64,000 nt of DNA from positions 434,001-498,000 of the forward strand of contig NC_083370.1 of NCBI RefSeq assembly GCF_029542785.1. Reading direction: 5' to 3'. Below the pieces are notes generated by a model. That model was not told where the DNA came from and did not search any database. It saw nothing but the letters and a program-made list of their open reading frames with translations. Position numbers and translations under genes: made by a program. Numbering within the stretch: the first letter of the stretch is position 1; each line of letters starts with the position of its first letter. Positions 1 through 64,000 of this stretch are shown one piece after another. Source of the DNA: Malassezia japonica. Taxonomy: Eukaryota; Basidiomycota; Malasseziomycetes; Malasseziales; Malasseziaceae.

Positions 1-1531
1 TCGCGGCTTGGCCGCGCGGCGCAAAGGGCTTGACCGCGGGGGGGCCGTGCATCTCGAGGCGCGCAGAGGGGGGCAGCTGCCGCTTGGTATGAGGCGTCGC
101 GCTGCGCGGCGGAGCGGCCGAGGGGGGGAAGAGCGCCTCCGGCGCGCCGCTGCGGCGGGTGCGGCGCGGCGCGGCGCGCGCAGGCGTCTGGAGCGCGGGC
201 GCAGCCGGAGAAGGGGGCGTGGGCGCGGCGGGCGTGGGCTCGGCAAGTGGAGTCGATGCAAAAGTGGCATCGGATCCAGAGGCTGAATGCGACTTGGCAG
301 GGACAGGTTCGGCACGCGCCTCGGCAGGTTCGGCACGCGCCGGATCCGCGACGGGCTCTGCCGACGTTGCACGCGTCTTGCGCAGCGCAGTCTTGGCGCT
401 GCGGGGCGCTTGTGCCGGAGTCGGTGTGTGTGTGTGTGCTTGTGCTTGGGCCTCTTGCGCATCAGCCCGATCCTCGGCCTGTGCCTCTAGCTCCTGATCA
501 TGCTCGTGCTCCGCATGGGCCTCGGGTGGGGCCTCCGTATGCGCCTCCGCTCGGACCTCTGCTTGTGACTCTTCCTGCCCGCTTTCGGGCGTAGTGCTGC
601 GCCCACGGCCCTGGGACCGCGTGCCCTGCGAGTCTGGCTTGCGCATCTTGGTATTCAGTTTCGGCAGCGCATAGTTCACGCTCTTGCGAGTACGTCTCGC
701 GCGGTCCGGCAGCTCGGTCACGTCGAGGTCGGGCGCGAGCGACATGCGGCTCTTGCGGCCGCGTTTCGGCGCCGGAGCGTCGTCGGGGTATGTATCCTGC
801 TTCCGCACCTTGGGCGTCAGCGGCAGCGGCACAGGCTCCGGATCCAGCCGGGCTGCGGTGTTTTCCTGCTGCGGGCTTGGTGGCTCGGGCGTCGGCTCGC
901 GAGGGGACGGGGTATGTGCCATCTCTGGGATGCTGTGCACCGGTGCCGGCGACGCTTCGGCGGCGCTGGCGTTGGTCTCGGCCGCCGGCTGCTCTGGGAC
1001 CTCTTCGAGGCGGTCCTCCTGCAGAGCATAGTGCGCCTCACCGAGCTCGTCCGGCACACTCCTCTCGACCTGGTGGCTGTACCGCCGCGAGCGCCGGCGT
1101 GTCACCGATGCCGGGCATTCTGCGAGGAGCGGCAGCGGCGTACGCTCCTCCTCCTCCTCGTCGATCTCTTCCATCGGCTGTACGGTCCTTGCGACATACG
1201 TGCGCCCCGCCTGGGCCTCTTCGCTCAGCGATACACGCCGGCTTCCCTCGTCGAGCGGGCGTACGTCGCCGGTGCGGGTATGTGCGTGGACGCCTGCCTC
1301 GGCGAGTCCCTGTGCCATGGTGTCCCACCCCACGCGCACGCACTCGAGCGCGTACTCGAGCCTGCGCACCTGCGCATTCTGCTGCCCCGTACGCAGCACC
1401 TGCTCGGCCCGCTCCTGCTCCAGCGCAAGCACGCGCGTCTCGAGCTCGCGGATGCGCAGGTGCGCCAGTGTGTTGGCCCGCACGATATCTCTGTTTTGGG
1501 CGATGTGTTTCCGCCGGACTGCGTCAGCCAT
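1..1531 (-). CDS. SGO1: Shugoshin (Sgo1 type), 3' end beyond window
   Basis: Shugoshin protects centromeric cohesin and recruits PP2A and the chromosomal passenger complex to the pericentromere. The reading frame is open from an ATG at 1531 down to base 2 (510 codons), so the C-terminus lies outside the window. Residues 1-60 form a basic start plus coiled coil (VRRKHIAQNRDIVRANTLAH, then heptads rich in L, E and R), which matches the shugoshin N-terminal domain. Around residues 275-297 is the basic motif RKSVNYALPKLNTKMRK, the hallmark SGO C-terminal box. The stretch between is acidic and proline-rich with no fold that I can see. After the SGO box comes an E/A/P-rich tail with a short GT-dinucleotide tract (near 424-440) encoding His-Thr repeats. 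It is divergent from the Rap1-like gene at 1701. The SGO box and coiled coil together make the call firm; the total length is unknown. Confidence 0.82.
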   Translation of the reverse strand, partial: MADAVRRKHIAQNRDIVRANTLAHLRIRELETRVLALEQERAEQVLRTGQQNAQVRRLEYALECVRVGWDTMAQGLAEAGVHAHTRTGDVRPLDEGSRRVSLSEEAQAGRTYVARTVQPMEEIDEEEEERTPLPLLAECPASVTRRRSRRYSHQVERSVPDELGEAHYALQEDRLEEVPEQPAAETNASAAEASPAPVHSIPEMAHTPSPREPTPEPPSPQQENTAARLDPEPVPLPLTPKVRKQDTYPDDAPAPKRGRKSRMSLAPDLDVTELPDRARRTRKSVNYALPKLNTKMRKPDSQGTRSQGRGRSTTPESGQEESQAEVRAEAHTEAPPEAHAEHEHDQELEAQAEDRADAQEAQAQAHTHTPTPAQAPRSAKTALRKTRATSAEPVADPARAEPAEARAEPVPAKSHSASGSDATFASTPLAEPTPAAPTPPSPAAPALQTPARAAPRRTRRSGAPEALFPPSAAPPRSATPHTKRQLPPSARLEMHGPPAVKPFAPRGQAA

Positions 1532-1657
1532 GCAACCTACACTGCTCAAAGTTGTCCAGGATCTGTTCGAGGTTCACGCCACCGTCCAGGCCCGCCGCCG
1601 AGGCGCGCGAGTCGCGGCGCGTCACCGGCATGGAGGAAGTAACACAACGCGGTGTTG

Positions 1658-1674
1658 CACGTGTAGGTCACGTG
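1658..1674. promoter_or_regulatory. Paired CACGTG in SGO1/RAP1-like divergent promoter
   Basis: CACGTG occurs at 1658-1663 and again at 1669-1674, about one helical turn apart, inside the 169-nt gap between the divergent start codons. CACGTG is the core bound by fungal bHLH factors such as Cbf1; which factor acts here is not shown by the sequence. Confidence 0.45.
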
Positions 1675-1700
1675 GACTCCAGCGCGTCGTGCCGACCACG

Positions 1701-3438
1701 ATGGGCGGCGGCTGGCGCGGGTGCGTGGTGAGGCTAATGCAGGCGCGTCGAGTACGATGAGGCGGACGTCGCGTATATTCTCGAGGTAATGAACCGGACG
1801 TCGCCTCCGTGGAACGTGTCGCAGCTTGCGCGCGACCTCGCGCGCGAGCGGCCGGCGCATACCTATGCAAGCTATCAGACCTTTCTGCAGAAGAACATGC
1901 TCGATCGGCTGCATCTGCAGCAGCGTCTGCGGGACGCCAAGATCGCACGGGGCGAGGATCCGAAAGGCGTGCATGTCCAGCGCACGACGCGCGCGCGCAC
2001 ACGCGCCGTGCCGACCACGTCGGGGCGCCCACGCGTCGCCGGCGGCATGAGCGTCGGCGAGCTGCACGCCGCCTTTGCGCCGCGGTCCTCGTCGATCGAG
2101 TCACTGGATGAGCTCGAGAGCGGCGAGAGCGAGAGCGAGGAGGAGGAGATGGACGAGGCGGACCTGCTGCGCTTCGAGGAGCGGCAGACGCACACCGACG
2201 AGCCGCGGCCGACACCGGCCAAGGTGCGCAAGCGCGAGGCGTTTACGCTCGACGACCGCGAGCTGCTGCTGCGCAGACTCGGCGAGCTCCTTGGCGAGGT
2301 GCAGTGGGAGCGCGACGACGCGCCGCCCGAGCTTGGCGCGCCGTTCTGGGCGTCGCTCGAGCAGGCGGCGCCGCGGCACTCGGCGCGCTCGTGGATGCTG
2401 CACTTTGAGCGCTCCGCGAGGCAGTACTGGCGCACGGCGATGGACCGATGCGCACTGCGTCTCTCGCCCTCGTCTGTATTTTACGACGGCCAGGAGGGGA
2501 GCGAGGAGCCGGAGGACGAGGCGTCCGAGCCGGAGGACGAGGCGCCCGAACCCTCGGACGAGCCCGAGGCTGCTAACGAACCCGACGAGGATGCGGCGGA
2601 CGCGGCAGACGTCGAGAGCGCGATGCGCGAGGGTCATGCGCCTGTAGATAGCCCCTCGACGCCCCACGCGCCCCTCTCGGCGGTTCCGCGCCGCCTGACG
2701 CCCTCGGTGACGCCGCGCCGGGCGCCCCAGGATACCCCGACTGGCCCGGACAGTAGCGCGGACGTCTCTGCGCTCGTGGGGCCTGTCCAGACGCCGCCGA
2801 GTCAGGAAGCGTCCGCCGCGTATACCCCCTACTCTGTGCGAGTCGGCCAGCGGCGCGATCACCACGACGCCAAGGCGACGGCGCGGAAGCAGCAGGCGCA
2901 TCTGCCGCCGCCCGCTGCCCCATCGCCGCTCGACGAGCGCGCGAACCGCACGTCGTCGCCGCTCATCGGCACGCTGCCCCGCTCGGCGCCGCGGCCCACG
3001 GCCGCCGCGGCGCCGTCGCCGAGCCCGGTGCGGCGCGTGCGCCACTCGCTCACGGCGCTGCCCGAGCCTGCGCACGCGTGGCGCAGCAGCGCGTTCCGTG
3101 CGCCGCAGTACGCTGTCGAGCAGCGCCGCGCACGCGCAGAGTACGAGGCGCGCGTCTGGGAGCTGTGCAGCGACTTTGCGCTGACGTCCCCCGCGCAGCT
3201 CGTGCCGTTTATGGAGCCAGAGGAAGGCGACATTGACGGGTGCCGGCGGCGACTCGAGGCGTACCTCGACTCGCTCGCCGACTACTACGACACGGAGCGC
3301 ACGACGATCCTCGAGCTGCTCGAGGCGCAGCTCGGGAGCTTTGAGCAGGTCGTGCGTGTGCTCGATATCCAGCAGCGCTCGCTCGAGCGCTCGTTTGAGC
3401 GCTCGCGGTCTATGGATCGTTCGCGGACTGCGAAATAG
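1701..3438 (+). CDS. Rap1-like double-Myb telomere protein
   Basis: The start at 1701 uses a 20-nt first exon and a 22-nt intron at 1721-1742 (GTGCGT, branch CTAAT, CAG); the product is 571 residues. Without the intron the ORF would begin at 1789 and lose the front of a domain. Spliced residues 8-60 (VEYDEADVAYILEVM, then HTYASYQTFLQKN) resemble a Rap1-type Myb module. A second copy spans about 172-240 (FTLDDRELLLRRLGELL, then PRHSARSWMLHFER). The middle is long, acidic and Pro/Ser-rich. The last 110 residues (FRAPQYAVEQRRAR, LCSDFALTSPAQLVPFMEPE) form a helical block like a Rap1 C-terminal interaction domain. Rap1 family proteins cap telomeres, either on DNA or through TRF proteins. The assignment rests on motif shape only; another SANT/Myb regulator is possible. 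The last 29 nt appear to overlap the 3' coding end of the opposing lipase gene. Confidence 0.5.
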
Positions 3439-5890
3439 GTTCGCCCATGCGAAAGAGGAGCGCTGCGTTAGCACCAATACGTACATTTCCACAGTCCGAA
3501 TCGTTTGCCGAGTGGCTCGCCGGGCGCGTCGGTCGGGCGGTGCTCGCCGCCGTAGCGCAGCTCGACCTCGTCGTCGGCCATCGACGAGCGCTGCGAGTGG
3601 GTGCGGCCTGCCGACGGCCGCGCGGACTCCTTCGTGAGGCCGAGCGCACGCCGCCGCTTGGCCCGCAGGTGCAGGCTCAGCTTGAGCATTGTGATCGCCG
3701 ACGGCGTGTCGCGCCGCCCGACAATCGACGACGGGGGGGGGCACTCGTTGCGCAGGTCGGCCGGGCCGTACGTCGCGAGGTCCGTCCAGGTCGTCCCGTT
3801 CTCGCTCACGTCGAGGTCGCCCATATCGTCGAGCAGTCCCTCGGCCTGGGCCTTGTTCAGGATGCGGTTGGCGCGGCGCTGGTACTTGGCGCGCTTGCGC
3901 TTCACCTTGGCTGCGGTCCGGCGGTAGCGCGTGTCCCACAGCGTGTGGCCCTTCTGGAAGCGGTTGTACGTCGAGGCCTTCACCGCGCCGACCTCTTGGT
4001 AGGGCATACGGAGCGCCTGCATCATCGACGGCGGCTCCATCGGGCGGATCTTGCCGTTGACGTCGACGCGCTCGCGGATCATGTGGCTCTCGTACTCGGG
4101 GCGTTGCAGCGGCACCTTGCCCGAGTACATATTATCCTTCTGCGAGGCGGCGGCCGCCGTCGCGACCTTGGCCCCGCGGCGCACCTGGTAGCTGTGCGAT
4201 GGCGGCCCGTACGCGGCGGCGGCGGCGCTACTGTACTGCCACGCCTCGGCATAGTCAGGAACATTCGCCGCGGCCTCGGTCGTCGGCGCGCCGGTGACAA
4301 ACTTGATAAACGACGCCATGGCACGGAAACCGTACTTGGCCGCGACCGTCTGCATGAGCATGGTAAAGACGTGGCACTGGCCGTCAAAGACCTGGAGGTG
4401 CACGTTTGTCGGTTTGTCGTGGAACCTGCGCTGCGCCTCGCGCATCACCGGGAACTTGTCCATGAGGTCCTCGCGCAGCGGGTACTGGTCCGGGTGCGCC
4501 GCCTTGTGCGCGAGGTAGATGATCTCGTCGCGCAGCACCTCGCTGTCGCCAGCGCAAATGTACAGCGGCGGGAGCCCACCGAGGCTTCCGCTCAGCACGG
4601 GCGAGCACAGAGGGTGGAAGAGCTGCGCATTCGTCGCATACAGTTGGATCTGCGACGTGATCGGCATATCCTTGCCGTCCGGCAGGCGCAAGTGCACGAT
4701 GCGGTTCATCTCGCGCTCGGCCGGGGACATGTGCTCCTTGCGGCGCTTCTGGCGCTTCACGCCAAAGGTAAAGAGCGACTTTTTCTCAAACACGCCCGAG
4801 TCGCGCTGCAGCGGCCAGAGCGTGCTGGGCTTGTGGATGAACGAGTAGGGCGGGATGTAGTCCGTAGCCGTGTTCTGCAGGATCGACGGGAAGCTGTGTG
4901 TCAGGTCGCTCCATGGCGAAATGAGCACGCCGCCGGCCGGCAGCGGCAGGTCCAAGTCACGCAGCAGCTGCAGCAGCGCAAGGCTCAGGCCGCCGCCCGC
5001 ACTGTCGCCCGCAATCACGATCTGCTTCGGGTCCACCGCCTGGTGCTTGGCATTGGGCGGCGGGCGGATCAGGTACATGTACGCCGCGAGGCAGTCTTGA
5101 ATCGCACACGGAAACGGAAACTGCGGCGCCTTGCGGTAGTTGACCGCAAAAGCAAACCCGCCAAACTTGCGTGCAATGCGCAGGATCTGGAAGCGGTGCG
5201 TATTTACCGAGCCAAAGTAGTAGCCGCCACCGTGGATGTAGAGCATGACACGGCTCAGGCGGTCGCGTTCTTCCTGAGTGTCCGCAAACCGCCCCTTTTC
5301 GCCGGGCGGCGCCTCGGACGCTTGTTCGTGCTCGTGGCGCGGGTTGCGCTTGTTCGTCTGGCGCTTCATGCGCTTCGAGAGGGAGGCCGAGAGGCTCGCG
5401 TTGCGTCCGCTCTGCAAGTCCACGAGCGTGTGGTAGTCCGAGTACTGCGAGATCCACTCAGCCGGCAGTCCCGCGACCGTGCGCATCTGCCACCAGCGCG
5501 CGCCGCCGATCAAGGTCTGGATCTGCTCTGGGCCAAAGTAGCGGATGAGGAGCTGCGCCGCCTCGTCGCAGCTCTCCATCGGGATCATGACCTGCTCCGA
5601 GAAGCCCCACGGGGGCATCGGCACCTGCATGTCCGTGAGACCCTGGATATCCTCGGCGGTATGATGCGTCAGGTAGATCGTGAGCTGCTTCACCAGATGA
5701 AACGCCCTGGGTCAGAACAAACACGCACTGGTCATAGTAAAACTCGTTGGCGGTCTCGCGCGCATTGCGCGAGCCGAACTCGGTCCACAGACGGACATAG
5801 TGCTTCAGCGCATTCTTCGTGAGCCTCGTCACGTACCACCACTAGTGTCGGCGTGACATGCGCTAGGATGCCGAGCGTCGACACGGTCAT
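3410..5890 (-). CDS. Hormone-sensitive-lipase-type alpha/beta hydrolase
   Basis: The protein is a serine hydrolase of the HSL/steryl-ester or triacylglycerol lipase group, probably acting on neutral lipids at ER or lipid droplets. The HSL oxyanion box HGGGYYFGS and nucleophile motif GDSAGGGLSLALLQ are present. Candidate acid and base residues lie in ICAGDSEVLRDE and DGQCHVFTMLM. The C-terminal quarter is basic and low in complexity. Three 22-nt introns are inferred on the minus strand: 5815-5836, 5707-5728 and 3463-3484. The first gives the start MTVSTLGILAHVTPTLV at 5890, typical of fungal HSL N-termini, but its 3' site is AAG rather than CAG. The last moves the stop from 3468 to 3410 and adds SLLFRMGEPISQSANDP, so the gene would overlap the opposing Rap1-like CDS by 29 nt. 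Spliced length is 804 residues. The catalytic core is certain; both ends depend on the splicing model. Confidence 0.85.
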
Positions 5891-5926
5891 CACTCGCACG
5901 CGCCTCGCCGTGGAAGGTAAGGTTAT

Positions 5927-5952
5927 CACGTGGTTCCACGTGGATACACGTG
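5927..5952. promoter_or_regulatory. Three CACGTG boxes at exact 10-bp spacing
   Basis: CACGTG starts at 5927, 5937 and 5947 in the 229-nt region between the divergent lipase (5890) and cytochrome b5 reductase (6120) start codons. The 10-bp period would put the three boxes on one face of the helix. Confidence 0.55.
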
Positions 5953-6119
5953 GATCTCCGCGTGAGAGCCGTCAGTGTGTCATGCACTCGGCGCAGGCGC
6001 TCCTGGTCGTCTCCACAGTCGGAACCTTTGCCGGGTGCTTGTGGTTGGCGCATCGCATCTCGTCGTATTTTGCCGATACACACTGGCTTATTGAGGACTA
6101 CAGCAAAGCGACGAATATC

Positions 6120-6950
6120 ATGGACACCCAAGTAGTTGTGACCTTCTTTATCGGCCTGTTCTTCTCGGCCATGCTGCTCTACCTCTTCACCAGCGCGAAG
6201 CAGCCGGTGCTGAGCAAGGACGAGTGGCGGCCGTTCAAGCTGCTGAAAAAGACGCCAGTGTCGAGCACGTCGGCGATTTATCGCTTTGAGCTGCCGGCGG
6301 ACCAGTCGCTCGATCTGCCGATCGGCCGGCACGTCTCGGTGCGCGCGCCGATCAATGGCAAGTACGTCATGCGCTCCTACACGCCGATCTCGGCGTCAGA
6401 CGCCAAGGGGTACTTTGACCTTATGATCAAGACGTACCCGACCGGAAACCTCTCGCGCATCATTGGCGAGCTCAAGGAGGGCGAGACGATCGAGATCAAG
6501 GGGCCCAAGGGCCAGTTCAACTACCGCCCCAACATGGCCGAGGAGATCGGCATGATTGCGGGCGGTACGGGCCTCACGCCGTGCCTCCAGGTGATTGATG
6601 CGGGACTGCGCAACGCAGAGGACAAGACCAAGTTCTCGCTGATCTACGCCAACGTCACGCACGACGAAATCCTGCTCAAGGAGCGCCTCGACGCGCTCGC
6701 AGCGCAGCACCCAAGCCGCTTCAAGGTGCACTACTTCCTCGACAGGCCCCCTGCGGACTGGAACGGCGGCGTGGGCTTTATCACAAAGGACGCAATCGAC
6801 ACGCACCTGCCCAAGCCCAGCGACGTGACGCGCCTCGTGATGTGCGGCCCGCCGCCGATGATCAACGCAATGAAGGGCCACCTGTCCGCGCTCCAGTTCC
6901 CGGAGCCGCGTGTGGTGAGCAAGGAGCACGACCCCGTGTTCATTTTCTAA
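6120..6950 (+). CDS. CBR1: NADH-cytochrome b5 reductase
   Basis: This FAD enzyme passes electrons from NADH to cytochrome b5 for sterol and fatty-acid desaturation at ER or outer mitochondrial membrane. The chosen start (MDTQVVVTFFIGLFFSAML) gives 276 residues, close to the yeast Cbr1 length, with a single N-terminal membrane anchor. The frame is open upstream to 5853 without obvious coding character. The FAD-binding motif RSYTPIS, the pyridine-nucleotide motif GMIAGGTGLTPCLQ and the CGPPPM box are all intact, in the usual order. No intron is needed. It converges with LYS1, with only 13 nt between stop codons. The mitochondrial paralogue Mcr1 is an alternative, but the short anchor without a presequence favours Cbr1. 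Confidence 0.9.
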   Translation: MDTQVVVTFFIGLFFSAMLLYLFTSAKQPVLSKDEWRPFKLLKKTPVSSTSAIYRFELPADQSLDLPIGRHVSVRAPINGKYVMRSYTPISASDAKGYFDLMIKTYPTGNLSRIIGELKEGETIEIKGPKGQFNYRPNMAEEIGMIAGGTGLTPCLQVIDAGLRNAEDKTKFSLIYANVTHDEILLKERLDALAAQHPSRFKVHYFLDRPPADWNGGVGFITKDAIDTHLPKPSDVTRLVMCGPPPMINAMKGHLSALQFPEPRVVSKEHDPVFIF

Positions 6951-6963
6951 ATAGGCTGCTAAA

Positions 6964-8173
<1,210 letters not shown>

Positions 8174-8193
8174 TCACTTGGGATGACTAATCA

Positions 8194-8199
8194 CACGTG
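8194..8199. promoter_or_regulatory. CACGTG upstream of LYS1
   Basis: A CACGTG hexamer lies 39 nt upstream of the LYS1 start codon, in the 142-nt spacer between LYS1 and the co-oriented MOG1. It is a candidate bHLH (Cbf1-like) site, by motif only. Confidence 0.35.
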
Positions 8200-8297
8200 G
8201 TCTGAGCGTTGTGGGGATCGTCCGGGCGGCAAGCGGGGGTGGCGCTTGCGCGCGGCGCGCCGCACCGGGCACACATAGCCACACTCTAGCTTCCCAT

Positions 8298-8822
8298 CTA
8301 TGCAAACAAGTTCCAGTCGACAATGCGCAGCGAGCCGGCGGTCGCGCGAAAGTCCTGCGACTGCTGATCCACGTCGGCTGCGTCGGGGTTGTTGCGCGAC
8401 AGGACCAGGTCGACGTGCTTGCCAGGCAGGCGCCACACGGCGATCCAGATCTGCACCACGTCCTCGTCAGTGACCTTGCCGAACTTTTTCACGGTCTGTG
8501 TCCCTTTGAGGAGCGCGGGGCGCGGCGTCGCGTTATCTGCGGCCTTCGCATCCGGCGCATCGATCCAGTCAACGTGCACGTTGGTCGCCGAGTTGTCGTG
8601 CGCGAGCGAGTCAAAGTGGAAGCGCGCGGCCTTGTCCATCGCCTCGGGATCTGTACCGTCGGCGACCTGCTGCAGCACCTCGAGAATGAGGCTGACACTC
8701 GAGTCGCCCGACAGAAGCACCTCTTGGTTGTCCGGCACCTGCCGGAGATCGCTTGCGTCCATAAAGTCGCCCTGCAGCGCCATCGTAATCGCGCCGCCAA
8801 AAAGCTCGCGGATCGGCGCCAT
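8298..8822 (-). CDS. MOG1: Ran-GTPase-binding protein Mog1
   Basis: Mog1 binds Ran/Gsp1 and promotes nucleotide release, supporting nuclear protein import. The 174-residue product has the family N-terminus (RELFGGAITMALQGDFMDAS, then LRQVPDNQEVLLSGDSSVSL), where RQVPDNQE is the best-conserved signature. A central D/A-rich linker follows, then a C-terminal strand-rich segment (VQIWIAVWRLPGKHVDLVLSRN) typical of the Mog1/PsbP fold. Length agrees with yeast Mog1 (about 218 residues) less a loop. There is no intron. Only 23 nt separate its start codon from that of the divergent Mcp1-like gene. Confidence 0.88.
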   Translation of the reverse strand: MAPIRELFGGAITMALQGDFMDASDLRQVPDNQEVLLSGDSSVSLILEVLQQVADGTDPEAMDKAARFHFDSLAHDNSATNVHVDWIDAPDAKAADNATPRPALLKGTQTVKKFGKVTDEDVVQIWIAVWRLPGKHVDLVLSRNNPDAADVDQQSQDFRATAGSLRIVDWNLFA

Positions 8823-8845
8823 GGTGGAGGGAAACGACCTCCACT
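8823..8845. promoter_or_regulatory. 23-bp divergent promoter built of an inverted repeat
   Basis: The complete gap between the MOG1 and MCP1-like start codons is 23 nt. It is almost entirely an inverted repeat: GTGGAGG at 8824-8830, 7-nt centre, CCTCCAC at 8838-8844. Any core promoter for either gene must lie inside the opposite coding region, or this element serves both. Confidence 0.5.
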
Positions 8846-9605
8846 ATGAGCGAGCCGGAAGCGTGGCGCGCGGCGCTCGTGCGGGGCGCGACGTGGGTGC
8901 AAACCGGGAGTGCCGCGACGCTCGGCAGCGTGCTTGTTACGCACCTGGCCGCGCCGGTAGTCGCTGGCCTCGTGGGCCCGGCCGGCCTCGATAGGGCGAA
9001 CCAGACGATGCTCCTCGGCCGGGTGTACTACCAAAGCCCCATGCTGGAGCCGGTCGTGGTGTGGGGCGCGCTCGGTGCGCACCTGCTCTCGTCGATTGTG
9101 CGCCGCGCGCTCATGCGCCATGCCAAGTCAAAAGGGGCGTGGGACGTGCGCCGCTGGACGTGGGGCCAGTGGCACAGCGCCGCGGGCTTTGTCCTCGCCC
9201 CGGTGCTCCTCCTCCACGTCTGGACGAACCGCGTGGCGCCCGCGACGGCCGCGGCGCCCATCGCGGCGCTCTCGCCGTCGGAGCTCGATATGGCGTACGT
9301 AGGTTTCGGCCTCACCGACGTGCGGTACCGCGCCGTGTCGTGGGGCGCCTATACCCTGCTCATTGCCTCGACGGCCGTGCACTGGCTCGGCGGCGCGCCA
9401 AAGATGGCGCGCCGCCTCGGGCGCAAAGCCGTCTCGCCGCGCGCCGCCGCGTACGCCGCGCTGGGCCTCGGCGTACTCTTGGCGCTCGGGACAAGTGCGA
9501 TTGCACGCGACGGCGTCGACGGCGTCGGCGCGGCGATGCTCGAACGCGTACGTCGCCCTGCTTACCCAGATTCACGCATCCTACGCACAAGTATATAGGG
9601 TATAA
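8846..9605 (+). CDS. Mcp1-like mitochondrial outer-membrane protein (DUF1691)
   Basis: The product is a polytopic membrane protein of about 245 residues with paired DUF1691-like segments. The N-terminal half has LVTHLAAPVVAGLVG, LLGRVYYQSPMLEPVVVWG and LGAHLLSSIVRRAL. The second half has QWHSAAGFVLAPVLLLHVWT and a helix ending TAVHWLGGAPKM. These resemble yeast Mcp1, which suppresses ERMES (Mdm10) loss and takes part in mitochondrial lipid homeostasis. Near the 3' end a 22-nt intron at 9548-9569 (GTACGT, CTTAC, CAG) changes the tail to ERIHASYAQVYRV and puts the stop at 9603-9605, directly abutting the stop of the opposing IPI3. Read without splicing the ORF ends at 9598. The assignment is from recognisable motif order, not an alignment. 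Confidence 0.7.
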
Positions 9606-11090
9606 CTATCGATGCGCGGCGACGTTTGCCTGGACGAGATGCTGCCACATTTCGTCATTGAGCGCCTTGGCGCGCCGCAGCTCGTCCTCGAGCTGCTGCA
9701 CACGCGCGGCGTGCGCCGGATCCGCGGCCGGCCGCGGCGCGGCACTGGCCGCGGCGTGCGGCGCCTCGGCCGGCGCTTCGGCGCCGAGGTAGGTGTGCAC
9801 GTCGCGTGCCGCGGTGCCTGCGCCGTCGCCGATGCGCACCAAGACGCTCGGCGCGTCCATCGGCGCGCCGAGCGTACGTGCAAACTGCTGCGCGACAGGG
9901 CGCGCAGGCAGCGACGCGACGTACGGGCTCGTCTCATCGCGGCTCTTTTTCGCACGCAGCTGCGCTGCGCCGACGAGGTCCGGCGGTCGCGGCATCGACA
10001 AAATGTTGGTCACGGGCGTGTTGGGCGCGGCGGCGAGCGAGGCGCTGGCGTGCAGCACGCGGACTACCTGGAGCGTCGTTACGTCGACAATGTGCACCTG
10101 GCCGTTCTGTGTGCCGAGGGCAATGTGCGACGCCGCCTGCGTGAGTGCCATGGCGGTGATGGGCTCGGCGAGGAGAACGTGGGCGTGCTCGGCGGAGATC
10201 GTGTCCGAGGCGCCCTCCGCCCCGCGTCCGCCCCGGGCGTGCCATGCGCCGGGGTCGTTGGTATAGAGCTCGACACGGTACGCCTTGGCCGTGCCGTGGA
10301 GGCTTGCAAAGAAGAAGCGCTCGAGCGGGTCGATGGCGAGCGCGGCCACCGGCCCCGGGAGCGTAAAGGTGCTCTTGAGGCGGCGCGTGCGCAGGTCCCA
10401 GAGCTTGACCGAGGCATCGGCGCTGGCGGTCCACACGACGGCGCTTTCCGGGAAGCGTCCCGCGACGTGCACGTCGGTGATTGGCAGTGTGTGGTCTGTG
10501 AGCGTCGCGTAGGCTGTCGGGACATTCGCACGCCCCCCCGCGAGGTCGGTGCAGCGCGCGAGGCCCGGCGTGCTCCATACGCATGCGCGCCCGTCGTCGC
10601 TGGCCGACACGAGCGCTGCGTCGTCGTCAAAGAAGCGGAGGCAGCGGAGGGCGCGGTAGTGCGCCTCGAACGAGCACACGAGTGCACCGCTGCGCATGTC
10701 CCATACGTACAGGCGCCCGTCGTCGGTGCCTGCGGCGACCAGTGCACTGCGGCGAGCTAGTGCGATGCACGTCATTTTCTGTGGGAGGACGATGCGCTGG
10801 GCCGGTTGATCTTTTTGCCAGTGGTACACGTTGAGCACGGCCTTGTCTGCCTCGACCGCGACTGCCCACCCGCTGTGCCCTGCGTCGTTTTTTGCGTGCG
10901 TCGCAGAAGGGGTCGCGTCGAATCCGTGCTGTGCGACGTGCGCCGCGCCCTTCCAGTGCAGGAGCGGCGTCTGGGATGCGGCCGCCGCATCGAGCACGTA
11001 CAGCGCGCCCCGCTGCGTGCTCGACGCGGAGGACGTCACGAGCACCTCGCCCGGGAACAGCGCCGCGAGCTCTCTATACCGTTGGGCCAT
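9606..11090 (-). CDS. IPI3: Pre-rRNA processing WD40 protein Ipi3
   Basis: Ipi3 (WDR18) works in the Rix1 complex for ITS2 processing and 60S pre-ribosome remodelling, and is linked to pre-replication complex loading in yeast. The 494-residue protein starts with a short lead and then WD repeats. Clear repeats include AAGTDDGRLYVWDM, LVSASDDGRACVWS, VWTASADASVKLWDLRTRRL and ASHIALGTQNGQVHIVDV. The segment ITDVHVAGRF followed by a repeat is characteristic of Ipi3. After the propeller comes an A/P-rich linker and a C-terminal coiled coil (RVQQLEDELRRAKALNDEMW), as in family members. There is no intron. Its stop codon directly touches the stop of the Mcp1-like gene, and its start is 65 nt from ASN1. 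Confidence 0.85.
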   Translation of the reverse strand: MAQRYRELAALFPGEVLVTSSASSTQRGALYVLDAAAASQTPLLHWKGAAHVAQHGFDATPSATHAKNDAGHSGWAVAVEADKAVLNVYHWQKDQPAQRIVLPQKMTCIALARRSALVAAGTDDGRLYVWDMRSGALVCSFEAHYRALRCLRFFDDDAALVSASDDGRACVWSTPGLARCTDLAGGRANVPTAYATLTDHTLPITDVHVAGRFPESAVVWTASADASVKLWDLRTRRLKSTFTLPGPVAALAIDPLERFFFASLHGTAKAYRVELYTNDPGAWHARGGRGAEGASDTISAEHAHVLLAEPITAMALTQAASHIALGTQNGQVHIVDVTTLQVVRVLHASASLAAAPNTPVTNILSMPRPPDLVGAAQLRAKKSRDETSPYVASLPARPVAQQFARTLGAPMDAPSVLVRIGDGAGTAARDVHTYLGAEAPAEAPHAAASAAPRPAADPAHAARVQQLEDELRRAKALNDEMWQHLVQANVAAHR

Positions 11091-11097
11091 GGTATGT

Positions 11098-11125
11098 CAC
11101 GTGAACACGCGCGAAGAATGAGTCA
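11098..11125. promoter_or_regulatory. CACGTG and Gcn4-type TGAGTCA in IPI3/ASN1 promoter
   Basis: In the 65-nt divergent gap, CACGTG lies at 11098-11103 and TGAGTCA at 11119-11125, ending 30 nt before the ASN1 ATG. TGAGTCA is the canonical binding site of Gcn4/Cpc1, the bZIP activator of amino-acid biosynthesis genes, which suits ASN1. Binding here is inferred. Confidence 0.55.
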
Positions 11126-11155
11126 GGGCAAGCGAGAAGTTCTGCGCCTCTCACC

Positions 11156-13003
11156 ATGTGTGGTATTCTGGCGTGCATTCACCACCCCAATGCGCAGGCG
11201 TACAGGCCAAAGATGCTGAACCTTTCGCGCACCATCCGCCACCGCGGTCCCGACTGGTCGGGCTGTGTGGTGGTGGATGAGCCGGACAAGCAGGAGCCGG
11301 AGCGTGGCAGCATTCTGTGCCACGAGCGTCTTGCGATTGTCGGTGTGGACTCGGGCGCGCAGCCGCTCGTGAGCGACGACGGCAAGATCTTTCTGTGTGT
11401 GAACGGTGAGATTTACAACCACCGCCAGCTGCGCAAGTCGCTCAAGGACCAGTCGGTGGAGTTCAAGACGCAGTCCGACTGCGAGGTGATCATGTACCTC
11501 TACCGCGAGCACGGCACGGACTTTGTCAACATGCTTGACGGCATGTTCTCGTTCGTGCTCCTGGATACCTCGGTCACGCCCCACCGCGTCGTCACGGCGC
11601 GCGACCCGATCGGCATCACGACACTGTACTACGGCCGCTCCTTTACCTACCCCGGCGCGCTGTACTTTGCCTCGGAGCTCAAGGCGATCGCGACCGAGTG
11701 CGAGCGCGTGGACACCTTCCCCCCCGGTAACTTTTACGACAGCGCACGCGCTGCCGGCCAGGAGATGGTGCGCTACTTCCAGCCGACGTGGTGGAACACG
11801 GACAGCGGAGCGCCACCGTCCAACGCTGCCGAGCTCTCGCTGATCCGCGAGACGCTCGAAAAGGCGGTGCGCAAGCGCCTCATGAGCGAGGTGCCGTACG
11901 GTGTGCTGCTCAGCGGCGGTCTCGACTCTTCGCTCATTGCCACGATCGCTGCGCGCGAGACCGAGAAGCAGGCCAAGCTGCAGCAGGAAAAGGCCGTGGA
12001 ACTGCACGAGCAAAAGAGCAAGGTGCGCCGCACCGACCGCGCGGCCGACAAGGCCGGCGACGACGAGATGCTTGCCGCGTGGCCGCGCCTGCACTCCTTC
12101 TCGATCGGTCTCCCCGGCTCGCCGGATCTGATTGCGGCGCGCGAGGCGGCCGAGTTCCTCGGCACGATCCACCACGAGTACACCTTTTCGGTGCAAGAGG
12201 GTCTCGATGCGCTGTCGGACGTGGTGTACCACCTGGAGACCTACGACGTGACGACGGTGCGTGCGTCGACGCCCATGTACCTCCTCTCGCGCAAGATCAA
12301 GGCGATTGGTGTCAAGATGGTGCTCTCTGGTGAGGGCTCGGACGAGATCTTCGGCGGCTACCTCTACTTCCACGCCGCGCCCGACAAGGAGTCCTTCCAC
12401 CAGGAGTGTGTGAAGCGCGTCAAGAACCTGCACACGGCCGACTGCCTGCGTGCGAACAAGTCGACGATGGCGTGGGGTCTCGAGGCGCGTGTGCCCTTCC
12501 TGGACAAGGAGTTCCTCGAGGTGTGCATGAACATTGACGCTGCCGAGAAGGAGTTCTCCAAGGGCGCGCACCAGACCAAGGACAGCGACGGCCGTCCCCA
12601 CATGGAAAAGTACATTCTGCGCAAGGCGTTTGACTGCAACCCCGACGAGATCGAGGCGGGGAAGAAGCTGCCCGACGCGCGCCCCTACCTCCCCGAAAAG
12701 ATCCTCTGGCGCCAGAAGGAGCAGTTCAGCGACGGTGTCGGCTACTCCTGGATCGACGGCATGAAGGAGCACGCGGAAAAGACGATCAGCGACGAAAAGT
12801 TTGCCGAGCGTGCGAGCCGCTACCCCGTGGACACGCCCGAGACGAAGGAGGCCTACCTCATCCGCGAGCTCTTTGAGCACTGGTTCCCGACGGATGCGGC
12901 GGCGCGCACGGCTGTGCGGTGGGTGCCCCGCGGCGACTGGGGCTGCTCGAGCGACCCGTCGGGCCGCAGTGTCGCGATTCACGATGCAGCGTACAAGGAC
13001 TAA
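11156..13003 (+). CDS. ASN1: Asparagine synthetase (glutamine-hydrolysing)
   Basis: The enzyme makes asparagine from aspartate, ATP and glutamine. It begins [15 protein letters not shown], so Cys2 becomes the N-terminal nucleophile of the class-II glutaminase domain. RHRGPDWSG and [12 protein letters not shown] are further glutaminase signatures. The synthetase half carries the PP-loop [11 protein letters not shown] near residue 250, then [12 protein letters not shown] and [18 protein letters not shown], all intact. A 50-residue lysine/glutamate-rich helix ([20 protein letters not shown]) sits between PP-loop and SFSIG, as in fungal homologues. Length is 615 residues with no intron, slightly longer than yeast Asn1 (572). 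A Gcn4-type site lies just upstream. It converges on PAM16 with 10 nt between stops. Confidence 0.96.
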
Positions 13004-13013
13004 ATAGGTATCG

Positions 13014-13516
13014 CTATGGCTTTGCAGTCTCCTCGGCAGCCTTTTCCAAGAGTTTCCATTCCTCTTCGATGCGCTCGCGCGCACGCACAATCTTGCTCTG
13101 GATGTAGAAGGAGCCGCTCCCGCCGCCCTCCTTGCCTTTGGGCGCAGGCGGCGCGTTGATCTTGAACAGCCGCTCGTAGTTCTCGCCGAGCTCGCTGCGG
13201 ATCGCCTCGGTCACGCCGCCCTCTTTCTTCATCGCGGCGGCCGAAATGTCGTTCTTGACATTGAGAATGAGCTTCGCCTCGTCGAGCGTCATACGGTGCG
13301 CGAGCGTAATCGCATTGGCAGCCGACCCAGCCTTGCCGCCGGCCGGCGCAGCGCCTTCGACCTGACCCGCACGAACGTCTGCGTAAGTAAAACAACGTAC
13401 TCCGCACAGCCTGGCGGCCCGCCTCCGCAAAAGCGCGGCCCAAAATACGGCTCCCTGTGAAGGCAATCTGCGCGAGAATCCGCGGAAGAGACTGCATCAG
13501 TCTTCGCACTTACCAT
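13014..13516 (-). CDS. PAM16: Mitochondrial import motor J-like subunit Pam16
   Basis: Pam16 (Tim16) anchors and restrains the J-protein Pam18 at the TIM23 channel. Two 22-nt introns are required: 13492-13513, directly after the ATG at 13516, and 13379-13400. Splicing gives the family start MSLPRILAQIAFTGSRILGR, then AFAEAGRQAVRNVRAG. The degenerate J-domain follows: MTLDEAKLILNVKN, then YERLFKINAP in place of a J-protein HPD loop, then SFYIQSKIVRARERIEEEWK. The product is 152 residues, near the yeast length of 149. The first exon is the start codon alone, so translation of unspliced RNA would read MVSAKTDAVS and fail. It shares a 41-nt promoter with the divergent gene at 13558. Confidence 0.93.
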
Positions 13517-13539
13517 CGCCACCGTCGCAGGAGAGAAGT

Positions 13540-13545
13540 CACGTG
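13540..13545. promoter_or_regulatory. CACGTG in PAM16/orphan divergent promoter
   Basis: A CACGTG box sits inside the 41-nt gap between the PAM16 ATG (13516) and the divergent ATG at 13558. It is a candidate shared bHLH site. Confidence 0.4.
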
Positions 13546-13557
13546 GCATTGACCACG

Positions 13558-14406
13558 ATGGACGCCTTCAGCTCGGGGTCGGAGCTGAGCAGCGCGGACG
13601 AGGCGTCCGGCGACGAGCGCATGAGCGCACCGAGCCGCGCGGAGCGCACCGAAGAACGCCGCGCACGCAGCGCGTCCAACGCGGACGAAAAGGAGACGCC
13701 GCAGCCGAAGCGCGCAAAACTCGAGGACCGTGCGGAGGCCGAGAAGCCCAAGCCCAAGCCCAAGCCGCCGGCCGCCACGCCGCGTGCCACGGCACCGACC
13801 AGCGACGACCCGGTGAACATCGAGGCGCCACGGCAGGCGCGGCAGGCACAGAAGCCAAACGAGCCGGCATTCGGGCGCAACATGTCGGGATGGGACCAGC
13901 TCTTTGGGCCGATCGCCGCGACACCCAAGCCCGAGCCGCGCGCCAAGGACCAGACACCGGAGCAGCGCGCGGCCGCGGCCGAGGCGCGCGCCAAGGCGCG
14001 CGAGGCCGAGGCCAAGCAGCGCTCCGCGCGCGAAAAAGAGGCACGCGAAAAAGAGGCCCAGGAGAAGGAGGCACAGGCGCGCGCCGCACGCGAGGCCGCC
14101 GCACGCGAAGCCGCGCGGCCCCCGCCCCCGCCACGGCCACAGGACCGCCGGCCACAGTCCGTGTCGGCGGACGAGCTTGCAGAGCACCGCCGCCGCCTGC
14201 GCCCGGCGCTCGACGGAAAGACGCCGCAGCTGGATCTGCTTGCGAGCTGCCGCGTGATTAGTGCGTTTGAGGAGGCGATGGGGCACGAGCGGCGACACCT
14301 GCGTGCGTCGCGCTTCGGAGCAGGATTGCACCACCTCGGCGAGAGCAAGAATGCGGGAGGAGGCGCGCCACCCAATGGGGGGGAAGCTGCGCCGGATGCG
14401 AAGTAG
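13558..14406 (+). CDS. Unknown low-complexity Ala/Glu/Lys-rich protein
   Basis: I do not recognise this gene. The first ATG is at 13558 (MDAFSSGSELSSADEASGDE); the frame is open a little upstream but only with GTG. The 282-residue product has an acidic Ser-rich start, a short basic patch (QPKRAKLE), a KPKPKPKPP run, and a central long charged helix (about residues 140-190, repeated REKEA/QEKEA units). It ends with a better-structured segment, ELAEHRRRLRPALDGKTPQLDLLASCRVISAFEEAMGHERRHL without a break. A conserved motif may sit at FGRNMSGWDQLFGPI. The antisense frame is also open, but the sense frame has more protein-like composition. A nuclear or RNA-linked protein is possible; no function is claimed. 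Confidence 0.6.
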   Translation: MDAFSSGSELSSADEASGDERMSAPSRAERTEERRARSASNADEKETPQPKRAKLEDRAEAEKPKPKPKPPAATPRATAPTSDDPVNIEAPRQARQAQKPNEPAFGRNMSGWDQLFGPIAATPKPEPRAKDQTPEQRAAAAEARAKAREAEAKQRSAREKEAREKEAQEKEAQARAAREAAAREAARPPPPPRPQDRRPQSVSADELAEHRRRLRPALDGKTPQLDLLASCRVISAFEEAMGHERRHLRASRFGAGLHHLGESKNAGGGAPPNGGEAAPDAK

Positions 14407-14439
14407 TTCATGCATCTATGTATACGTCATGTCGTGTGA

Positions 14440-16611
14440 TTACTGCAATGCGGCCGCTCCACTGGCCGTCGGCATCGGCACATCCTCGGCGCCCGCCAGC
14501 GGCGGACGATCGGTACGCGCCGCGCCGTCGTTCGGCTGGATCGGGCGCAGCTCGGCAACGAGCCGCTGCGATGCGGGGTTCTGCGCAAGGAGGTAGCGCA
14601 GCGTAAATATGGCGTATTCGCGGATGTCTGGGTCAGTCGGGCGACGTACATGGGTTGTGTTGATCGGCTTGTGTCATCGAGAGTGCGTCCAGCAGGCCAC
14701 CTTGCTCACGCACACGGTCTTGGAGCGCGGTCACCTCGGCAAGGCGCGGCATGCCGGGTGGCTCGTACACGATCGTGCCAATGAGCTGCAGCACGCTGCA
14801 CTTGAGGCGGTGGAGTGCCGGGCGGGAATCAGTGACGGGGTGGGACATCAGGTTGGGCGTGGGAACGTGGCCGTCCGGGAGCGGGGCGGCGGATGGCTGA
14901 GTGCTGGCGCCGGCGCCGGCGTCGGAGCGCATCGCGACCTTGTTGGGTGTGCCGTCGCGCATGTCGCTTGGGCCGTCGGCAGCGTGGGCTCCGTGTGCAT
15001 CGTCGTCGACGGCGTGTGCTCCGGCATGCCCGTCGGCGGCCGGTTCTCCGTCGGCATGCCCGTCGGCATGCCCGTCGCGTGTATCGTCCCGCATATCGTC
15101 CATCTTGCCATCCGGCATGCCGTGCTCCCCGTCCACCATGTCAGGCACCGTCTTGTCCGTCTTCTTGGCCTTGACGCTACCCGTCTCTTCCTCCTGCGAC
15201 CGCTTTCCACTGGTCTGGAACGGCGACTGGGCGGGAAAGAAGCGGTTGACTTCGTGCAGGAGCGCTGTGTGAGCGAGTATACGTACTAACGCACGTCTCG
15301 ACGATCTTGTCGTCGGGCGACCGCAGTCGCGCGAGGAACTGTGTATTTCCGGTCGTCTCGCGGCGAGCCACGTCCTCCTGGCCGCACATGCCGCTGAGAT
15401 GCAGGCACTGGAGTGCCGCCAGAAGTGCCATGTGCGCGCGAATCAATCCCCGAAAGTCGACGACGCCCCGTCCGTCGACGTGCTCCTTCATCGTTTGAAT
15501 GGTATAGTGAGCCACGTCGCGAAAGACGGAGAGAAGCGGCACCATCGAGTTCATGTACCGCTCTGATTTTTGCATCACTTTGCTGAGCATGCGAGAAGAG
15601 ATGCGATGCGTGTGTTGCTCGCCCTTGCACCGCTCGAGTCGCGACTCGAGGCAGGCGGCGAGAATGTGCAAGAGCGTCACCTGGCTCGTGCTGACGTGCG
15701 GCTCGCCGCCGCTCGTCGGGCGCATGTTAAGCAGTAGCTTGCCAAAGTGCCCGCAGCGCATGAGACGCTGCACGATCGAGGTACTGGGTCAGCAGTCTTC
15801 ACGTACATCACATCCACGGTCTCTTGAGCCATGGTCTGCACGCTTCCCCCCTTGGAAGGGTCGGAAATGAGTGCCGCGTCGTACACCATAATCACTGTCT
15901 CCATGATCTTGATGCCCTGCGGGGTCTGCACGAGGTCGAGGCTGGGTCAGCAAATAGTACGTACGCAAAGGAGACTTTTTGCGGCGGCGTCGTCATGGAG
16001 CCGTTGAGCTCCTCTTCGAGCGCCGTATCGACACAGTTCAGCAGGAGCACGGATGCAGCGAGTACTGTGCGTGCGTCGCTGCTCGACATGAGCCGCACGA
16101 GAGCATCCGGGCTCTGCGCTTGCTTTCCCAAAACGTGCAAGTCCCACACGATCTGCTGCAAAGCCAAGTCGCTCGTCACCGCATTTGCGAGCAGTTGCGC
16201 CAGGACGCGCACCACAGGAATAAGTGTCGGATCGACCATGTTCTCAAAGAGCAGCAGGTAGCTCATCACGCCACACACCTCGCTCCAGTGCCGCAAAATT
16301 GTCGCAGCATGGCTCGCCTGCGACGCCGAGTTCCGAGCGACGCCGAGCAGCGCGCGCATCCCATCTGCAGCCAGCTCACGTATTTCTTTGTCGGCGTACG
16401 AAGCATCTGCGCGGTGCTGTGCATCGTACGCTTGCCACTGGGCCCAGCGCTGGCCGAGCCACGTCCAGAGCGCCTCGGCATCGGCCTGTGCGCCGCTGGC
16501 GACCACACGCGCGTACACCTGCGCCGCGTCGACTGCGGCGCGTGCTGTGGCGGCTACAGGCGCATCGTCCCACGCCGCCCAGGCTGTTTGTACAGCCCCC
16601 AGGTCCGCCAT
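14440..16611 (-). CDS. Ataxin-10 family protein (Ctr86/Atxn10)
   Basis: This is an armadillo-like protein related to ataxin-10 and yeast Ctr86, families linked to cytokinesis and copper-responsive transcripts. Four introns are inferred: 15942-15964 (23 nt), 15784-15806 (23), 15265-15286 (22) and 14628-14649 (22), giving 693 residues. Spliced ends read DDKIVETCVTLLHEVNRFFP and, in the last exon, QHNPYIREYAIFTLRYLLAQ, the signature of the ataxin-10 C-terminal domain. The N-terminal half is helical repeats. Between about residues 480 and 550 (roughly 14980-15150) is an unusual His/Asp/Gly/Ala-rich insertion with DGHADGHADGEPAADGHAG repeats. It is divergent from SIP5 with 128 nt between starts. 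Confidence 0.78.
14960..15110 (-). repeat. Imperfect repeat coding for His/Asp/Gly-rich tract
   Basis: GC-rich imperfect repeats of the unit read as gatgggcatgcc or similar on the minus strand encode a tract with repeated DGHA and GHA units inside the ataxin-10 homologue. The spread of slightly different units suggests slippage expansion followed by drift. Confidence 0.6.
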
Positions 16612-16739
16612 ATCGTCTGTCCCGCTGACGGACGAAGGTTGTGGACCCTGCGTGTAAGGGTCCTCCTCATTGGCCTAATTCGAGTCAGGGCCGGGGGTGT
16701 GGAGAGATTGTCCCTTGGCTTTGACCGAGGGATGCGAGA

Positions 16740-18605
16740 ATGGGCCAGCAGCCGTCACGCGATGCCGGCCGCCCCAGTGGGGCGCCTCGCAGGTCTGCGA
16801 CAATGATTCGAGCAGTGGTCGACCGTGGTGTGACCCCACCACGCGGCATCGGCGCGTCTGCGCCGAACGAGCGCGCAAAGCCGACGATTCCCTCGAATAC
16901 CCGTGTCGATGGAGGGTACGTCGTGAGCCAGGGCGTGTACAGTACCGCGCCGACGTACGACAAGCAGATCGTGCGCGAGCTGATTGTCCAGCGCCGCCTC
17001 GCACCGTTCTTCCCGGCGGTGGACGAGGAAGAAAATGCAAGCGAGTGCCCTATCTGCTTCCTGTGCTTTCCCACCCAGCTCAACCGGTCCCGCTGCTGCC
17101 TCCAGCCGATCTGCACCGAGTGCTTCGTGCAGATCCAGCGCGTGGACCCAACACACAGCATGCCGCCCTCGTCGCAGCCGGCCATGTGCCCGTTCTGCGT
17201 CGCGCCCGAGTTTGGCGTGGTGTACGACCCACCGCAGGCGAGCGATGCCTCGGCGCGGCCACAGCAAAAGCAAGAGGCCGAAGAGGCAATCGAACGCGCT
17301 GCTACGGCGATTGGCACGGGCGGCGCGTCGGCCGGACAGCGCACGTCGTACGGGCCGGACCATCCCCGCGTCGTGTTGGTCGATGAGGTGCACCCCGACT
17401 GGCAGTCCAAGCTCAATGCGGCGCTCGCAGTGCAGGCGCGCCAGGCGAACCGCCGCGTGATCATGCGCCAGGTCGGCGACCGCCTCGTACCGATCGGCGT
17501 ATCGTCCTCGCGCACAGGCGAGAGCCTGGCCAACGCCGTGAGCCAAAACGCACGGCTGGGGCACAATGGGCCGGGTGGGAGCATCATTCTCAACGAAGAC
17601 GCACACGTGCGCGACCTCGAGCTCGACGGCGCGTCGACACGGACACCGAATGCGCTACAGCGCGGCATCGCCGCGCGCTTCCGCGGCGGTGAGCGCCGGC
17701 CGCAGATCGGTGACTCGATGGCACGCACCATGCTCCAACTTTCGCCCCAAGAAATGGAGCAGATTATCCTGAACGAAACGCTGCGTCTCTCGCTGCGCGA
17801 GCACGAGGCGACGCAGCGCCGCGGTACACAAAACGATGCCGCATCGACACGCTCGGGATCGCCGACGCAGTCGCGCTCGAACCGCAACTCGCCAGAGCAG
17901 CGCCGGCCGCGCATGTCGCTCGACCTTTCGCGCTTTACGCGCTCCTCGACCGAGCAGCCACGCACGTCGCGCATGTCGTCTGATACGTCGCGGTCCGCAC
18001 GCAACTCGCCCGAAAGCCAGCGGAGCGTGCCGATCCCCGAAAGCCAGGTCAGAGCGCCCGAGCCCGAACCCGAGCCCGAACCCGAGCCCGAACCCGAGCC
18101 CGAGCCGAGTGTGCCGGCCGTCCAGCGCCAGAGCGTGCCTGCCCTTGCCCCCGTCTCGGAGCCGGCTCCAGAGCCAGTACCCTCGGCGCGTTCGCATAGC
18201 GTGTCGGCAACGCCCGCCGACCGGCCGGTGGCGGCGGCGCCGCCGCCGACCGGTGCGCCGTCGTTCTTGGCCAACTATTCACTGGCGCCTGCTGCGACGC
18301 CCACGCAGGCCAGCCATCCCTTCCCTACACGTTCCTATGATACATCTCCGATCTCCTCGATCGCGCCGTCGTCCCCGGCTCCCAGCGCACCTGCTAGTCC
18401 CTTCCCCCAGACGCTGCCCGGCGGCGCTCCGCGCACGCCCACGGCTCCGTCTGCGGCCGCGCCTGTGACGCCCGACCAGACGCGCCCACGCACCGCGTCC
18501 AACACGCCCGTGCACCTTTCCAAGACGATCTTACAAGATTTGCAAGAGCTCTCCGGGGCGCCACCGGCCCCCCGCACGCCGAGCACCAACCCCTTCCGCC
18601 GGTAG
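16740..18605 (+). CDS. SIP5: Sip5 family zinc-binding protein
   Basis: Yeast Sip5 links the Snf1 kinase with the Reg1-Glc7 phosphatase. This 621-residue homologue starts MGQQPSRDAG, with Gly2 as a possible N-myristoylation site. A conserved core runs YDKQIVRELIVQRRLAPFFP and then a RING-like Cys cluster: ECPICFLCFP, RSRCCLQPICTECFVQIQ and AMCPFC (residues about 100-158). The second half is long and disordered, rich in Ser, Pro and Arg, with an EPEPEP hexanucleotide repeat at about 18058-18108. There is no intron. The start at 16740 is favoured by MGxx and by ten unbroken codons that match the family. A GC-rich low-complexity tail is common in this window. Confidence 0.82.
   Translation: MGQQPSRDAGRPSGAPRRSATMIRAVVDRGVTPPRGIGASAPNERAKPTIPSNTRVDGGYVVSQGVYSTAPTYDKQIVRELIVQRRLAPFFPAVDEEENASECPICFLCFPTQLNRSRCCLQPICTECFVQIQRVDPTHSMPPSSQPAMCPFCVAPEFGVVYDPPQASDASARPQQKQEAEEAIERAATAIGTGGASAGQRTSYGPDHPRVVLVDEVHPDWQSKLNAALAVQARQANRRVIMRQVGDRLVPIGVSSSRTGESLANAVSQNARLGHNGPGGSIILNEDAHVRDLELDGASTRTPNALQRGIAARFRGGERRPQIGDSMARTMLQLSPQEMEQIILNETLRLSLREHEATQRRGTQNDAASTRSGSPTQSRSNRNSPEQRRPRMSLDLSRFTRSSTEQPRTSRMSSDTSRSARNSPESQRSVPIPESQVRAPEPEPEPEPEPEPEPEPSVPAVQRQSVPALAPVSEPAPEPVPSARSHSVSATPADRPVAAAPPPTGAPSFLANYSLAPAATPTQASHPFPTRSYDTSPISSIAPSSPAPSAPASPFPQTLPGGAPRTPTAPSAAAPVTPDQTRPRTASNTPVHLSKTILQDLQELSGAPPAPRTPSTNPFRR
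18058..18108 (+). repeat. Hexanucleotide repeat coding Glu-Pro
   Basis: Tandem copies of cccgagcccgaa-type units encode an EP dipeptide run inside SIP5. It is a simple coding microsatellite that can vary in length between strains. Confidence 0.8.
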
Positions 18606-18620
18606 TGATCGTAGGCATGC

Positions 18621-18627
18621 TGACTCA
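18621..18627. promoter_or_regulatory. TGACTCA upstream of CDC42
   Basis: TGACTCA, an AP-1/Gcn4-type heptamer, lies in the 194-nt spacer between SIP5 and CDC42. Motif match only. Confidence 0.25.
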
Positions 18628-18799
18628 TCATCCCGGTCCGGGTACGCACCTCCATTGCCACGAGTCTTTCCTTTGCTGCTCAGTCGAACTCCGCCCTTGC
18701 GACGGACTGCTGCAGTACGCTTGGCACTCTCTATCCACGCAGTGCGTTGGTGCTGTTTCACGGATACGTGGCGTGGTCTGAGCTGTTCTGAACGCGATC

Positions 18800-19446
18800 A
18801 TGCAGACGATCAAGTGTGTTGTTGTGGGCGACGGTGCGGTCGGCAAGGTGCGTGTTATGACCCGCTGACCCAGACGTGCCTGTTGATTTCGTACACTACC
18901 AACAAGTTTCCGTCGGAATATGTGCCTACGGTATGTGCGGCATGCTGATGCAGGTGTTTGATAACTATGCCGTGACGGTCATGATCGGCGAGGACCCGTA
19001 CACACTCGGCCTCTTTGACACGGCCGGTCAGGAGGACTACGACCGCCTCCGTCCGCTGTCCTACCCGCAGACGGACGTGTTCCTGGTGTGCTTCTCGGTG
19101 ACGTCGCCTGCTTCGTTCGAGAACGTCCGGGAAAAGTGGTTCCCGGAGGTGCACCACCACTGCCCGGGCGTGCCGTGCCTCATTGTCGGCACGCAGGTCG
19201 ACCTGCGTGACGACGCCGCCGTCGTCGAAAAGCTTGCGCGGCAGAAGCAGCGGCCCATCTCGGTCGAGATGGGAGAGCGTCTGGCGCGCGAGCTCGGCGC
19301 GGTGAAGTATGTCGAGTGCTCGGCGCTCACCCAGAAGGGCCTCAAGAATGTCTTTGACGAGGCCATCGTGGCCGCGCTAGAGCCTCCGGTCGTTCGGAAA
19401 AAGGTACGTTGCTGCGCTAATGCAGTCCAAATGCGCCATCCTCTAA
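18800..19446 (+). CDS. CDC42: Rho-type GTPase Cdc42
   Basis: Cdc42 governs polarity, septin assembly and MAP-kinase signalling at the plasma membrane. Three introns are inferred: 18848-18873 (26 nt), 18931-18953 (23) and 19404-19425 (22). The first falls right after the P-loop GDGAVGK, before [19 protein letters not shown]. The second precedes [20 protein letters not shown], which contains the effector region. [20 protein letters not shown] (switch II), GTQVDL and [17 protein letters not shown] are intact. The last 22-nt intron moves the end to KKSKCAIL, a CAAX box ending in Leu, which predicts geranylgeranylation; unspliced translation would lose it. The length is 191 residues, the same as other fungal Cdc42. 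Rac can be excluded by the Cdc42-specific stretch [20 protein letters not shown]. Confidence 0.96.
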
Positions 19447-19524
19447 TGCGCCTAGTCTATATGGCCCCATAGTGCAGGCCCCGCGTCTGAATTGCCCATT
19501 TTTGCGTTCTGTACATGATACGCT

Positions 19525-19674
19525 ATGGCTGTAGAGGAGACACGGCATTCCAACGGTCCCATCAAGCGAGCATCACTGCCGGCCGCAGGACGAGGACACG
19601 GCACTGCACAGCCCGTCCACACCGACGACCAGCAGGCAATCCGACTGCGCGATGGGCGTATGACACGCTCATGA
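19525..19674 (+). CDS. Possible 49-residue small ORF
   Basis: The 324-nt spacer between CDC42 and the next gene holds an ATG at 19525 with 49 codons (MAVEETRHSNGPIKRASLPA). The composition is plausible, but there is no recognisable domain. It could equally be an upstream ORF or unspliced leader for the gene at 19771. Nothing else is apparent in this spacer. Confidence 0.2.
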   Translation: MAVEETRHSNGPIKRASLPAAGRGHGTAQPVHTDDQQAIRLRDGRMTRS

Positions 19675-19770
19675 TCGACGACTCGCCCTCGCCCCGCACG
19701 CCTGCCCGATGCACTCGGAATATTTGCTCGCCATCCCGCTCCACTACCTGAGCACGGACGCTGGGGAATC

Positions 19771-20779
19771 ATGTCGCAGCACCGCGCGCTCAGTGCGCGG
19801 CAAGAGTCACGGCTCGTCGTATACCTTGACAATGCCATGCTGCAGATCCAGCGGGGGTACCAGAAACGCAACGAAGCATCTGCACAGCTCCCAACGCTCG
19901 CCGCATTTTTGCAGCAGTGGGTACCGCTTGTGGAAATCATCAGCACCACGCCCCTCTTGGGCGCCACCGCGGCGCTGCGTGATACCTACCTCTTGCGTCT
20001 CACCACCGAGCTGACCGAGGGCGTCGTGGGGTACTCGACCAAGAGCGACTCGGAGCACACGGCCAAGGCGCAGCTGCTCCACGTCTTGTACTGGGCCGAT
20101 CTCCTCGACCAGCTCTGGGCCGCACGGCTCCAGCGCGTGCCGCAACGGCTCAGCGATGCACAAAAGAGTGCCAAGACACGCTTCCCGACGCTCGACATGG
20201 AGTCCGAGTCGATGCGCATCGACGCAGAGTCTGTGCGGCCGCCACCCATCGTGCACGGTGCGGTCGACGAGCAGATTCCACCGTACGCACAGACCGACCG
20301 CGTGCGCTTGCGCGATGTGCTGTCGCAGGCCGAGCAGCAGCTCTTTGGGTGGATGCGCAACGAGCTCGGCGTGCCGCAGCCGCCCGAGCAGGAAGAGTGG
20401 GGAGGCGAGCTGAACGAGCCGGGCGAGGCGCCCGAGTGGGGGGAAGACGGCGCGGAGAGCGTACCGGAAGAGTCAGACGAGATAAAAGAAGACACCGCCG
20501 AGAATACCGAGGGCGAGGACACGCCGGAAGCCGCTACCGCCGCCGATCGCGAGCACGAGCACTATGCGGATGTGTTTAGCAAAAAGGTACGTCGTCTCGC
20601 TCACGCAGCTTGACCCCGACGAGGAGGAGGACGAAGAGAACGAGGACGATCCACCCCGCAAGCGCGCGCGGCACGCTGAGCCCCCGAGCGTCTCGCAAGA
20701 GGACCTGGCGTACTGGGACATGCAGTTTGCACGCTCCTTTGGCCGCTCGCTGCAGGATTTGCGCATCGAAAGTAGCTAA
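19771..20779 (+). CDS. Conserved fungal protein of unknown function
   Basis: I cannot name this gene. The start at 19771 (MSQHRALSARQESRLVVYLD) begins a helical N-terminal domain of about 130 residues (LVVYLDNAMLQIQRGYQKRN, LLHVLYWADLLDQLWAARLQ). A linker and a second conserved helical bit (DRVRLRDVLSQAEQQLFGWM) follow. Then comes a strongly acidic stretch and, after a 22-nt intron at 20587-20608, another acidic block and a basic patch (PPRKRARHAEPP), ending with AYWDMQFARSFGRSLQDLRI. The total is 328 residues. The acidic/basic pattern suggests a nuclear protein. Its TAA overlaps the TAG of the opposing MTU1 (stops at 20777-20779 and 20776-20778), so the two coding regions share 4 nt. Confidence 0.7.
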
Positions 20780-22048
20780 TGTACACTATCTGCCGTATGG
20801 ACATGCTCGATGGTAGCGCTGCCGAGGCACACGTCGTCGTCGTACAAGGCGACGGCCTGCCCCGCTGCCACGGCGAGCATCGGCTCGTGAAAATCGACAC
20901 GCACTTTTCCGTGGCCCGCATCGTGTGCCACGCACGGCGCCGCCGCCTGGCGGTAGCGCACCTGCGCAGAACAAGGCATCGGAAGCGCGGGCGCATCGGC
21001 CGCCCAGTGAAAGGTATCGGTCGTGAGCCAGAGGCACTGCAGCATAGGATGGGATCTGGTGAGCAGAGGGGTACGTACTTGCCCGGGACCACCGTCATGG
21101 TATTTGCCTTGGCGTCTTTTCGCGCAACAAAGTAGCGCTCTGGGCGTCCGCCGATGCGCGCGCGCTGCCCGATCGTGAGCGAGTGCAGGCCCTGGTGCTG
21201 GCCGAGCACCCCGCCGTCCGGCGCAAGGAGGTGCCCCGGAGTGCTCTCGAGATAATTGTCGAGGAACCGCGCAAAGGCATGCGCACCTGCACCCCGCTCC
21301 CCGACAAAGCACAGCCCCATGCTCTCCGGGTTCTCGGCAGTAGGCAAAGCAAGGCGGCGTGCAGTCGCACGTACGTCCGCCTTGTGCATCGATCCCAGCG
21401 GAAAGAACGCACTGCGCAGCCGCTCCGACGGCACCGACGACAGGTAGTACGACTGGTCCTTGGACGGATCGATCGCACGCTGGATATATGGCGTCGGTGC
21501 GCCGTTCTGCATGCGGTAGGCGATACGCGCATAGTGCCCTGTCGCGAGACATGCGGGTGTGGCGTGGCTCGGAGCTAGCACCTTTTCCATCAGTGCGCCA
21601 AACTTGATGGCGCTGCGTCAGCTGTGCTACGTACCGATTGCACGTCACGTCCGGATTCGGCGTCGTGCCGTCCGACCACTGCCCAATCGCAGGCTCAAAG
21701 ACGTCCACCCAGTACTCGCGCGAGAGGTCGACGAGCTCTACCGGGATGCCGCCTAGGTGGCGGCACACGCGCTGCACGTCATCCCACTCCCGCTGCCACT
21801 CGCACCCCATCGCGCCGCCGCTGCCGGCCTGCATCGCTCCCTGCTCGTCCATCGTGGACCAATTTCGCATATATACCGCTCGCAAGTCGACATCCATCTC
21901 GCTCAGCAGCGCCGCGACGACCGACGAGTCGACGCCCCCAGACATGGCCGCAACCACTACATAAGACACGAAACGTACCCCGGTCGCCCTTCCTGGGCCG
22001 CCCCGCCCCCAGCGTGGCGAGCTGCCGCGCCGCCCACGACGTACGCAT
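20776..22048 (-). CDS. MTU1: Mitochondrial tRNA 2-thiouridylase
   Basis: Mtu1 (Slm3, MnmA family) adds sulfur to wobble uridine 34 of mitochondrial Lys, Glu and Gln tRNAs. Three introns are inferred: 21957-21978 (22 nt), 21613-21634 (22) and 21056-21078 (23). The first links an Arg-rich leader (MRTSWAARQLATLGAGRPRK, a plausible mitochondrial presequence) to GDRVVAAMSGGVDSSVVAAL, which holds the PP-loop SGGVDSS. Without it the ORF would start at the PP-loop with no leader. Further hallmarks are TPNPDVTCNRAIKFG with a catalytic Cys, ATGHYAR, DQSYYLSSV, the second Cys in MGLCFVGER, and GQHQGLHSLTIGQR. The C-terminal barrel includes AAGQAVALYDDDVCLGSATI. An upstream in-frame ATG at 22063 would add five residues. 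The spliced protein is about 400 residues. Confidence 0.93.
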
Positions 22049-22071
22049 CAAGGGCCTCCACATACGCGCGC

Positions 22072-22077
22072 CACGTG
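22072..22077. promoter_or_regulatory. CACGTG in MTU1/MIF2 divergent promoter
   Basis: CACGTG lies in the short gap between the MTU1 ATG (22048, or 22063) and the MIF2 ATG (22106). It is a candidate shared bHLH site. Confidence 0.4.
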
Positions 22078-22105
22078 GGAAACAAACACCTTGCCTCTTG
22101 CCAGG

Positions 22106-24048
22106 ATGAGCGTTGCGCCCACGCGCCGGTTCCACGAAGAGGGCGTCGGTGCGCGCACTGGGCTTCGCATAGGCGATGTTCCCCGTGATGCCGATGGAAA
22201 CTATAATGTCGACGCCTTCCTCGAGGCGGCGAAGCGGGGCCTGATGATCGAATCCGACGAGGACGAGAGCCTCGCCTCCACGAGCGCGTCCCGCGATCCC
22301 ACGCCCGAGCCTGCGCCGACCGACTGGGACCAGCGCGTGTCGCACATATCTGAGCTGGCCGTGAGCTCGCTTGGCAACGTCGACGAGACGTCACGCGTGT
22401 CAGCGCTGCGCCGCGACGACTCCATGTGGGAGTCGAGCGTCGAAGTGTCGGCGGACCGCACCTTTAATCTCACGGAGCTCGCGGGCGATGTGCAGCCCTC
22501 GCCGCCGAGTATGCGGCGGATCGAGCGGCGCGAGCGTGAGCGCCGCAGTACCATGCTTCCCATGCCGTCGATGGACGACGTCTCGTGGCTCCGGCACTCG
22601 ACGCGGAGCCCACTCGACGATTCGCTGCGCGACACGACGCTGCGCGAATCCACACGCAGCAATATCTTTGCCGAGGACTCGGGGCGCGGTCCGGGACGCT
22701 CGTTCCTCGGACACGACTCGGTCGACGCGAGCCTTGCGCCGGCGTCCAGTCCGCTGGGCCGGCCGCCGAGCCTCGACGGCCGCGCCCCGAGCGTGGACCG
22801 CAGCCGCTCGGCGACGCCGCTTGCGCCACTCATGGAAGCCGATATGGGCTATCCCGATACCTATTCGGACGCAGGCGAGTCAGAGGGCGGATACTCGGAG
22901 CTCATGCCGGAGCCGCCCAAGAAGCGCGGCCGTGGGCGGCCGCGCAAGTCGGAGGCGCTGCATGCCGCGGTCGCCGCGGGCTATCCCCTGCCCCGCGGCA
23001 AGCCCGGGCGGCCGCCGGGGCGCCAGATGCCGCCGCAAAAGATTGTCGAGCAGATCCACGACCCCCCGAGCTGGCAGATTGAAAACCCAGAAGGGCTGCG
23101 GCGTGGCAAGCGGCACCGTATCGCGCCCCTCGACTGGTGGCGTGGCGAGCGTGCCTTGTACGGCCGCGCGGAAGCGAACAACGAGTCGGTGCCCAAGGTG
23201 CCGTTTGGACTCGTCGCGCCGGTCCTCAAAGAGGTCATCCGGGTGCCGCGTGCGCCGGGCGAAGGCACTTTTTCCGGCATGCGGCGCTTCAAGCCGAAGC
23301 CGACCATGTACATTCCCCAGCAGGGATCGCAGCGCATGTACTCCGCGACGCCCGAGATCCCGGTGGACCGGGACACGGACCCGTACGGCGTGGTGTACGA
23401 CGCAGAGATGGAGCAGGATGTGGACATGCGCATTACGTGCACCGCCGAGTCGCTGCGGCCGCAGCCGGCGTTTAACCGCCAGTTTTTGTACGAAAAGGTG
23501 TTTACGATTGGCGACTACATGGCTGCCGGCAAGCTCGTGATCGAGCAAGGGGGGGAGAAGCAGCCCAAGTCGAGCAAAGACAATAACTATGTACGTCGTG
23601 TGCCTGACCCAGATCTTTATCGTGTCCGAAGGCGCCGTCGAGGCGACCGTGCACCGCACCAAGTTTGTCATTGCCGAGGGCGGCATGTTTTGCGTCCCAA
23701 AAGGTACGTCGCGTGGCTTACCCAGAAAATACCTATGTCATCAAAAACATCTCGGACCAGGACGCGCACCTGTACTTTGCCCAGGCGCGGTTTGTCCCGC
23801 CGACGCTCGAGCCGGTGACCGATGGGCAGCCCGGTCTTTCTCAGGGCAGCGCGCTGCGTGCAATGCAGGCGATGCAAGAGACAGAGGCCTCGCGCGAGAT
23901 CGAAGCGCCGCGCGAGACACGCCCCGAGCCGCGCGAGCCTTCGCCCGAGGCCGAGGCGGAAGAGCCGAGCGACGAAGAGGCCGACGAGGGGTCCGCCTCG
24001 GACGACGAGTACGACTTTGCGAACGATTCGCGCCTGTCACGGAGATAA
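22106..24048 (+). CDS. MIF2: Inner kinetochore protein CENP-C (Mif2)
   Basis: CENP-C binds CENP-A nucleosomes and links them to the outer kinetochore. The start at 22106 gives MSVAPTRRFHEEGVGARTGL, matching the Mif2 N-terminal block. The disordered middle contains an AT-hook-like KKRGRGRPRK and the CENP-C motif RRGKRHRIAPLDWWRGERAL. The C-terminal cupin dimerisation domain is rebuilt by two 22-nt introns, 23591-23612 and 23704-23725: NNYIFIVSEGAVEATVHRTK, then GGMFCVPKENTYVIKNISDQ. The tail is acidic (EAEEPSDEEADEG). Spliced length is 632 residues. Both introns lie in the cupin, so unspliced RNA would lose the dimerisation domain. It shares the window with an AT-rich candidate centromere about 31 kb away. 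Confidence 0.93.
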
Positions 24049-24074
24049 CACATGTAGTCACGATTCATTGTCTT

Positions 24075-27000
24075 CTACGAGTGCTTTGGAGGAAGGTGCA
24101 AGAAGCGGCGCAGGCGCCCACGCTTACCCGACTCGCTCCGGCTCGGCGAGCCGGTCTGCGAGGGCGGCGCTTCGTGCGCGTCGAGGCGCGGCGCAGCCGA
24201 CTGCGGCGTGCCCGGCCGCGACTGTGGCGTCGCGGCGCTCGAGCGCACGGTCGGCGTTGGTGCGCTTGACGGCGCGGACGGCTTCGGTGTGGCGTCCCGC
24301 ACGTCCTGCCCAAGGTAGCTCGGCGCGCCGTACATGGACGGAACGAGGGGCGGCGCGGCGCCCGAGTGCTCAGACGGGGGCGGCATCGTGCTCGTGTGCT
24401 TCGGCGGCGGCGGCGGCGGCGCCTCTCGCGTCGGCGTCTGCTCGTCGTCGTCGCCCTTGTGCATGGCCTCGATCTTGTGCGCAGCATCCTGCGCTTCGTG
24501 CGTAATGCCGCCCTGGCTCTCGCCGAGGCGATCATCGACGATTTGCTCGAGGTCGTGCACGCCCTCTTCGCCGATCAGCTGGAGCTGGCGCTTGACTTCC
24601 GACGCGCTGTCGCCGTACTTCATCAGGCGGTGCGCACGGAGGCGTTTGAGCGTGGCGCGCTTCTTGTTGTTCGTCGCAATGACGCCCTTCAGGAGTGTAT
24701 TGCGGTTCTGCCATGCGATGCGGATCATGTCCTTCTTGAGCGCGTCGGCCAAGTCGCCGTACGAGCCAAGGAGGTTGGTATACTCGAGCCTGGGCGTCTG
24801 GAACTCCAGGTCGTAAAGGTTCGTGAGCGAGTGCTCCGCATCGCCCTTGTACGACAGGCACACGGTGAGCTTGTTGAAGATCACCTGGATAAACGAGAGG
24901 TACGCGGCGGCGCGGCGGGCCATTTCGGCACGCACCGCCTCGTTGTTCGCGACCGAGTCCTGGTCGTCGTCGTCCCAGCGCGACATGCGTGCAATGTTGG
25001 CCAGCGCAAATGCACGGTGAGGTTCGTTGGTGTGCTGCGAGCTGCTGTCGCCGGTCGGTGCGCCGGTAATGCCGAGGCCTTCGAGCGCCGTGTCGACCTC
25101 GGCCTCTTCATCCTCGTCTTCGGACGAAGACTCTTCGTGCAATTCGCCTTTGCTGCGGCGGTGAAGGAGGCGGCGGAGCCAGCGCTTGGACTTGGGCGTG
25201 TCCTCGACGACCTCGGGCTCCTCTTCCTGCTTGTTACGGTGGGTGCCAAAGAGGTAGTCCATCAGCTGCTTGCCCACCTTGAGCTCCAGCTGGACTCGGA
25301 TCGGGTGCAGGTGGAACTCGAAGCGATCGACAATCGCGACACCGCCCGCGGGAGGCAGGAGGAGCCACGCGGTGCTGAGGAATAGGTCGCGCTTGACCAT
25401 GTCGTGCTCGTGCGTCTTGGGCACGTAGCGTGCAATGATCTCCTCGAAAAAGGCCGTGGGGTGCGCGTTGCGTGCGTTTACGTCGCCGAGCGTCAGACTG
25501 TTTGTCGACGTGCCGTTCGCGAGGCTCAGGCGCGCAAAGGACGCGCGCGACAGGACGAGGCGCGCGAGCAGCGGGTCGGCGTTGGGCACGTCCACGTTTC
25601 CAATCATGTTCCACTCGACCGACTCGGCAAAGCACTGGAGGAGCATGGCAAACTGCTTCTCCTTATCGCGCACGGATGCATGCGACATGCGCACCGCCTC
25701 TTCGATGAGCGTCAGCTCGAGGTACTGGTCGAGGAGCTCTGCAGAGATGCGGACGTATTCGGTGCGGCCGCTGACGTTGAGCTGGTCGTAGTGCGCCTCG
25801 TACACGCGGCGCAGGTTCAGCAGGTCGTGGATGCGCAGCTGCAGCGTCGAGATGAGCGTCGTGACCAGGTCGGGGTCGTCAAAGTTGTACGCGTACACGA
25901 TCGAGTCGCGTTTTTGGGCGTGCTCTTTGTACATCGGGTCGGTGTGCAGGATCAGATCCGTGACCACTGTGTAGATCGCCGAGTACTGCTCGTTTGTCGC
26001 GGTGAGCGTAAAGCGAGGGCAGAGCACGCGCACAAGGTCCATGTGGTGCTCGAGGTAGCCGACCGAGAGGTCATCGCGGCGGTCCTTGATGAGCACCGGG
26101 CGCGTCGGGTCGTTGAGGCGGCCCTGGTTGTGCTTGTCGTAGAGGACAAATGCGTGCGTCTCGCGCATGATCCGCTGGAATTCGGCCTGCTCCGTGTTGC
26201 TCTGCGTAAGGAGCGACGCAGGGAGGGCGAGGCGGCGCAGATTGCGGTCCGCATCCGTGTCCAGGTCGCGGAGGGTATGGAAGCACTGCAGGCTCTGCAT
26301 CGAGATGTAGTTGCGATGCAGCACATTGCGGTTCTTGGAATCGTCCATGTAGTTCTCGTCGCTCACCGCATAGTTGCGCACACGCAGCTGGTTTGCGTGG
26401 AACATAAGGGTGGCCTTGCGACTCGCCTTGCTGCGCAGGACCAGCTGGGGCTGGACACAGAGACAAATGGTCTTTTTGCGGAGGATGTACTCCTCCGAGA
26501 TGGCATCCGCGGGATGGTGCTCCTTGGAGCTCTCCGCGCCAAAGTCGCCGAGGAAGGTGTGGGGCAGGCCCGTGTGCTGCTCGGCGAGGCGCACCGTGTC
26601 GTGCACGAGATCTCCGAGCAGCGAGACGGGATCCTGGCTCTCTTCTTCGTGCACGGCCCCCTCGTCTTCCGTCTTGATCTTTTTCTCGAGGAGCTCGTGG
26701 ATTTCGCGCTGCTCCGACACACTGAGGTGCTGCGAGAAGCGGCGGTGGAGCTTCGAACTCGTATAGTAGCGCATGAGCAAGTCGCGCGTCTGGTTCGAAA
26801 GAATACCCACCGGGTTGTACACAAGGAGCTGGTTGTTGAACGATTCCCACTCCTTGCGCATCTCGGCATTCACCGTGTCGCTCGCCAAGTTCGGCGCCCC
26901 CTCGCCGGTCGCCATGGCGTGGTGCAGTGAGTCGATCTCGGCTTGGGGAACGTCGTCGAGCTTGTCCTTGTTCTTGCGGTGCTCTTCAATGAGCTTGCAG

Positions 27001-30000
27001 TGATCACGCAGGCGCTCAAGGACCCCTTCGAGGCGCTCGACACGCGCCGCGTACCGCTCGCGCGTCTGGGGCGCGCTGCCTGCCGACGCGACCTGCATCG
27101 CCTTGCCCGACTCGATATCGCCTTCAATGTGGCGCACGCGGCGGCGCGCAACGGCCAGGTGCTCGTCCATGACCTTGCGCGAAGAGCCGATGAGACACGT
27201 GTGGGTGTTCTCGTGCCCAAACTTGGACGTGGTGCGTTGATAAGACTCCTTCGGCGCGTTGGGGCGCTGCATGTAGTCGTGGCGCGACTCGACACGGCGA
27301 TGGAAGTTGAAGCGTGCGAGCGACAGTGCCTGGTGGATGCGCAGGCGCGGCGGCACGTCCTCGAGCGGGACATTGTCGAGCTCGACGTAGTCGTCGGGGT
27401 CGTACAGCGTGTCTTCAGTCGAGGACTCGGTCGAGTCGGTGAAGAACTCGCCAAAGAGATCGAAGCGCTGGTCGTGGTCGTCGTCGATGCCGGGCGTGTA
27501 GCCAAACTGCTCCTTGAAGCGCGCGCCGAGGCAGAACAGCTCGAGGTCCGAGAGGTCCGACTCGGCTTCGTAGAATGGCTTGTGGAACGCGCGGATCGGC
27601 GGTTTGTCCGTGCCAGGGCGCTCGTGCACTGTCTCCTGGAGACGCTGGTGCATGTCCAGGTAAAACGTACCGAGCTTCGCCTTGACGCCGACAAATGTGC
27701 GAAGGCCATGCGCCAGGTCGTAGCGCATGCGCTGGCGGTATACGTGTGTGATGCACAGCGGTGACAGGTTGAAGCGGTACTTGATTGTGGCGAGGTGCAG
27801 CCCAAACTTGGGCGACTTTTGGCCGGGAGGCTTGGGGAACACGGGGCCTTGCCGGATCGGGAGACTGAGCGCCGAGTTGAACAGGTTCTTCCACTCCCAA
27901 AAGTGGTCCCACGCGAGCGGCGTAATGTACAGATTGTTCAGTGCATTGATGCCTGCAGCGAGGTCAGGCACTTCGTCCTCGTCGAGCGGCACGCCGGCAC
28001 CGTCGCCGATCGCTTGGAGCGACAGGGACAGGTGCACAAAGTCGGAGCGCCAGCCGGCAAACGAGTCCGTCTGCTCCTCCTTCGGCAGGCGATCAAAGCC
28101 TTCGCGCGAGCGCGTAATGACCTTCCAGTGCGGGATGCGGCCAAAGAAGCGACACTTGCGGTAGAACGGCATGCCTTCGCACTTGGGGTCGCGCTTGCAC
28201 GTCGCGTCCGTGCAGGTGCGCTCCGGCACAAGGCCCATACCCCACCGCACGCCGTTCGACAGGCGCCAGACGACCTTGGCGAGGGGCGGCATGGGCCACA
28301 CGGGCGCACGCGCCAGCACGGTGGTCATCCGTTGCCGGTCCGACGGCGCGCTCTCGCGCAGACCGGTGCCGTACGGGTCGACGACGTGCGCAAGGTTTGG
28401 AATCGCCAGCAAGTGCTCGCCGCTGATTACCTGCAGGAACTCTTGGTCCGGGTTCGGGAAGCCGAGGCGGACTTCGACGTGCTTGCCCCAGCCCAGGACG
28501 AATCCGGCGCCGCTGCCCGACACCTGGTAAGGATCGCGCGAGCCCTTGAGGTGCAGGCGGACGTCGCCTGCAAACGATAGGTGCAGGCGCCCTTGCAGTT
28601 GGAACGGCAGCTTGTCCCAAGGCCCCGGCTTTGGCGAGGGGTCGTGCGGCGGGCTCGTGATGCAGTCCACGACGCGGATCAGGTCCTGGATCGCAGGCTG
28701 CATCGACTGCCCCCAGGCGAAGTGTGTCGGCGCGGTCGTCGCGACGTGTACAGTAAGCGTGCCGTACATTTTTGGCGACATGACGCTCTTGGGCACCAAG
28801 AGGCCGTGTTCCACCGACCGGTGTCCCTCGATCGCGGGCAGGATCGTGACCGGGACGTGGCGCACGGAGGCGTCCGTGCCGAGCTGCTCGGCAATGCACA
28901 GGTCGCCCTCTGCGTCAAAGCACGGCGCGGCGGCCCCTTCCCCGTCCTCGCCGCCGACACAGGAAGGGATGTGCAGCAGCGGCACGGGATAGTCGCGCAG
29001 ACGCACCACCGCCTCGGTCATGCGCCACCGCAGATGGAGCGGGATGAGCGTCGTGTACTCGAGCTCGACGGGGTTGCCTGCCTGCTCGTGCAGGAACTCG
29101 TGCGTCTTGTCCAGCGGGTAGCTCGCCGGGCGGCTCACGTCGACGCACAGCTGCGTCATGAGCATGCGTGCCAGCGGCGGGTCGGCCGGCGTCGGCACGA
29201 GCGGGATCGGCAAGGCGTCGTGCGACGCGGCCGCCGGATCCGAAACGCGCTTGTGGATGTACGCAAGGAGCTCGCGCTCGCGGCGCTGGCGCTCGTGCAG
29301 CGCATTGTGGAAGCGGCGCACCCACAGCGACGAGTCGAGCGCGAGGAGCCGCTCGTGTGCCTCGTCGGTCGGCACCGCGTGTTCGGTCTGTGCGCGCATG
29401 TCAAACAGACGGCCGCGCTCCATGCGCATCAGCTGCTCGTCGGCGCCCGCACGCAAAATCAGCGCGAGGCGCGAGTCGAACGCATTGTCCGCCGCCTCGA
29501 AGCACGCCATGCGCATCCGGATCGAGATCGGGGGCAGGCGCTTGGGCGCCTCGGCATGCGGATAGATCGCCGAGCCCTCGTACCCCTTGACGAGCTGGAA
29601 GAAGAGCTGCTTCGAAGCCTTGAACGCCACGATCGAGCCCTCGATCAGCTGGTGCGTGTTGTACGCGTACGGAATACGCGCGTGCAGGCAGTCGCCCGTC
29701 ACGAACACCGTCTCGAGCGCGTTGGCCTGCTCGCCCCATGACACGGCGAGGCGGCGCACGGTCAGTGCCTCTTCCCACTTGTCGCTCAGGCCACGCTGCG
29801 CGCTCGGCACCGCGCCGCGCAAGAGCGCGAACGATACACGCAGCGCGCGGGGGTTGCGGAAGTGCACTTCCAGCTCGTTCACCGCTGCAAACGCCTCGCG
29901 CTCTGCGGGGAGCAGTGCGGTGAGGTTCATGCGGGGCAAGACCGCGTGCAGGTCGATCTGCACCTTGGGCTTTTGCGTCTTGGCCTGCGGCGCCTTGTCG

Positions 30001-33000
30001 CGCTTCGGCAGCACCGACAGAATGCCCGAGACAGCGACCAGGATACAGTAGGTGTGCAAGAGGCGCACACGCAGCGAGACTGGCCCGTGCGTGCGGACCT
30101 GCATCGCGACGTCGGCGCTGTGCCCCGGCGGGCGGAACTCGCCGTCGAGGCGCAGCTGGGGAATGTGCACGATGTGCGTTGTGGCGTCGAGCTGGCGCAT
30201 GCGCGGCACGTACGGCGGCGTACGCACGAGCGGTGTGAACGAGCGGTCGAACGACCAGTGGTCCGGCGCATAGATCGCCGTCGCCTTTTCCTTGGGCGGC
30301 GTCTGCGGGCGCTCAATCGTGACGTTGATCGTCTCGGGGATCCGGTCCAGGTTCACCGAGGCGCGGGCGATGGCGCCGGGCATGTACTCGGTCGTCGACG
30401 GCTCGGTCGGCGCTTCGTGCGCCGGCAGCTCGGGCGGCTCTTCGTCCTTGAGCGGGACGTATGGGGGAGAGCCCGGGACCGCCGGGCGGTTCGGCTCGAC
30501 CTGGTCGACCGGTGCGGCCTTGGCGTGCGGGTCGCCCGGCAGCCTGCGCGGCGGCGTATCCAGCGCGGCGTCCGGCGTGCCTGGTGTGCTTTGCGGCGTG
30601 CCCTCTACGTCGTGCTCCGCATCGTGCTTGTGCGGGGGTTTGGCCAGGGTGCTTGTCGCGTCCTCGCCCGCGTACTCGGACGGGACACTGACGCGGTGCT
30701 TGCCGGTCTGCTTGGCAAACGTCGAGTCGCTACCCGCCGGCTGCGGCTTGCCCTTGGAGCGCGCGGCGCCCATGTCGACGATCGGGTAGAGCGCCGCGTC
30801 GTACTGCACGAGCGAGAAGGTGGCGCCCGCGCCGTACGCATGCGCGGTCTCGCGCGCGCAGCTGCCGATGTGATTCGGCAGGCGCAGTGTGGTGCGTGCA
30901 TCCTTGGATGCCTCGTTGCGTGTGTCCCAGTAGGGTGGCCTTGATAGGTGTGCATAGTCCATCGTCGTCTGGCCGAGCACGAGGCCCATGCCGCGGCGCG
31001 TGTCCGGCTCAAAGTTCTTGTCTGAGCTGCCCAAAAAGAAGCTCGAGGAGCCGATACCGACGTGCATCAGCGCGACGCGCGGCACGCGCGAGAAGAACGG
31101 CGTGTCCGGCGCGTCCTCTTTCGGTGCGGCGGGCGCCCCGCCGAGCGCCGCGCAGAACTGGCCGAGGGCATGCAGCACATGCGCCTGCCACAGGTCGACC
31201 TCGACGTCGTGCACGTACAGCGAGGCGCGCGAGCGCGTGCGGCCCATGTCGAGCGTCGGCGTGAAGGATACTGGATCAACGGCCGATGGTGTGCGTGTCG
31301 AGACGAGCGCCTCTAGCGTGGTAATGAGCAGGATATCGTCGTGCGCGACGCGCGGCGGAAGATCGGTCGTGCCGGGGTGCGCTGCACTGAGGTACACCTC
31401 GACGACGTCGATGCCTGCCGAGCAGTCGACCTGGTACTTGAGCGGGCACGGCTCGTACACCTCCTTCGGCACCTCGTCCGGCTCTGTCGTGTGGCACGGC
31501 GCGGGGTTCGGGGGCGTCGCCTGCGGATCGCTCACCCGCGCATACGGCGCGAGGTACGGCGCGGAGCCCTGCATGCCCGGCACGCCGAGCGGCGCCGTCT
31601 CGGTATCCCGCCCCGGCTGCGCGGTCTCGGTGCACCAGCTCTTGAGCTGCGCGCCGAGGCGCTCGTGGTAGGAGCCCTGCATTGAGAAGTACGCCTTAGG
31701 CAGCGAGAGGACCAGCGCGGTCCCTGGCTCGTCCCACTTTTCCGGCGGCCGGAGCGAGGCGCTCGTCGCGTGTACCATGTACACCAGCGAGTCGAGGTGC
31801 ACGACGACGGCGAGGCGCGGCATGGTCAGTGGGCGCTGCACGCTGCTCTTTTTCTTGGGCGCGCCCCGGGGCAGGGCCGCGCCGAGGAGGTGCAGCGCCT
31901 CGAGGTCCGGCGCGCCACGCACCTGTGCGATGCGCAGGTACAGCGCTGCGGCCGGCTCGTTGGGGTCGTTGGAAAAGAACGCCGGCGCGCCGTGCGCGGC
32001 GGTGCGCAGCGCCAGCATGCCGCACGGCGTCACCGAGGTGCGTGCCCAGGACTGTACCGAGCCGACGCGCACGAGCGGTGCGCGGTGTGGCCCGTGCAGA
32101 TGCGCCTCGATGCTGGCAATGTCGAGCTTTGCGCGAAAGACGCGGCGTGCCTCGAGGAGGATCGGCACGCGGTGCTTCCCGTCGAGGGTCTTGTGCCCCT
32201 GGACACCGCATGCGCCGAACCAGGCCTGGTGCACGTCGTCTGACGCGTCGCTCGTGCCGAGCTTCAAGGCAATGTCGCGCACGGATGCGCGGACGTATGC
32301 GTCGGCGCTCGGGAGCGAGTAGCGTGCGTGCACCGCTTCGGCGCGGATGCCGAGCGTGGCGATGGCCGCGAGCACCTGTGCGCCGCGGTTTGTCGGCCGT
32401 TTCCGCGACGGGGTCTTGGGCCGATCGGCGAGCAGGCTCTGGAGCGCATCGACAAAGAGCGTCGCCTCGCCCAGGGCGAGGTCGACGTCGGTGGATGCGA
32501 GTGCGATCGCCTCGCCGAGGCGCACATGCAGCGCGAGTGTCGTGCTCCCTTCGGACGCGGCGAGCGTCGTGCTGCGGTGGCTCGAGCGCGATACGTGCAC
32601 GCCGCTCACCTCGAGCGCCACGCGTGCGTGTCCCTGGGGCCGTCCGAGGAGCGAGCGCTGCTTGCGTGCCGCGCCGCTCGGCGTGTCGTGGAATCCGTCC
32701 GAGACGCGCTGGTCCGGGCGCAGGCTCGCGATCCCTGCGAGCACCTGCGAGGCGCGGCGGCGGTACGTGAGGTGTGCCGAGCCGTTGAGCGTGACGCGGT
32801 CCACGGCGAGGTGCATATCGAGGTCCGGCACCGTTGCCTCAATGTCGCGCACCTCGAGCGCGACGAACGCGGTGAGGAGCGTGAATGCGTGCTGCGCAAG
32901 GACGCCGGCGGCGCTCTTGCTCTTGTGCGCGAGTGCCTTGGCGCGGCACTCGAGGAAGCGGCGGAGCGTGAGCGCGCGGTCCTGCTCCGTCGACTGCGGC

Positions 33001-33431
33001 TCGTCCGACTCGCGCATGAGCCGCACGAGATGCGCCTCGTGTGCTATGTACTGCTTCGCGGCCTCGGCCTTGTCGGCGGCCGCCGCCTGGGCCGCCGCCT
33101 GCTCGGCGGCGTGCGTCGTGCGCGTCGGCGCGCGCACGTCCAGCCCGTCGACACACACCGTGATTAGGCGCACCCTGCTCTGCCCGTCGCTGCCCACAAA
33201 GCGCGGCAGGTGCAGCGCGAGCGAGATGCGGCGCACGCGCAGCGCCGGCGCCGTCTCCCCGCGCCGCGTGTAGACGAGCTCATGGATGCCCCTGAGCAGG
33301 CTCGCGCACGAAAACGATAGGCGCCCACGCAGCAGTGCGCGCGCTACCAGCGGCAACACAAGGTGGTTCAGCGCAAGCACCCCCAGCGGCACCAGCAGCA
33401 GGAGCGCCCAGCGCCATCCGTCCCAGGCCAT
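24075..33431 (-). CDS. Bridge-like lipid transfer protein, Fmp27/BLTP2 family
   Basis: These giant proteins form a hydrophobic groove that carries lipids between ER and other membranes; yeast members are Fmp27/Hob1 and Hob2. A single intronless ORF of 3118 residues starts at 33431 with an N-terminal membrane anchor (ALLLLVPLGVLALNHLVLPL) followed by the chorein-like beginning (RRISLALHLPRFVGSDGQSR). Near residue 1600 is PGPWDKLPFQLQGRLHLSFA, the GFWDK-type signature. It continues to RDPYQVSGSGAGFVLGWGKH and, further on, CEGMPFYRKCRFFGRIPHWK and KYRFNLSPLCITHVYRQRMR. The conserved C-terminal region runs near 2840 (IQVIFNKLTVCLSYKGDAEH), followed by a Pro-rich disordered tail ending in basic residues (KRGRLRRFLHLPPKHS). 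A long acidic Pro-rich insertion lies near residues 900-1050. It is slightly longer than yeast Fmp27 (2628). Confidence 0.85.
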   Translation of the reverse strand: MAWDGWRWALLLLVPLGVLALNHLVLPLVARALLRGRLSFSCASLLRGIHELVYTRRGETAPALRVRRISLALHLPRFVGSDGQSRVRLITVCVDGLDVRAPTRTTHAAEQAAAQAAAADKAEAAKQYIAHEAHLVRLMRESDEPQSTEQDRALTLRRFLECRAKALAHKSKSAAGVLAQHAFTLLTAFVALEVRDIEATVPDLDMHLAVDRVTLNGSAHLTYRRRASQVLAGIASLRPDQRVSDGFHDTPSGAARKQRSLLGRPQGHARVALEVSGVHVSRSSHRSTTLAASEGSTTLALHVRLGEAIALASTDVDLALGEATLFVDALQSLLADRPKTPSRKRPTNRGAQVLAAIATLGIRAEAVHARYSLPSADAYVRASVRDIALKLGTSDASDDVHQAWFGACGVQGHKTLDGKHRVPILLEARRVFRAKLDIASIEAHLHGPHRAPLVRVGSVQSWARTSVTPCGMLALRTAAHGAPAFFSNDPNEPAAALYLRIAQVRGAPDLEALHLLGAALPRGAPKKKSSVQRPLTMPRLAVVVHLDSLVYMVHATSASLRPPEKWDEPGTALVLSLPKAYFSMQGSYHERLGAQLKSWCTETAQPGRDTETAPLGVPGMQGSAPYLAPYARVSDPQATPPNPAPCHTTEPDEVPKEVYEPCPLKYQVDCSAGIDVVEVYLSAAHPGTTDLPPRVAHDDILLITTLEALVSTRTPSAVDPVSFTPTLDMGRTRSRASLYVHDVEVDLWQAHVLHALGQFCAALGGAPAAPKEDAPDTPFFSRVPRVALMHVGIGSSSFFLGSSDKNFEPDTRRGMGLVLGQTTMDYAHLSRPPYWDTRNEASKDARTTLRLPNHIGSCARETAHAYGAGATFSLVQYDAALYPIVDMGAARSKGKPQPAGSDSTFAKQTGKHRVSVPSEYAGEDATSTLAKPPHKHDAEHDVEGTPQSTPGTPDAALDTPPRRLPGDPHAKAAPVDQVEPNRPAVPGSPPYVPLKDEEPPELPAHEAPTEPSTTEYMPGAIARASVNLDRIPETINVTIERPQTPPKEKATAIYAPDHWSFDRSFTPLVRTPPYVPRMRQLDATTHIVHIPQLRLDGEFRPPGHSADVAMQVRTHGPVSLRVRLLHTYCILVAVSGILSVLPKRDKAPQAKTQKPKVQIDLHAVLPRMNLTALLPAEREAFAAVNELEVHFRNPRALRVSFALLRGAVPSAQRGLSDKWEEALTVRRLAVSWGEQANALETVFVTGDCLHARIPYAYNTHQLIEGSIVAFKASKQLFFQLVKGYEGSAIYPHAEAPKRLPPISIRMRMACFEAADNAFDSRLALILRAGADEQLMRMERGRLFDMRAQTEHAVPTDEAHERLLALDSSLWVRRFHNALHERQRRERELLAYIHKRVSDPAAASHDALPIPLVPTPADPPLARMLMTQLCVDVSRPASYPLDKTHEFLHEQAGNPVELEYTTLIPLHLRWRMTEAVVRLRDYPVPLLHIPSCVGGEDGEGAAAPCFDAEGDLCIAEQLGTDASVRHVPVTILPAIEGHRSVEHGLLVPKSVMSPKMYGTLTVHVATTAPTHFAWGQSMQPAIQDLIRVVDCITSPPHDPSPKPGPWDKLPFQLQGRLHLSFAGDVRLHLKGSRDPYQVSGSGAGFVLGWGKHVEVRLGFPNPDQEFLQVISGEHLLAIPNLAHVVDPYGTGLRESAPSDRQRMTTVLARAPVWPMPPLAKVVWRLSNGVRWGMGLVPERTCTDATCKRDPKCEGMPFYRKCRFFGRIPHWKVITRSREGFDRLPKEEQTDSFAGWRSDFVHLSLSLQAIGDGAGVPLDEDEVPDLAAGINALNNLYITPLAWDHFWEWKNLFNSALSLPIRQGPVFPKPPGQKSPKFGLHLATIKYRFNLSPLCITHVYRQRMRYDLAHGLRTFVGVKAKLGTFYLDMHQRLQETVHERPGTDKPPIRAFHKPFYEAESDLSDLELFCLGARFKEQFGYTPGIDDDHDQRFDLFGEFFTDSTESSTEDTLYDPDDYVELDNVPLEDVPPRLRIHQALSLARFNFHRRVESRHDYMQRPNAPKESYQRTTSKFGHENTHTCLIGSSRKVMDEHLAVARRRVRHIEGDIESGKAMQVASAGSAPQTRERYAARVERLEGVLERLRDHCKLIEEHRKNKDKLDDVPQAEIDSLHHAMATGEGAPNLASDTVNAEMRKEWESFNNQLLVYNPVGILSNQTRDLLMRYYTSSKLHRRFSQHLSVSEQREIHELLEKKIKTEDEGAVHEEESQDPVSLLGDLVHDTVRLAEQHTGLPHTFLGDFGAESSKEHHPADAISEEYILRKKTICLCVQPQLVLRSKASRKATLMFHANQLRVRNYAVSDENYMDDSKNRNVLHRNYISMQSLQCFHTLRDLDTDADRNLRRLALPASLLTQSNTEQAEFQRIMRETHAFVLYDKHNQGRLNDPTRPVLIKDRRDDLSVGYLEHHMDLVRVLCPRFTLTATNEQYSAIYTVVTDLILHTDPMYKEHAQKRDSIVYAYNFDDPDLVTTLISTLQLRIHDLLNLRRVYEAHYDQLNVSGRTEYVRISAELLDQYLELTLIEEAVRMSHASVRDKEKQFAMLLQCFAESVEWNMIGNVDVPNADPLLARLVLSRASFARLSLANGTSTNSLTLGDVNARNAHPTAFFEEIIARYVPKTHEHDMVKRDLFLSTAWLLLPPAGGVAIVDRFEFHLHPIRVQLELKVGKQLMDYLFGTHRNKQEEEPEVVEDTPKSKRWLRRLLHRRSKGELHEESSSEDEDEEAEVDTALEGLGITGAPTGDSSSQHTNEPHRAFALANIARMSRWDDDDQDSVANNEAVRAEMARRAAAYLSFIQVIFNKLTVCLSYKGDAEHSLTNLYDLEFQTPRLEYTNLLGSYGDLADALKKDMIRIAWQNRNTLLKGVIATNNKKRATLKRLRAHRLMKYGDSASEVKRQLQLIGEEGVHDLEQIVDDRLGESQGGITHEAQDAAHKIEAMHKGDDDEQTPTREAPPPPPPKHTSTMPPPSEHSGAAPPLVPSMYGAPSYLGQDVRDATPKPSAPSSAPTPTVRSSAATPQSRPGTPQSAAPRLDAHEAPPSQTGSPSRSESGKRGRLRRFLHLPPKHS

Positions 33432-33453
33432 GGTTGGGCTTGCTTACTAATCA

Positions 33454-35463
33454 CTACAAGGCGTCAAAGTTGATGGCGTGCACGGCGCGCTGGCGCTCGC
33501 GCTCGTCCTCGCGTTTCTCGTTGAGGTCGAGTGCAAAGACGATGGCGCCGAGGAAGAGGAGGAGGCCTGCGAGCGCCGCAGTCACGAGGGGGATCCAGTC
33601 GCCCGGGTGCAAAAAGAGCTCGCGGCGCCAGGTGAGCGGCGACGCGCCGTCCTGCCACGGGGTCACGACGACCTCGGAGTTGGGGATCACGCCCTCCATC
33701 ACGAGGTATGGCTGTTCCTGGCGGCGTGTGCTGCCGACAAACAGCGACTCGACATAGTTGTTCGTGCGGCCGAGGCCAAAGAGCGCCGACGGCGGCTGCA
33801 GCGCGCTGTACGCCGTCTGTGGCTGCTGGCTGACCTGCTGCGCGCGCCGCACGCCGTTCGGGTCGAGGACCGCGAATTTGTACGAGGCGCCGCTGAGGCC
33901 CGCGCCCCACGGCTCAAACGGCCGGCCTTCTTGCGGCTCGCAGCGGCCGCGGCACGCGGCGTTCAGCGTGAGCGTCTTGAGGAAGAAGGCGTCATGGAAG
34001 TAGTTGTTCTGCACAAAGTGCACGTCGCGTGCGAGCGACGTGCGGAGCTGCGTGCCCTGCAGCGACTGCACGAGGATATCCAGCGTGCCGTCCTCGTCGA
34101 GGTCGACAAATGCCGCGCTGCGCACAAACTGAAAGGTGTCCAGCACAGTGTCTGCGAGTGGCACAAACGTGCGGCGGCCCACGTCGCCGCACCCCTGCGC
34201 GGTCGAGCGCTTGGTGCACGGCGCGCTCTCGAGGAGGCGCGTGCGTGTCTCGCCGACGCGCGCGCCTTTCGGCACGGTGAGCAACAGCAGGTCGGGGTAC
34301 CCGTCCTTGTTTTCGTCGCCGATGCGGATCGGCACAGGCGTGCGCAGCGGCGACAGGTCGTCCTCGAGGAGTAGCTGGCTGTCCCCGGTGAGCGCCTCGA
34401 CGTCGAGGTGTGCGAGCAGCGCGTTGTCGTCGGCGATCGTAAAGTTCAGCTGGAACGCGTCGTCGGCCTCGCACAGCTGCAGCGGGTCGCGGCAGCGCTC
34501 CGGCGCGCCGTGCGGCACCCACGGGCTTTCGGGCGCACACAGGGGAATCTGCTGGTTGTACGCAATGTGGATCGTGCACTTGCCGCGCTCACACGTGGGG
34601 AACACCACGTCGATCGTCCCGTCGCGGTTCATGTCCGCAAACGACAGCGGCCCCGCGTTGCGCGGCAGCGCGCCGGTCTGCGCGAGTGTATATTGGAGCG
34701 GCCCGTCCTTGCGTGCGGTCCAGATCTGGTACGTGTGCTGCGCCGCGTCGCCCGTGGCGCACACCAAAAAGAGGTCCGCGAGGCAGTCGCCGTTCAAGTC
34801 GATCTGGGCGGACGAGTGCGGCGACGCGAGCTCGCACGGCGGCACGGGCTGGTCGTAAAAGAGCGCAGGCTCGCTCAGAGAAAAGGTGGGCGTCTCGGCG
34901 CTCAGCTCGTTGCGCCAGATCGACAGGTGTTGCGGCGCGCTGGCCGCGTGGCCGAGCAGGTCGACGTGCAGGTCGCCAGTGGCGTCGAGCGTCAGCGGGT
35001 GTGCGTGCGTCGCGCCCGGGAGCAGCATCGGCGCCGTATCCAGCCCGTGCTCGCCCGAGCGCCAGAGCAGCAGCGAGAGCGGCGCGGCGGTCGGCGTGCG
35101 CGACACAGGCTCGGCCATGACGAGCACGTCGACGCGCCCGTCGTAGTTAAAGTCGGCCGGCACCACGTTCACGACGCGCAGGTCGCTTGGCATCGTGAGC
35201 GTCGCGGCGGGCGTCGCATTAAACGCAAAGTCCATGTGCATCCACTCGTGGACGCGCACCGCGCTGCGGTCCTCGGCCATGACAAACACGTCGAGGAAGC
35301 GGTCGTCGTTGTAGTGCCCCCACGCCACGACCGATCCCGCAATCCCGTCCAGGCCAAGCGATCCAGCATCAATCAGCCCCTCCTCCTTGAAGCGCTTCGG
35401 CGCGAACCCAAAGCTCGCCGCCGCCAGCGGCACGCACGCCGCCCACAGTGCGAAGCGCCGCAT
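33454..35463 (-). CDS. ITFG1/TIP-like FG-GAP repeat membrane protein
   Basis: This is a type I membrane protein related to ITFG1 (T-cell immunomodulatory protein), an FG-GAP beta-propeller protein of the secretory pathway. The start at 35463 (MRRFALWAACVPLAAASFGF) supplies a signal peptide; the frame continues upstream only with shadow codons. Calcium-binding FG-GAP-like loops recur: HYNDDRFLDVFVM, DFNYDGRVDVLVM, DLNGDCLADLFLV, DMNRDGTIDVVFP, DENKDGYPDLLLL and DLDEDGTLDILVQ. The segment ALFGLGRTNNYVESLFVG is a family signature. A single membrane helix (WIPLVTAALAGLLLFLGAIV) sits near the C-terminus with a short basic cytosolic tail. The product is 669 residues with no intron. It lies 22 nt downstream of the BLTP2 start, in the same orientation, and is divergent from VPH1. 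Confidence 0.82.
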   Translation of the reverse strand: MRRFALWAACVPLAAASFGFAPKRFKEEGLIDAGSLGLDGIAGSVVAWGHYNDDRFLDVFVMAEDRSAVRVHEWMHMDFAFNATPAATLTMPSDLRVVNVVPADFNYDGRVDVLVMAEPVSRTPTAAPLSLLLWRSGEHGLDTAPMLLPGATHAHPLTLDATGDLHVDLLGHAASAPQHLSIWRNELSAETPTFSLSEPALFYDQPVPPCELASPHSSAQIDLNGDCLADLFLVCATGDAAQHTYQIWTARKDGPLQYTLAQTGALPRNAGPLSFADMNRDGTIDVVFPTCERGKCTIHIAYNQQIPLCAPESPWVPHGAPERCRDPLQLCEADDAFQLNFTIADDNALLAHLDVEALTGDSQLLLEDDLSPLRTPVPIRIGDENKDGYPDLLLLTVPKGARVGETRTRLLESAPCTKRSTAQGCGDVGRRTFVPLADTVLDTFQFVRSAAFVDLDEDGTLDILVQSLQGTQLRTSLARDVHFVQNNYFHDAFFLKTLTLNAACRGRCEPQEGRPFEPWGAGLSGASYKFAVLDPNGVRRAQQVSQQPQTAYSALQPPSALFGLGRTNNYVESLFVGSTRRQEQPYLVMEGVIPNSEVVVTPWQDGASPLTWRRELFLHPGDWIPLVTAALAGLLLFLGAIVFALDLNEKREDERERQRAVHAINFDAL

Positions 35464-35472
35464 GGTGGAGCG

Positions 35473-35487
35473 GTGGAGGTCCACGTG
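35473..35487. promoter_or_regulatory. GTGGAGG plus CACGTG in ITFG1-like/VPH1 promoter
   Basis: Within the 74-nt divergent gap, GTGGAGG lies at 35473-35479 and CACGTG at 35482-35487. Both motifs recur in other compact divergent promoters of this window. Confidence 0.4.
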
Positions 35488-35537
35488 GTTCGGCCGAGGT
35501 AGCGGGACTGCCGCTCCTCCCACGACTACCGCGCAGG

Positions 35538-38051
35538 ATGGGCGAGGAGAGCTTGTTCCGGTCGGCGGCAATGTCGCTGATCCAGCTGTACATTCCGTCG
35601 GAGAGTGTGCATGCTACCGTGACCGAGCTCGGTGAGCTGGGAAACGTGCAGTTCAAGGACCTCAACCCCGATGTCGCCCCGTTCCAGCGGACGTTTGTCG
35701 CGGACATGCGCCGCCTCGACGATATGGACCGCCGCGTGCAGTTCCTCGACGCGCAGCTTGAGAAGGAGTCGATTCCTGCGCGGCCCCTCGAAAGCGCGAT
35801 TCCGTTCCTGTCGCTCGGCGGCGAGGATGCGACGCGCACACCGATGTTTATGGAGAAGCTCGCCAAGCAGCTCCAAGAGTACGAGGAGCGCATCGCGCAG
35901 ATGAACGGCAGCTACGAGTCGCTGCAGCGCCGCCTCCAAGAGCTGGAGGAGTCGAAGCACGTCATCCGCGAGACCGCCGTCTTCTTCCAGCAGGCCGAGG
36001 CGCAGCCGGAGCAGGTGCGTGTGAGCATCGACGACGACGACCACGCGCCGCTCCTGGACGGCGAGCGCGCGCGCGGCGTGCAGGGCATGAGCGGCCCGCC
36101 CCCTGCCTTTGACCTCGAGTTCGTCGCGGGCACGATCGACCGCGCGCATATGGCGACGCTCGAGCGCATCTTGTGGCGCGCCCTGCGCGGCAACCTGTTT
36201 ATGAACTACGCCGAGATCCAGCAAAGCTTCGAGGACCCGTCGAGCGAGGAGACCGTGTACAAGAACGTGTTTGTCATCTTTGCGCACGGCACGAGCGTCC
36301 TGGCCAAGATCCGCAAGATTTGCGAGGCGATGGGCGGCACGCTCTTCCCGGTCGAGTCGGACGCCACGCAGCGCGAGGCGCGGCTGCACGAGGTGCTCGA
36401 GCGGATCGAGGACCACGAGAATATCCTGTATAGCACCAACGCGGCACGGCGCACCGAGCTCGTCAAGGTCGCCGAGTCGATCCGTGCCTGGGGCGATCTC
36501 GTGCGCAGGGAGAAGCTCGTCTACTCGACCATGAACGACTTCCAGTACGACCCGCGGCAAAAGACGATGGTCGCCGAGGGCTGGACGCCGACGGCGGACC
36601 TGCCGTCGGTGCAGCTCGCGCTCCGCCGCGCGACCGAAGACACCGGCGCGCACGTCTCGTCGGTGATGCAGACGATGCAGACAAAAGAGACGCCGCCGAC
36701 ACACCAGCTCGTGAACAAGTTCACCGAGGGCTTCCAGGCGATCATCGACGCGTACGGCTTTGCTACCTACCAGGAAGTGAACCCGGGTCTCTTTACGGTT
36801 ATCACCTTTCCTTTTCTCTTTGCGGTGATGTTTGGCGATATCGGGCACGGTATCCTGATTCTGCTCGCGTCGGGCGCCATGGTGCTGCACGAAAAGAAGC
36901 TGCTGCGCACCAAGCTCGACGAGATTACCTCGATGTTCTTCTACGGCCGCTATATTATCGTCATGATGGGCGCATTTGCCGTGTTCACCGGCCTGCTCTA
37001 CAACGATATCTTTTCGCTCTCGATGCACCTCTGGCACACGGGCTGGGAGTGGCCGCGCGGCAACGGCTCGCTGACCGCCGAGCCGACGGGGCGCGTGTAC
37101 CCGATCGGCCTCGACCCGACATGGCACGGCGCAGAGAACAACCTCGTGTTTACCAACTCGCTCAAGATGAAGCTCTCCATTGTGCTGGGTGTCGCGCACA
37201 TGACATTTGCGCTGTTCCTCAACGTGCCCAACGACCTGCACTTTAAGCGCAAGTCGTGGATCGTCGCCGAGCTCCTGCCGCAGGTGCTCTTTATGGAGTC
37301 GCTCTTTGGCTACCTCGTCATTACGATCGTCTACAAGTGGGCCGTGGACTGGTACGCGGTCGACGCGAGCGGCAACACGCGCAACTCGCCGCCGGGCCTG
37401 CTCAACATGCTTATCTACATGTTCCTCAAGCCGGGCGTCGTGGACAAAGAGTCGCAGCTCTACTCGGGCCAGGCGACCGTGCAGTCCTTCTTGCTGCTCC
37501 TCGCGCTGGTCTGTGTGCCGTGGATGCTAATCGCAAAGCCCTACCTGCTCTACAAGGAGCACAAGGCGCGCGCGGGCTACCATGCCGTCGGCTCGAACCG
37601 CGGCGAGCAGCGCGTCGACCAGAACGACGACGAGCGCGAGCTCCTCGACGAGGCGCCAGAGGAGGAAGAGGAGGAGGAAGAGTTTGAGATCGGTGAGGTG
37701 GTCATCCACCAGATCATCCACACGATCGAGTTCTGCCTCGGATGCATCTCCAACACCGCGTCTTACCTGCGTCTGTGGGCGCTCTCGCTGGCGCACGCGC
37801 AGCTGTCGCAGGTCTTGTGGGACATGACGATCAAGAACGTGTTTGGCATGACGGGCGTCTTTGGCGTCTTTGCCACCGTCTTTGCCTTCTCGCTCTGGTT
37901 CATCCTGACCATCTTTATTCTCTGTGTGATGGAGGGCCTCTCGGCCTTCCTGCACGCCCTCCGCCTCCACTGGGTCGAGGCGGGGTCCAAGCACTACCAG
38001 GCGACCGGCTACCCCTTTGAGCCGCTCACCTTTGAGGAAGTCGACGCATAG
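35538..38051 (+). CDS. VPH1: V-ATPase V0 subunit a
   Basis: Subunit a forms the proton half-channels of the vacuolar H+-ATPase and anchors the stator. The start at 35538 (MGEESLFRSAAMSLIQLYIP) is the standard family beginning and gives 837 residues. The cytosolic N-terminal half includes LGELGNVQFKDLNPDVAPFQ and FVADMRRLDDMDRRVQFLDA, then the DSR-type helices. The membrane half begins NPGLFTVITFPFLFAVMFGD, IGHGILILLASGAMVLHEKK. The essential arginine lies in TASYLRLWALSLAHAQLSQV, with both Arg and the LAHA segment intact. The glutamate-rich loop EEEEEEEFEIGEVVIHQIIH precedes it. The gene has no intron and its composition resembles its neighbours. Whether it serves the vacuole (Vph1) or Golgi (Stv1) cannot be told from sequence alone. 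Confidence 0.95.
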   Translation: MGEESLFRSAAMSLIQLYIPSESVHATVTELGELGNVQFKDLNPDVAPFQRTFVADMRRLDDMDRRVQFLDAQLEKESIPARPLESAIPFLSLGGEDATRTPMFMEKLAKQLQEYEERIAQMNGSYESLQRRLQELEESKHVIRETAVFFQQAEAQPEQVRVSIDDDDHAPLLDGERARGVQGMSGPPPAFDLEFVAGTIDRAHMATLERILWRALRGNLFMNYAEIQQSFEDPSSEETVYKNVFVIFAHGTSVLAKIRKICEAMGGTLFPVESDATQREARLHEVLERIEDHENILYSTNAARRTELVKVAESIRAWGDLVRREKLVYSTMNDFQYDPRQKTMVAEGWTPTADLPSVQLALRRATEDTGAHVSSVMQTMQTKETPPTHQLVNKFTEGFQAIIDAYGFATYQEVNPGLFTVITFPFLFAVMFGDIGHGILILLASGAMVLHEKKLLRTKLDEITSMFFYGRYIIVMMGAFAVFTGLLYNDIFSLSMHLWHTGWEWPRGNGSLTAEPTGRVYPIGLDPTWHGAENNLVFTNSLKMKLSIVLGVAHMTFALFLNVPNDLHFKRKSWIVAELLPQVLFMESLFGYLVITIVYKWAVDWYAVDASGNTRNSPPGLLNMLIYMFLKPGVVDKESQLYSGQATVQSFLLLLALVCVPWMLIAKPYLLYKEHKARAGYHAVGSNRGEQRVDQNDDERELLDEAPEEEEEEEEFEIGEVVIHQIIHTIEFCLGCISNTASYLRLWALSLAHAQLSQVLWDMTIKNVFGMTGVFGVFATVFAFSLWFILTIFILCVMEGLSAFLHALRLHWVEAGSKHYQATGYPFEPLTFEEVDA

Positions 38052-38110
38052 CGACGTAGTTACCCGATTTTGAATGTATCTCGCCCGATTGCGGGGCACT
38101 CGCTGCGACC

Positions 38111-38928
38111 ATGTTCCGGCTTCGCGTCCGGACGATGCTCGCGACGCACGCGAGGTGCGCAGTGCGGGGGTACGCGACGCAGACGCAGCATGCGCTGCGC
38201 ATGCTGCTGGTGGGATGTCCGGTACGTCGCGCGACTTACGCAGGGATCGGGCAAGGGAACGCTTTCGGCGCGCATCGAGCGCCAGTTTGGCGTGCCGATC
38301 GTCACCGCGGGTGACTTGCTGCGGTGGCACATGGCCAACCACACCGAGCTGGGCAGCGAGGCGGCCAAGGTCATCAAGGAGGGCCGCCTCATGCCGGACC
38401 AGACGATGATGGCGCTTGTCGGCCAAAAGATCGTCGAGATGGGCGACCACGACTGGATCCTCGACGGGTTTCCGCGCACCGGAGGCCAGGCGCAGCTACT
38501 CAGCGACTCGCTCGAGAAGAAGCACAGGCCTCTGTCGCTCGTTGTCAACCTGTGTGTGCCGGAAGAAGTCATCTTGCAGCGCATCCTCGAGCGCTGGACG
38601 CATATTCCCTCGGGCCGCGTCTAGTACGTACTATGGCTGACCCAGCAACCTCTCCTTTAATCCGCCCAAGCAGCCCGGCGTGGACGACGTGACCGGCGAG
38701 CCGCTCGAGAAGCGCGACGACGACAATCCGGAGACCTTCCGCAAGCGCATCGTCTCGTTCCACGAGCAGACCGAGCCCATGATCGACCACTTCCGCTCGC
38801 TCCAGTGCCCGACGGACCCCTCGCGCCCGCTCCTCGTGGACCTTGCGGGGAAGACGAGCAACGAGATCTGGCCCAAGCTGCAGGCGCTCCTCCTCGAGCG
38901 CTTCCCGCACTTGAAAAGTAGGGTATAG
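38111..38928 (+). CDS. ADK2: Mitochondrial adenylate kinase (GTP:AMP phosphotransferase type)
   Basis: The enzyme recharges AMP in the mitochondrial matrix using GTP or ATP. Two 22-nt introns are inferred: 38222-38243 inside the P-loop and 38624-38645. Splicing yields LLVGCPGSGKGTLSARIERQ, TAGDLLRWHMANHTELGSEA, DWILDGFPRTGGQAQLLSDS and then the lid region RWTHIPSGRVYNLSFNPPKQ and PGVDDVTGEPLEKRDDDNPE. The lid lacks the four-cysteine zinc site, as in eukaryotic AK3/Adk2. The basic N-terminus MFRLRVRTMLATHARCAVRG is a plausible mitochondrial presequence. The product is 257 residues. The first intron splits the nucleotide-binding loop, so retention would destroy activity. Only 8 nt separate its stop from that of the opposing gene. 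Confidence 0.93.
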
Positions 38929-38936
38929 ATCTACGA

Positions 38937-40426
38937 CTAGTCGTACGTCGTGCGGTCCTGCAGCCGCATGCGGGCAATCGCGTTCTCCTCGTCGCTTTTC
39001 GGCGCCAGCGCCTTGCTGGTAAGCCGCGGGCGCGTGCCTTGCATGCCGAGCACCGACGGGCCCGCCTCCCCGGCACGGTTCGTGACTTGGGCATAGGCGC
39101 TCGCCTGGCGCGGCACCGCCTGCATCGCCGCGCGCTGGTGGGCGATGCGCAGCCGGTCGAGGCGCTGCCGGATGATATTCGGCTGGTGCCGCTCGATCAC
39201 ACGGCCCATGCGCACGACCCACGGCAGCACCTCGGACGCGGTGCCGTACGTGGTCGTGTGCTGGCTCAGCCCGCTCGAGGCGCTCTCGGGCTGCGTCTCG
39301 CTGTGCGTAAGCACCTCGGAGAGCGGACTGTCGCCGGTCTGCGGCGCCTGCGGTGCGTCCTCGTTCTGGTGCGACGGGCGCGCCGCCATCGGGATCGACT
39401 CGCCGACCGTCGACGTGCGCCGGGGGCTCAGCGTGCCCAAGAGGCGCTGCAGTGCCGTGGACGAGACGTCGGTCGAGTCGGACGGCTCCTGCTTGCACTG
39501 GCGGCGCTGGCGGCGTGCGTGTCGCTGGCGCGCGCGCTCCTGCCGCCGCAGCCGGTCTTCAACTTCGCCAATGCCCTGGGTGAGCGAAATAAACGTACCA
39601 TGCCAGCGCTCACCCACCACCAAAAGCCCAGCCAGCTCTGCCAGACAGTAAGCGCCCACGAGATCAGCTGGATCCAGTAGGTGCGGTCGTACACAATGTG
39701 CACGAAACTAATCACGGTCTTGACGAAGGCGAGAAAGAGCGCCGCGGCGCCAAACATGGCCGTCGCACCGTCTGTGCGCCATGCGCGGCGCCAGTTGACA
39801 AAGGTTCCCCATACCACGAGCGCAATGGTATAGAGGAGTGCGAGGGTGCTCTCGCAAATGTTCTGGATCGCATCGCCCAGGTCGAGCACCTTGACATTGC
39901 GTTGGTCAGCGAGGCTCGTAAAAAACATGCCCGCCTGGACAAGCGCCAACGGCCCGAGCATCCACAGGATAAGCCGTTTCTCGAGCGCGGACGGAAATAG
40001 CAGCGTGAGGAACTGGATATGCGTGATCTGGTGAGCCGAGCGACGTACATGAGCCGAGGCGGTGGTCGCCGACTGCAGGAGCGTGAAAAAGACCACCTGC
40101 GCCACTGTCCAGCGGCCGACGGGTGGCGGGAGCGGCTCGGACGCGTACGGCATCACATGGGGCCACACCTGCGCGTAATGCCGCAAGTCCCGCAGCACCA
40201 CACCGAGCGACGCCGCGACATTGACCAAAAACAGGAGCGTGCCGGTGAGCTGCAAAATAAAGTTGAGCCTGCTCAGGGGGTAGTGAAACGGCGCCGTAAA
40301 CACGAGGTGCAGCGTCATGACGACGGCCATCGCAAGCACGATGCCCATCGCCGCGACCTGCACCGGGAAGCTCAGCGCGAACGACGGCAGCGCCGGCGCC
40401 GGCTCCGACGCGTCGAGGCCCATCAT
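38937..40426 (-). CDS. Polytopic membrane protein of unknown function
   Basis: I do not recognise a family name. The first 270 residues contain about seven hydrophobic helices (for example GIVLAMAVVMTLHLVFTA, LLFLVNVAASLGVVL, LILWMLGPLALVQAGMF, STLALLYTIALVVWGTF, AAALFLAFVKTVISFVH, LISWALTVWQSWLGFWW). A cytosolic tail rich in Arg, Gln and Ser follows. A 23-nt intron at 39576-39598 joins the last helix to the tail (SAGMGIGEVEDRLRRQERAR). A 21-nt candidate intron at 40028-40048 has full splice signals, but its length keeps the frame, so seven residues (VRRSAHQ) may be present or absent. Seven helices plus a charged tail recall receptor-like fungal membrane proteins, but no function is claimed. 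With both introns removed the protein is 481 residues. Confidence 0.72.
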
Positions 40427-40447
40427 GTGGAGGAGAGCTAAATTGGG

Positions 40448-42526
40448 CTATTTTCCTAGAGACATGTCGATTGTGTCGCCGTTGGCAAAGTTCCAAAAGG
40501 CCAGGGTCTGCCGCAGGGTCGCCGGCTTTCCGGCGATCCACAATTTCAGCTTACTTCCACCAACCGTGCGCTCGAGGGGGTCGACCAGCACGCGGTCGCG
40601 GATGCTGCCGATGGTCGTGCTCAGCGGCAGCGCGCCGAGACGCAGCATACGACCGTCGCACTTGGGCGAGATCTGCGGCGCGTTGGGAAGGCGCACCTGC
40701 ACCATCACGGGGTAGGGGTACATGGACAGCCACTCGGACTCGGAGTACAAAGAGCCATCGTCCTTGCGGGGGATATATTGAGGAGCAGCGTCCAGACGCG
40801 GCGCCTGCGCCTTGGGGCCCGCGTCGGTGTCGGCCGCGCGCTTTGCGGGCACCGTCGGCTTCTGGGGGCCGGCTGTCGGCGCGGCAGGCGCGGCGGGCTG
40901 CATCTTGGCAATGCGCTCGTCGATCGACGCATTGCGCTGCAGCGCATCTTGTGTAGAGGTCGCACTGTTCGCGTGGCCGTCCCAGACGAGCTTCGCTTTC
41001 TCTTTCGCGAGCTGCTGCGCTTGGGCTTCGCGCTGCGCCTGCGCGGCCTCGTCGGAATGGCCGCCAAAGATATCGGTACGTGCGCCGGCGAACTGCTTGA
41101 GGAAGCGGCTGGGGTCCGCGCCCTCCGCAAGACTCGCCTGCTCTTGCTTGCGCTGCTCGAGCTTCTGGCGCTCTTCGCGGAACTTGGGATTCAGCAGCTC
41201 GACTCGGACGTGCTCGCTCATCGAGTCCACAGGAACCGAATCGCCACACACCGGGCAGATGGTCGTCTGCACAGGCGCTTTTTGGGTGCGCATCTCGCGC
41301 TTGTAGTCGCGGCGGATCTTGATCGGGCCCTGGGGAGTAGGCAGGACCGTGCTGGAGGGGCCGGACGGCGCGGGGGCCTCGGCTGGGGCTTGCGGGGCCT
41401 CGGCAGGCGTTGGCGCAGGGGCTGGGGCAGAGGCCGGGGCAGGCGCCTCCTCCTCTTCGCCCTCCTCTTCGTCCTCCTCCTCTTGTTCTTCTTCCTTCTC
41501 CTTCACGCCCAGCACATTGAGCGCTGCCGACTCGTACGCCTCCTGATCCCACGCCTGGGCCGGCTGCTCCTGCACCATCGCCGCCATACGCTGCTGTGCG
41601 ATCGCGACGTTCTGGAGCTCGCGGCGCGAGCGTGCTGGCGGCAGCTCCGAGCGCTCGTCTGCATCTGTGATCTCGACGACGCCGACGACAATAAAGTCCT
41701 GCCAGTCGATCTCGTTAAACAGACTCGACATGCGCTTCTCCTCGTACACCATTTCGCGTTCGCGGTCCGCGTGCCACTTGGCCCACGCCGCGCGCTTGCG
41801 GATGCCCTCGAGCAGGCGCGTCCGCGGCCCGCCGTGGCCCGCGCCCTGCACAGGCAGTCCCGTCCCCTGGGAGCCCGACTGGACCTTTTCGAGGAGCGTC
41901 GCCGACGGATGCATCACGCGGCGGTACTGCTCGACCAGCAGATTAAAGTAGGAAAAGAGCGGGTGCGCAGGCCGCAGAAACTCAAACTGGTAGGACCGCG
42001 ACTCGCGTGCGAGGAGTCCCGTCGCAAAGGCTGGCCCCTTGCGGGCGGTAAACAGTGCGGTGAGCTTGAGCACGTCGAGGTCCACGGCCGGTACGCCCGG
42101 AAACTCGATGGCAAACTCGTGGGGCGGCGGCTCGTCCGGCACTGCCGTGTCTGCGGTCGTCGTCCGGCGGTCGGCCTGCACGGCCGCGTCGATTTCCGCC
42201 GCTGCATTTCCGCCGGCGCTCATCGGCGTGTTTTCGCCGCCGTTCTTTGCCACATCAACCTGCTGGCGATAGTATGCATAGTACGGGTCATCCTGGTTCA
42301 CAAACGCAAACTTGGGGTTGCCGCGCTCCTGCTCGCGAATGCGCGCCTCAAAGTGGGGCCCGACGCGCGCGACGAACGCCGCCGTTTTGTCAACAATCAC
42401 GCGCAGATCCGGCGGGGGATAGATCATGTCGGAGGACGCGAACCTGCTCTCTTGCTTGTCCTCCTTCGGGAGCATGACCAGCTCCGTCGACGTGCCGTGC
42501 GCCGGCGGCGGCAGATCCAGCGGCAT
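40448..42526 (-). CDS. PRP21: Splicing factor 3A subunit 1 (Prp21/SF3A1)
   Basis: SF3A1 is part of U2 snRNP and helps it engage the branch site. The start at 42526 (MPLDLPPPAHGTSTELVM) gives 692 residues; the frame extends upstream but only through the divergent TRP2 start region. Two SURP modules are clear: LRVIVDKTAAFVARVGPHFE with PKFAFVNQDDPYYAYYRQQV, and VLKLTALFTARKGPAFATGL with FLRPAHPLFSYFNLLVEQYR. The Prp21 homology region follows (EIDWQDFIVVGVVEITDADE). A glutamate run (EEEEQEEEDEEEGEEEE) comes next, then a zinc-like CPVCGDSVP segment and a C-terminal ubiquitin-like domain (PVMVQVRLPNAPQISPKCDG, then GGSKLKLWIAGKPATLRQTL). It has no intron itself. It is of interest because the branch site in this genome sits next to the 3' splice site. 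Confidence 0.92.
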   Translation of the reverse strand: MPLDLPPPAHGTSTELVMLPKEDKQESRFASSDMIYPPPDLRVIVDKTAAFVARVGPHFEARIREQERGNPKFAFVNQDDPYYAYYRQQVDVAKNGGENTPMSAGGNAAAEIDAAVQADRRTTTADTAVPDEPPPHEFAIEFPGVPAVDLDVLKLTALFTARKGPAFATGLLARESRSYQFEFLRPAHPLFSYFNLLVEQYRRVMHPSATLLEKVQSGSQGTGLPVQGAGHGGPRTRLLEGIRKRAAWAKWHADREREMVYEEKRMSSLFNEIDWQDFIVVGVVEITDADERSELPPARSRRELQNVAIAQQRMAAMVQEQPAQAWDQEAYESAALNVLGVKEKEEEQEEEDEEEGEEEEAPAPASAPAPAPTPAEAPQAPAEAPAPSGPSSTVLPTPQGPIKIRRDYKREMRTQKAPVQTTICPVCGDSVPVDSMSEHVRVELLNPKFREERQKLEQRKQEQASLAEGADPSRFLKQFAGARTDIFGGHSDEAAQAQREAQAQQLAKEKAKLVWDGHANSATSTQDALQRNASIDERIAKMQPAAPAAPTAGPQKPTVPAKRAADTDAGPKAQAPRLDAAPQYIPRKDDGSLYSESEWLSMYPYPVMVQVRLPNAPQISPKCDGRMLRLGALPLSTTIGSIRDRVLVDPLERTVGGSKLKLWIAGKPATLRQTLAFWNFANGDTIDMSLGK

Positions 42527-42544
42527 GGTCGAGGAGAGAAAAGC

Positions 42545-42550
42545 CACGTG
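42545..42550. promoter_or_regulatory. CACGTG in SF3A1/TRP2 divergent promoter
   Basis: CACGTG occupies the middle of the 37-nt gap between the PRP21 start (42526) and TRP2 start (42564). Confidence 0.4.
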
Positions 42551-42563
42551 GCATATTTCCACG

Positions 42564-44069
42564 ATGACTGGGCCAGTGAGCCCCACGCTGGAAGAGGTGC
42601 GCGAGGCGCTGCTCGGCACGGAGGATGTGCCTGCGCGCGGCTCCATCATCCCTGTGTATACCAAGGTCGCAGCAGATCTATTGACGCCGGTCATGGCGTA
42701 CCTGCGCCTGTCGTCCGGCGCGCAGCTCGGCCAAGAGAGCTTTTTGCTGGAGAGTGTGAATACCGGCGAGCGGATCGGGCGGTATAGTTTCCTGGGCACG
42801 CGCCCATTCCATGTGCTGCGGACGGGCCCTGGGCTCGAGCATAGCGGTGACCCCCTGCGTCACCTCGAGGAGCTCATGGCGCCGTATCAGTACGTGAATC
42901 TGCCCGAGCTCCGTATGTTCACCGGCGGCGCGATCGGCTACATTTCCTTTGACTGTATCCAGCACTTTGAGCCGAAGACGAAGCGCGAGCTGCGCGACCC
43001 GTTCGGCATCCCCGAGAGCGTGATGATGCTCTGCGACACGGCCGTGATCTTTGACCATGTGTTCCAGACGGTGTACTGCGTCGCGCATGTGCACAACGAC
43101 GGCTCGAAAGACGTCGATGCGCTGTACGCGGATGCGTGCAAGACCGTGCAAGGGCTCTGCACGGTGATCCTCCAGGAGCACACACCGCTCCCTGCCCAAG
43201 GGCCGATCACGCCGAGTACGGCCGCGCCGCAGAGCAACGTCGGCAAGGCGGGCTACGAAGGCTTTGTCACGTCGCTGCGGCAAAACATCCTGAAAGGCGA
43301 CATCTTCCAGGCGGTGCCGTCGCAGCGCTTGGCGCGCCCGACGGACCTGCATCCGTTCAACTGCTACCGCCACCTGCGCCGCATCAACCCCAGCCCGTAC
43401 ATGTTCTACATTGACTGCGGCTCGGCACAGCTCGTCGGCGCGAGCCCCGAGACGCTGTGCTGTGTGCAGAAAGGCAAGGTCGCCGTGCACGCGATCGCCG
43501 GCACGGTGCGCCGCGGCAAGACGCCAGAGGAGGACGCGGCGCTCGCCCAGACGCTCCTCGACTCGGACAAGGACCGCGCGGAGCACATTATGCTCGTGGA
43601 TCTTGCGCGCAACGATATCTCGCGCGTCTGCGACCCGCTCACGACGACCGTCGAGTCGCTGATGAACGTGGAAAAGTTTAGCCATGTGATCCACCTGACG
43701 AGCCGCGTCACGGGCCAGCTGCGTGCGAACCGGACCAAGTACGACGCACTGCGCTCCATCTTTCCTGCCGGCACGCTGTCCGGTGCGCCGAAAGTGCGCG
43801 CGATCGAGCTGATCCAGGAGCTGGAGCAGGAGCGCCGCGGCGTGTACGGTGGCGCGGTGGGCCGCATCGACTTTGCGCAAGATGAGCTGGACGTCTGCAT
43901 TGCGATCCGCACGATGGTGTTCAAGGACGGCGTGGCGTACCTCCAGGCCGGTGGCGGCATTGTCTACGACAGTGTGGAAGAGGACGAGTACATCGAGACG
44001 ATGAACAAGCTGGGAAGTAATCTGCGGTGCCTTGACCAGGCCGAAGGTATGTTTTCAGTGACTAACTAG
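42564..44069 (+). CDS. TRP2: Anthranilate synthase component I
   Basis: The enzyme converts chorismate to anthranilate, the first committed step of tryptophan synthesis, with glutamine supplied by the Trp3 partner. Starting at 42564 (MTGPVSPTLEEVREALLG) gives 501 residues. The N-terminal regulatory part contains SFLLESVNTGERIGRYSFLG, with the feedback-binding LLES motif. The catalytic half shows DIFQAVPSQRLARP, INPSPYMFYIDCGSAQLVGA, PETLCCVQKG, AGTVRRGKTPEEDAALAQTL and FPAGTLSGAPKVRAIELIQE. The simplest end is the TAG at 44067. A donor GTATGT at 44047 with a perfect CTAAC at 44062-44066 suggests instead a 42-nt intron (44047-44088) and a stop at 44097-44099, directly touching the opposing gene's stop. 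RNA data would decide. Confidence 0.94.
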   Translation: MTGPVSPTLEEVREALLGTEDVPARGSIIPVYTKVAADLLTPVMAYLRLSSGAQLGQESFLLESVNTGERIGRYSFLGTRPFHVLRTGPGLEHSGDPLRHLEELMAPYQYVNLPELRMFTGGAIGYISFDCIQHFEPKTKRELRDPFGIPESVMMLCDTAVIFDHVFQTVYCVAHVHNDGSKDVDALYADACKTVQGLCTVILQEHTPLPAQGPITPSTAAPQSNVGKAGYEGFVTSLRQNILKGDIFQAVPSQRLARPTDLHPFNCYRHLRRINPSPYMFYIDCGSAQLVGASPETLCCVQKGKVAVHAIAGTVRRGKTPEEDAALAQTLLDSDKDRAEHIMLVDLARNDISRVCDPLTTTVESLMNVEKFSHVIHLTSRVTGQLRANRTKYDALRSIFPAGTLSGAPKVRAIELIQELEQERRGVYGGAVGRIDFAQDELDVCIAIRTMVFKDGVAYLQAGGGIVYDSVEEDEYIETMNKLGSNLRCLDQAEGMFSVTN

Positions 44070-44099
44070 TGTACAGCGGCCTACGCAGCTTCCGCTTGA

Positions 44100-44876
44100 T
44101 TACCGCAGCGCGTCCCGCACGCGCTCAGCGAGAGAGAGAAAAAGGGAAACCCGTGCCGGGACCTGCCGCACGGCGCGGCGCACCGCACGCTGCGCACCGC
44201 GCAGTGCACGCGTGGCATGCGGCTTCAGATAGGCGAGCGCGCGCTCTGTGCTTCGTTTGTAGGCCAGATAGCGCTGCTCACACACGTCCAAATCGCTTGG
44301 GGCGTCCCGTGCAGAGAGTGGCAAGGACGTGTTTCGGTGCTGTGCGCGCCCAAAGAGGCGCGCGAGTGCAAAATAGATTAGTGCCACTGTTCCAATGCAC
44401 AGGGGAAAGAGGCGGATCAGTTCCACCGTAGACGTATTCGGGATTAACGAAGGCTCGCTGCGTCAGACTCGCCACGTACGGAACGGGGTACATAGGCACG
44501 GCCGTGTCCAGGCGGCCGAGCACCGTATCATTCGTGCTTAGGTTGTAGGGGATATTGTACAGCTTTGCCTGTCCGCGTGAGTCGTAAAAGGGACGGTGCG
44601 CCGCATCACGGTGCACATCCACGTCCATAAGGCCCAGCGAGTAGCGTGTGGTCATCGACGGGCCGATTTCCGAACGGAACGAGGACAGCTGCGTAAGAAG
44701 TGAAACATACTCTGTACGAATCGCCAGGGCATATGGTCATCTGCGCACACTGCGCAGGGCAGAACGACGCAGAGAGTTCGGGCGTCGCCGGCGCTAAGCC
44801 AGTCGTTGTCACAAAATAGGTGTGACAAAATGCAATGCAGCAGCCCCGGCCGAGTGGCCAATAGGCCAAACGCCAA
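44100..44876 (-). CDS. Unknown single-pass membrane protein, 5' end unresolved
   Basis: I do not recognise this gene. The secure part is two exons joined by a 22-nt intron at 44458-44479: TTRYSLGLMDVDVHRDAAHR, KLYNIPYNLSTNDTVLGRLD, AVPMYPVPEPSLIPNTS. One membrane helix follows (FPLCIGTVALIYFALARLF) and an Arg-rich tail. Upstream, a second intron ends at 44689. Its donor could be GTATGT (22 nt) or GTACAG (29 nt). The latter keeps a good reading frame into HCILSHLFCDNDWLSAGDAR and LCVVLPCAVCADDHMPWRF, which looks like a secreted or lumenal N-terminal domain after a hydrophobic leader. No ATG lies in that frame near 44876, so the true start may be upstream or behind another intron. A type I secretory-pathway protein is the most I would infer. 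Confidence 0.5.
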
Positions 44877-45016
44877 GAACGAAAAGGGTCTGCGGGCCTT
44901 GCGGCGCCACTCGGCGCCACTGCGGCGCCCGTGCGGCGTCTGGGGGGCCCATCTGCACCGGTCCGCGTGTGGGCTCGCACCGTTTGCACTACTACGTATG
45001 CATACATAGACGCCGT

Positions 45017-45500
45017 CTACTTTTCGTTAAACTCGCCCTTCATGAGCTTCTGCAGACGCTCGGGCGTGAGCTCAATGCCGGCCTTTTGCAGCTCTTCCAC
45101 GACTGGGTAAGACGAGAAACGTACCTTTGCCGGTGTATTCGCGCACTTCCGAGTTGGTCGCGAGCTTGGCCAGCTGCATCATCGACGGCTTCTCGCCGCT
45201 GTTGACGTCGACGCCGTGCTTCTTGAGCACCTCGATCAGGCGGTTGATGGCAGAGAGCGCCTCGGGTGCCTGGCCCAGCTTCTCGAAGCCGGAAGGGAGC
45301 GACGAGTCCATGTTGCCGCGGGGGTCCTCGGACGCACGCGGCACGGCGCTCGTCTGCAGGCCGCGCACGGCGCACGACGGAGCGAGCGGCGCACACACAG
45401 CACGCATAGACATAGGTGCAGCCGCACGCACACGCACAGCATTGCCAGCACGCGACGACGCACGCAGCGCCAGGCTCATACCGCTCCGGAACAGGGCCAT
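45017..45500 (-). CDS. Probable mitochondrial protein of unknown function
   Basis: The start at 45500 (MALFRSGMSLALRASSRAGN) gives a classical Arg/Ser/Ala-rich mitochondrial presequence of about 50 residues. The mature part is helical: GFEKLGQAPEALSAINRLIE, VLKKHGVDVNSGEKPSMMQL, AKLATNSEVREYTGK. A 22-nt intron at 45103-45124 then joins VVEELQKAGIELTPERLQKL and MKGEFNEK. The spliced length is 153 residues. Reading through the intron would give a short aberrant end. I do not recognise a named family. It is divergent from ATG15 with 42 nt between starts, and that gap contains TGACTCA and CACGTG. Confidence 0.7.
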
Positions 45501-45516
45501 GGTAGGGAAGGGTTGC

Positions 45517-45530
45517 TGACTCATCACGTG
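45517..45530. promoter_or_regulatory. TGACTCA and CACGTG in ATG15 divergent promoter
   Basis: TGACTCA lies at 45517-45523 (reverse of the Gcn4 site) and CACGTG at 45525-45530, almost adjacent, within the 42-nt gap between the start codons at 45500 and 45543. A nutrient-linked bZIP plus a bHLH site would suit an autophagy gene, but this is inference. Confidence 0.45.
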
Positions 45531-45542
45531 GCCCCTGCATCG

Positions 45543-46710
45543 ATGGGCTTGCAACGAGGCGTGTGGCTGCTGCTGGCCCTAGTGGCCGCGGCGCTGCTCT
45601 TGCTCCCGTCGGAGCGTGTGCATACGACACAGACTGAAGTGAAGCGTGTACATAGACTGAAGGATGTGCGGGGTTTCCTCGCACAGCGCACGAAAAATGC
45701 GCTGTACTCCGTGAACGAGCCGGGGGCGTGGGAGGCGGTGGACGTCGTCGCGCCCAACGTAACCGACCGCGAAACGCTGCTTATGCTGGCACACATGGCG
45801 ACGCAGGCCTACTACAAGATACCCGCTCCGATTCCGAACGCGCCGCAGTGGAAATGGGTACGTCGCTCTACTCACCCAGTCCTCCGCGTTTGGATGGGAG
45901 CAAGAGGGGCTGCGTGGCCACATCTTTGCCACGGAGAACAACCGCACGGTGGTCGTCGCGCTGAAAGGAACCAGCGCCTCGTTCCTCCCTGGCGGAGATA
46001 CCGGTGGGCGCGACAAGGACAATGACAACCTCTTGTTCTCGTGCTGCTGCGCGGCCGTGTCCAAGGCCTGGACGCCGGTGTGTGGGTGTGCCGGTGCGGA
46101 CAACCAGTGCGACGCGTCGTGCGTCGGCCGCGCGCTGATTGAAAAGTCGCTGTACTACCCCGCGGCGACCGACATGTACAACAACATCTCCTACTTTTAC
46201 CCCGACAGCCAGCTGTGGATCACCGGGCACAGCCTCGGCGGTGTCCTGGCGAGCTTCTTGGGCATGACGTTTGGCGTGCCCGCCATCGCATTCGAGTCGC
46301 CGGGCGACCGCCTCGCGGCGTCGCGGCTGCACCTCCCGCTCCCACCCGCCGAGTGGTCGGACGAGGAGGCGTACGCCATGGCGCCCGTCACGCACGTCTA
46401 CCACACGGCCGACTCGCTGGCGACCGGGCAGTGCCAGGGCCCGACGTCCATCTGCAGCCGCACGGGCTTTGCGATGGAGACCAAGTGCCATGCTGGGCAG
46501 AGTATCGTGTACGACACGGTGCGGTACCTCGGCTGGTCCGTCGGCGTGCTGCCCCATCGCATCACCTATGTCATTTCCGAGCTCCTCTCGGAGGACTGGG
46601 ACAAGCGCGCGGCGCGCGGCGGGCGCGCCGCGCCCGACGACCTCGGCGCGGTGCCGCGCCCTGGGCGCGAGTCTATGTGCCAGGATTGTAGCAATTGGCA
46701 ATTTATGTAG
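45543..46710 (+). CDS. ATG15: Vacuolar autophagic-body phospholipase Atg15
   Basis: Atg15 is a type II membrane lipase that reaches the vacuole and breaks autophagic bodies. The N-terminal signal anchor is GVWLLLALVAAALLLLP. A 22-nt intron at 45858-45879 joins NAPQWKW to SSAFGWEQEGLRGHIFATEN. The lipase core has VVVALKGTSASFLPGGDTGG, a Cys-rich segment (LLFSCCCAAV, VCGCAGADNQCDASCV) and the nucleophile motif WITGHSLGGVLASFLGMTFG. VPAIAFESPGDRLAASRLHL and the catalytic His region HVYHTADSLATGQCQG are typical of Atg15. The length is 381 residues, shorter than the yeast protein (520) because the C-terminal tail is missing, as in several basidiomycetes. It converges with GCV3, with 5 nt between stops. 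Confidence 0.9.
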
Positions 46711-46715
46711 CTAAT

Positions 46716-47213
46716 CTAGTCCAGGGTAGCCAGGTATGCCTCCTCGGTGAGCAGGTCGTCGAGGTCGCCGGGGTTGGTCAGCTTGATCTCCGCGAGCCAG
46801 CCCTTCTCCATGGGCGACTTGTTGATCAGGCCCGGCTCGTCGCCAAGCTGGGTGTTGGCGCCGACGATGATGCCGTTCACCGGCGTGTAGATGTCCGAAG
46901 CAGCCTTGACCGACTCGACCGAGCCGATCTGGTCGCCCTTGGTCACCTCGAGCTCAATCTGGGGCAGCTCAATGTAGACCACGTCGCCGAGGCTCTCCTG
47001 GGCGTGGTTGGTGATGCCGATCTGGCCAATGTTGGTCTCGTCGTCGTAGCGAATCCACTCGTGCTCGGCCGTGTACATGGTCTGCACACCCGAAACCATG
47101 CGCGAGGTCTGGAAGCTACGCACGGGCATCATGCGCACCGGTGCAACGCGCGGCGCAGCGCGCACAGCAGTGCGCAGCGAAGGGAGCGAAGAACGGAGAG
47201 CAGTCGCAATCAT
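46716..47213 (-). CDS. GCV3: Glycine cleavage system H protein
   Basis: The H protein carries a lipoyl arm that shuttles the aminomethyl group in mitochondrial glycine decarboxylation. It starts at 47213 (MIATALRSSLPSLRTAVRAA) with a long Arg-rich mitochondrial presequence; an upstream ATG or GTG at 47234 is less likely. The mature part begins near MYTAEHEWIRYDDETNIGQI. IGITNHAQESLGDVVYIELP and the lipoylation site GSVESVKAASDIYTPVNGII, with its Lys, are intact. NPGDLDDLLTEEAYLATLD is the normal C-terminal end. The product is 165 residues with no intron. Confidence 0.95.
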   Translation of the reverse strand: MIATALRSSLPSLRTAVRAAPRVAPVRMMPVRSFQTSRMVSGVQTMYTAEHEWIRYDDETNIGQIGITNHAQESLGDVVYIELPQIELEVTKGDQIGSVESVKAASDIYTPVNGIIVGANTQLGDEPGLINKSPMEKGWLAEIKLTNPGDLDDLLTEEAYLATLD

Positions 47214-47260
47214 GGCGGTAAGGAGCCTCCGCACAACGCCGGCCCGTTACCTCGGCCGAA

Positions 47261-48137
47261 TCACAGGACGATGGGGTCGTCGCGGGTGCCCGATGGTGCG
47301 CGTGGATCGGGCGACGCGTCCTCGTCGCTGTCGTACACGACGATCGCGCCGTCTTCGGCGGCGTCGGTCTCGGCGCGCACCGCGTCGATCTCGGCCTGCG
47401 ACGCCGAGGCACACGTCTTTGCATCGCGAATACGACGTAGCGCCGCCTGTATGAGCCATAGAACGTACCTCGGCTGCCAACTCGCGCAGCGAGCGCTGGC
47501 CCGGCGCCGCGCCGCCGAGGCGGAACGTGCCTTGCTGCGTGCGCTGCCGCTGCAGCGCCTGCTCCGCGGCACGCGCGCGGCGTGCGTCTGGCGAGAGGGG
47601 CGCGTCGCGGCCGCCGAGGCGCACGCCGGGCGTGAGGAACCCAGCGCCGGGCCAGTAGCCCAGGCGCTGGGCGGTATCGTATTCTTCGGTGAGCTGCGCA
47701 AGCGTGGTATAAAACTGGGTATTGTGCGGCCCGCATACATTGTGGCTGTGTCAGATAGAAGACGTACGCAAGCTCATGGAGCATGCTGCGTCAGGCGCAC
47801 TACGTACGTTCCAATCACTTCGTTGCGTTCGAGGAACGCGTCGGAGCGGCCTGCATGCCGTAGCCTCAGACAGATCTTTGCGCCGCGATTGATATTCAGG
47901 CCCAGCAGGTTCGCGCTGCGGGGGTACATCTCGGCGAGCACAGGCAGTTCTACGTAAGCACGAACACGTACGCCACCCATGCCGCTGCATCAGGTCCTTG
48001 ACCGCCGCACCGACATCCTTGAGCATCGCAATCGCGCGCTCCGAGCCAGGGCGCTGCAGCGCCACATACTTCTTGATCGCCCCGCTTTGCTCCTCGGTCC
48101 GCGCGCCAGGGAACCGGCCGCGGCCACGCAAGGGCAT
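47261..48137 (-). CDS. WSS1: DNA-protein crosslink protease Wss1 (WLM domain)
   Basis: Wss1 is a SUMO/ubiquitin-linked metalloprotease that clears DNA-protein crosslinks. Four 22-nt introns are inferred: 47950-47971, 47786-47807, 47746-47767 and 47447-47468, giving 262 residues. Spliced sequence reads RHGWQLPVLAEMYPRSANLL, GLNINRGAKICLRLR, EVIGTMLHELAHNVCGPHNT, which contains the zinc-binding HELAH-6-H site. The tail ends VVYDSDED and DDPIVL, which looks like a SUMO-interacting motif. The MLHEL part of the active site is encoded by an 18-nt exon at 47768-47785. The start at 48137 (MPLRGRGRFPGARTEEQSGA) is chosen because the next upstream ATG (48197) overlaps the divergent SCC3 start. The C-terminal p97-binding motif is not obvious. 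Confidence 0.9.
47768..47785 (-). other. 18-nt exon of WSS1 carrying active-site residues
   Basis: This exon is flanked by 22-nt introns on both sides, each with GTACGT and CTGAC/CAG. It encodes MLHEL and parts of the neighbouring Thr and Ala codons, including the first His and the catalytic Glu of HELAH. Skipping it would remove six residues without a frameshift and abolish protease activity. Confidence 0.75.
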
Positions 48138-48166
48138 GGCCAAGGCGCATCGGCCGAGCCTCCACA

Positions 48167-48182
48167 ACGCGACGCGTCGCGT
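48167..48182. promoter_or_regulatory. 16-bp palindrome with MluI cell-cycle box
   Basis: ACGCGACGCGTCGCGT is a perfect 16-bp palindrome with ACGCGT at its centre, 14 nt upstream of the SCC3 ATG in the 58-nt WSS1/SCC3 divergent promoter. ACGCGT is the binding core of the MBF (Mbp1-Swi6) G1/S regulator in fungi, which fits a cohesin gene and a replication-coupled repair gene. Confidence 0.6.
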
Positions 48183-48195
48183 GTAGTGTTCCTTC

Positions 48196-51100
48196 ATGTC
48201 CGAACGGAGCGGTCGTGCGCGCCGTGGCGCGGCTGCGGCTGCGGCCGAGGCGCTCACGAGTGGAACGGAGCGGCGTGCTGCGCAGTCGACGCGGCGTGTG
48301 AGTGAGAAGCGCAAGAATCCTGTAGAGAGCGACTCGGAGCTCTCGGAGCTCTCGGAGGACGACACGCCAGCGCCGAAGCGCGTCCGCGAGCGCCCGCCTG
48401 GCGGCGCGCGCGTCGACGTGGCCGAACTGGGTGACAACGAGCTGTTTAGTACGTGGTGTGGCTAACCCAGACGCGGTCCTCGGCACGGACGTGAGCCTCG
48501 AAGAGGCGGCCGAAAACTGGGTCGTGGCGTTCCAGGGCGAGCCGCTCGATGCGCTCGCGCAGCTCGTCACGTTCTTGTTCCGGCTGTGTGGGTGCGATGC
48601 GAGCATCTCGCGCGACCAGGTTGCGGCGTCCGACACGCTCGCAAATACACTCGAAGAGATTCAAACCGCGTTTGCGCAGAATGCCGTCGCCCAGTATCCG
48701 ATCGTGTCGCGGGCCAAGACCATGCGCTCGGTGCGCAAGAACGCCTCGGCGCTGCTTGAGCGCCTGCTGCACGACGCGGCCGAGGCTGAGGTCGTGAGCG
48801 ACGACGATTTTCTCGACACGCTCCAAGCGTGGCTTACGGAGCTCGCCCAGTCCCCGCTCCGTTCGTTCCGGCACACGGGCACGGTCGTGACCATGTGGGT
48901 GCTCGGCGCGTTGTCTGCGCAGCTCGAGACGGCGCGCGATAGCTACGACGTCGCCGAGCGCCAGCGCGACACTGAGGCGAAAAAGACGGGCGCGAACCGG
49001 ACGCGTCTCGCCCACACGTCGCAGCGGATGGAGCAGCTGGATGCAGTGCGCGACACGCTCGACGCGCACATCGACGACCTCGTGAGCAGCGTGTTTGTGC
49101 CGCGTGTGCGCGATGTCGACGCGGCGATCCGCCTGGACTGCATCGAGCAGCTCGGCGCTCTGCTCAAAGAGTACCCGACGCAGTACCTCCAAGAATTCTA
49201 CTTCCGTCACCTCGGCGCGGCGCTCAGCGATCCGGATGCGAGCGTGCGTTTGCGTGCGCTGCGTGCGGTCCTGGGCGTCTGTGTCGAGGCCCATGCCGAG
49301 GCGCTCAAGCCTTTTGCCGATGCTCACAAAAAGCGCATGGTCGATATGGCGCTCTATGATCTCGATCTCGGCGTGCGCACCGCTGCTTTTGCGGTGCTCG
49401 AAGCGGCGAACGAGTATGGCATGCTCTCGAATGACGACTGCAGCCTTCTGGCGGTCCACGTCTTTGACGTGGATGCCAAGATCCGCGTCGCGGCCGCCGC
49501 CTTTGTCTTCCAGCTGCTGCAGCACGAAGGCCAGAGCGACGGGCAGATTCGCGCGCTCATTGCGCTCCTCGTCAAATACAATGAGCAGCTGGAGGAGCTC
49601 GAGTCGCGCAACATCGACGAGCACGTTCAAGACGACGTGGCCTTGCTGCGCCCGAATCTCGGCCGCATCGGCGTCGCAACCGAGGCGCTATGGGATGCAG
49701 TCGAGTCGCTGCATGCATGGCAGCCATACCTCGATGTCTTGCTCGACACAGACGCGGATCTGTCGCAGGCCGAAGAAGGCGTCGCCGTCGAGATGCTTGT
49801 GACTGCCGTCCGGCTCACGCGCGAGCGTGGTATCGAAGAGGACGGCGTGCTTCCGATCGAGGCGTGCAGCCACGCGCTGATTCCCGCGCTCCCGAAACTC
49901 TTGGCGCGCTTCTCTGCAGAGACGCAGCGCATCGCCGACCTGCTGCTGTTGGTGCAGCACATGGACTTGGGTGTATACCACGAAACGCGGAACATGAGCG
50001 CGTTCGAGGGGCTGTGGGACGACGTGTGTCTGCACTTTATGCGCCACGTCGAGGCGCGCCTCTTGCAAAATGCCGCCGAGGCACTGCAGCACCTGGCCAG
50101 TGCACCAGCCGCGGTCAGCACGCAGGGCGCCAAGCTCGCGACGCTCCGCGAAACAGTCGTCGCGACACTGCAAGGGACGCTTCATCAGCGCACGATCGAT
50201 ACCGCGCTCTTTACCGAGGACGACGTGTACGGGATCCACGCGAGCCTCGCGCGCTTGCACGCCTTGATGAAGGCGATGGACGTTGCGGTGGCCCTGGACG
50301 ACACGCTCCAGGACACGCCCTACTTTACCATCGTGCTCCGCCTCGCGCTGCGTGGCAGGCTCGACTACGAACAGGAGCGGCCTTTTGTGCAACTTGCTCT
50401 GCAAACGCTCACGCTCTACCTCTTGTGGCGCTCCAAGGAGGCGCTCCAGGACGAAACGCTCGTCGAGCAGATCCGTGAGCGCCGCGACGAGCTTCTCCCT
50501 GTCCTCCAAAGCTTCCTGGATACACAGGCAAGCGCGACCAAGCCGCTCATTCGCACGGTACGTTTTCCTTCTCACACAGGCTTTGCAATGCTCGCTCATG
50601 CTCTATTCGCTGTACGCTGCGTTGTCGACCGATGACGAGGCACAGGCACAGCTCCATCTCGCCTGCCCCGAGTCGATGCAGCACCAGTGTGCCAATGCAC
50701 TCTACGTGGAACTCGAGCAGTATGTGCCCCTGTTCCGCGCAGACGTGGAGCAGAATACCAAGCCGCGGGGCCCTCGGCGCGCGCCGCGCGCATCGATCCT
50801 TCCGGGTACCTCGCTCCGTGTGCTACACACGGGTTTGGAGCTATGCTCGCTCGCTGCGGCCTACGTCACCGCTGTCCGCGTTGGCGCCTTGGACGTGAAG
50901 CACAGTGCGGCACTGCTTCGGTACTATGCCCACTTTAATGGGGACTATGACGCTCTGTGCCACGACCTCGTGGCCGTGCTTCGTGACGACGCGATGCATG
51001 CGGACCGCGCTTGGATCGTGTGCGAGTCGATTCTCGATACGCTCAAAAAGGTATGTCGTCTCACTCACCGCAGAGTTTCCAGCTTTTCTTGCTGTATGCG

Positions 51101-51542
51101 GACGAGGGCAGCGAGGCTCACTTTGTGGCTCTGTCGCGCCAGCTCGCAAATGCTACCATGATCCGAGGCCCGGGTTTCTCGGTTGTTCAGGCTGTGGAGC
51201 CGGACGCAATGGTGACTTTGCACGTTGCTGGGATCCAGCAAGTGCTGCAGTATATCCAGGATGGGACCGGAAACAAAGGGCACGAGCCTGCCTTCTTCAA
51301 GGGACTGTCCAATCTCTTGGCCACGGTCTCGTCTACGGACGCAATGAAGATGTAAGTCTCGATTCTCACCCAGCCATGCCACGCTGCACCAGCGATTCAC
51401 AGCTGCGCATGTTGAGCCCAAGACGGGAGTCAAGGAGTGGGACCCCTACTTTGCCTACGAGAAGCGCCTTTTGAACCTGGCCGCCAAAGATGCCAACTTG
51501 GTCAAGGAAGCTAGTCATTACGAGCCCGCCATAGTGAGCTAG
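48196..51542 (+). CDS. SCC3: Cohesin subunit Scc3 (STAG/SA family)
   Basis: Scc3 binds the kleisin Scc1 and DNA and is needed to load and keep cohesin on chromosomes. Four introns are inferred: 48449-48470 (22 nt), 50558-50579 (22), 51051-51073 (23) and 51352-51373 (22), giving 1085 residues. The N-terminus is basic and Ser/Glu-rich (SDSELSELSEDD). The STAG domain begins after intron 1 (ENWVVAFQGEPLDALAQLVT, FLFRLCGCDASISRD). The conserved SCD region follows: VRDVDAAIRLDCIEQLGALL, EYPTQYLQEFYFRHLGAALS, DPDASVRLRALRAVLGVC. C-terminal HEAT-like helices end LLNLAAKDANLVKEASHYEP. Splicing of the last two introns is needed to reach this end. The divergent promoter has an MluI cell-cycle box. Confidence 0.92.
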
Positions 51543-51565
51543 ATCTCCGATGCGATCTACGACGG

Positions 51566-54500
51566 TTACGAGAAAGTCTTGAGAGAGGCAAATGTGGGCC
51601 GCAGCAACGAGAGGATGCTCTGTTCGACCTTGGCCAATTGAGAATCTTCCTCCGCCTTGGATGCTTGCTCATCCCCAGTTGTCTCCTCAGCGCCTTCAGC
51701 AAGGTCCGGTTCATCATCACCTTGTGTTTCCTGCGCGGTGGTAAGAGGAACAGGCTGACCTGGAGGCAATGCACTGCGTCGACGGAACTCGATGCGTGCA
51801 GAGCTGTTCCCTTGCGCAATTTGGTCCATGATCTGAGGGAGCTCGTCATCGTTGTAATAGACGACTTGCACAGGCATGCCACGTTCGTTGGTCTCTGTCA
51901 CTACCGGTGCAGACAGAGGGATGGGGGCAGACTCCAACGTGGAAGGCACACGCGACGAAGAATGACGATTGCGAGCCGATGCAGGCGACATCTGTGTAGG
52001 CGTCCGCGAATCATCCGGCATGACGATCGAGTCAAAGTCGGCAAAAACTGGCAACGATGGCTGAACAGTCCGCGCCTCTTTGAACAAGGTGCGATGCGAC
52101 TCATTCTCTGCTTCACGGTCTGCCAGGGCCTTGATGTCCAATTCATGGCCACGTTCATCAGTTCTGGACACCTCGCTCAAGTCGCTGAAGCGCTTGCTGC
52201 GGCGACTTTCCAAATCACTGTACACACTCGAACGGTCATTCAGACCCGCGATGACCTGCCAGACCGGGTTGTCTGTGCGACCGACACGAGGAGAAGCACC
52301 CGTCTCTCCAAAGAGCGAACGGTTCGTACCGGAGCGAGTAGAGGGCAGGATACGCGAGTCACGGAAGTCATCTTCGCGTGGAGGCGGAAGACCAGTCTTC
52401 TTAAAGAGGGTTTCGATGTCCGTGCCCGACTTGTCCGTGCCCGACTTGCCCAAGTACATATCATACACACTGTCGCCATAGGATTTGCGCGCACTTGACG
52501 GTGTAGCATTCGCACCTCTCAGGCTGTTGTTGTTGTTCGTGCGACGGGGGGGTGTTGATACAGATGGAATCTGAGCCGGCTGGGGTTTCTCATGCTCCGT
52601 ATGAGTGTCGACAGATTGGTCATCCAGGTCGTTCTCAGACGGGAACGTAATCACCTCTCCCGCTTGCGACTCACGGATTTTGGAAGCAGCAAATGACTGG
52701 TGAGGATCAGTAGGGATGGTCGAACCTAGCGTTGGAGACTGGCCTGCCGGTTGCACATCACGCATCGGGGGTGCCGATGCATCTCCAAAACTCCTAGTGC
52801 TGAAGAAGCTCGCCTCAGGACTGTGGCCCAGAGATGGGGACTGGACCGCACCCAGACCAGGCACGTAAGAGCTGATGGGCATAGCAGGACTGGTGTTGTT
52901 CGGGTTCAGAGATGGACTCGAACCTGGAGCAGTTTGGTTGGCAAACTGCGACGCTGGTGGGTTGGGATAAGTTGGAATTACAGGGGATGCGTTGGGCGGG
53001 AAACTTGGCTCCGTCTCAGGAAGGTTATGGGTAGGCATCCGCGGACTGGGAAGCTGGATACCCATGTTCACAAGCAAGCTCTTCCGGATAGCCGGGTTGG
53101 ATGCTTGTGATGTCTGCGCCACTGTTGATGGACTGGACAGACCCGCTCCGCCTCCAGGCGTTGCAGCAAACACCTGTTGCGCACGCGGAGCACCCTGCGC
53201 ACTTACAGAAGGTGCAGTGTAGGTCACGTTTGGCACCGGCTGAAAACTTTCGAACTGAGGTGCAGGGCGAATGGCTTCTTCGCTCGAACCAAAAGTAATC
53301 TCACTCGGCTCGCTTCTGTTCAACGAAGCTTCATTCAATTGCATATTTTGCATTGGGCTTACCAGACGCGATTGGTTGGAAGAATTGGAAACCCTGGGAG
53401 ACATGCCAGAGGTTACACCAGGACCAAGATTCTGTACAGGAGCAGGGTGGAGCGGTACGCCGTCTTTGGTGAAGGACTGGTGCGGACTAGAACGCATAGC
53501 ACCCGGGCCTGGCGATGGTTGCGCTTTCTCGTTCGTGGATGTACGCGTCGTTGTATTGTGCGAAGAGCCCGATTGATGAGACGAACGGTTCGAAGGATCA
53601 CCAGGGCCCGGTGCCGGACTCTGGGGAAGGTTCACCAAATCAATCGCATTGTCCAAGTTCTGGGTAGTGGAGATGAGGTGCGGGTTAGAGATGGCGCGGT
53701 TAAGCTTCTTTTTCGATTTACGTCTGGTCAAGGACCTTGTCCATTTTAATCCCGAGTTGGACTCCATGCGAGTAAGTGCTTTGGGCTTGAGTGTTTCTGT
53801 CATCTGCTGGGTCCGAAGCACTGCTTCTTCCGAGAACGAGGCCTTAGCGCGCCGCTCCTCGCTTGACTGAGAGTCGGGTGCACTTGGGACACCGTACGAA
53901 ATAGAGCGACTCTCTTCTGGCCGATACGGCACATCGATCATGGCCCGACTAGTCGACATAGACCGCATAGGGAGATACGACTGAGTCGGGCGCGAGCTGG
54001 GGAAGTTTTGCTGCATACCGAGCGGATAACGAGCGGATTGGCCATAGTTATCCGGCTGGTTGGCGACGGCGTTTGTCGGGCTCGAGACATCCAGTGTTTG
54101 GTAAGTACCCGGGCTAGACATAGCAGGTGACGTAGCAGACCTAGGAGTAGGACTGGACGGGAGCCTCGCCAGAGAGAAATATACGTCCTGTAGCACGGAA
54201 ACCATACGATTGATGTTCTCGCTTTGTCTCGCATAAAGAGATGGCGAACGGGACGGTCCATGGCTCTGTTCCGTTTTCATAAGCCGCTCACGCGGGTCGC
54301 TGTTCTGGCGGATGGAACGGACAATCTGTTCGACGCCACGCCTCAAGTTCTCTTGGAAGACACCAAGATCCCAAGCGCCAATATCTTTGCCAAAGGTAGC
54401 ACCAAATCCATCCGTGCCTGTAACATATGCATTGGCAAGACCGGAACTTCGGAGATAATCTTGGTGCTGCTGGAGGCGCTGCAGTACCAACAGCTCCTCA

Positions 54501-54655
54501 GCCACACTCAAGCAAGGCTGGTTCGCAGATTGAGGATTACTCCCAACAACAGCCCGCTGTCGTTGTAGCACATCCTTGATATCATTGATGGAAATTTCAC
54601 TTCCATCAGGAGCCCGCAACAGTGTTGAAACACCGGGGAACAATTCGACTTGCAT
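51566..54655 (-). CDS. Large Ser-rich protein of unknown function
   Basis: I do not recognise this gene. The ATG at 54655 (MQVELFPGVSTLLRAPDGSE) gives about 1029 residues. The N-terminal 120 residues look folded: ISINDIKDVLQRQRAVVGSN, LSVAEELLVLQRLQQHQDYL, GAWDLGVFQENLRRGVEQIV. A very long Ser/Pro/Asn/Thr-rich region follows, with a basic patch (SLTRRKSKKKLNRAISNPHL). Near the C-terminus is a compact block VQVVYYNDDELPQIMDQIAQ, GNSSARIEFRRRS, which looks conserved. Codon use is noticeably less GC-biased than in most genes of the window. It lies next to the AT-rich island with no intron apparent. Cell-polarity or septation scaffolds have this architecture, but that is a guess. Confidence 0.7.
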   Translation of the reverse strand: MQVELFPGVSTLLRAPDGSEISINDIKDVLQRQRAVVGSNPQSANQPCLSVAEELLVLQRLQQHQDYLRSSGLANAYVTGTDGFGATFGKDIGAWDLGVFQENLRRGVEQIVRSIRQNSDPRERLMKTEQSHGPSRSPSLYARQSENINRMVSVLQDVYFSLARLPSSPTPRSATSPAMSSPGTYQTLDVSSPTNAVANQPDNYGQSARYPLGMQQNFPSSRPTQSYLPMRSMSTSRAMIDVPYRPEESRSISYGVPSAPDSQSSEERRAKASFSEEAVLRTQQMTETLKPKALTRMESNSGLKWTRSLTRRKSKKKLNRAISNPHLISTTQNLDNAIDLVNLPQSPAPGPGDPSNRSSHQSGSSHNTTTRTSTNEKAQPSPGPGAMRSSPHQSFTKDGVPLHPAPVQNLGPGVTSGMSPRVSNSSNQSRLVSPMQNMQLNEASLNRSEPSEITFGSSEEAIRPAPQFESFQPVPNVTYTAPSVSAQGAPRAQQVFAATPGGGAGLSSPSTVAQTSQASNPAIRKSLLVNMGIQLPSPRMPTHNLPETEPSFPPNASPVIPTYPNPPASQFANQTAPGSSPSLNPNNTSPAMPISSYVPGLGAVQSPSLGHSPEASFFSTRSFGDASAPPMRDVQPAGQSPTLGSTIPTDPHQSFAASKIRESQAGEVITFPSENDLDDQSVDTHTEHEKPQPAQIPSVSTPPRRTNNNNSLRGANATPSSARKSYGDSVYDMYLGKSGTDKSGTDIETLFKKTGLPPPREDDFRDSRILPSTRSGTNRSLFGETGASPRVGRTDNPVWQVIAGLNDRSSVYSDLESRRSKRFSDLSEVSRTDERGHELDIKALADREAENESHRTLFKEARTVQPSLPVFADFDSIVMPDDSRTPTQMSPASARNRHSSSRVPSTLESAPIPLSAPVVTETNERGMPVQVVYYNDDELPQIMDQIAQGNSSARIEFRRRSALPPGQPVPLTTAQETQGDDEPDLAEGAEETTGDEQASKAEEDSQLAKVEQSILSLLRPTFASLKTFS

Positions 54656-54902
54656 GCTGTTGCCTGCCGAGCCTTTCAACCGCGGTTAGAATGAATAGAG
54701 TCTGGCCCAATCGCTTGCACCGAACTCTGTATATGACAAGGATAATCCCAGATGGTATACGAGAATCAAGAATCCGAAGCAGCCAGACACCAAAAACTCA
54801 ACTTGTGACGGTAGAGTCGGCGCAGCAGAATTACTGGTTTAAGACCCTGACGCAAGCGCACCCGCCCACAAGCCCGTGCGGTTCCCGCCCGATTCCACCG
54901 AT
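54656..54902. other. Intergenic flank of the AT-rich island
   Basis: About 247 bp of intermediate composition between the Ser-rich gene and the AT-rich core. It would hold that gene's promoter. I see no ORF with support, repeat or RNA gene. Confidence 0.4.
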
Positions 54903-55398
54903 GCACTAAGCCAAAAATAAATCAAGATTTTAACCGATTATAAATTAGAATAAAATATAGTTTTTATAAACTACCGACCACAACGAGAGCTAACAACAAA
55001 CAATTAATTAATATAAGCATAGACATATATTGCATTATTATAAATTCAACTTTTATACATAAAGAACATTTTTGATATGAGGTTATTACTTTACACTTAA
55101 TACATACATTAATTTACATTTGCTTATAAATTGTTTTACATTTGAAAATAAATAAATATTATTTTATTCCGGCTATTTAATGCTTTAAACTATGTTTGCA
55201 TTCAAATAACTATAGCTAAAATGTTGTAGATATTTGAATCGTATTGTCATAAATAAATGGATTATTTATTACAATATGAGTTGTTCAAAAATAAATTTAG
55301 TTTAATGGTTTGCTTCGATATACACTGATAGTTCTGAAATATATAATATATATTGTGCAAATACAAAGTATTGGAAATACGACTTTTGAAAAATATGG
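54903..55398. other. AT-rich island, candidate centromere core
   Basis: About 500 bp without coding capacity, roughly 22% G+C by hand count (54961-55380), against about 60-65% for most of the window. TTATAAATT occurs at 54938-54946, 55038-55046 and 55124-55132, and AAATAAAT-type words recur. Neighbouring genes also have reduced GC. Malassezia centromeres are known to be short (3-5 kb of CENP-A chromatin) with an AT-rich core and a short AT-rich motif, and they can overlap genes; this island fits that description. A mitochondrial-DNA insertion is the main alternative. Confidence 0.6.
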
Positions 55399-57296
55399 AT
55401 GCGTACTGTTCGAAATGTAAGCTGGATGGCATGTGTGGAGAATAAACAGTGCGCTGTAGTCACGCACGCCCCACTCGCTTCCTGCACGATGGGTGGTGTG
55501 CAGGGGGAGTATGGAGCCCTCTTGAACTCAACTTTACAACATGCCCAGAGGTGTTGCTACAATATACCTTGTGATGCTAAAGACCATATTGCACATCTAC
55601 ACGCAATGCGTGAGCAGCTTGAGGCTGCGCTCGAGCTCTGTTGGAACAGGTCGAGTGGCCCTGTTTCACCATCTCTTGCCGGCCAAAGCTGTAAAACTGC
55701 ATCAGCTCAGATGTCAGCTAATGGACTGATATCAGTGTTCCCTGGGAGTTACATCCAATTATCCCCTGGTATTGGTAGGGAACTGGCTAAGCTCCCGGCG
55801 CGATATGTGTTTATGCTCATTCCCTTCCTGACTTTGCACCTGATTTTCCATGTGTGCAAGTCCAAGACTTCCAATGCTGCTCATCTATTGAAAAGTGACC
55901 TTTTCCCAAGCATTCTTTCATACTTGTTGACGCATGGTGCAACATGCGAGGTATGTACACTCGTGGAACTAGGGCTGACTGTTGTCAGGCAGAAACGTTT
56001 ACCAAACTTTGGATCTCTCTTGTATTTGCGGATGGTGATCTTGATCTAGCGTCGAAGCGCTCCATCGAAACACGGTCTCTAACAAGGTCACATCGTATGT
56101 GGTTGCGAGCCGAAGTAAAAGATTTCTTTCAGGACGATCCCAACTTGGCTATTGGCTGGCTGCATCCCAATGTACTTGAGCTGTTTACTGACGAGCCATT
56201 CTCAAAGCATTGCCGCGCGCTTCATATTATGAGCGGATCCAAGACAGTTATGTCTGGGCTTCTGGGCATAATTGAAGCTGCAACAGCAGCAGCAGAGAGC
56301 GAAGACATAATTGACATTCCTTCGGCCTTTCTATACGACCAACTCGCAAGAGAGATTGCTCGGCGAGTCCACAAGTCTTGGAATCAGAGCAAAAAAGAAG
56401 CCTCCGCGTTTGCAAAACACAGACATGAACAATATCTCCTGCAAATGACTTTCTGTGTGAGTCAGTATGCTTTGCATAATCATGCCCCCTTGCTTGTGAT
56501 TGCGATCGAGCTTTCAATCCTTTCCATGATATGCTTGAGTACACAGCACGGCACAGTGCACCCTACTGAGCTCCTCTATGCCAATGAATGTGCCCTATGC
56601 AACAAGCATACTCACGGTCAATCAGGTCATGGTGAACTGACCAAGCTTATCCAGATGCTATATCAACTTTACGATGGAGTAACACTGCAGTCCATCTCTG
56701 ATTCCCCTCAAAGCTCGCCACTTCGTGCGCTGAGCACAAATGGACTGGATTTGGGGCATACTTACATGCTGGTCTCCAAAATGATGAAATGGCATGCATT
56801 GGCATTGCCTGAAGCTCAAGCATTGTCCGTGTGTTCCAAGTGGATGTCCCCCTCCCAGCTCCCTTGCTCGCGTGAATTCTTTCGGCGAATTTCGTCGATG
56901 CAAGCTGATGCAGAAAACCGGGCACTTTGTCACTTGTCCCCAAACCGCTCGGGTTATGTTTATGATGATATTGTTGACGCATATGTTTTGCGTGATTCAA
57001 GTATACCCAACATGAGTCCTGTGCAGCAAGAAAACCGGCCGTTGTATAATCCTCAAGTCAACAGCATTACCAAGCGCAAACTCACGGAATGCGGTGCTAG
57101 CCCCACAGTAAAGGCTCAGGCCCCACTGACGTCACGGGAAAATGATGATGAACTTGATCTTTTGACCAACACGTCGGCCTTGGCCTCATCGCGAGTTTGT
57201 CGCAAAGTGAAGCGCTTTGATGTCGGTCAAGAGAACACTAGACAGCAAACTGTTCGTGGCATTTCGCGGCGCAAGTCGCTCTTGCCCTACTTGTAG
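55399..57296 (+). CDS. Unknown protein beside the AT-rich island
   Basis: I cannot name this gene. Two long ORFs in different frames are joined by an inferred 38-nt intron at 55951-55988 (GTATGT, CTGAC, CAG) to give about 619 residues from the ATG at 55399. Later ATGs (55426, 55489) are equally possible starts. It is mainly helical: HLHAMREQLEAALELCWNRS, LLKSDLFPSILSYLLTHGAT, EAETFTKLWISLVFADGDLD, WLHPNVLELFTDEPFSKHCR, AFLYDQLAREIARRVHKSWN. The C-terminus is basic and disordered (RVCRKVKRFDVGQENTRQQT, then SRRKSLLPYL). GC content and codon use are near balanced, unlike the rest of the window. Further introns are possible, for instance around 56458. Its place directly next to the candidate centromere fits pericentric genes but says nothing of function. 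Confidence 0.6.
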
Positions 57297-57390
57297 TCTA
57301 CCTGCGATGCCCCTGCCAAGCAATGTTTAGTCATAGATCGTTGTGCCTCCACTGCAAGCTTCGTGGATAGCTTCGTGCTCAGAAGCAACG

Positions 57391-58139
57391 ATGTCTGGAT
57401 CTAGGCGCCTGAACAAGGTTTGTTTTTTTGGCCTAGGATATAGTATATTAACCTGTTAGGAGTTTTCTGAGCTCCAGGAAAACCCTCTCCCTGAAATCAG
57501 TACGTACATCTGGATTGTATTCTGACCTGCCAGCGGCGATCGAACCTGAAGAGTATGTCGTACCCAGGCAAACTTACCGCGCAGGTCGAACTTTTTTCAT
57601 TGGAATGTGACTCTCCGCGGTGTAAGTTGTACAAATGGGAAAGGTACTAACCGTGTAGCCTGTACGTTTTGTTCTAGGTCGAGCTAACGAATAGGAAAAC
57701 ACCCCGTACCAAGGTGGTCAATTCAAGGTACGCTACCAATTATTGTTTATGCTAGCTTCGTCTTGAGTTCCCTATTGACTATCCTTTCAAGGGTCCTATG
57801 GTCCGCTTCCAGTGCAAGGTATACCATCCCAATGTGGATGAGCACGGAGGTATGTAAAACAATGTGCTCATTGTAGCCATGTGCCTGGGTCTGGTGAAGT
57901 CGGATGCGTGGAAGCCATCTACAAAGGTGGTGACTGGTAAGTAACTCCTCGTCGCCGGTGCTGACAATAGTGCTCTCGGCCATTGCGCAGATGCTCGCCC
58001 AGCCGAACCCCGACGACGCGCTTGTTCCTGCAATTGGTATGTGCTAACATATACTCTGACCACAGCGGAACAATACAAGCAAGACCGTGCTCAGTTTGAC
58101 AAGACGGCCGCTGAATATACGCGAGCCTACGCAAAATAG
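57391..58139 (+). CDS. Ubiquitin-conjugating enzyme E2
   Basis: This is a class I E2 of 150 residues assembled from ten exons. The nine introns are 57418-57459, 57500-57533, 57553-57584, 57622-57658, 57662-57694, 57728-57755, 57850-57876, 57937-57970 and 58037-58065 (27-42 nt). The protein begins MSGSRRLNKEFSELQENPLP. It continues NFFHWNVTLRGPENTPYQGG, QFKLRLEFPIDYPFKGPMVR, CKVYHPNVDEHGAMCLGLVK, with the HPN box and active-site Cys in AMCLGL. The end is QPNPDDALVPAIAEQYKQDR, AQFDKTAAEYTRAYAK. It is close to the UBE2D/UBE2L groups, and which one cannot be decided by eye. One inferred exon is 3 nt long (57659-57661, CCT) and supplies the conserved Pro of RGPENTPY. The intron density is far above that of other genes here. 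Confidence 0.88.
57659..57661 (+). other. Inferred 3-nt exon (CCT) in the E2 gene
   Basis: Intron 57622-57658 has its own GTAAGT donor and TACTAAC branch ending in TAG. Intron 57662-57694 has its own GTACGT donor and GCTAAC branch ending in TAG. The three bases left between them encode the Pro of RGPENTPY, conserved in E2 enzymes. If both were removed as one 73-nt intron that Pro would be lost without a frameshift. Confidence 0.6.
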
Positions 58140-58455
58140 ACTCGTCTCAGGCACTGGTCACCCTGCGTCGACCCTGAGCCATGCATTCGTGCAGGCGACA
58201 CAGGGGAAGCGATGCGAGGTCCATGCAAGACGACGTTATTTCGGCCACTTCTGCACATATTACAGGCTAGGGTAGCGCGGAATTAGGTAATCTGTCCGCA
58301 GCGCTTGCAGCGGCGCGCGTAGCATACGAGCGAGCCGAGAGGTCCGTTGCAAAAACCGACGACGACCCCTTCGAGGATCGGGCCGAGTCTTATAGCACCT
58401 AGTCCTTACCAGCTGCTGCATTGCAAGGTTTGCGTGGGTTGGCGTAAACGCTACA
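58140..58455. other. Intergenic region without recognisable feature
   Basis: 316 bp between the E2 gene and the next gene on the same strand. I see no ORF with support, tRNA-like fold, repeat or E-box. It presumably contains the promoter of the gene at 58456. Confidence 0.5.
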
Positions 58456-59523
58456 ATGTCTGGTAAGTTATTTCTTATGTCATTGCTAATCACAGCGACG
58501 TATGCTATATACACGTCGCCGAACCATGCGCCCGTCGCGTACCACCTCCCTACACTGATTGTCACGCCTTATGGTACGTCTCTTGCAGTTATTTTTTGCT
58601 AACCATTAGGCCAGCCTCAGCATATTTTGTATGTCAGCGTTTTGGGATACGGCTAACCGCAGGTACTCGTATGTGCACACGAACTACAACAAGGAGACCT
58701 ATCTCCTTACTCCGTACGTGCCTGCTCCTTGCTTACCTCTAGCTCCATGATGGGTGACCTGTGTGTGGCCAAGATGGTCCCGCCTCCCAACTCGCGCTAC
58801 CTCGGTGGGCCCGGCAGCGAGCCGCCGTCTCCGGAGAAGTCGGTGTTGTGTGAGGCCTCGCGGAACTTGCGTTGGACCATCAGCAACACGGGCATTCACG
58901 CGCCGGTGTACAAGCTGATGCTTCCCAACCCCGATATGCCTGGAAATGACCAGCCTCTGTTCCAGATCTCAAAACCGAACCCCAATGCGATGTGGTGGTC
59001 TATGTTCTACTTCACGTACGGTGGTCACCTTATTCCCCCCAAGCGTATCGAGTTTGGTCGCATCCAGAAGAATGCTGTGGCAGGCAATGGCGGCGGTGCT
59101 GGTACGCGTGTTACGATCATGGGCCGCACGCCGGAGGAGAAGGCTGTTTGGCAGACGCTGGGTGAAGGCAACGAAGATATGGTGGAATGGATCGTGCTGT
59201 GTGCTGCCTTGAACCTGATCGACGAGGAGATCGTCAAGGCTGCGTCGCGCCATACCGAGCAGCGGGTACGCAGCCCTGTCACTGCGCAGGCTCCCATGGC
59301 TCCGCCGAACCGCCCTACGGTTACATCGATTCCCCCCCAGAGCCAGGCACCGCCCCAAGCGGCGCGCAGTGGCCCTGGGCTGCAGGCGCGGCCGCCGCCG
59401 CCGCCCAACGCTCGTGGTCCTCCGACGAATGCAGGCGGCCCCAAGTTCGGAGGTGGAAAGCCCGCTGGAAAGGCGCCCGCGAAGAAGAGCGGCAACAAGC
59501 TGTTGAACCTTATGCGGTCTTAA
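58456..59523 (+). CDS. Conserved fungal protein of unknown function
   Basis: Five exons are inferred, with introns 58463-58495 (33 nt), 58574-58609 (36), 58629-58662 (34) and 58714-58742 (29). The first coding exon is only 7 nt. The 311-residue product begins MSATYAIYTSPNHAPVAYHL and continues LYSYVHTNYNKETYLLTPSM, MGDLCVAKMVPPPNSRYLGG. It then runs LRWTISNTGIHAPVYKLMLP, QPLFQISKPNPNAMWWSMFY, FTYGGHLIPPKRIEFGRIQK, EEKAVWQTLGEGNEDMVEWI. This block is evidently a conserved beta-rich domain of about 220 residues, found to my knowledge in basidiomycete hypothetical proteins. The tail is Pro/Gly-rich and basic (NARGPPTNAGGPKF, KKSGNKLLNLMRS). A tubby-like or scramblase-like fold is possible, but I do not assign it. 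Confidence 0.75.
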
Positions 59524-59656
59524 TCGATCCATCTATGATGATAATGATATTGCACGACGGACGAGCTTCAGCCCGACCTTTCGCGCCCTCTTTCGCAACT
59601 GTTCGTATTTTGTCGTGCTGTGCTATAAGCTTTCACTAGCCTTCCCCTGCTTCGTA

Positions 59657-60574
59657 TTATAAAACAAGAGAACCCAACCCAGCGCATTCCAGTCGAGCAG
59701 GGACTTCGTAGAATGGCTTGTCGCTGACGTCGGACGGCGAGGGCGGTGCCGGAGCACCGCCCTCCTGCGCATTCCAAAAGGCGTCCTGAATAATGTCCAC
59801 ATGGAGTGTGCGCAGTTCCGTCTTGGGCTTGGCCTTGGCCGGTCGGCCAGGCGTGTGTATCGGCGCATAGACAAGCGTAGTTCCCTTGCGATACAGAGCA
59901 GGGAGCTTGTCATAGTTGATGCCAAATTGACGAAAAAGAATCTCGTGCTTGTCTTTAGAGTACGACCCCTTGAGTGACTCGTGTGCCTCGCGCTCCGTCT
60001 GCCCTCCTTGCAGTACCAATGCCCAGAAGGTCGTGTTGTACAGATTATTGATGTGTGCTGCGTCAGAAGAGTCACGTACTGTCTGCCTGGCGCCAGGCAA
60101 AGTAGTCGCGCACCTCGCGTGCGCTGGGGTACACGACCAGCCGCCCGTCAAACGACGGCGGGCTCTCGAGGGGAATCGACATGTACTTGCTCCACTGGAA
60201 GACATAGGTCCCTGTAAAGATGGACACAATGTGGGACACGAGTTTGCTGCATAAGCCAGAGCACCTACCTCTGCCGCCGTGAATACAACGTCGAGTCACG
60301 ATCAATAAGAAAACTGTACTCGTCGCTCTCTCCAAACGCGAGCTTAATGTGTCCTTTGAACTCGCGCAGGACCGCACGCGCCGCCTCGTTCATCAGCTCG
60401 AGCGCAGGCGCATCGTTCGGCTTGGCAAACTGGTGCTGCTGCGAGAAGCTGGGTAAGCCGGAGCACTTACCGATGAAACCCGCGCCCGTCGATACGCACG
60501 ACGAGGTATGTGCACGGGAGTGCTGCGTCGCTCAGCTCAAAGTCGCGTACATAGGCGTACCGCGACCCTGCCAT
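59657..60574 (-). CDS. THG1: tRNA-His guanylyltransferase
   Basis: Thg1 adds G-1 to the 5' end of tRNA-His by 3'-5' polymerisation and is essential in yeast. Three 22-nt introns are inferred: 60449-60470, 60247-60268 and 60058-60079. The start at 60574 gives MAGSRYAYVRDFELSDAALP, then TYLVVRIDGRGFHRFSQQHQ, with the metal-binding DGRGFH. GHIKLAFGESDEYSFLI holds the second catalytic acid pair. RREASKLVS-like joining is seen as RRQSKLVSHIVSIFTGTYVF. DGRLVVYPSAREVRDYFAWR, ADTHINNLYNTTFWALVLQG and LKGSYSKDKHEILFRQFGIN complete the family pattern. The product is 283 residues. All three introns disrupt conserved blocks, so they must be spliced for function. It shares a 32-nt divergent promoter with PEX12. 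Confidence 0.94.
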
Positions 60575-60606
60575 GGCGTAAGAAGACCTCCACACTTGTC
60601 TCCACG

Positions 60607-61876
60607 ATGGACGTGCTGTCGAGCATTGACCCCACTTCCTCGGGCGGCTCCCAGGCGGACCCCTATCGTCCCTCGTTCTTTGAGCTGATTGCACAGGAGC
60701 AGCTGTCGTCCTTGCTGAAGCCGGCGGTGCGCTATGTGCTTACTGTGCTCGCGCAGCGCAATCCGCGCTACCTTCTGCGGATCGTAAACCGCTTCGACGA
60801 GATCTATGCGCTGCTTATGCTCGCTATCGACCGGCATTACCTGCGCACTTGGAGTACGTCGCACTGCTCACACAGATGCAAGCTTTACAGAGAACTTTTA
60901 TGGCCTCAAGCGCCGCCGCCGCCCGGCGGTGTCCACCAAGCGCGTCGAGGCCGCCGTGTCGCACCAGGCGTTACAAGCGTCGCAGCATCTGCGCCCCCGC
61001 GAGGTCAACCTGTCGCTTCTGGCTTTGGTCGGGCTGCCGTACCTAGAGACCAAGCTCACGCAGTACTGGGAGCACCTCGGCGGCGGTGTCGGCACCGACG
61101 ACCTGCTCGGCGACGAGCCCGACCAAGCCACATTCCGCGGCACGGACACGGACACGAGTCTGCGTCGCCGCTGGGAGGACGCGTTCCGCAAAGGATACCC
61201 CTACGCACAGGTTGCGTACCAGCTCTGGATGCTGGCCTACAACATCGGCTACCTCTTCAACCGCATGCCGTACTGGCGGCCGTGGTACCGCTGGATGCGT
61301 GTCGACATCCGGCGTATGCAAGGCGACGAGCAGCCGCTTGTCGCGGCAAGCGACCGCCCCCTGCCCCCCCTGACCAAGTTCCCGATGCTCTTTAGCGCGC
61401 TGCTTGCGCGCCGCGGTGCTGCGTTTGTGTTTGAGATGCTCAAGTATGCGTTGCCTGCCAGCATCTTTTTCTTCAAGTTCCTCGAGTGGTGGTACTCACC
61501 GAACAACCCCCGCCGTCGCCGCGGCGACGATGACGACGCGAGCCCCCGCGCGCAGGTGAAGCCGCCTGCGCCGTTGCAGCCGAGCGACGACGGTGCGATG
61601 GTCGAGCGGCCGCCGACGTGGAAAGACCCCCGCATTCTGACGAGCGGTGTGCCGGATGCCGCGCTCTTTGCCGACGAGGATGCGCCGGCGGCGCTGCTGC
61701 ACAACTCGTGCCCCCTCTGTGGCGTGGCGCCGATCCAAAACCCCTGTGTGCTGGCGACGGGCTACGCATTCTGCTATACGTGTGCGAACGACTACGTGGA
61801 CAAGTTCCATAGGTGCCCGGTGACGCTCGCGCCACTCCCTGGCGGCATCGAGCAGATCCGCAAGGTGCTGGTCTAG
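60607..61876 (+). CDS. PEX12: Peroxisomal RING-type ubiquitin ligase Pex12
   Basis: Pex12 forms, with Pex2 and Pex10, the peroxisomal membrane ligase that ubiquitinates the Pex5 receptor for recycling. The start at 60607 gives MDVLSSIDPTSSGGSQADPY, then RPSFFELIAQEQLSSLLKPA and RNPRYLLRIVNRFDEIYALL, the family N-terminus. A 22-nt intron at 60854-60875 links YLRTWN to ASFTENFYGLKRRRRPAVST. Helices include VAYQLWMLAYNIGYLFNRMP and FEMLKYALPASIFFFKFLEW. The C-terminal degenerate RING has CPLCGVAPIQNPCVLATGYA, FCYTCANDYVDKFHRCPVT. The length is 415 residues, close to other fungal Pex12. Its TAG and that of the opposing UBP14 share the palindrome CTAG at 61873-61876. Confidence 0.93.
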
Positions 61877-64000
61877 ACGCGGTGGAAGACGTAGAGATAG
61901 GCGCTGGGTCAGTAGCACAACGTACAGCTCCGAGAGATGCTCGACACTCGAGTCGTTCGACGCCTCCGGCTCGCGTGCAAACGGCGCACGGACGACCTTT
62001 TCGTCGTTGAAGAACGCCCAGCCCTCCTTGGGCTCGGTGCCGTGGTGGACGTGGGCGACATAGTGGCCGCTGTGCACCGACGGGCCGCGGTGTGTGATGA
62101 AGCTCGCGAGGCGGTAGCGCGGGGCGTCGACGAGGCCTGGCGTCGCCGGCGGCCCGCTCGGCGCGTCGACGTCGCCCGTGTCGTCGGGGTGCTCAAAGAG
62201 CCACGCCACTGCCGCCTCGGGGTTGCCCGTGAGGCGCAGTGCTTTGGTAGCCTGCGCTGAGCTGAATCCCATCTCTTCGAGCATCGACGTGTCCGGCTTG
62301 GACTCGCCGAGCGGCGCGTCCAGCGACGCGTCTTCCATGCGCTCAAAGAGCCAGTTGGCGGCCGCCTCGGCGTTTCCGGCGGCGTCCAGCGCGCGGCGCG
62401 CGCGGTTCTCGCTAAAGCCCATGGCCGTGAGCATGCTCAGCGCCTCGAGGTCGACCGTGTCCGGCGCTGCATCGTCCGGAAGCGCCTCTTCGCTGCTCTG
62501 CATGCCGTGGCCCTGGAAGGCGGCAATGTCGAGCTCGCCCTCGAGCGGCACCTGGAACGGGACATTGACCTTTTGCGGCACCCAGTTCACCAGTTGGAAC
62601 CGCTGTGCCTGGACGACGAGCACTTCTGGGAAGGTCTTGAACTTGGTCGTCTTTTCTGCCGTGACCTCGGTGTGGCACGCCGGGCAGTGGTAGGGCAACG
62701 ACTCGGGTGTGGTGAATGCAGCGAGGCTTTCTTTGAGCGTCACTGGCTCGTAGAGCCTGCCGCTAGCCGCGTCCGCGTGCCGGTCGTCCGACGCGCGCTC
62801 GCGCACCGCGACCGGGAGCGCGACGCCGACCTCGCGGGGCTCTTCGCTGTACCGCACGCGCTTGCACTGTGTGCACTGCAGGCGGTGTTCGAGCGCGTAC
62901 GACAAGGCGTGTGTCGGATCGACGTCCGGGTGCGGCTCGTTGTGCACCTTTTGCACAAAGTGCTGCAGGAACTCGTCGGCGTCCTGCTGGCGCATTGTGC
63001 CAAACTCGGCGTGGCCTCGGCCCAGGAGCGCCTTGAGCATGGCCGGCTTGATGCCAGCCTGGAACGCCACTTCTCCCTCGGCGCCCGGACGCGGCACGGC
63101 GTAGCGGCCCGAGAGCAGGCCGTCGGCCAGCTTTCCCAGCTGGCACGCGAGGCACGCGGCCGGCATCGCGCTGCACTCGGCAATGTGCTGGGCGTGCTCC
63201 GTCGAGTTGTACCGCGCCTGGAACGCGGGCAAGGCAAAGAGCGCCTGCAGCACCGAGGCCATGTAGCAGCTGTTGCCGAGGTTGCGCAGGCCCGTGTATC
63301 CCGGCCCAAACAGCGGCTCGAGCGCGCGGCCGTCGTCGGTGGTCATGCTAAAGTCGAAGCGTGCATTCTGCTCAAGCTGCAGCTCGGTCATGCTCTTTTC
63401 CGTCTTGCTCTGCTCGGCGACGTTCATGCCAAAGTGTGCGAGGTGCTCGCCGAGCGCCGGATCGACACGCGCGTCGTTGCACGCGTAGCAGTACACGTCG
63501 CCGGTGCCTTCTGCGGTGATGGTGCCCTGCTTGACGCTGCAGGGGTGCCCCGACGCCTCAAAGTGTGCGAGGCCGTGGCTGTTGCCCGCGACGCCGCCAA
63601 ACTGCGCGCGGCCGCACCCGAGGTGGCCGCACGACAGGCAGAGCCACAGGTTCGACGTCAGGCCGCACTCGGCGCATGCCGCATTGGCGAGCTCGAGCGG
63701 CGTGGCGTCGGTCTGTGCGAGGTGCTTGGTGTGCTCGCACGGCACGACCTCTTCTTCCCACGCCTGCACCTCGGCCTTGTGTGCGGACGAGGTGGCGCGC
63801 AGGATGCCCTCGGCGACGGCCGTCAGCACGTCCGTCTTGGGCAGCTCGCGCCCGTGCGTCGGATCGCACGCGACACAGCGCGGCGTCCAGCTATACGTGT
63901 ACTCCTCCTCCTCCGGGCGCTCGACCACCTGCAGCTTGGTCAGCGGCGCACGCGGCTTGGGCGTGCGTGTGAGCGTCACGACGATCGGGTGCTCGCTCTT
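61873..64000 (-). CDS. UBP14: Ubiquitin-specific protease Ubp14/USP5, 5' end beyond window
   Basis: The enzyme disassembles free polyubiquitin chains. The frame is open to the window end (KSEHPIVVTLTRTPKPRAPL), so the N-terminus is missing. In order: a zf-UBP domain (NAACAECGLTSNLWLCLSCG, HLGCGRAQFGGVAGNSHGLA), then the catalytic Cys box GLRNLGNSCYMASVLQALFA and the KPAMLKALLGRGHAEFGTMR / QQDADEFLQHF region. Two UBA domains lie inside the catalytic domain (MGFSENRARRALDAAGNAEA; MGFSSAQATKALRLTGNPEA). The His box ITHRGPSVHSGHYVAHVHHG follows. A 22-nt intron at 61904-61925 joins HLSEL to AYLYVFHRV at the C-terminus, a typical USP5-family end. Without splicing the frame continues as antisense to PEX12 to 61496, which is not credible. 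Confidence 0.95.

Follow-up and report, generated by a model that had tools for sequence, protein, structure and literature searches.

Genes of the skin yeast Malassezia japonica appear to carry thousands of tiny introns, mostly of exactly 22 nt

Genes and candidate introns of the window

Malassezia japonica is a skin yeast, and a length of 22 nt is not far above the shortest at which introns are known to be spliced. The window analysed here is a stretch of 64 kb (contig NC_083370.1, positions 434,001 to 498,000), in which gene models placed 44 introns in 20 of 30 genes; four of the modelled introns, of 64–88 nt, look spurious. The pattern GTRNGT-N7-CTNAY-N-YAG, at exactly 22 nt, was matched 34 times in the window, against 0.05 ± 0.22 matches (maximum 1) expected from 100 dinucleotide shuffles. 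A slightly looser scan returned 34 segments of 22 nt, seven of 23 nt and one of 21 nt, in agreement with the initial annotation of this DNA, which had counted about 40 introns of 21–23 nt, 33 or 34 of them exactly 22 nt; the five segments that it had named read in the sequence as it described them. Longer introns that it did not mention are also present, one of 26 nt at 18848–18873 and four of 29–36 nt within 58463–58742.

The segments are listed here in order along the window, with the strand in parentheses and a length of 22 nt unless another is given. At the left end, a candidate at 1519–1540 (−) carries the motif and keeps the reading frame if removed, while one near the start of gene model 1701–3438, at 1721–1742 (+), has motif and gene model in its favour and a frame that favours retention. 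The alpha/beta hydrolase model at 3410–6053, named from Pfam, contains an intron supported by motif, model and frame (5707–5728, −) and a candidate with motif and model whose frame fits neither way (3463–3484, −). The LYS1-like gene, which takes its name from the initial annotation, is interrupted at 7973–7994 (−) inside its AlaDh_PNT_N match, with support from the frame, and gene model 8846–9605 at 9548–9569 (+), with motif, model and frame in accord. In PAM16, intron 1 (13492–13513, −) lies directly 3′ of the ATG, as judged from the motif and the reconstructed gene, and intron 2 (13379–13400, −) lies inside the Pam16 match.

The ataxin-10-like gene (14440–16611) has four introns, one inside the Atx10homo_assoc match (14628–14649, −) and three supported by gene model and frame, at 15265–15286 (−), 15784–15806 (−, 23 nt) and 15942–15964 (−, 23 nt). 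Two introns of the Rho-type GTPase gene (18800–19446), the 26-nt one at 18848–18873 (+) and one of 23 nt at 18931–18953 (+), fall inside the Ras match; a candidate near its 3′ end, 19404–19425 (+), has motif and model and fits the frame neither way. Gene model 19771–20779, without a Pfam match, has an intron at 20587–20608 (+) from model and frame. In the tRNA thiouridylase-type gene (tRNA_Me_trans), model and frame support a 23-nt intron at 21056–21078 (−), whose junction falls between two Pfam domains; a second intron (21613–21634, −) lies inside the tRNA_Me_trans match, and a candidate at the gene start (21957–21978, −) has the motif and a frame that fits neither way, the model using instead an intron of 88 nt that shares its 3′ end. 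Both introns of the MIF2/CENP-C gene, 23591–23612 (+) and 23704–23725 (+), lie inside the CENP-C_C match.

Further along, the adenylate kinase gene is interrupted twice inside its ADK match, at 38222–38243 (+), within the P-loop, and at 38624–38645 (+). Gene model 38937–40426, which has no Pfam match, contains a 23-nt intron (39576–39598, −) and the 21-nt intron (40028–40048, −), both supported by model and frame and the latter by its branch position also. In gene model 44100–44740, the intron at 44458–44479 (−) has model and frame support and the candidate at 44689–44710 (−) has motif and model, with a frame that fits neither way; a 23-nt match at 44047–44069 is doubtful, having a frame margin of 0 downstream, and is unused by the gene model. 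Model and frame likewise support introns at 45103–45124 (−), in gene model 45017–45500 without a Pfam match, at 45858–45879 (+), in a class-3 lipase-like gene with a weak Lipase_3 match, and, in the SCC3/STAG cohesin gene named from Pfam, at 48449–48470 (+), 50558–50579 (+), 51051–51073 (+, 23 nt) and 51352–51373 (+).

In WSS1, introns 1 to 4 (47950–47971, 47786–47807, 47746–47767 and 47447–47468, all −) lie inside the WLM match. Between introns 2 and 3 is an exon of 18 nt (47768–47785, −) coding MLHELA, part of the HExxH motif, which is kept in eight of ten relatives aligned. THG1 introns 1 and 2 (60449–60470 and 60247–60268, −) lie inside the Thg1 match and intron 3 (60058–60079, −) inside the Thg1C match, and orthologues agree at all three junctions. 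At the right end, an intron of the PEX2/PEX12-type gene (60854–60875, +) lies inside the Pex2_Pex12 match, and one near the 3′ end of a ubiquitin hydrolase gene (61904–61925, −) lies inside the UCH match, with a frame that favours retention.

Genome-wide number, length and branch position

The strict 22-nt motif occurs 2,458 times in the whole M. japonica genome, compared with three times for the control, the same pattern read backwards. Motif lengths of 16–21 nt, pooled, gave 43 matches against 12 in the control, and only four of the 43 were of 21 nt. In 200 kb of contig C1, lengths of 22, 23, 24 and 25 nt were found 69, 23, 7 and 8 times (control 0, 0, 1 and 0), and 27–28 nt occurred too. 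It is apparent that the distribution is narrow, with a lower wall, as in other populations of ultra-short introns, and with a tail to the right. The near-fixed 22-nt class proposed initially therefore holds as a spike. The value of 22 nt is a lower bound from which a tail extends to the right, and not a constant, introns of 26 and 29–36 nt being present in the window itself. From sequence, M. japonica genes look as though they carry thousands of tiny introns, mostly of exactly 22 nt and very few shorter. The modelled 22-nt introns have a G+C content of 56 percent. As a CTNAY-like motif and GTRNGT count in favour of an intron call, introns lacking them escape, and part of the apparent strictness arises by construction.

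The position of the A of CTNAY was determined in 264 kb. It was found at +15 and +16 in no case, at +17 in 115, at +18 in 26 and at +19 in nine (control 1, 0, 1, 0 and 3). With the A at +17 or beyond, the last G followed at 5 nt in 142 of 200 cases and at 6 nt in 29 of 200 (control 7/25 and 0/25), and in longer modelled introns the distance from branch to 3′ end is mostly 5–8 nt as well. The wall is thus in the spacing between 5′ splice site and branch, the 3′ end lying mostly 5 nt later. The spacing of about 6 nt between branch A and 3′ splice site given in the initial annotation needs a slight correction, the A being position 17 of 22, with 5 intron bases after it. In the 21-nt intron at 40028–40048, the A of CTCAC is still at +17 and the 3′ end only 4 nt on. 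The zone below the wall is not quite empty. The A lies at +10 to +14 in 14 cases against five in the control (264 kb), and the genome-wide 43 against 12 at 16–21 nt is likewise a slight surplus; among the local matches under 22 nt, five in number, two sit within 22-nt introns, the 21-nt intron accounts for one, and two have no such explanation.

These data bear on a further reading, in which the introns are genuine but 22 nt is a historical or selective mode with no splicing limit behind it, for example a 3n+1 class kept through nonsense-mediated decay. Every retention of 22 nt (3n+1) does shift the frame, and in one relative the introns at these positions seem to be of 21 nt, so that the minimum can move. 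However, lengths of 23, 25 and 27–28 nt also occur, 24 nt (3n) is not clearly depleted relative to 25 nt (7 and 8 in 200 kb), and the gap is one of branch positions (+15 and +16) and not of lengths in one frame class. This reading is considered rather unlikely, though it deserves some weight. It is possible that the wall is a property of this species and no physical limit: a related WSS1 protein (P0241) seems to read through three 21-nt introns, at least one of them with the A at +16, and Stentor has its branch A at +10 (PMC9505925).

Recent copying of introns, as in introner-like spread, was considered and is not supported, near-identical pairs being within the range of shuffles. One identical pair, both members in one gene, was found where 0.27 were expected and none of 30 shuffles gave more than 2, and pairs at one, two and three mismatches numbered 6, 54 and 242 against shuffle means of 4.4, 40.5 and 206.5, none above the shuffle maximum.

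Reading frame and protein continuity

GT and AG ends were required in the search; protein continuity was not. Among 67 confident 22-nt cases, 58 were in frame if the segment was removed, four if it was retained and five neither way, whereas 856 motif-free GT-N18-AG segments gave 52 in frame if removed and 771 if retained. For the 34 22-mers of the window, taken with no confidence cut, removal kept the frame in 25, retention in two (1721, 61904) and neither in seven (3463, 13379, 19404, 21957, 44689, 47746, 47786). Four of the nine that failed the removal test (13379, 47746, 47786, 61904) are nevertheless covered by Pfam matches once the protein is spliced. Of 59 junctions, 37 fell within one Pfam stretch, spread over 19 of 20 domain-bearing gene models, as did all four junctions of WSS1 and one of the two in PAM16. 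Scores in bits for spliced versus unspliced sequences were 95.1 vs 21.2 for CENP-C_C, 176.4 vs 48.0 for WLM, 322.9 vs 138.8 for Glyco_transf_15, 209 vs 100.8 for tRNA_Me_trans, 133.7 vs 102.6 for Thg1C and 143.4 vs 107 for ADK, the unspliced control being the longest unspliced piece in five genes and, in WSS1, the third-longest, which carries the GPH motif. The frame test and the Pfam junctions bear out the initial proposal that removal of GT-AG segments rebuilds conserved proteins.

Seven Malassezia THG1 proteins were aligned, and three of them, from M. brasiliensis, M. sympodialis and one of two from M. furfur, show no extra or missing residue at any of the three junctions. From the THG1 and WSS1 alignments, intron peptides seem to have been left inside deposited proteins of relatives. 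No protein named M. japonica was seen among the best 120 matches for THG1 or WSS1 (candidates of 0.55–1.75 times query length, names partly shown and some unnamed), the species being present in the database. Apart from one 12-nt exon that it lacks, a protein deposited for M. japonica (P0121) is identical to a nine-intron model; 22-nt introns are already implied by the deposited annotation, in one gene. Exons of 12 and 18 nt lie between 22-nt introns, and a stretch of 56 nt at C1:81146–81201 holds two complete introns with a 12-nt exon.

Sequencing or assembly error classically betrays itself by frameshifts in conserved genes. Errors would not be expected to share a consensus, however, nor to recur 2,458 times against three in the control, nor to take positions common to relatives in the THG1 and WSS1 alignments; given the motif, the genome-wide number and the orthologous proteins, error is so unlikely as to be negligible. 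Translational bypassing has been reported in mitochondrial genes of some yeasts, and segments that stay in the mRNA and are skipped by ribosomes would accord with the direct demonstration here, which is of protein-level continuity only. Against this, GT...CTNAC...YAG are splicing signals for which we know of no role in bypassing, longer introns are framed by the same motifs with a similar spacing from branch to 3′ end, and a deposited protein lacks these segments, so that bypassing is regarded as highly improbable.

Splicing machinery, proposed explanation and known systems

Both the U2 gene, which keeps GUAGUA with GUGUAGUAUCUG, and U6, which keeps ACAGAGA, are conventional. The CTNAY at its near-fixed place can pair with GUAGUA of U2, and the 5′ splice site is compatible with ACAGAGA of U6, G+5 and U+6 being present in nearly all modelled 22-mers, partly by construction. 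A U2AF-large-like gene match was found, below the curated cut-off. Some lineages with ultra-short introns have a reduced spliceosome, although this is no strict condition for belonging to the group. Loss of Slu7 on account of the near 3′ splice site was rejected, Slu7 being present (E 2e-91). METTL16 is linked to the +4 preference at the 5′ splice site; its loss as the source of the unusual C at +4 is only weakened by a METTL16-family match (Methyltransf_10, E 6e-41, with one TGA within), and that family also matches in bacteria.

The assembly contained no RF00003 match for U1 snRNA, with 41 of 132 first-look candidates scored. The pattern ATACNTACCTG gave 17 places, none with T at N, in loci without a U1 match; ATACNTACC with a downstream Sm-like site gave six, none U1-like by eye, of which only one, overlapping an earlier locus, was model-scored; ATACTTACC gave 13, all 13 examined, with zero U1 matches; and a loop-based pattern gave 28 against 17 in the control, four of them examined with no U1 match, the best looking like coding sequence by eye. 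The non-detection by model or patterns is a search miss and no proof of absence. With two introns and a 12-nt exon in 56 nt, there is scarcely room for all the U1 and U2 particles next to one another. It is conceivable, though improbable, that the early steps depart from the textbook, with 5′ splice sites chosen mainly by U6/U5 and U1 released early, altered or dispensable, in which case the absence of U1 would be real.

Removal by a non-spliceosomal route of the IRE1/tRNA-ligase type would suit the small size and near-constant length. The spliceosomal consensus at all three sites is opposed to it, as are 170 motif matches without hairpin covariation inside the intron, and the probability of such a route is judged very small. 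To the eye, the consensus GTACGTCGC...GCGACTTAC is close to self-complementary, but an intron hairpin was rejected, the largest Watson-Crick excess in those matches (z 2.8) being at adjacent positions 7 and 8. Conserved stem-loops of the IRE1/HAC1 kind, sought inside the introns, were not found.

The segments are very probably ordinary U2-type spliceosomal introns of M. japonica, worn to a functional minimum; the initial suggestion that a fungus has spliceosomal introns of a near-constant length, 22 nt, gains support from motif number, gene models, frame and Pfam junctions. Such an intron would be mostly signal, with GUACGU (6 nt), a 7-nt spacer, CUNAC (5 nt), one free base and CAG, and would be removed from the RNA with the A at +17 presumably serving as branch. 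The wall would be the sum of two limits, a branch A not before +17 and then usually 5 nt to the 3′ splice site, the first probably reflecting some 7 nt needed between the duplex at the 5′ splice site (with U1, then with U6) and that of U2 with the branch. Deletions would shorten introns to the wall, and those below it would go unspliced and be selected out, leaving a spike at 22 nt and a right tail. As 5 nt after the branch leave no room for a polypyrimidine tract, the branch may be recognized by nothing but SF1/BBP and U2, protein contacts keeping U2AF in place. The initial suggestion that 22-nt introns would press a putative limit on U1/U2 co-binding is reasonable. The distance from 5′ splice site to branch is where such a limit would show, and the minimum there is sharp.

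The 22-nt class is read here as minimal U2-type introns, a yeast counterpart of those in heterotrich ciliates, mikrocytids and nucleomorphs. Introns of Stentor coeruleus are of 15–16 nt, with the branch A mostly at 10/15 or 11/16; they resemble those of M. japonica in being near-uniform, ultra-short and GT-AG, with 5 nt after the branch A, and differ in a distance of just 10 nt from 5′ splice site to branch and in being AU-rich without a strong branch consensus (PMC9505925). Slu7 and Prp18 are listed there as not found in Stentor (PMC9505925), whereas Slu7 is present in M. japonica. Chlorarachniophyte nucleomorph introns, of 18–21 nt in B. natans and 18–23 nt across four genomes, share the size range, the hundreds of introns of narrow length and an intact U6 ACAGAGA, but in B. 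natans a 5′ splice site motif could not be identified, and U1 and U5 are shrunken (PMC6461891); M. japonica has a strong GUACGU and an ordinary nuclear genome. Mikrocytos mackini, with 224 introns of 16–17 nt against the 2,458 motif matches of M. japonica, has a strongly reduced spliceosome and likewise a narrow length distribution and conserved sequence, and the spike and tail seen here agree with the model proposed for it, in which deletion bias works against a threshold (PMC10245619).

Within the genus, 'very short introns' have already been stated (PMC7426719), and minimum intron lengths of 20 and 15 were set in annotating M. restricta (PMC6473144). Introns reported from other Malassezia are longer, with medians, as the table columns read, of 30 nt for M. 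restricta and 40 nt for M. arunalokei (PMC9241646), and a mean of 76–79 nt for what is taken as M. globosa (PMC4634964). A 22-nt class is not named in the parts of these M. restricta, M. arunalokei and M. globosa genome papers that were compared, and among the papers listed by literature searches none describes such a class for Malassezia, although an earlier description is possible. Ustilago maydis, of the same subphylum, is like M. japonica a basidiomycete with a CTRAY-type branch site, but its branch consensus is weak and its introns are much longer (95, read as the median, and 126.88, read as the mean), and fungal branch sites are typically some 13–25 nt from the 3′ end (PMC2483917).

Taken together, these findings would extend near-minimal introns from protists and relic nuclei to a compact yeast genome. 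The prediction, a branch A not before +17 and a 3′ end about 5 nt after it, is a testable number, and in a yeast that keeps Slu7 and a U2AF-large-like gene, reporter genes could probe the minimal spacing between 5′ splice site and branch. The matter also bears on annotation, a 12-nt exon having been dropped from one deposited M. japonica protein.

Abundance and length of the introns

The 64-kb window contains 34 matches to the pattern GTRNGT-N7-CTNAY-N-YAG, where 0.05 were expected, and a slightly looser scan brought in seven 23-nt matches and a single 21-nt match. Genome-wide (8.43 Mb), the strict form GTRNGT-N7-CTNAC-N-CAG occurred 2,458 times (1,256 on one strand, 1,202 on the other), as compared with 3 matches for the same pattern read backwards, which served as the control. 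Shorter forms, with 1–6 bases between the signals (16–21 nt in total), numbered 43 genome-wide versus 12 in the control; the 43 include four of 21 nt. This small excess is due in part to matches nested inside 22-nt introns: five local matches fall below 22 nt, and they comprise two of this nested kind, the window's 21-nt intron and two others of neither kind. In 200 kb of C1, a contig of the same assembly, matches of 22, 23, 24 and 25 nt numbered 69, 23, 7 and 8, versus 0, 0, 1 and 0 in the controls. The modal intron length is therefore 22 nt, which is also, with few exceptions, the floor.

A simple coding model was applied to the 200 kb of C1 joined to the window (264 kb). It returned 142 genes, of which 86 have introns; these introns total 171, with 89 at 22 nt and 27 at 23 nt. 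A few long introns were overcalled, and WSS1 was missed and so was built by hand. Malassezia is counted among the intron-poor fungi in two reports (PMC8476143, PMC3744415). The gene models here gave approximately 1.2 introns per gene, a figure that may reflect overcalling.

Several other features of the window were observed. The gene model at 58456–59523, for which the Pfam search gave no match, contains four longer introns (29–36 nt), unlike the 22-nt rule elsewhere, and lies about 3 kb from an AT-rich stretch. In that stretch (55000–55499) the G+C content falls sharply to 27 %, neighbouring bins having 47–48 %; it is situated in a region (52.5–58.4 kb) that has long open frames and no gene models. 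The AT-rich drop could be a centromere core, because the centromeres of Malassezia are AT-rich. The minus strand carries, at 24075–33443, a reading frame of 3,122 codons that has no introns. In PAM16 (13492–13516) the first 22-nt intron directly follows the ATG, so that the coding part of exon 1 consists of the start codon only.

Coding evidence and very small exons

A frame test based on flanking codon use, and thus independent of the gene models, was confident for 67 of 103 matches of 22 nt: the frame continued in 58 if the segment was removed, in 4 if it was retained and in neither case in 5. The corresponding numbers were 17, 0 and 1 for 18 matches of 23 nt, and 8, 0 and 0 for eight of 25 nt. 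For three matches of 24 nt, a length at which both outcomes can fit, removal and retention each scored 3. Six matches of 26–30 nt gave 5, 3 and 1, and three of 15–21 nt gave 2, 2 and 1. Among 856 motif-free GT-N18-AG controls, the frame continued upon removal in 52 and upon retention in 771.

A Pfam search was performed with 25 distinct gene models (26 entries, one a fragment of another; three cut to N-terminal pieces), including ten from C1 chosen from 33 listed. Matches were used for 20 models, among them a DnaJ match that was kept although below the cut-off; four models had no match, and one fell below the cut-off and was dropped. Within these 20 genes, 37 of 59 intron junctions lay inside one continuous Pfam match, and 30 of the 37 belonged to 22-nt introns. 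Additional to these were 4/4 junctions in WSS1 and 1/2 in PAM16. Unspliced pieces scored lower in all six genes compared. Gene names finer than Pfam families come from the initial annotation or from general background.

Two very small exons were identified. The mannosyltransferase gene at C1:80693–82036, which matches the M. japonica protein MJAP1_000050, has nine modelled introns, every one of 22 nt (one with the weaker donor GTACGC), eight of them inside the Glyco_transf_15 match. Two of these introns flank a 12-nt exon (C1:81168–81179) coding FWTN. The deposited protein lacks these four residues and is otherwise identical to the model, and FWTN, FWSN or YWSN stands at the same place in 6/6 other homologues aligned, including those of M. 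furfur, M. obtusa and M. cuniculi; the deposited annotation therefore probably treated this 56-nt intron–exon–intron unit as a single intron. The second small exon, at 47768–47785 in WSS1, is 18 nt long and likewise has a 22-nt intron on either side; the residues that it encodes, MLHELA, contribute to the HExxH motif. Among 10 aligned relatives, 8 have this exon; it is lacking in the deposited proteins of M. sp. CBS 17886 and M. caprae. Omission of the small exon lowered the Pfam score from 322.9 to 303.3 bits for the mannosyltransferase gene and from 176.4 to 143.8 bits for WSS1. Two introns of one gene, C1:81053–81074 and 81292–81313, share the same 22-base sequence; for the sample as a whole, identical pairs were no more numerous than chance allows.

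Branch position and the splicing machinery

When length was left free in the 264 kb, the candidate branch A of CTNAY was located, counting from the 5′ splice site, 14 times at +10 to +14, never at +15 or +16, and 115 times at +17, followed by 26, 9 and 6 at +18, +19 and +20. Controls gave 5 at +10 to +14 and then 1, 0, 1, 0, 3 and 0 from +15 to +20. For A at +17 or beyond, the distance from A to the last G was 5 bases in 142/200 and 6 in 29/200 (controls, 7/25 and 0/25). Longer modelled introns mostly owe their extra length to the segment from 5′ splice site to branch rather than to the one 3′ of the branch. In the window's sole 21-nt intron A is still at +17, the shortening being on its 3′ side. 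Given this wall in A position, the near-fixed 3′ spacing and the 21-nt intron, the limit looks to be one on the distance from 5′ splice site to branch.

The U2 gene of the genome has the normal branch-binding GUAGUA and the U6 gene the normal ACAGAGA. Slu7 and a METTL16-family match are present, as is a U2AF-large-like gene that, read exon by exon, is below the curated cut-off (224 vs 310 bits). No U1 snRNA was found genome-wide by a covariance model or by several 5′-end and loop patterns, and ATACTTACCTG occurred zero times among ATACNTACCTG matches in the whole assembly; U2 and U6 were readily detected in the same genome. Position +4 of the 5′ splice site is C in 78 % of 170 22-mers, a base that is not expected to pair with a standard U1.

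According to one study, human introns need at least 8 pyrimidines for efficient U2AF-dependent splicing, and on truncated tracts SPF45 takes over from U2AF via SF3b155 (PMC8363638). A tract of that size cannot be accommodated in the 5 nt that follow the branch here, so the branch would be expected to be recognized through SF1 and through pairing with U2, while protein contacts tether U2AF or an SPF45-like protein; the 3′ splice site would be the first AG after the branch. The 7-nt spacer could act as a linker joining the 5′ splice site duplex to the U2–branch duplex.

Relatives and other lineages

Among the matches listed, the nearest proteins to THG1 were those of M. brasiliensis and M. furfur. 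In the Malassezia THG1 alignment, three of seven proteins run through all three junctions without gap or insertion. Of the other four, one M. furfur entry differs beside the third junction, two begin downstream of the first, and another has 15 residues missing upstream of the second. M. vespertilionis THG1 (P0017) has 10 extra residues at the third junction. The WSS1 relative P0241, with 79 % identity in the alignment, has 7-residue insertions, each corresponding to 21 nt, at three of the four positions where M. japonica WSS1 has introns. Eight extra residues are found at one position in M. furfur (P0249), and eight at another in M. psittaci (P0243) and M. yamatoensis (P0246). Judged from the protein letters, the inserted residues would be compatible with GT...CTNACNCAG or near variants, and they seem to be translated leftovers of ultra-short introns. 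Because such leftovers can be seen only at lengths divisible by three, the length distribution of introns in the relatives cannot be read from them.

In the literature searched, no description of a 22-nt intron class or of its geometry was found. The same sources describe very short introns in Malassezia in general (PMC7426719), with medians of 30 and 40 nt in two species (PMC9241646). They also describe uniform ultra-short introns of 15–16 nt in heterotrich ciliates (PMC9505925), 16–17 nt in mikrocytids (PMC10245619) and 18–23 nt in chlorarachniophyte nucleomorphs (PMC6461891). For mikrocytids, a model of deletion bias against a functional threshold has been proposed (PMC10245619), and the spike-and-tail shape of the length distribution here fits such a process.
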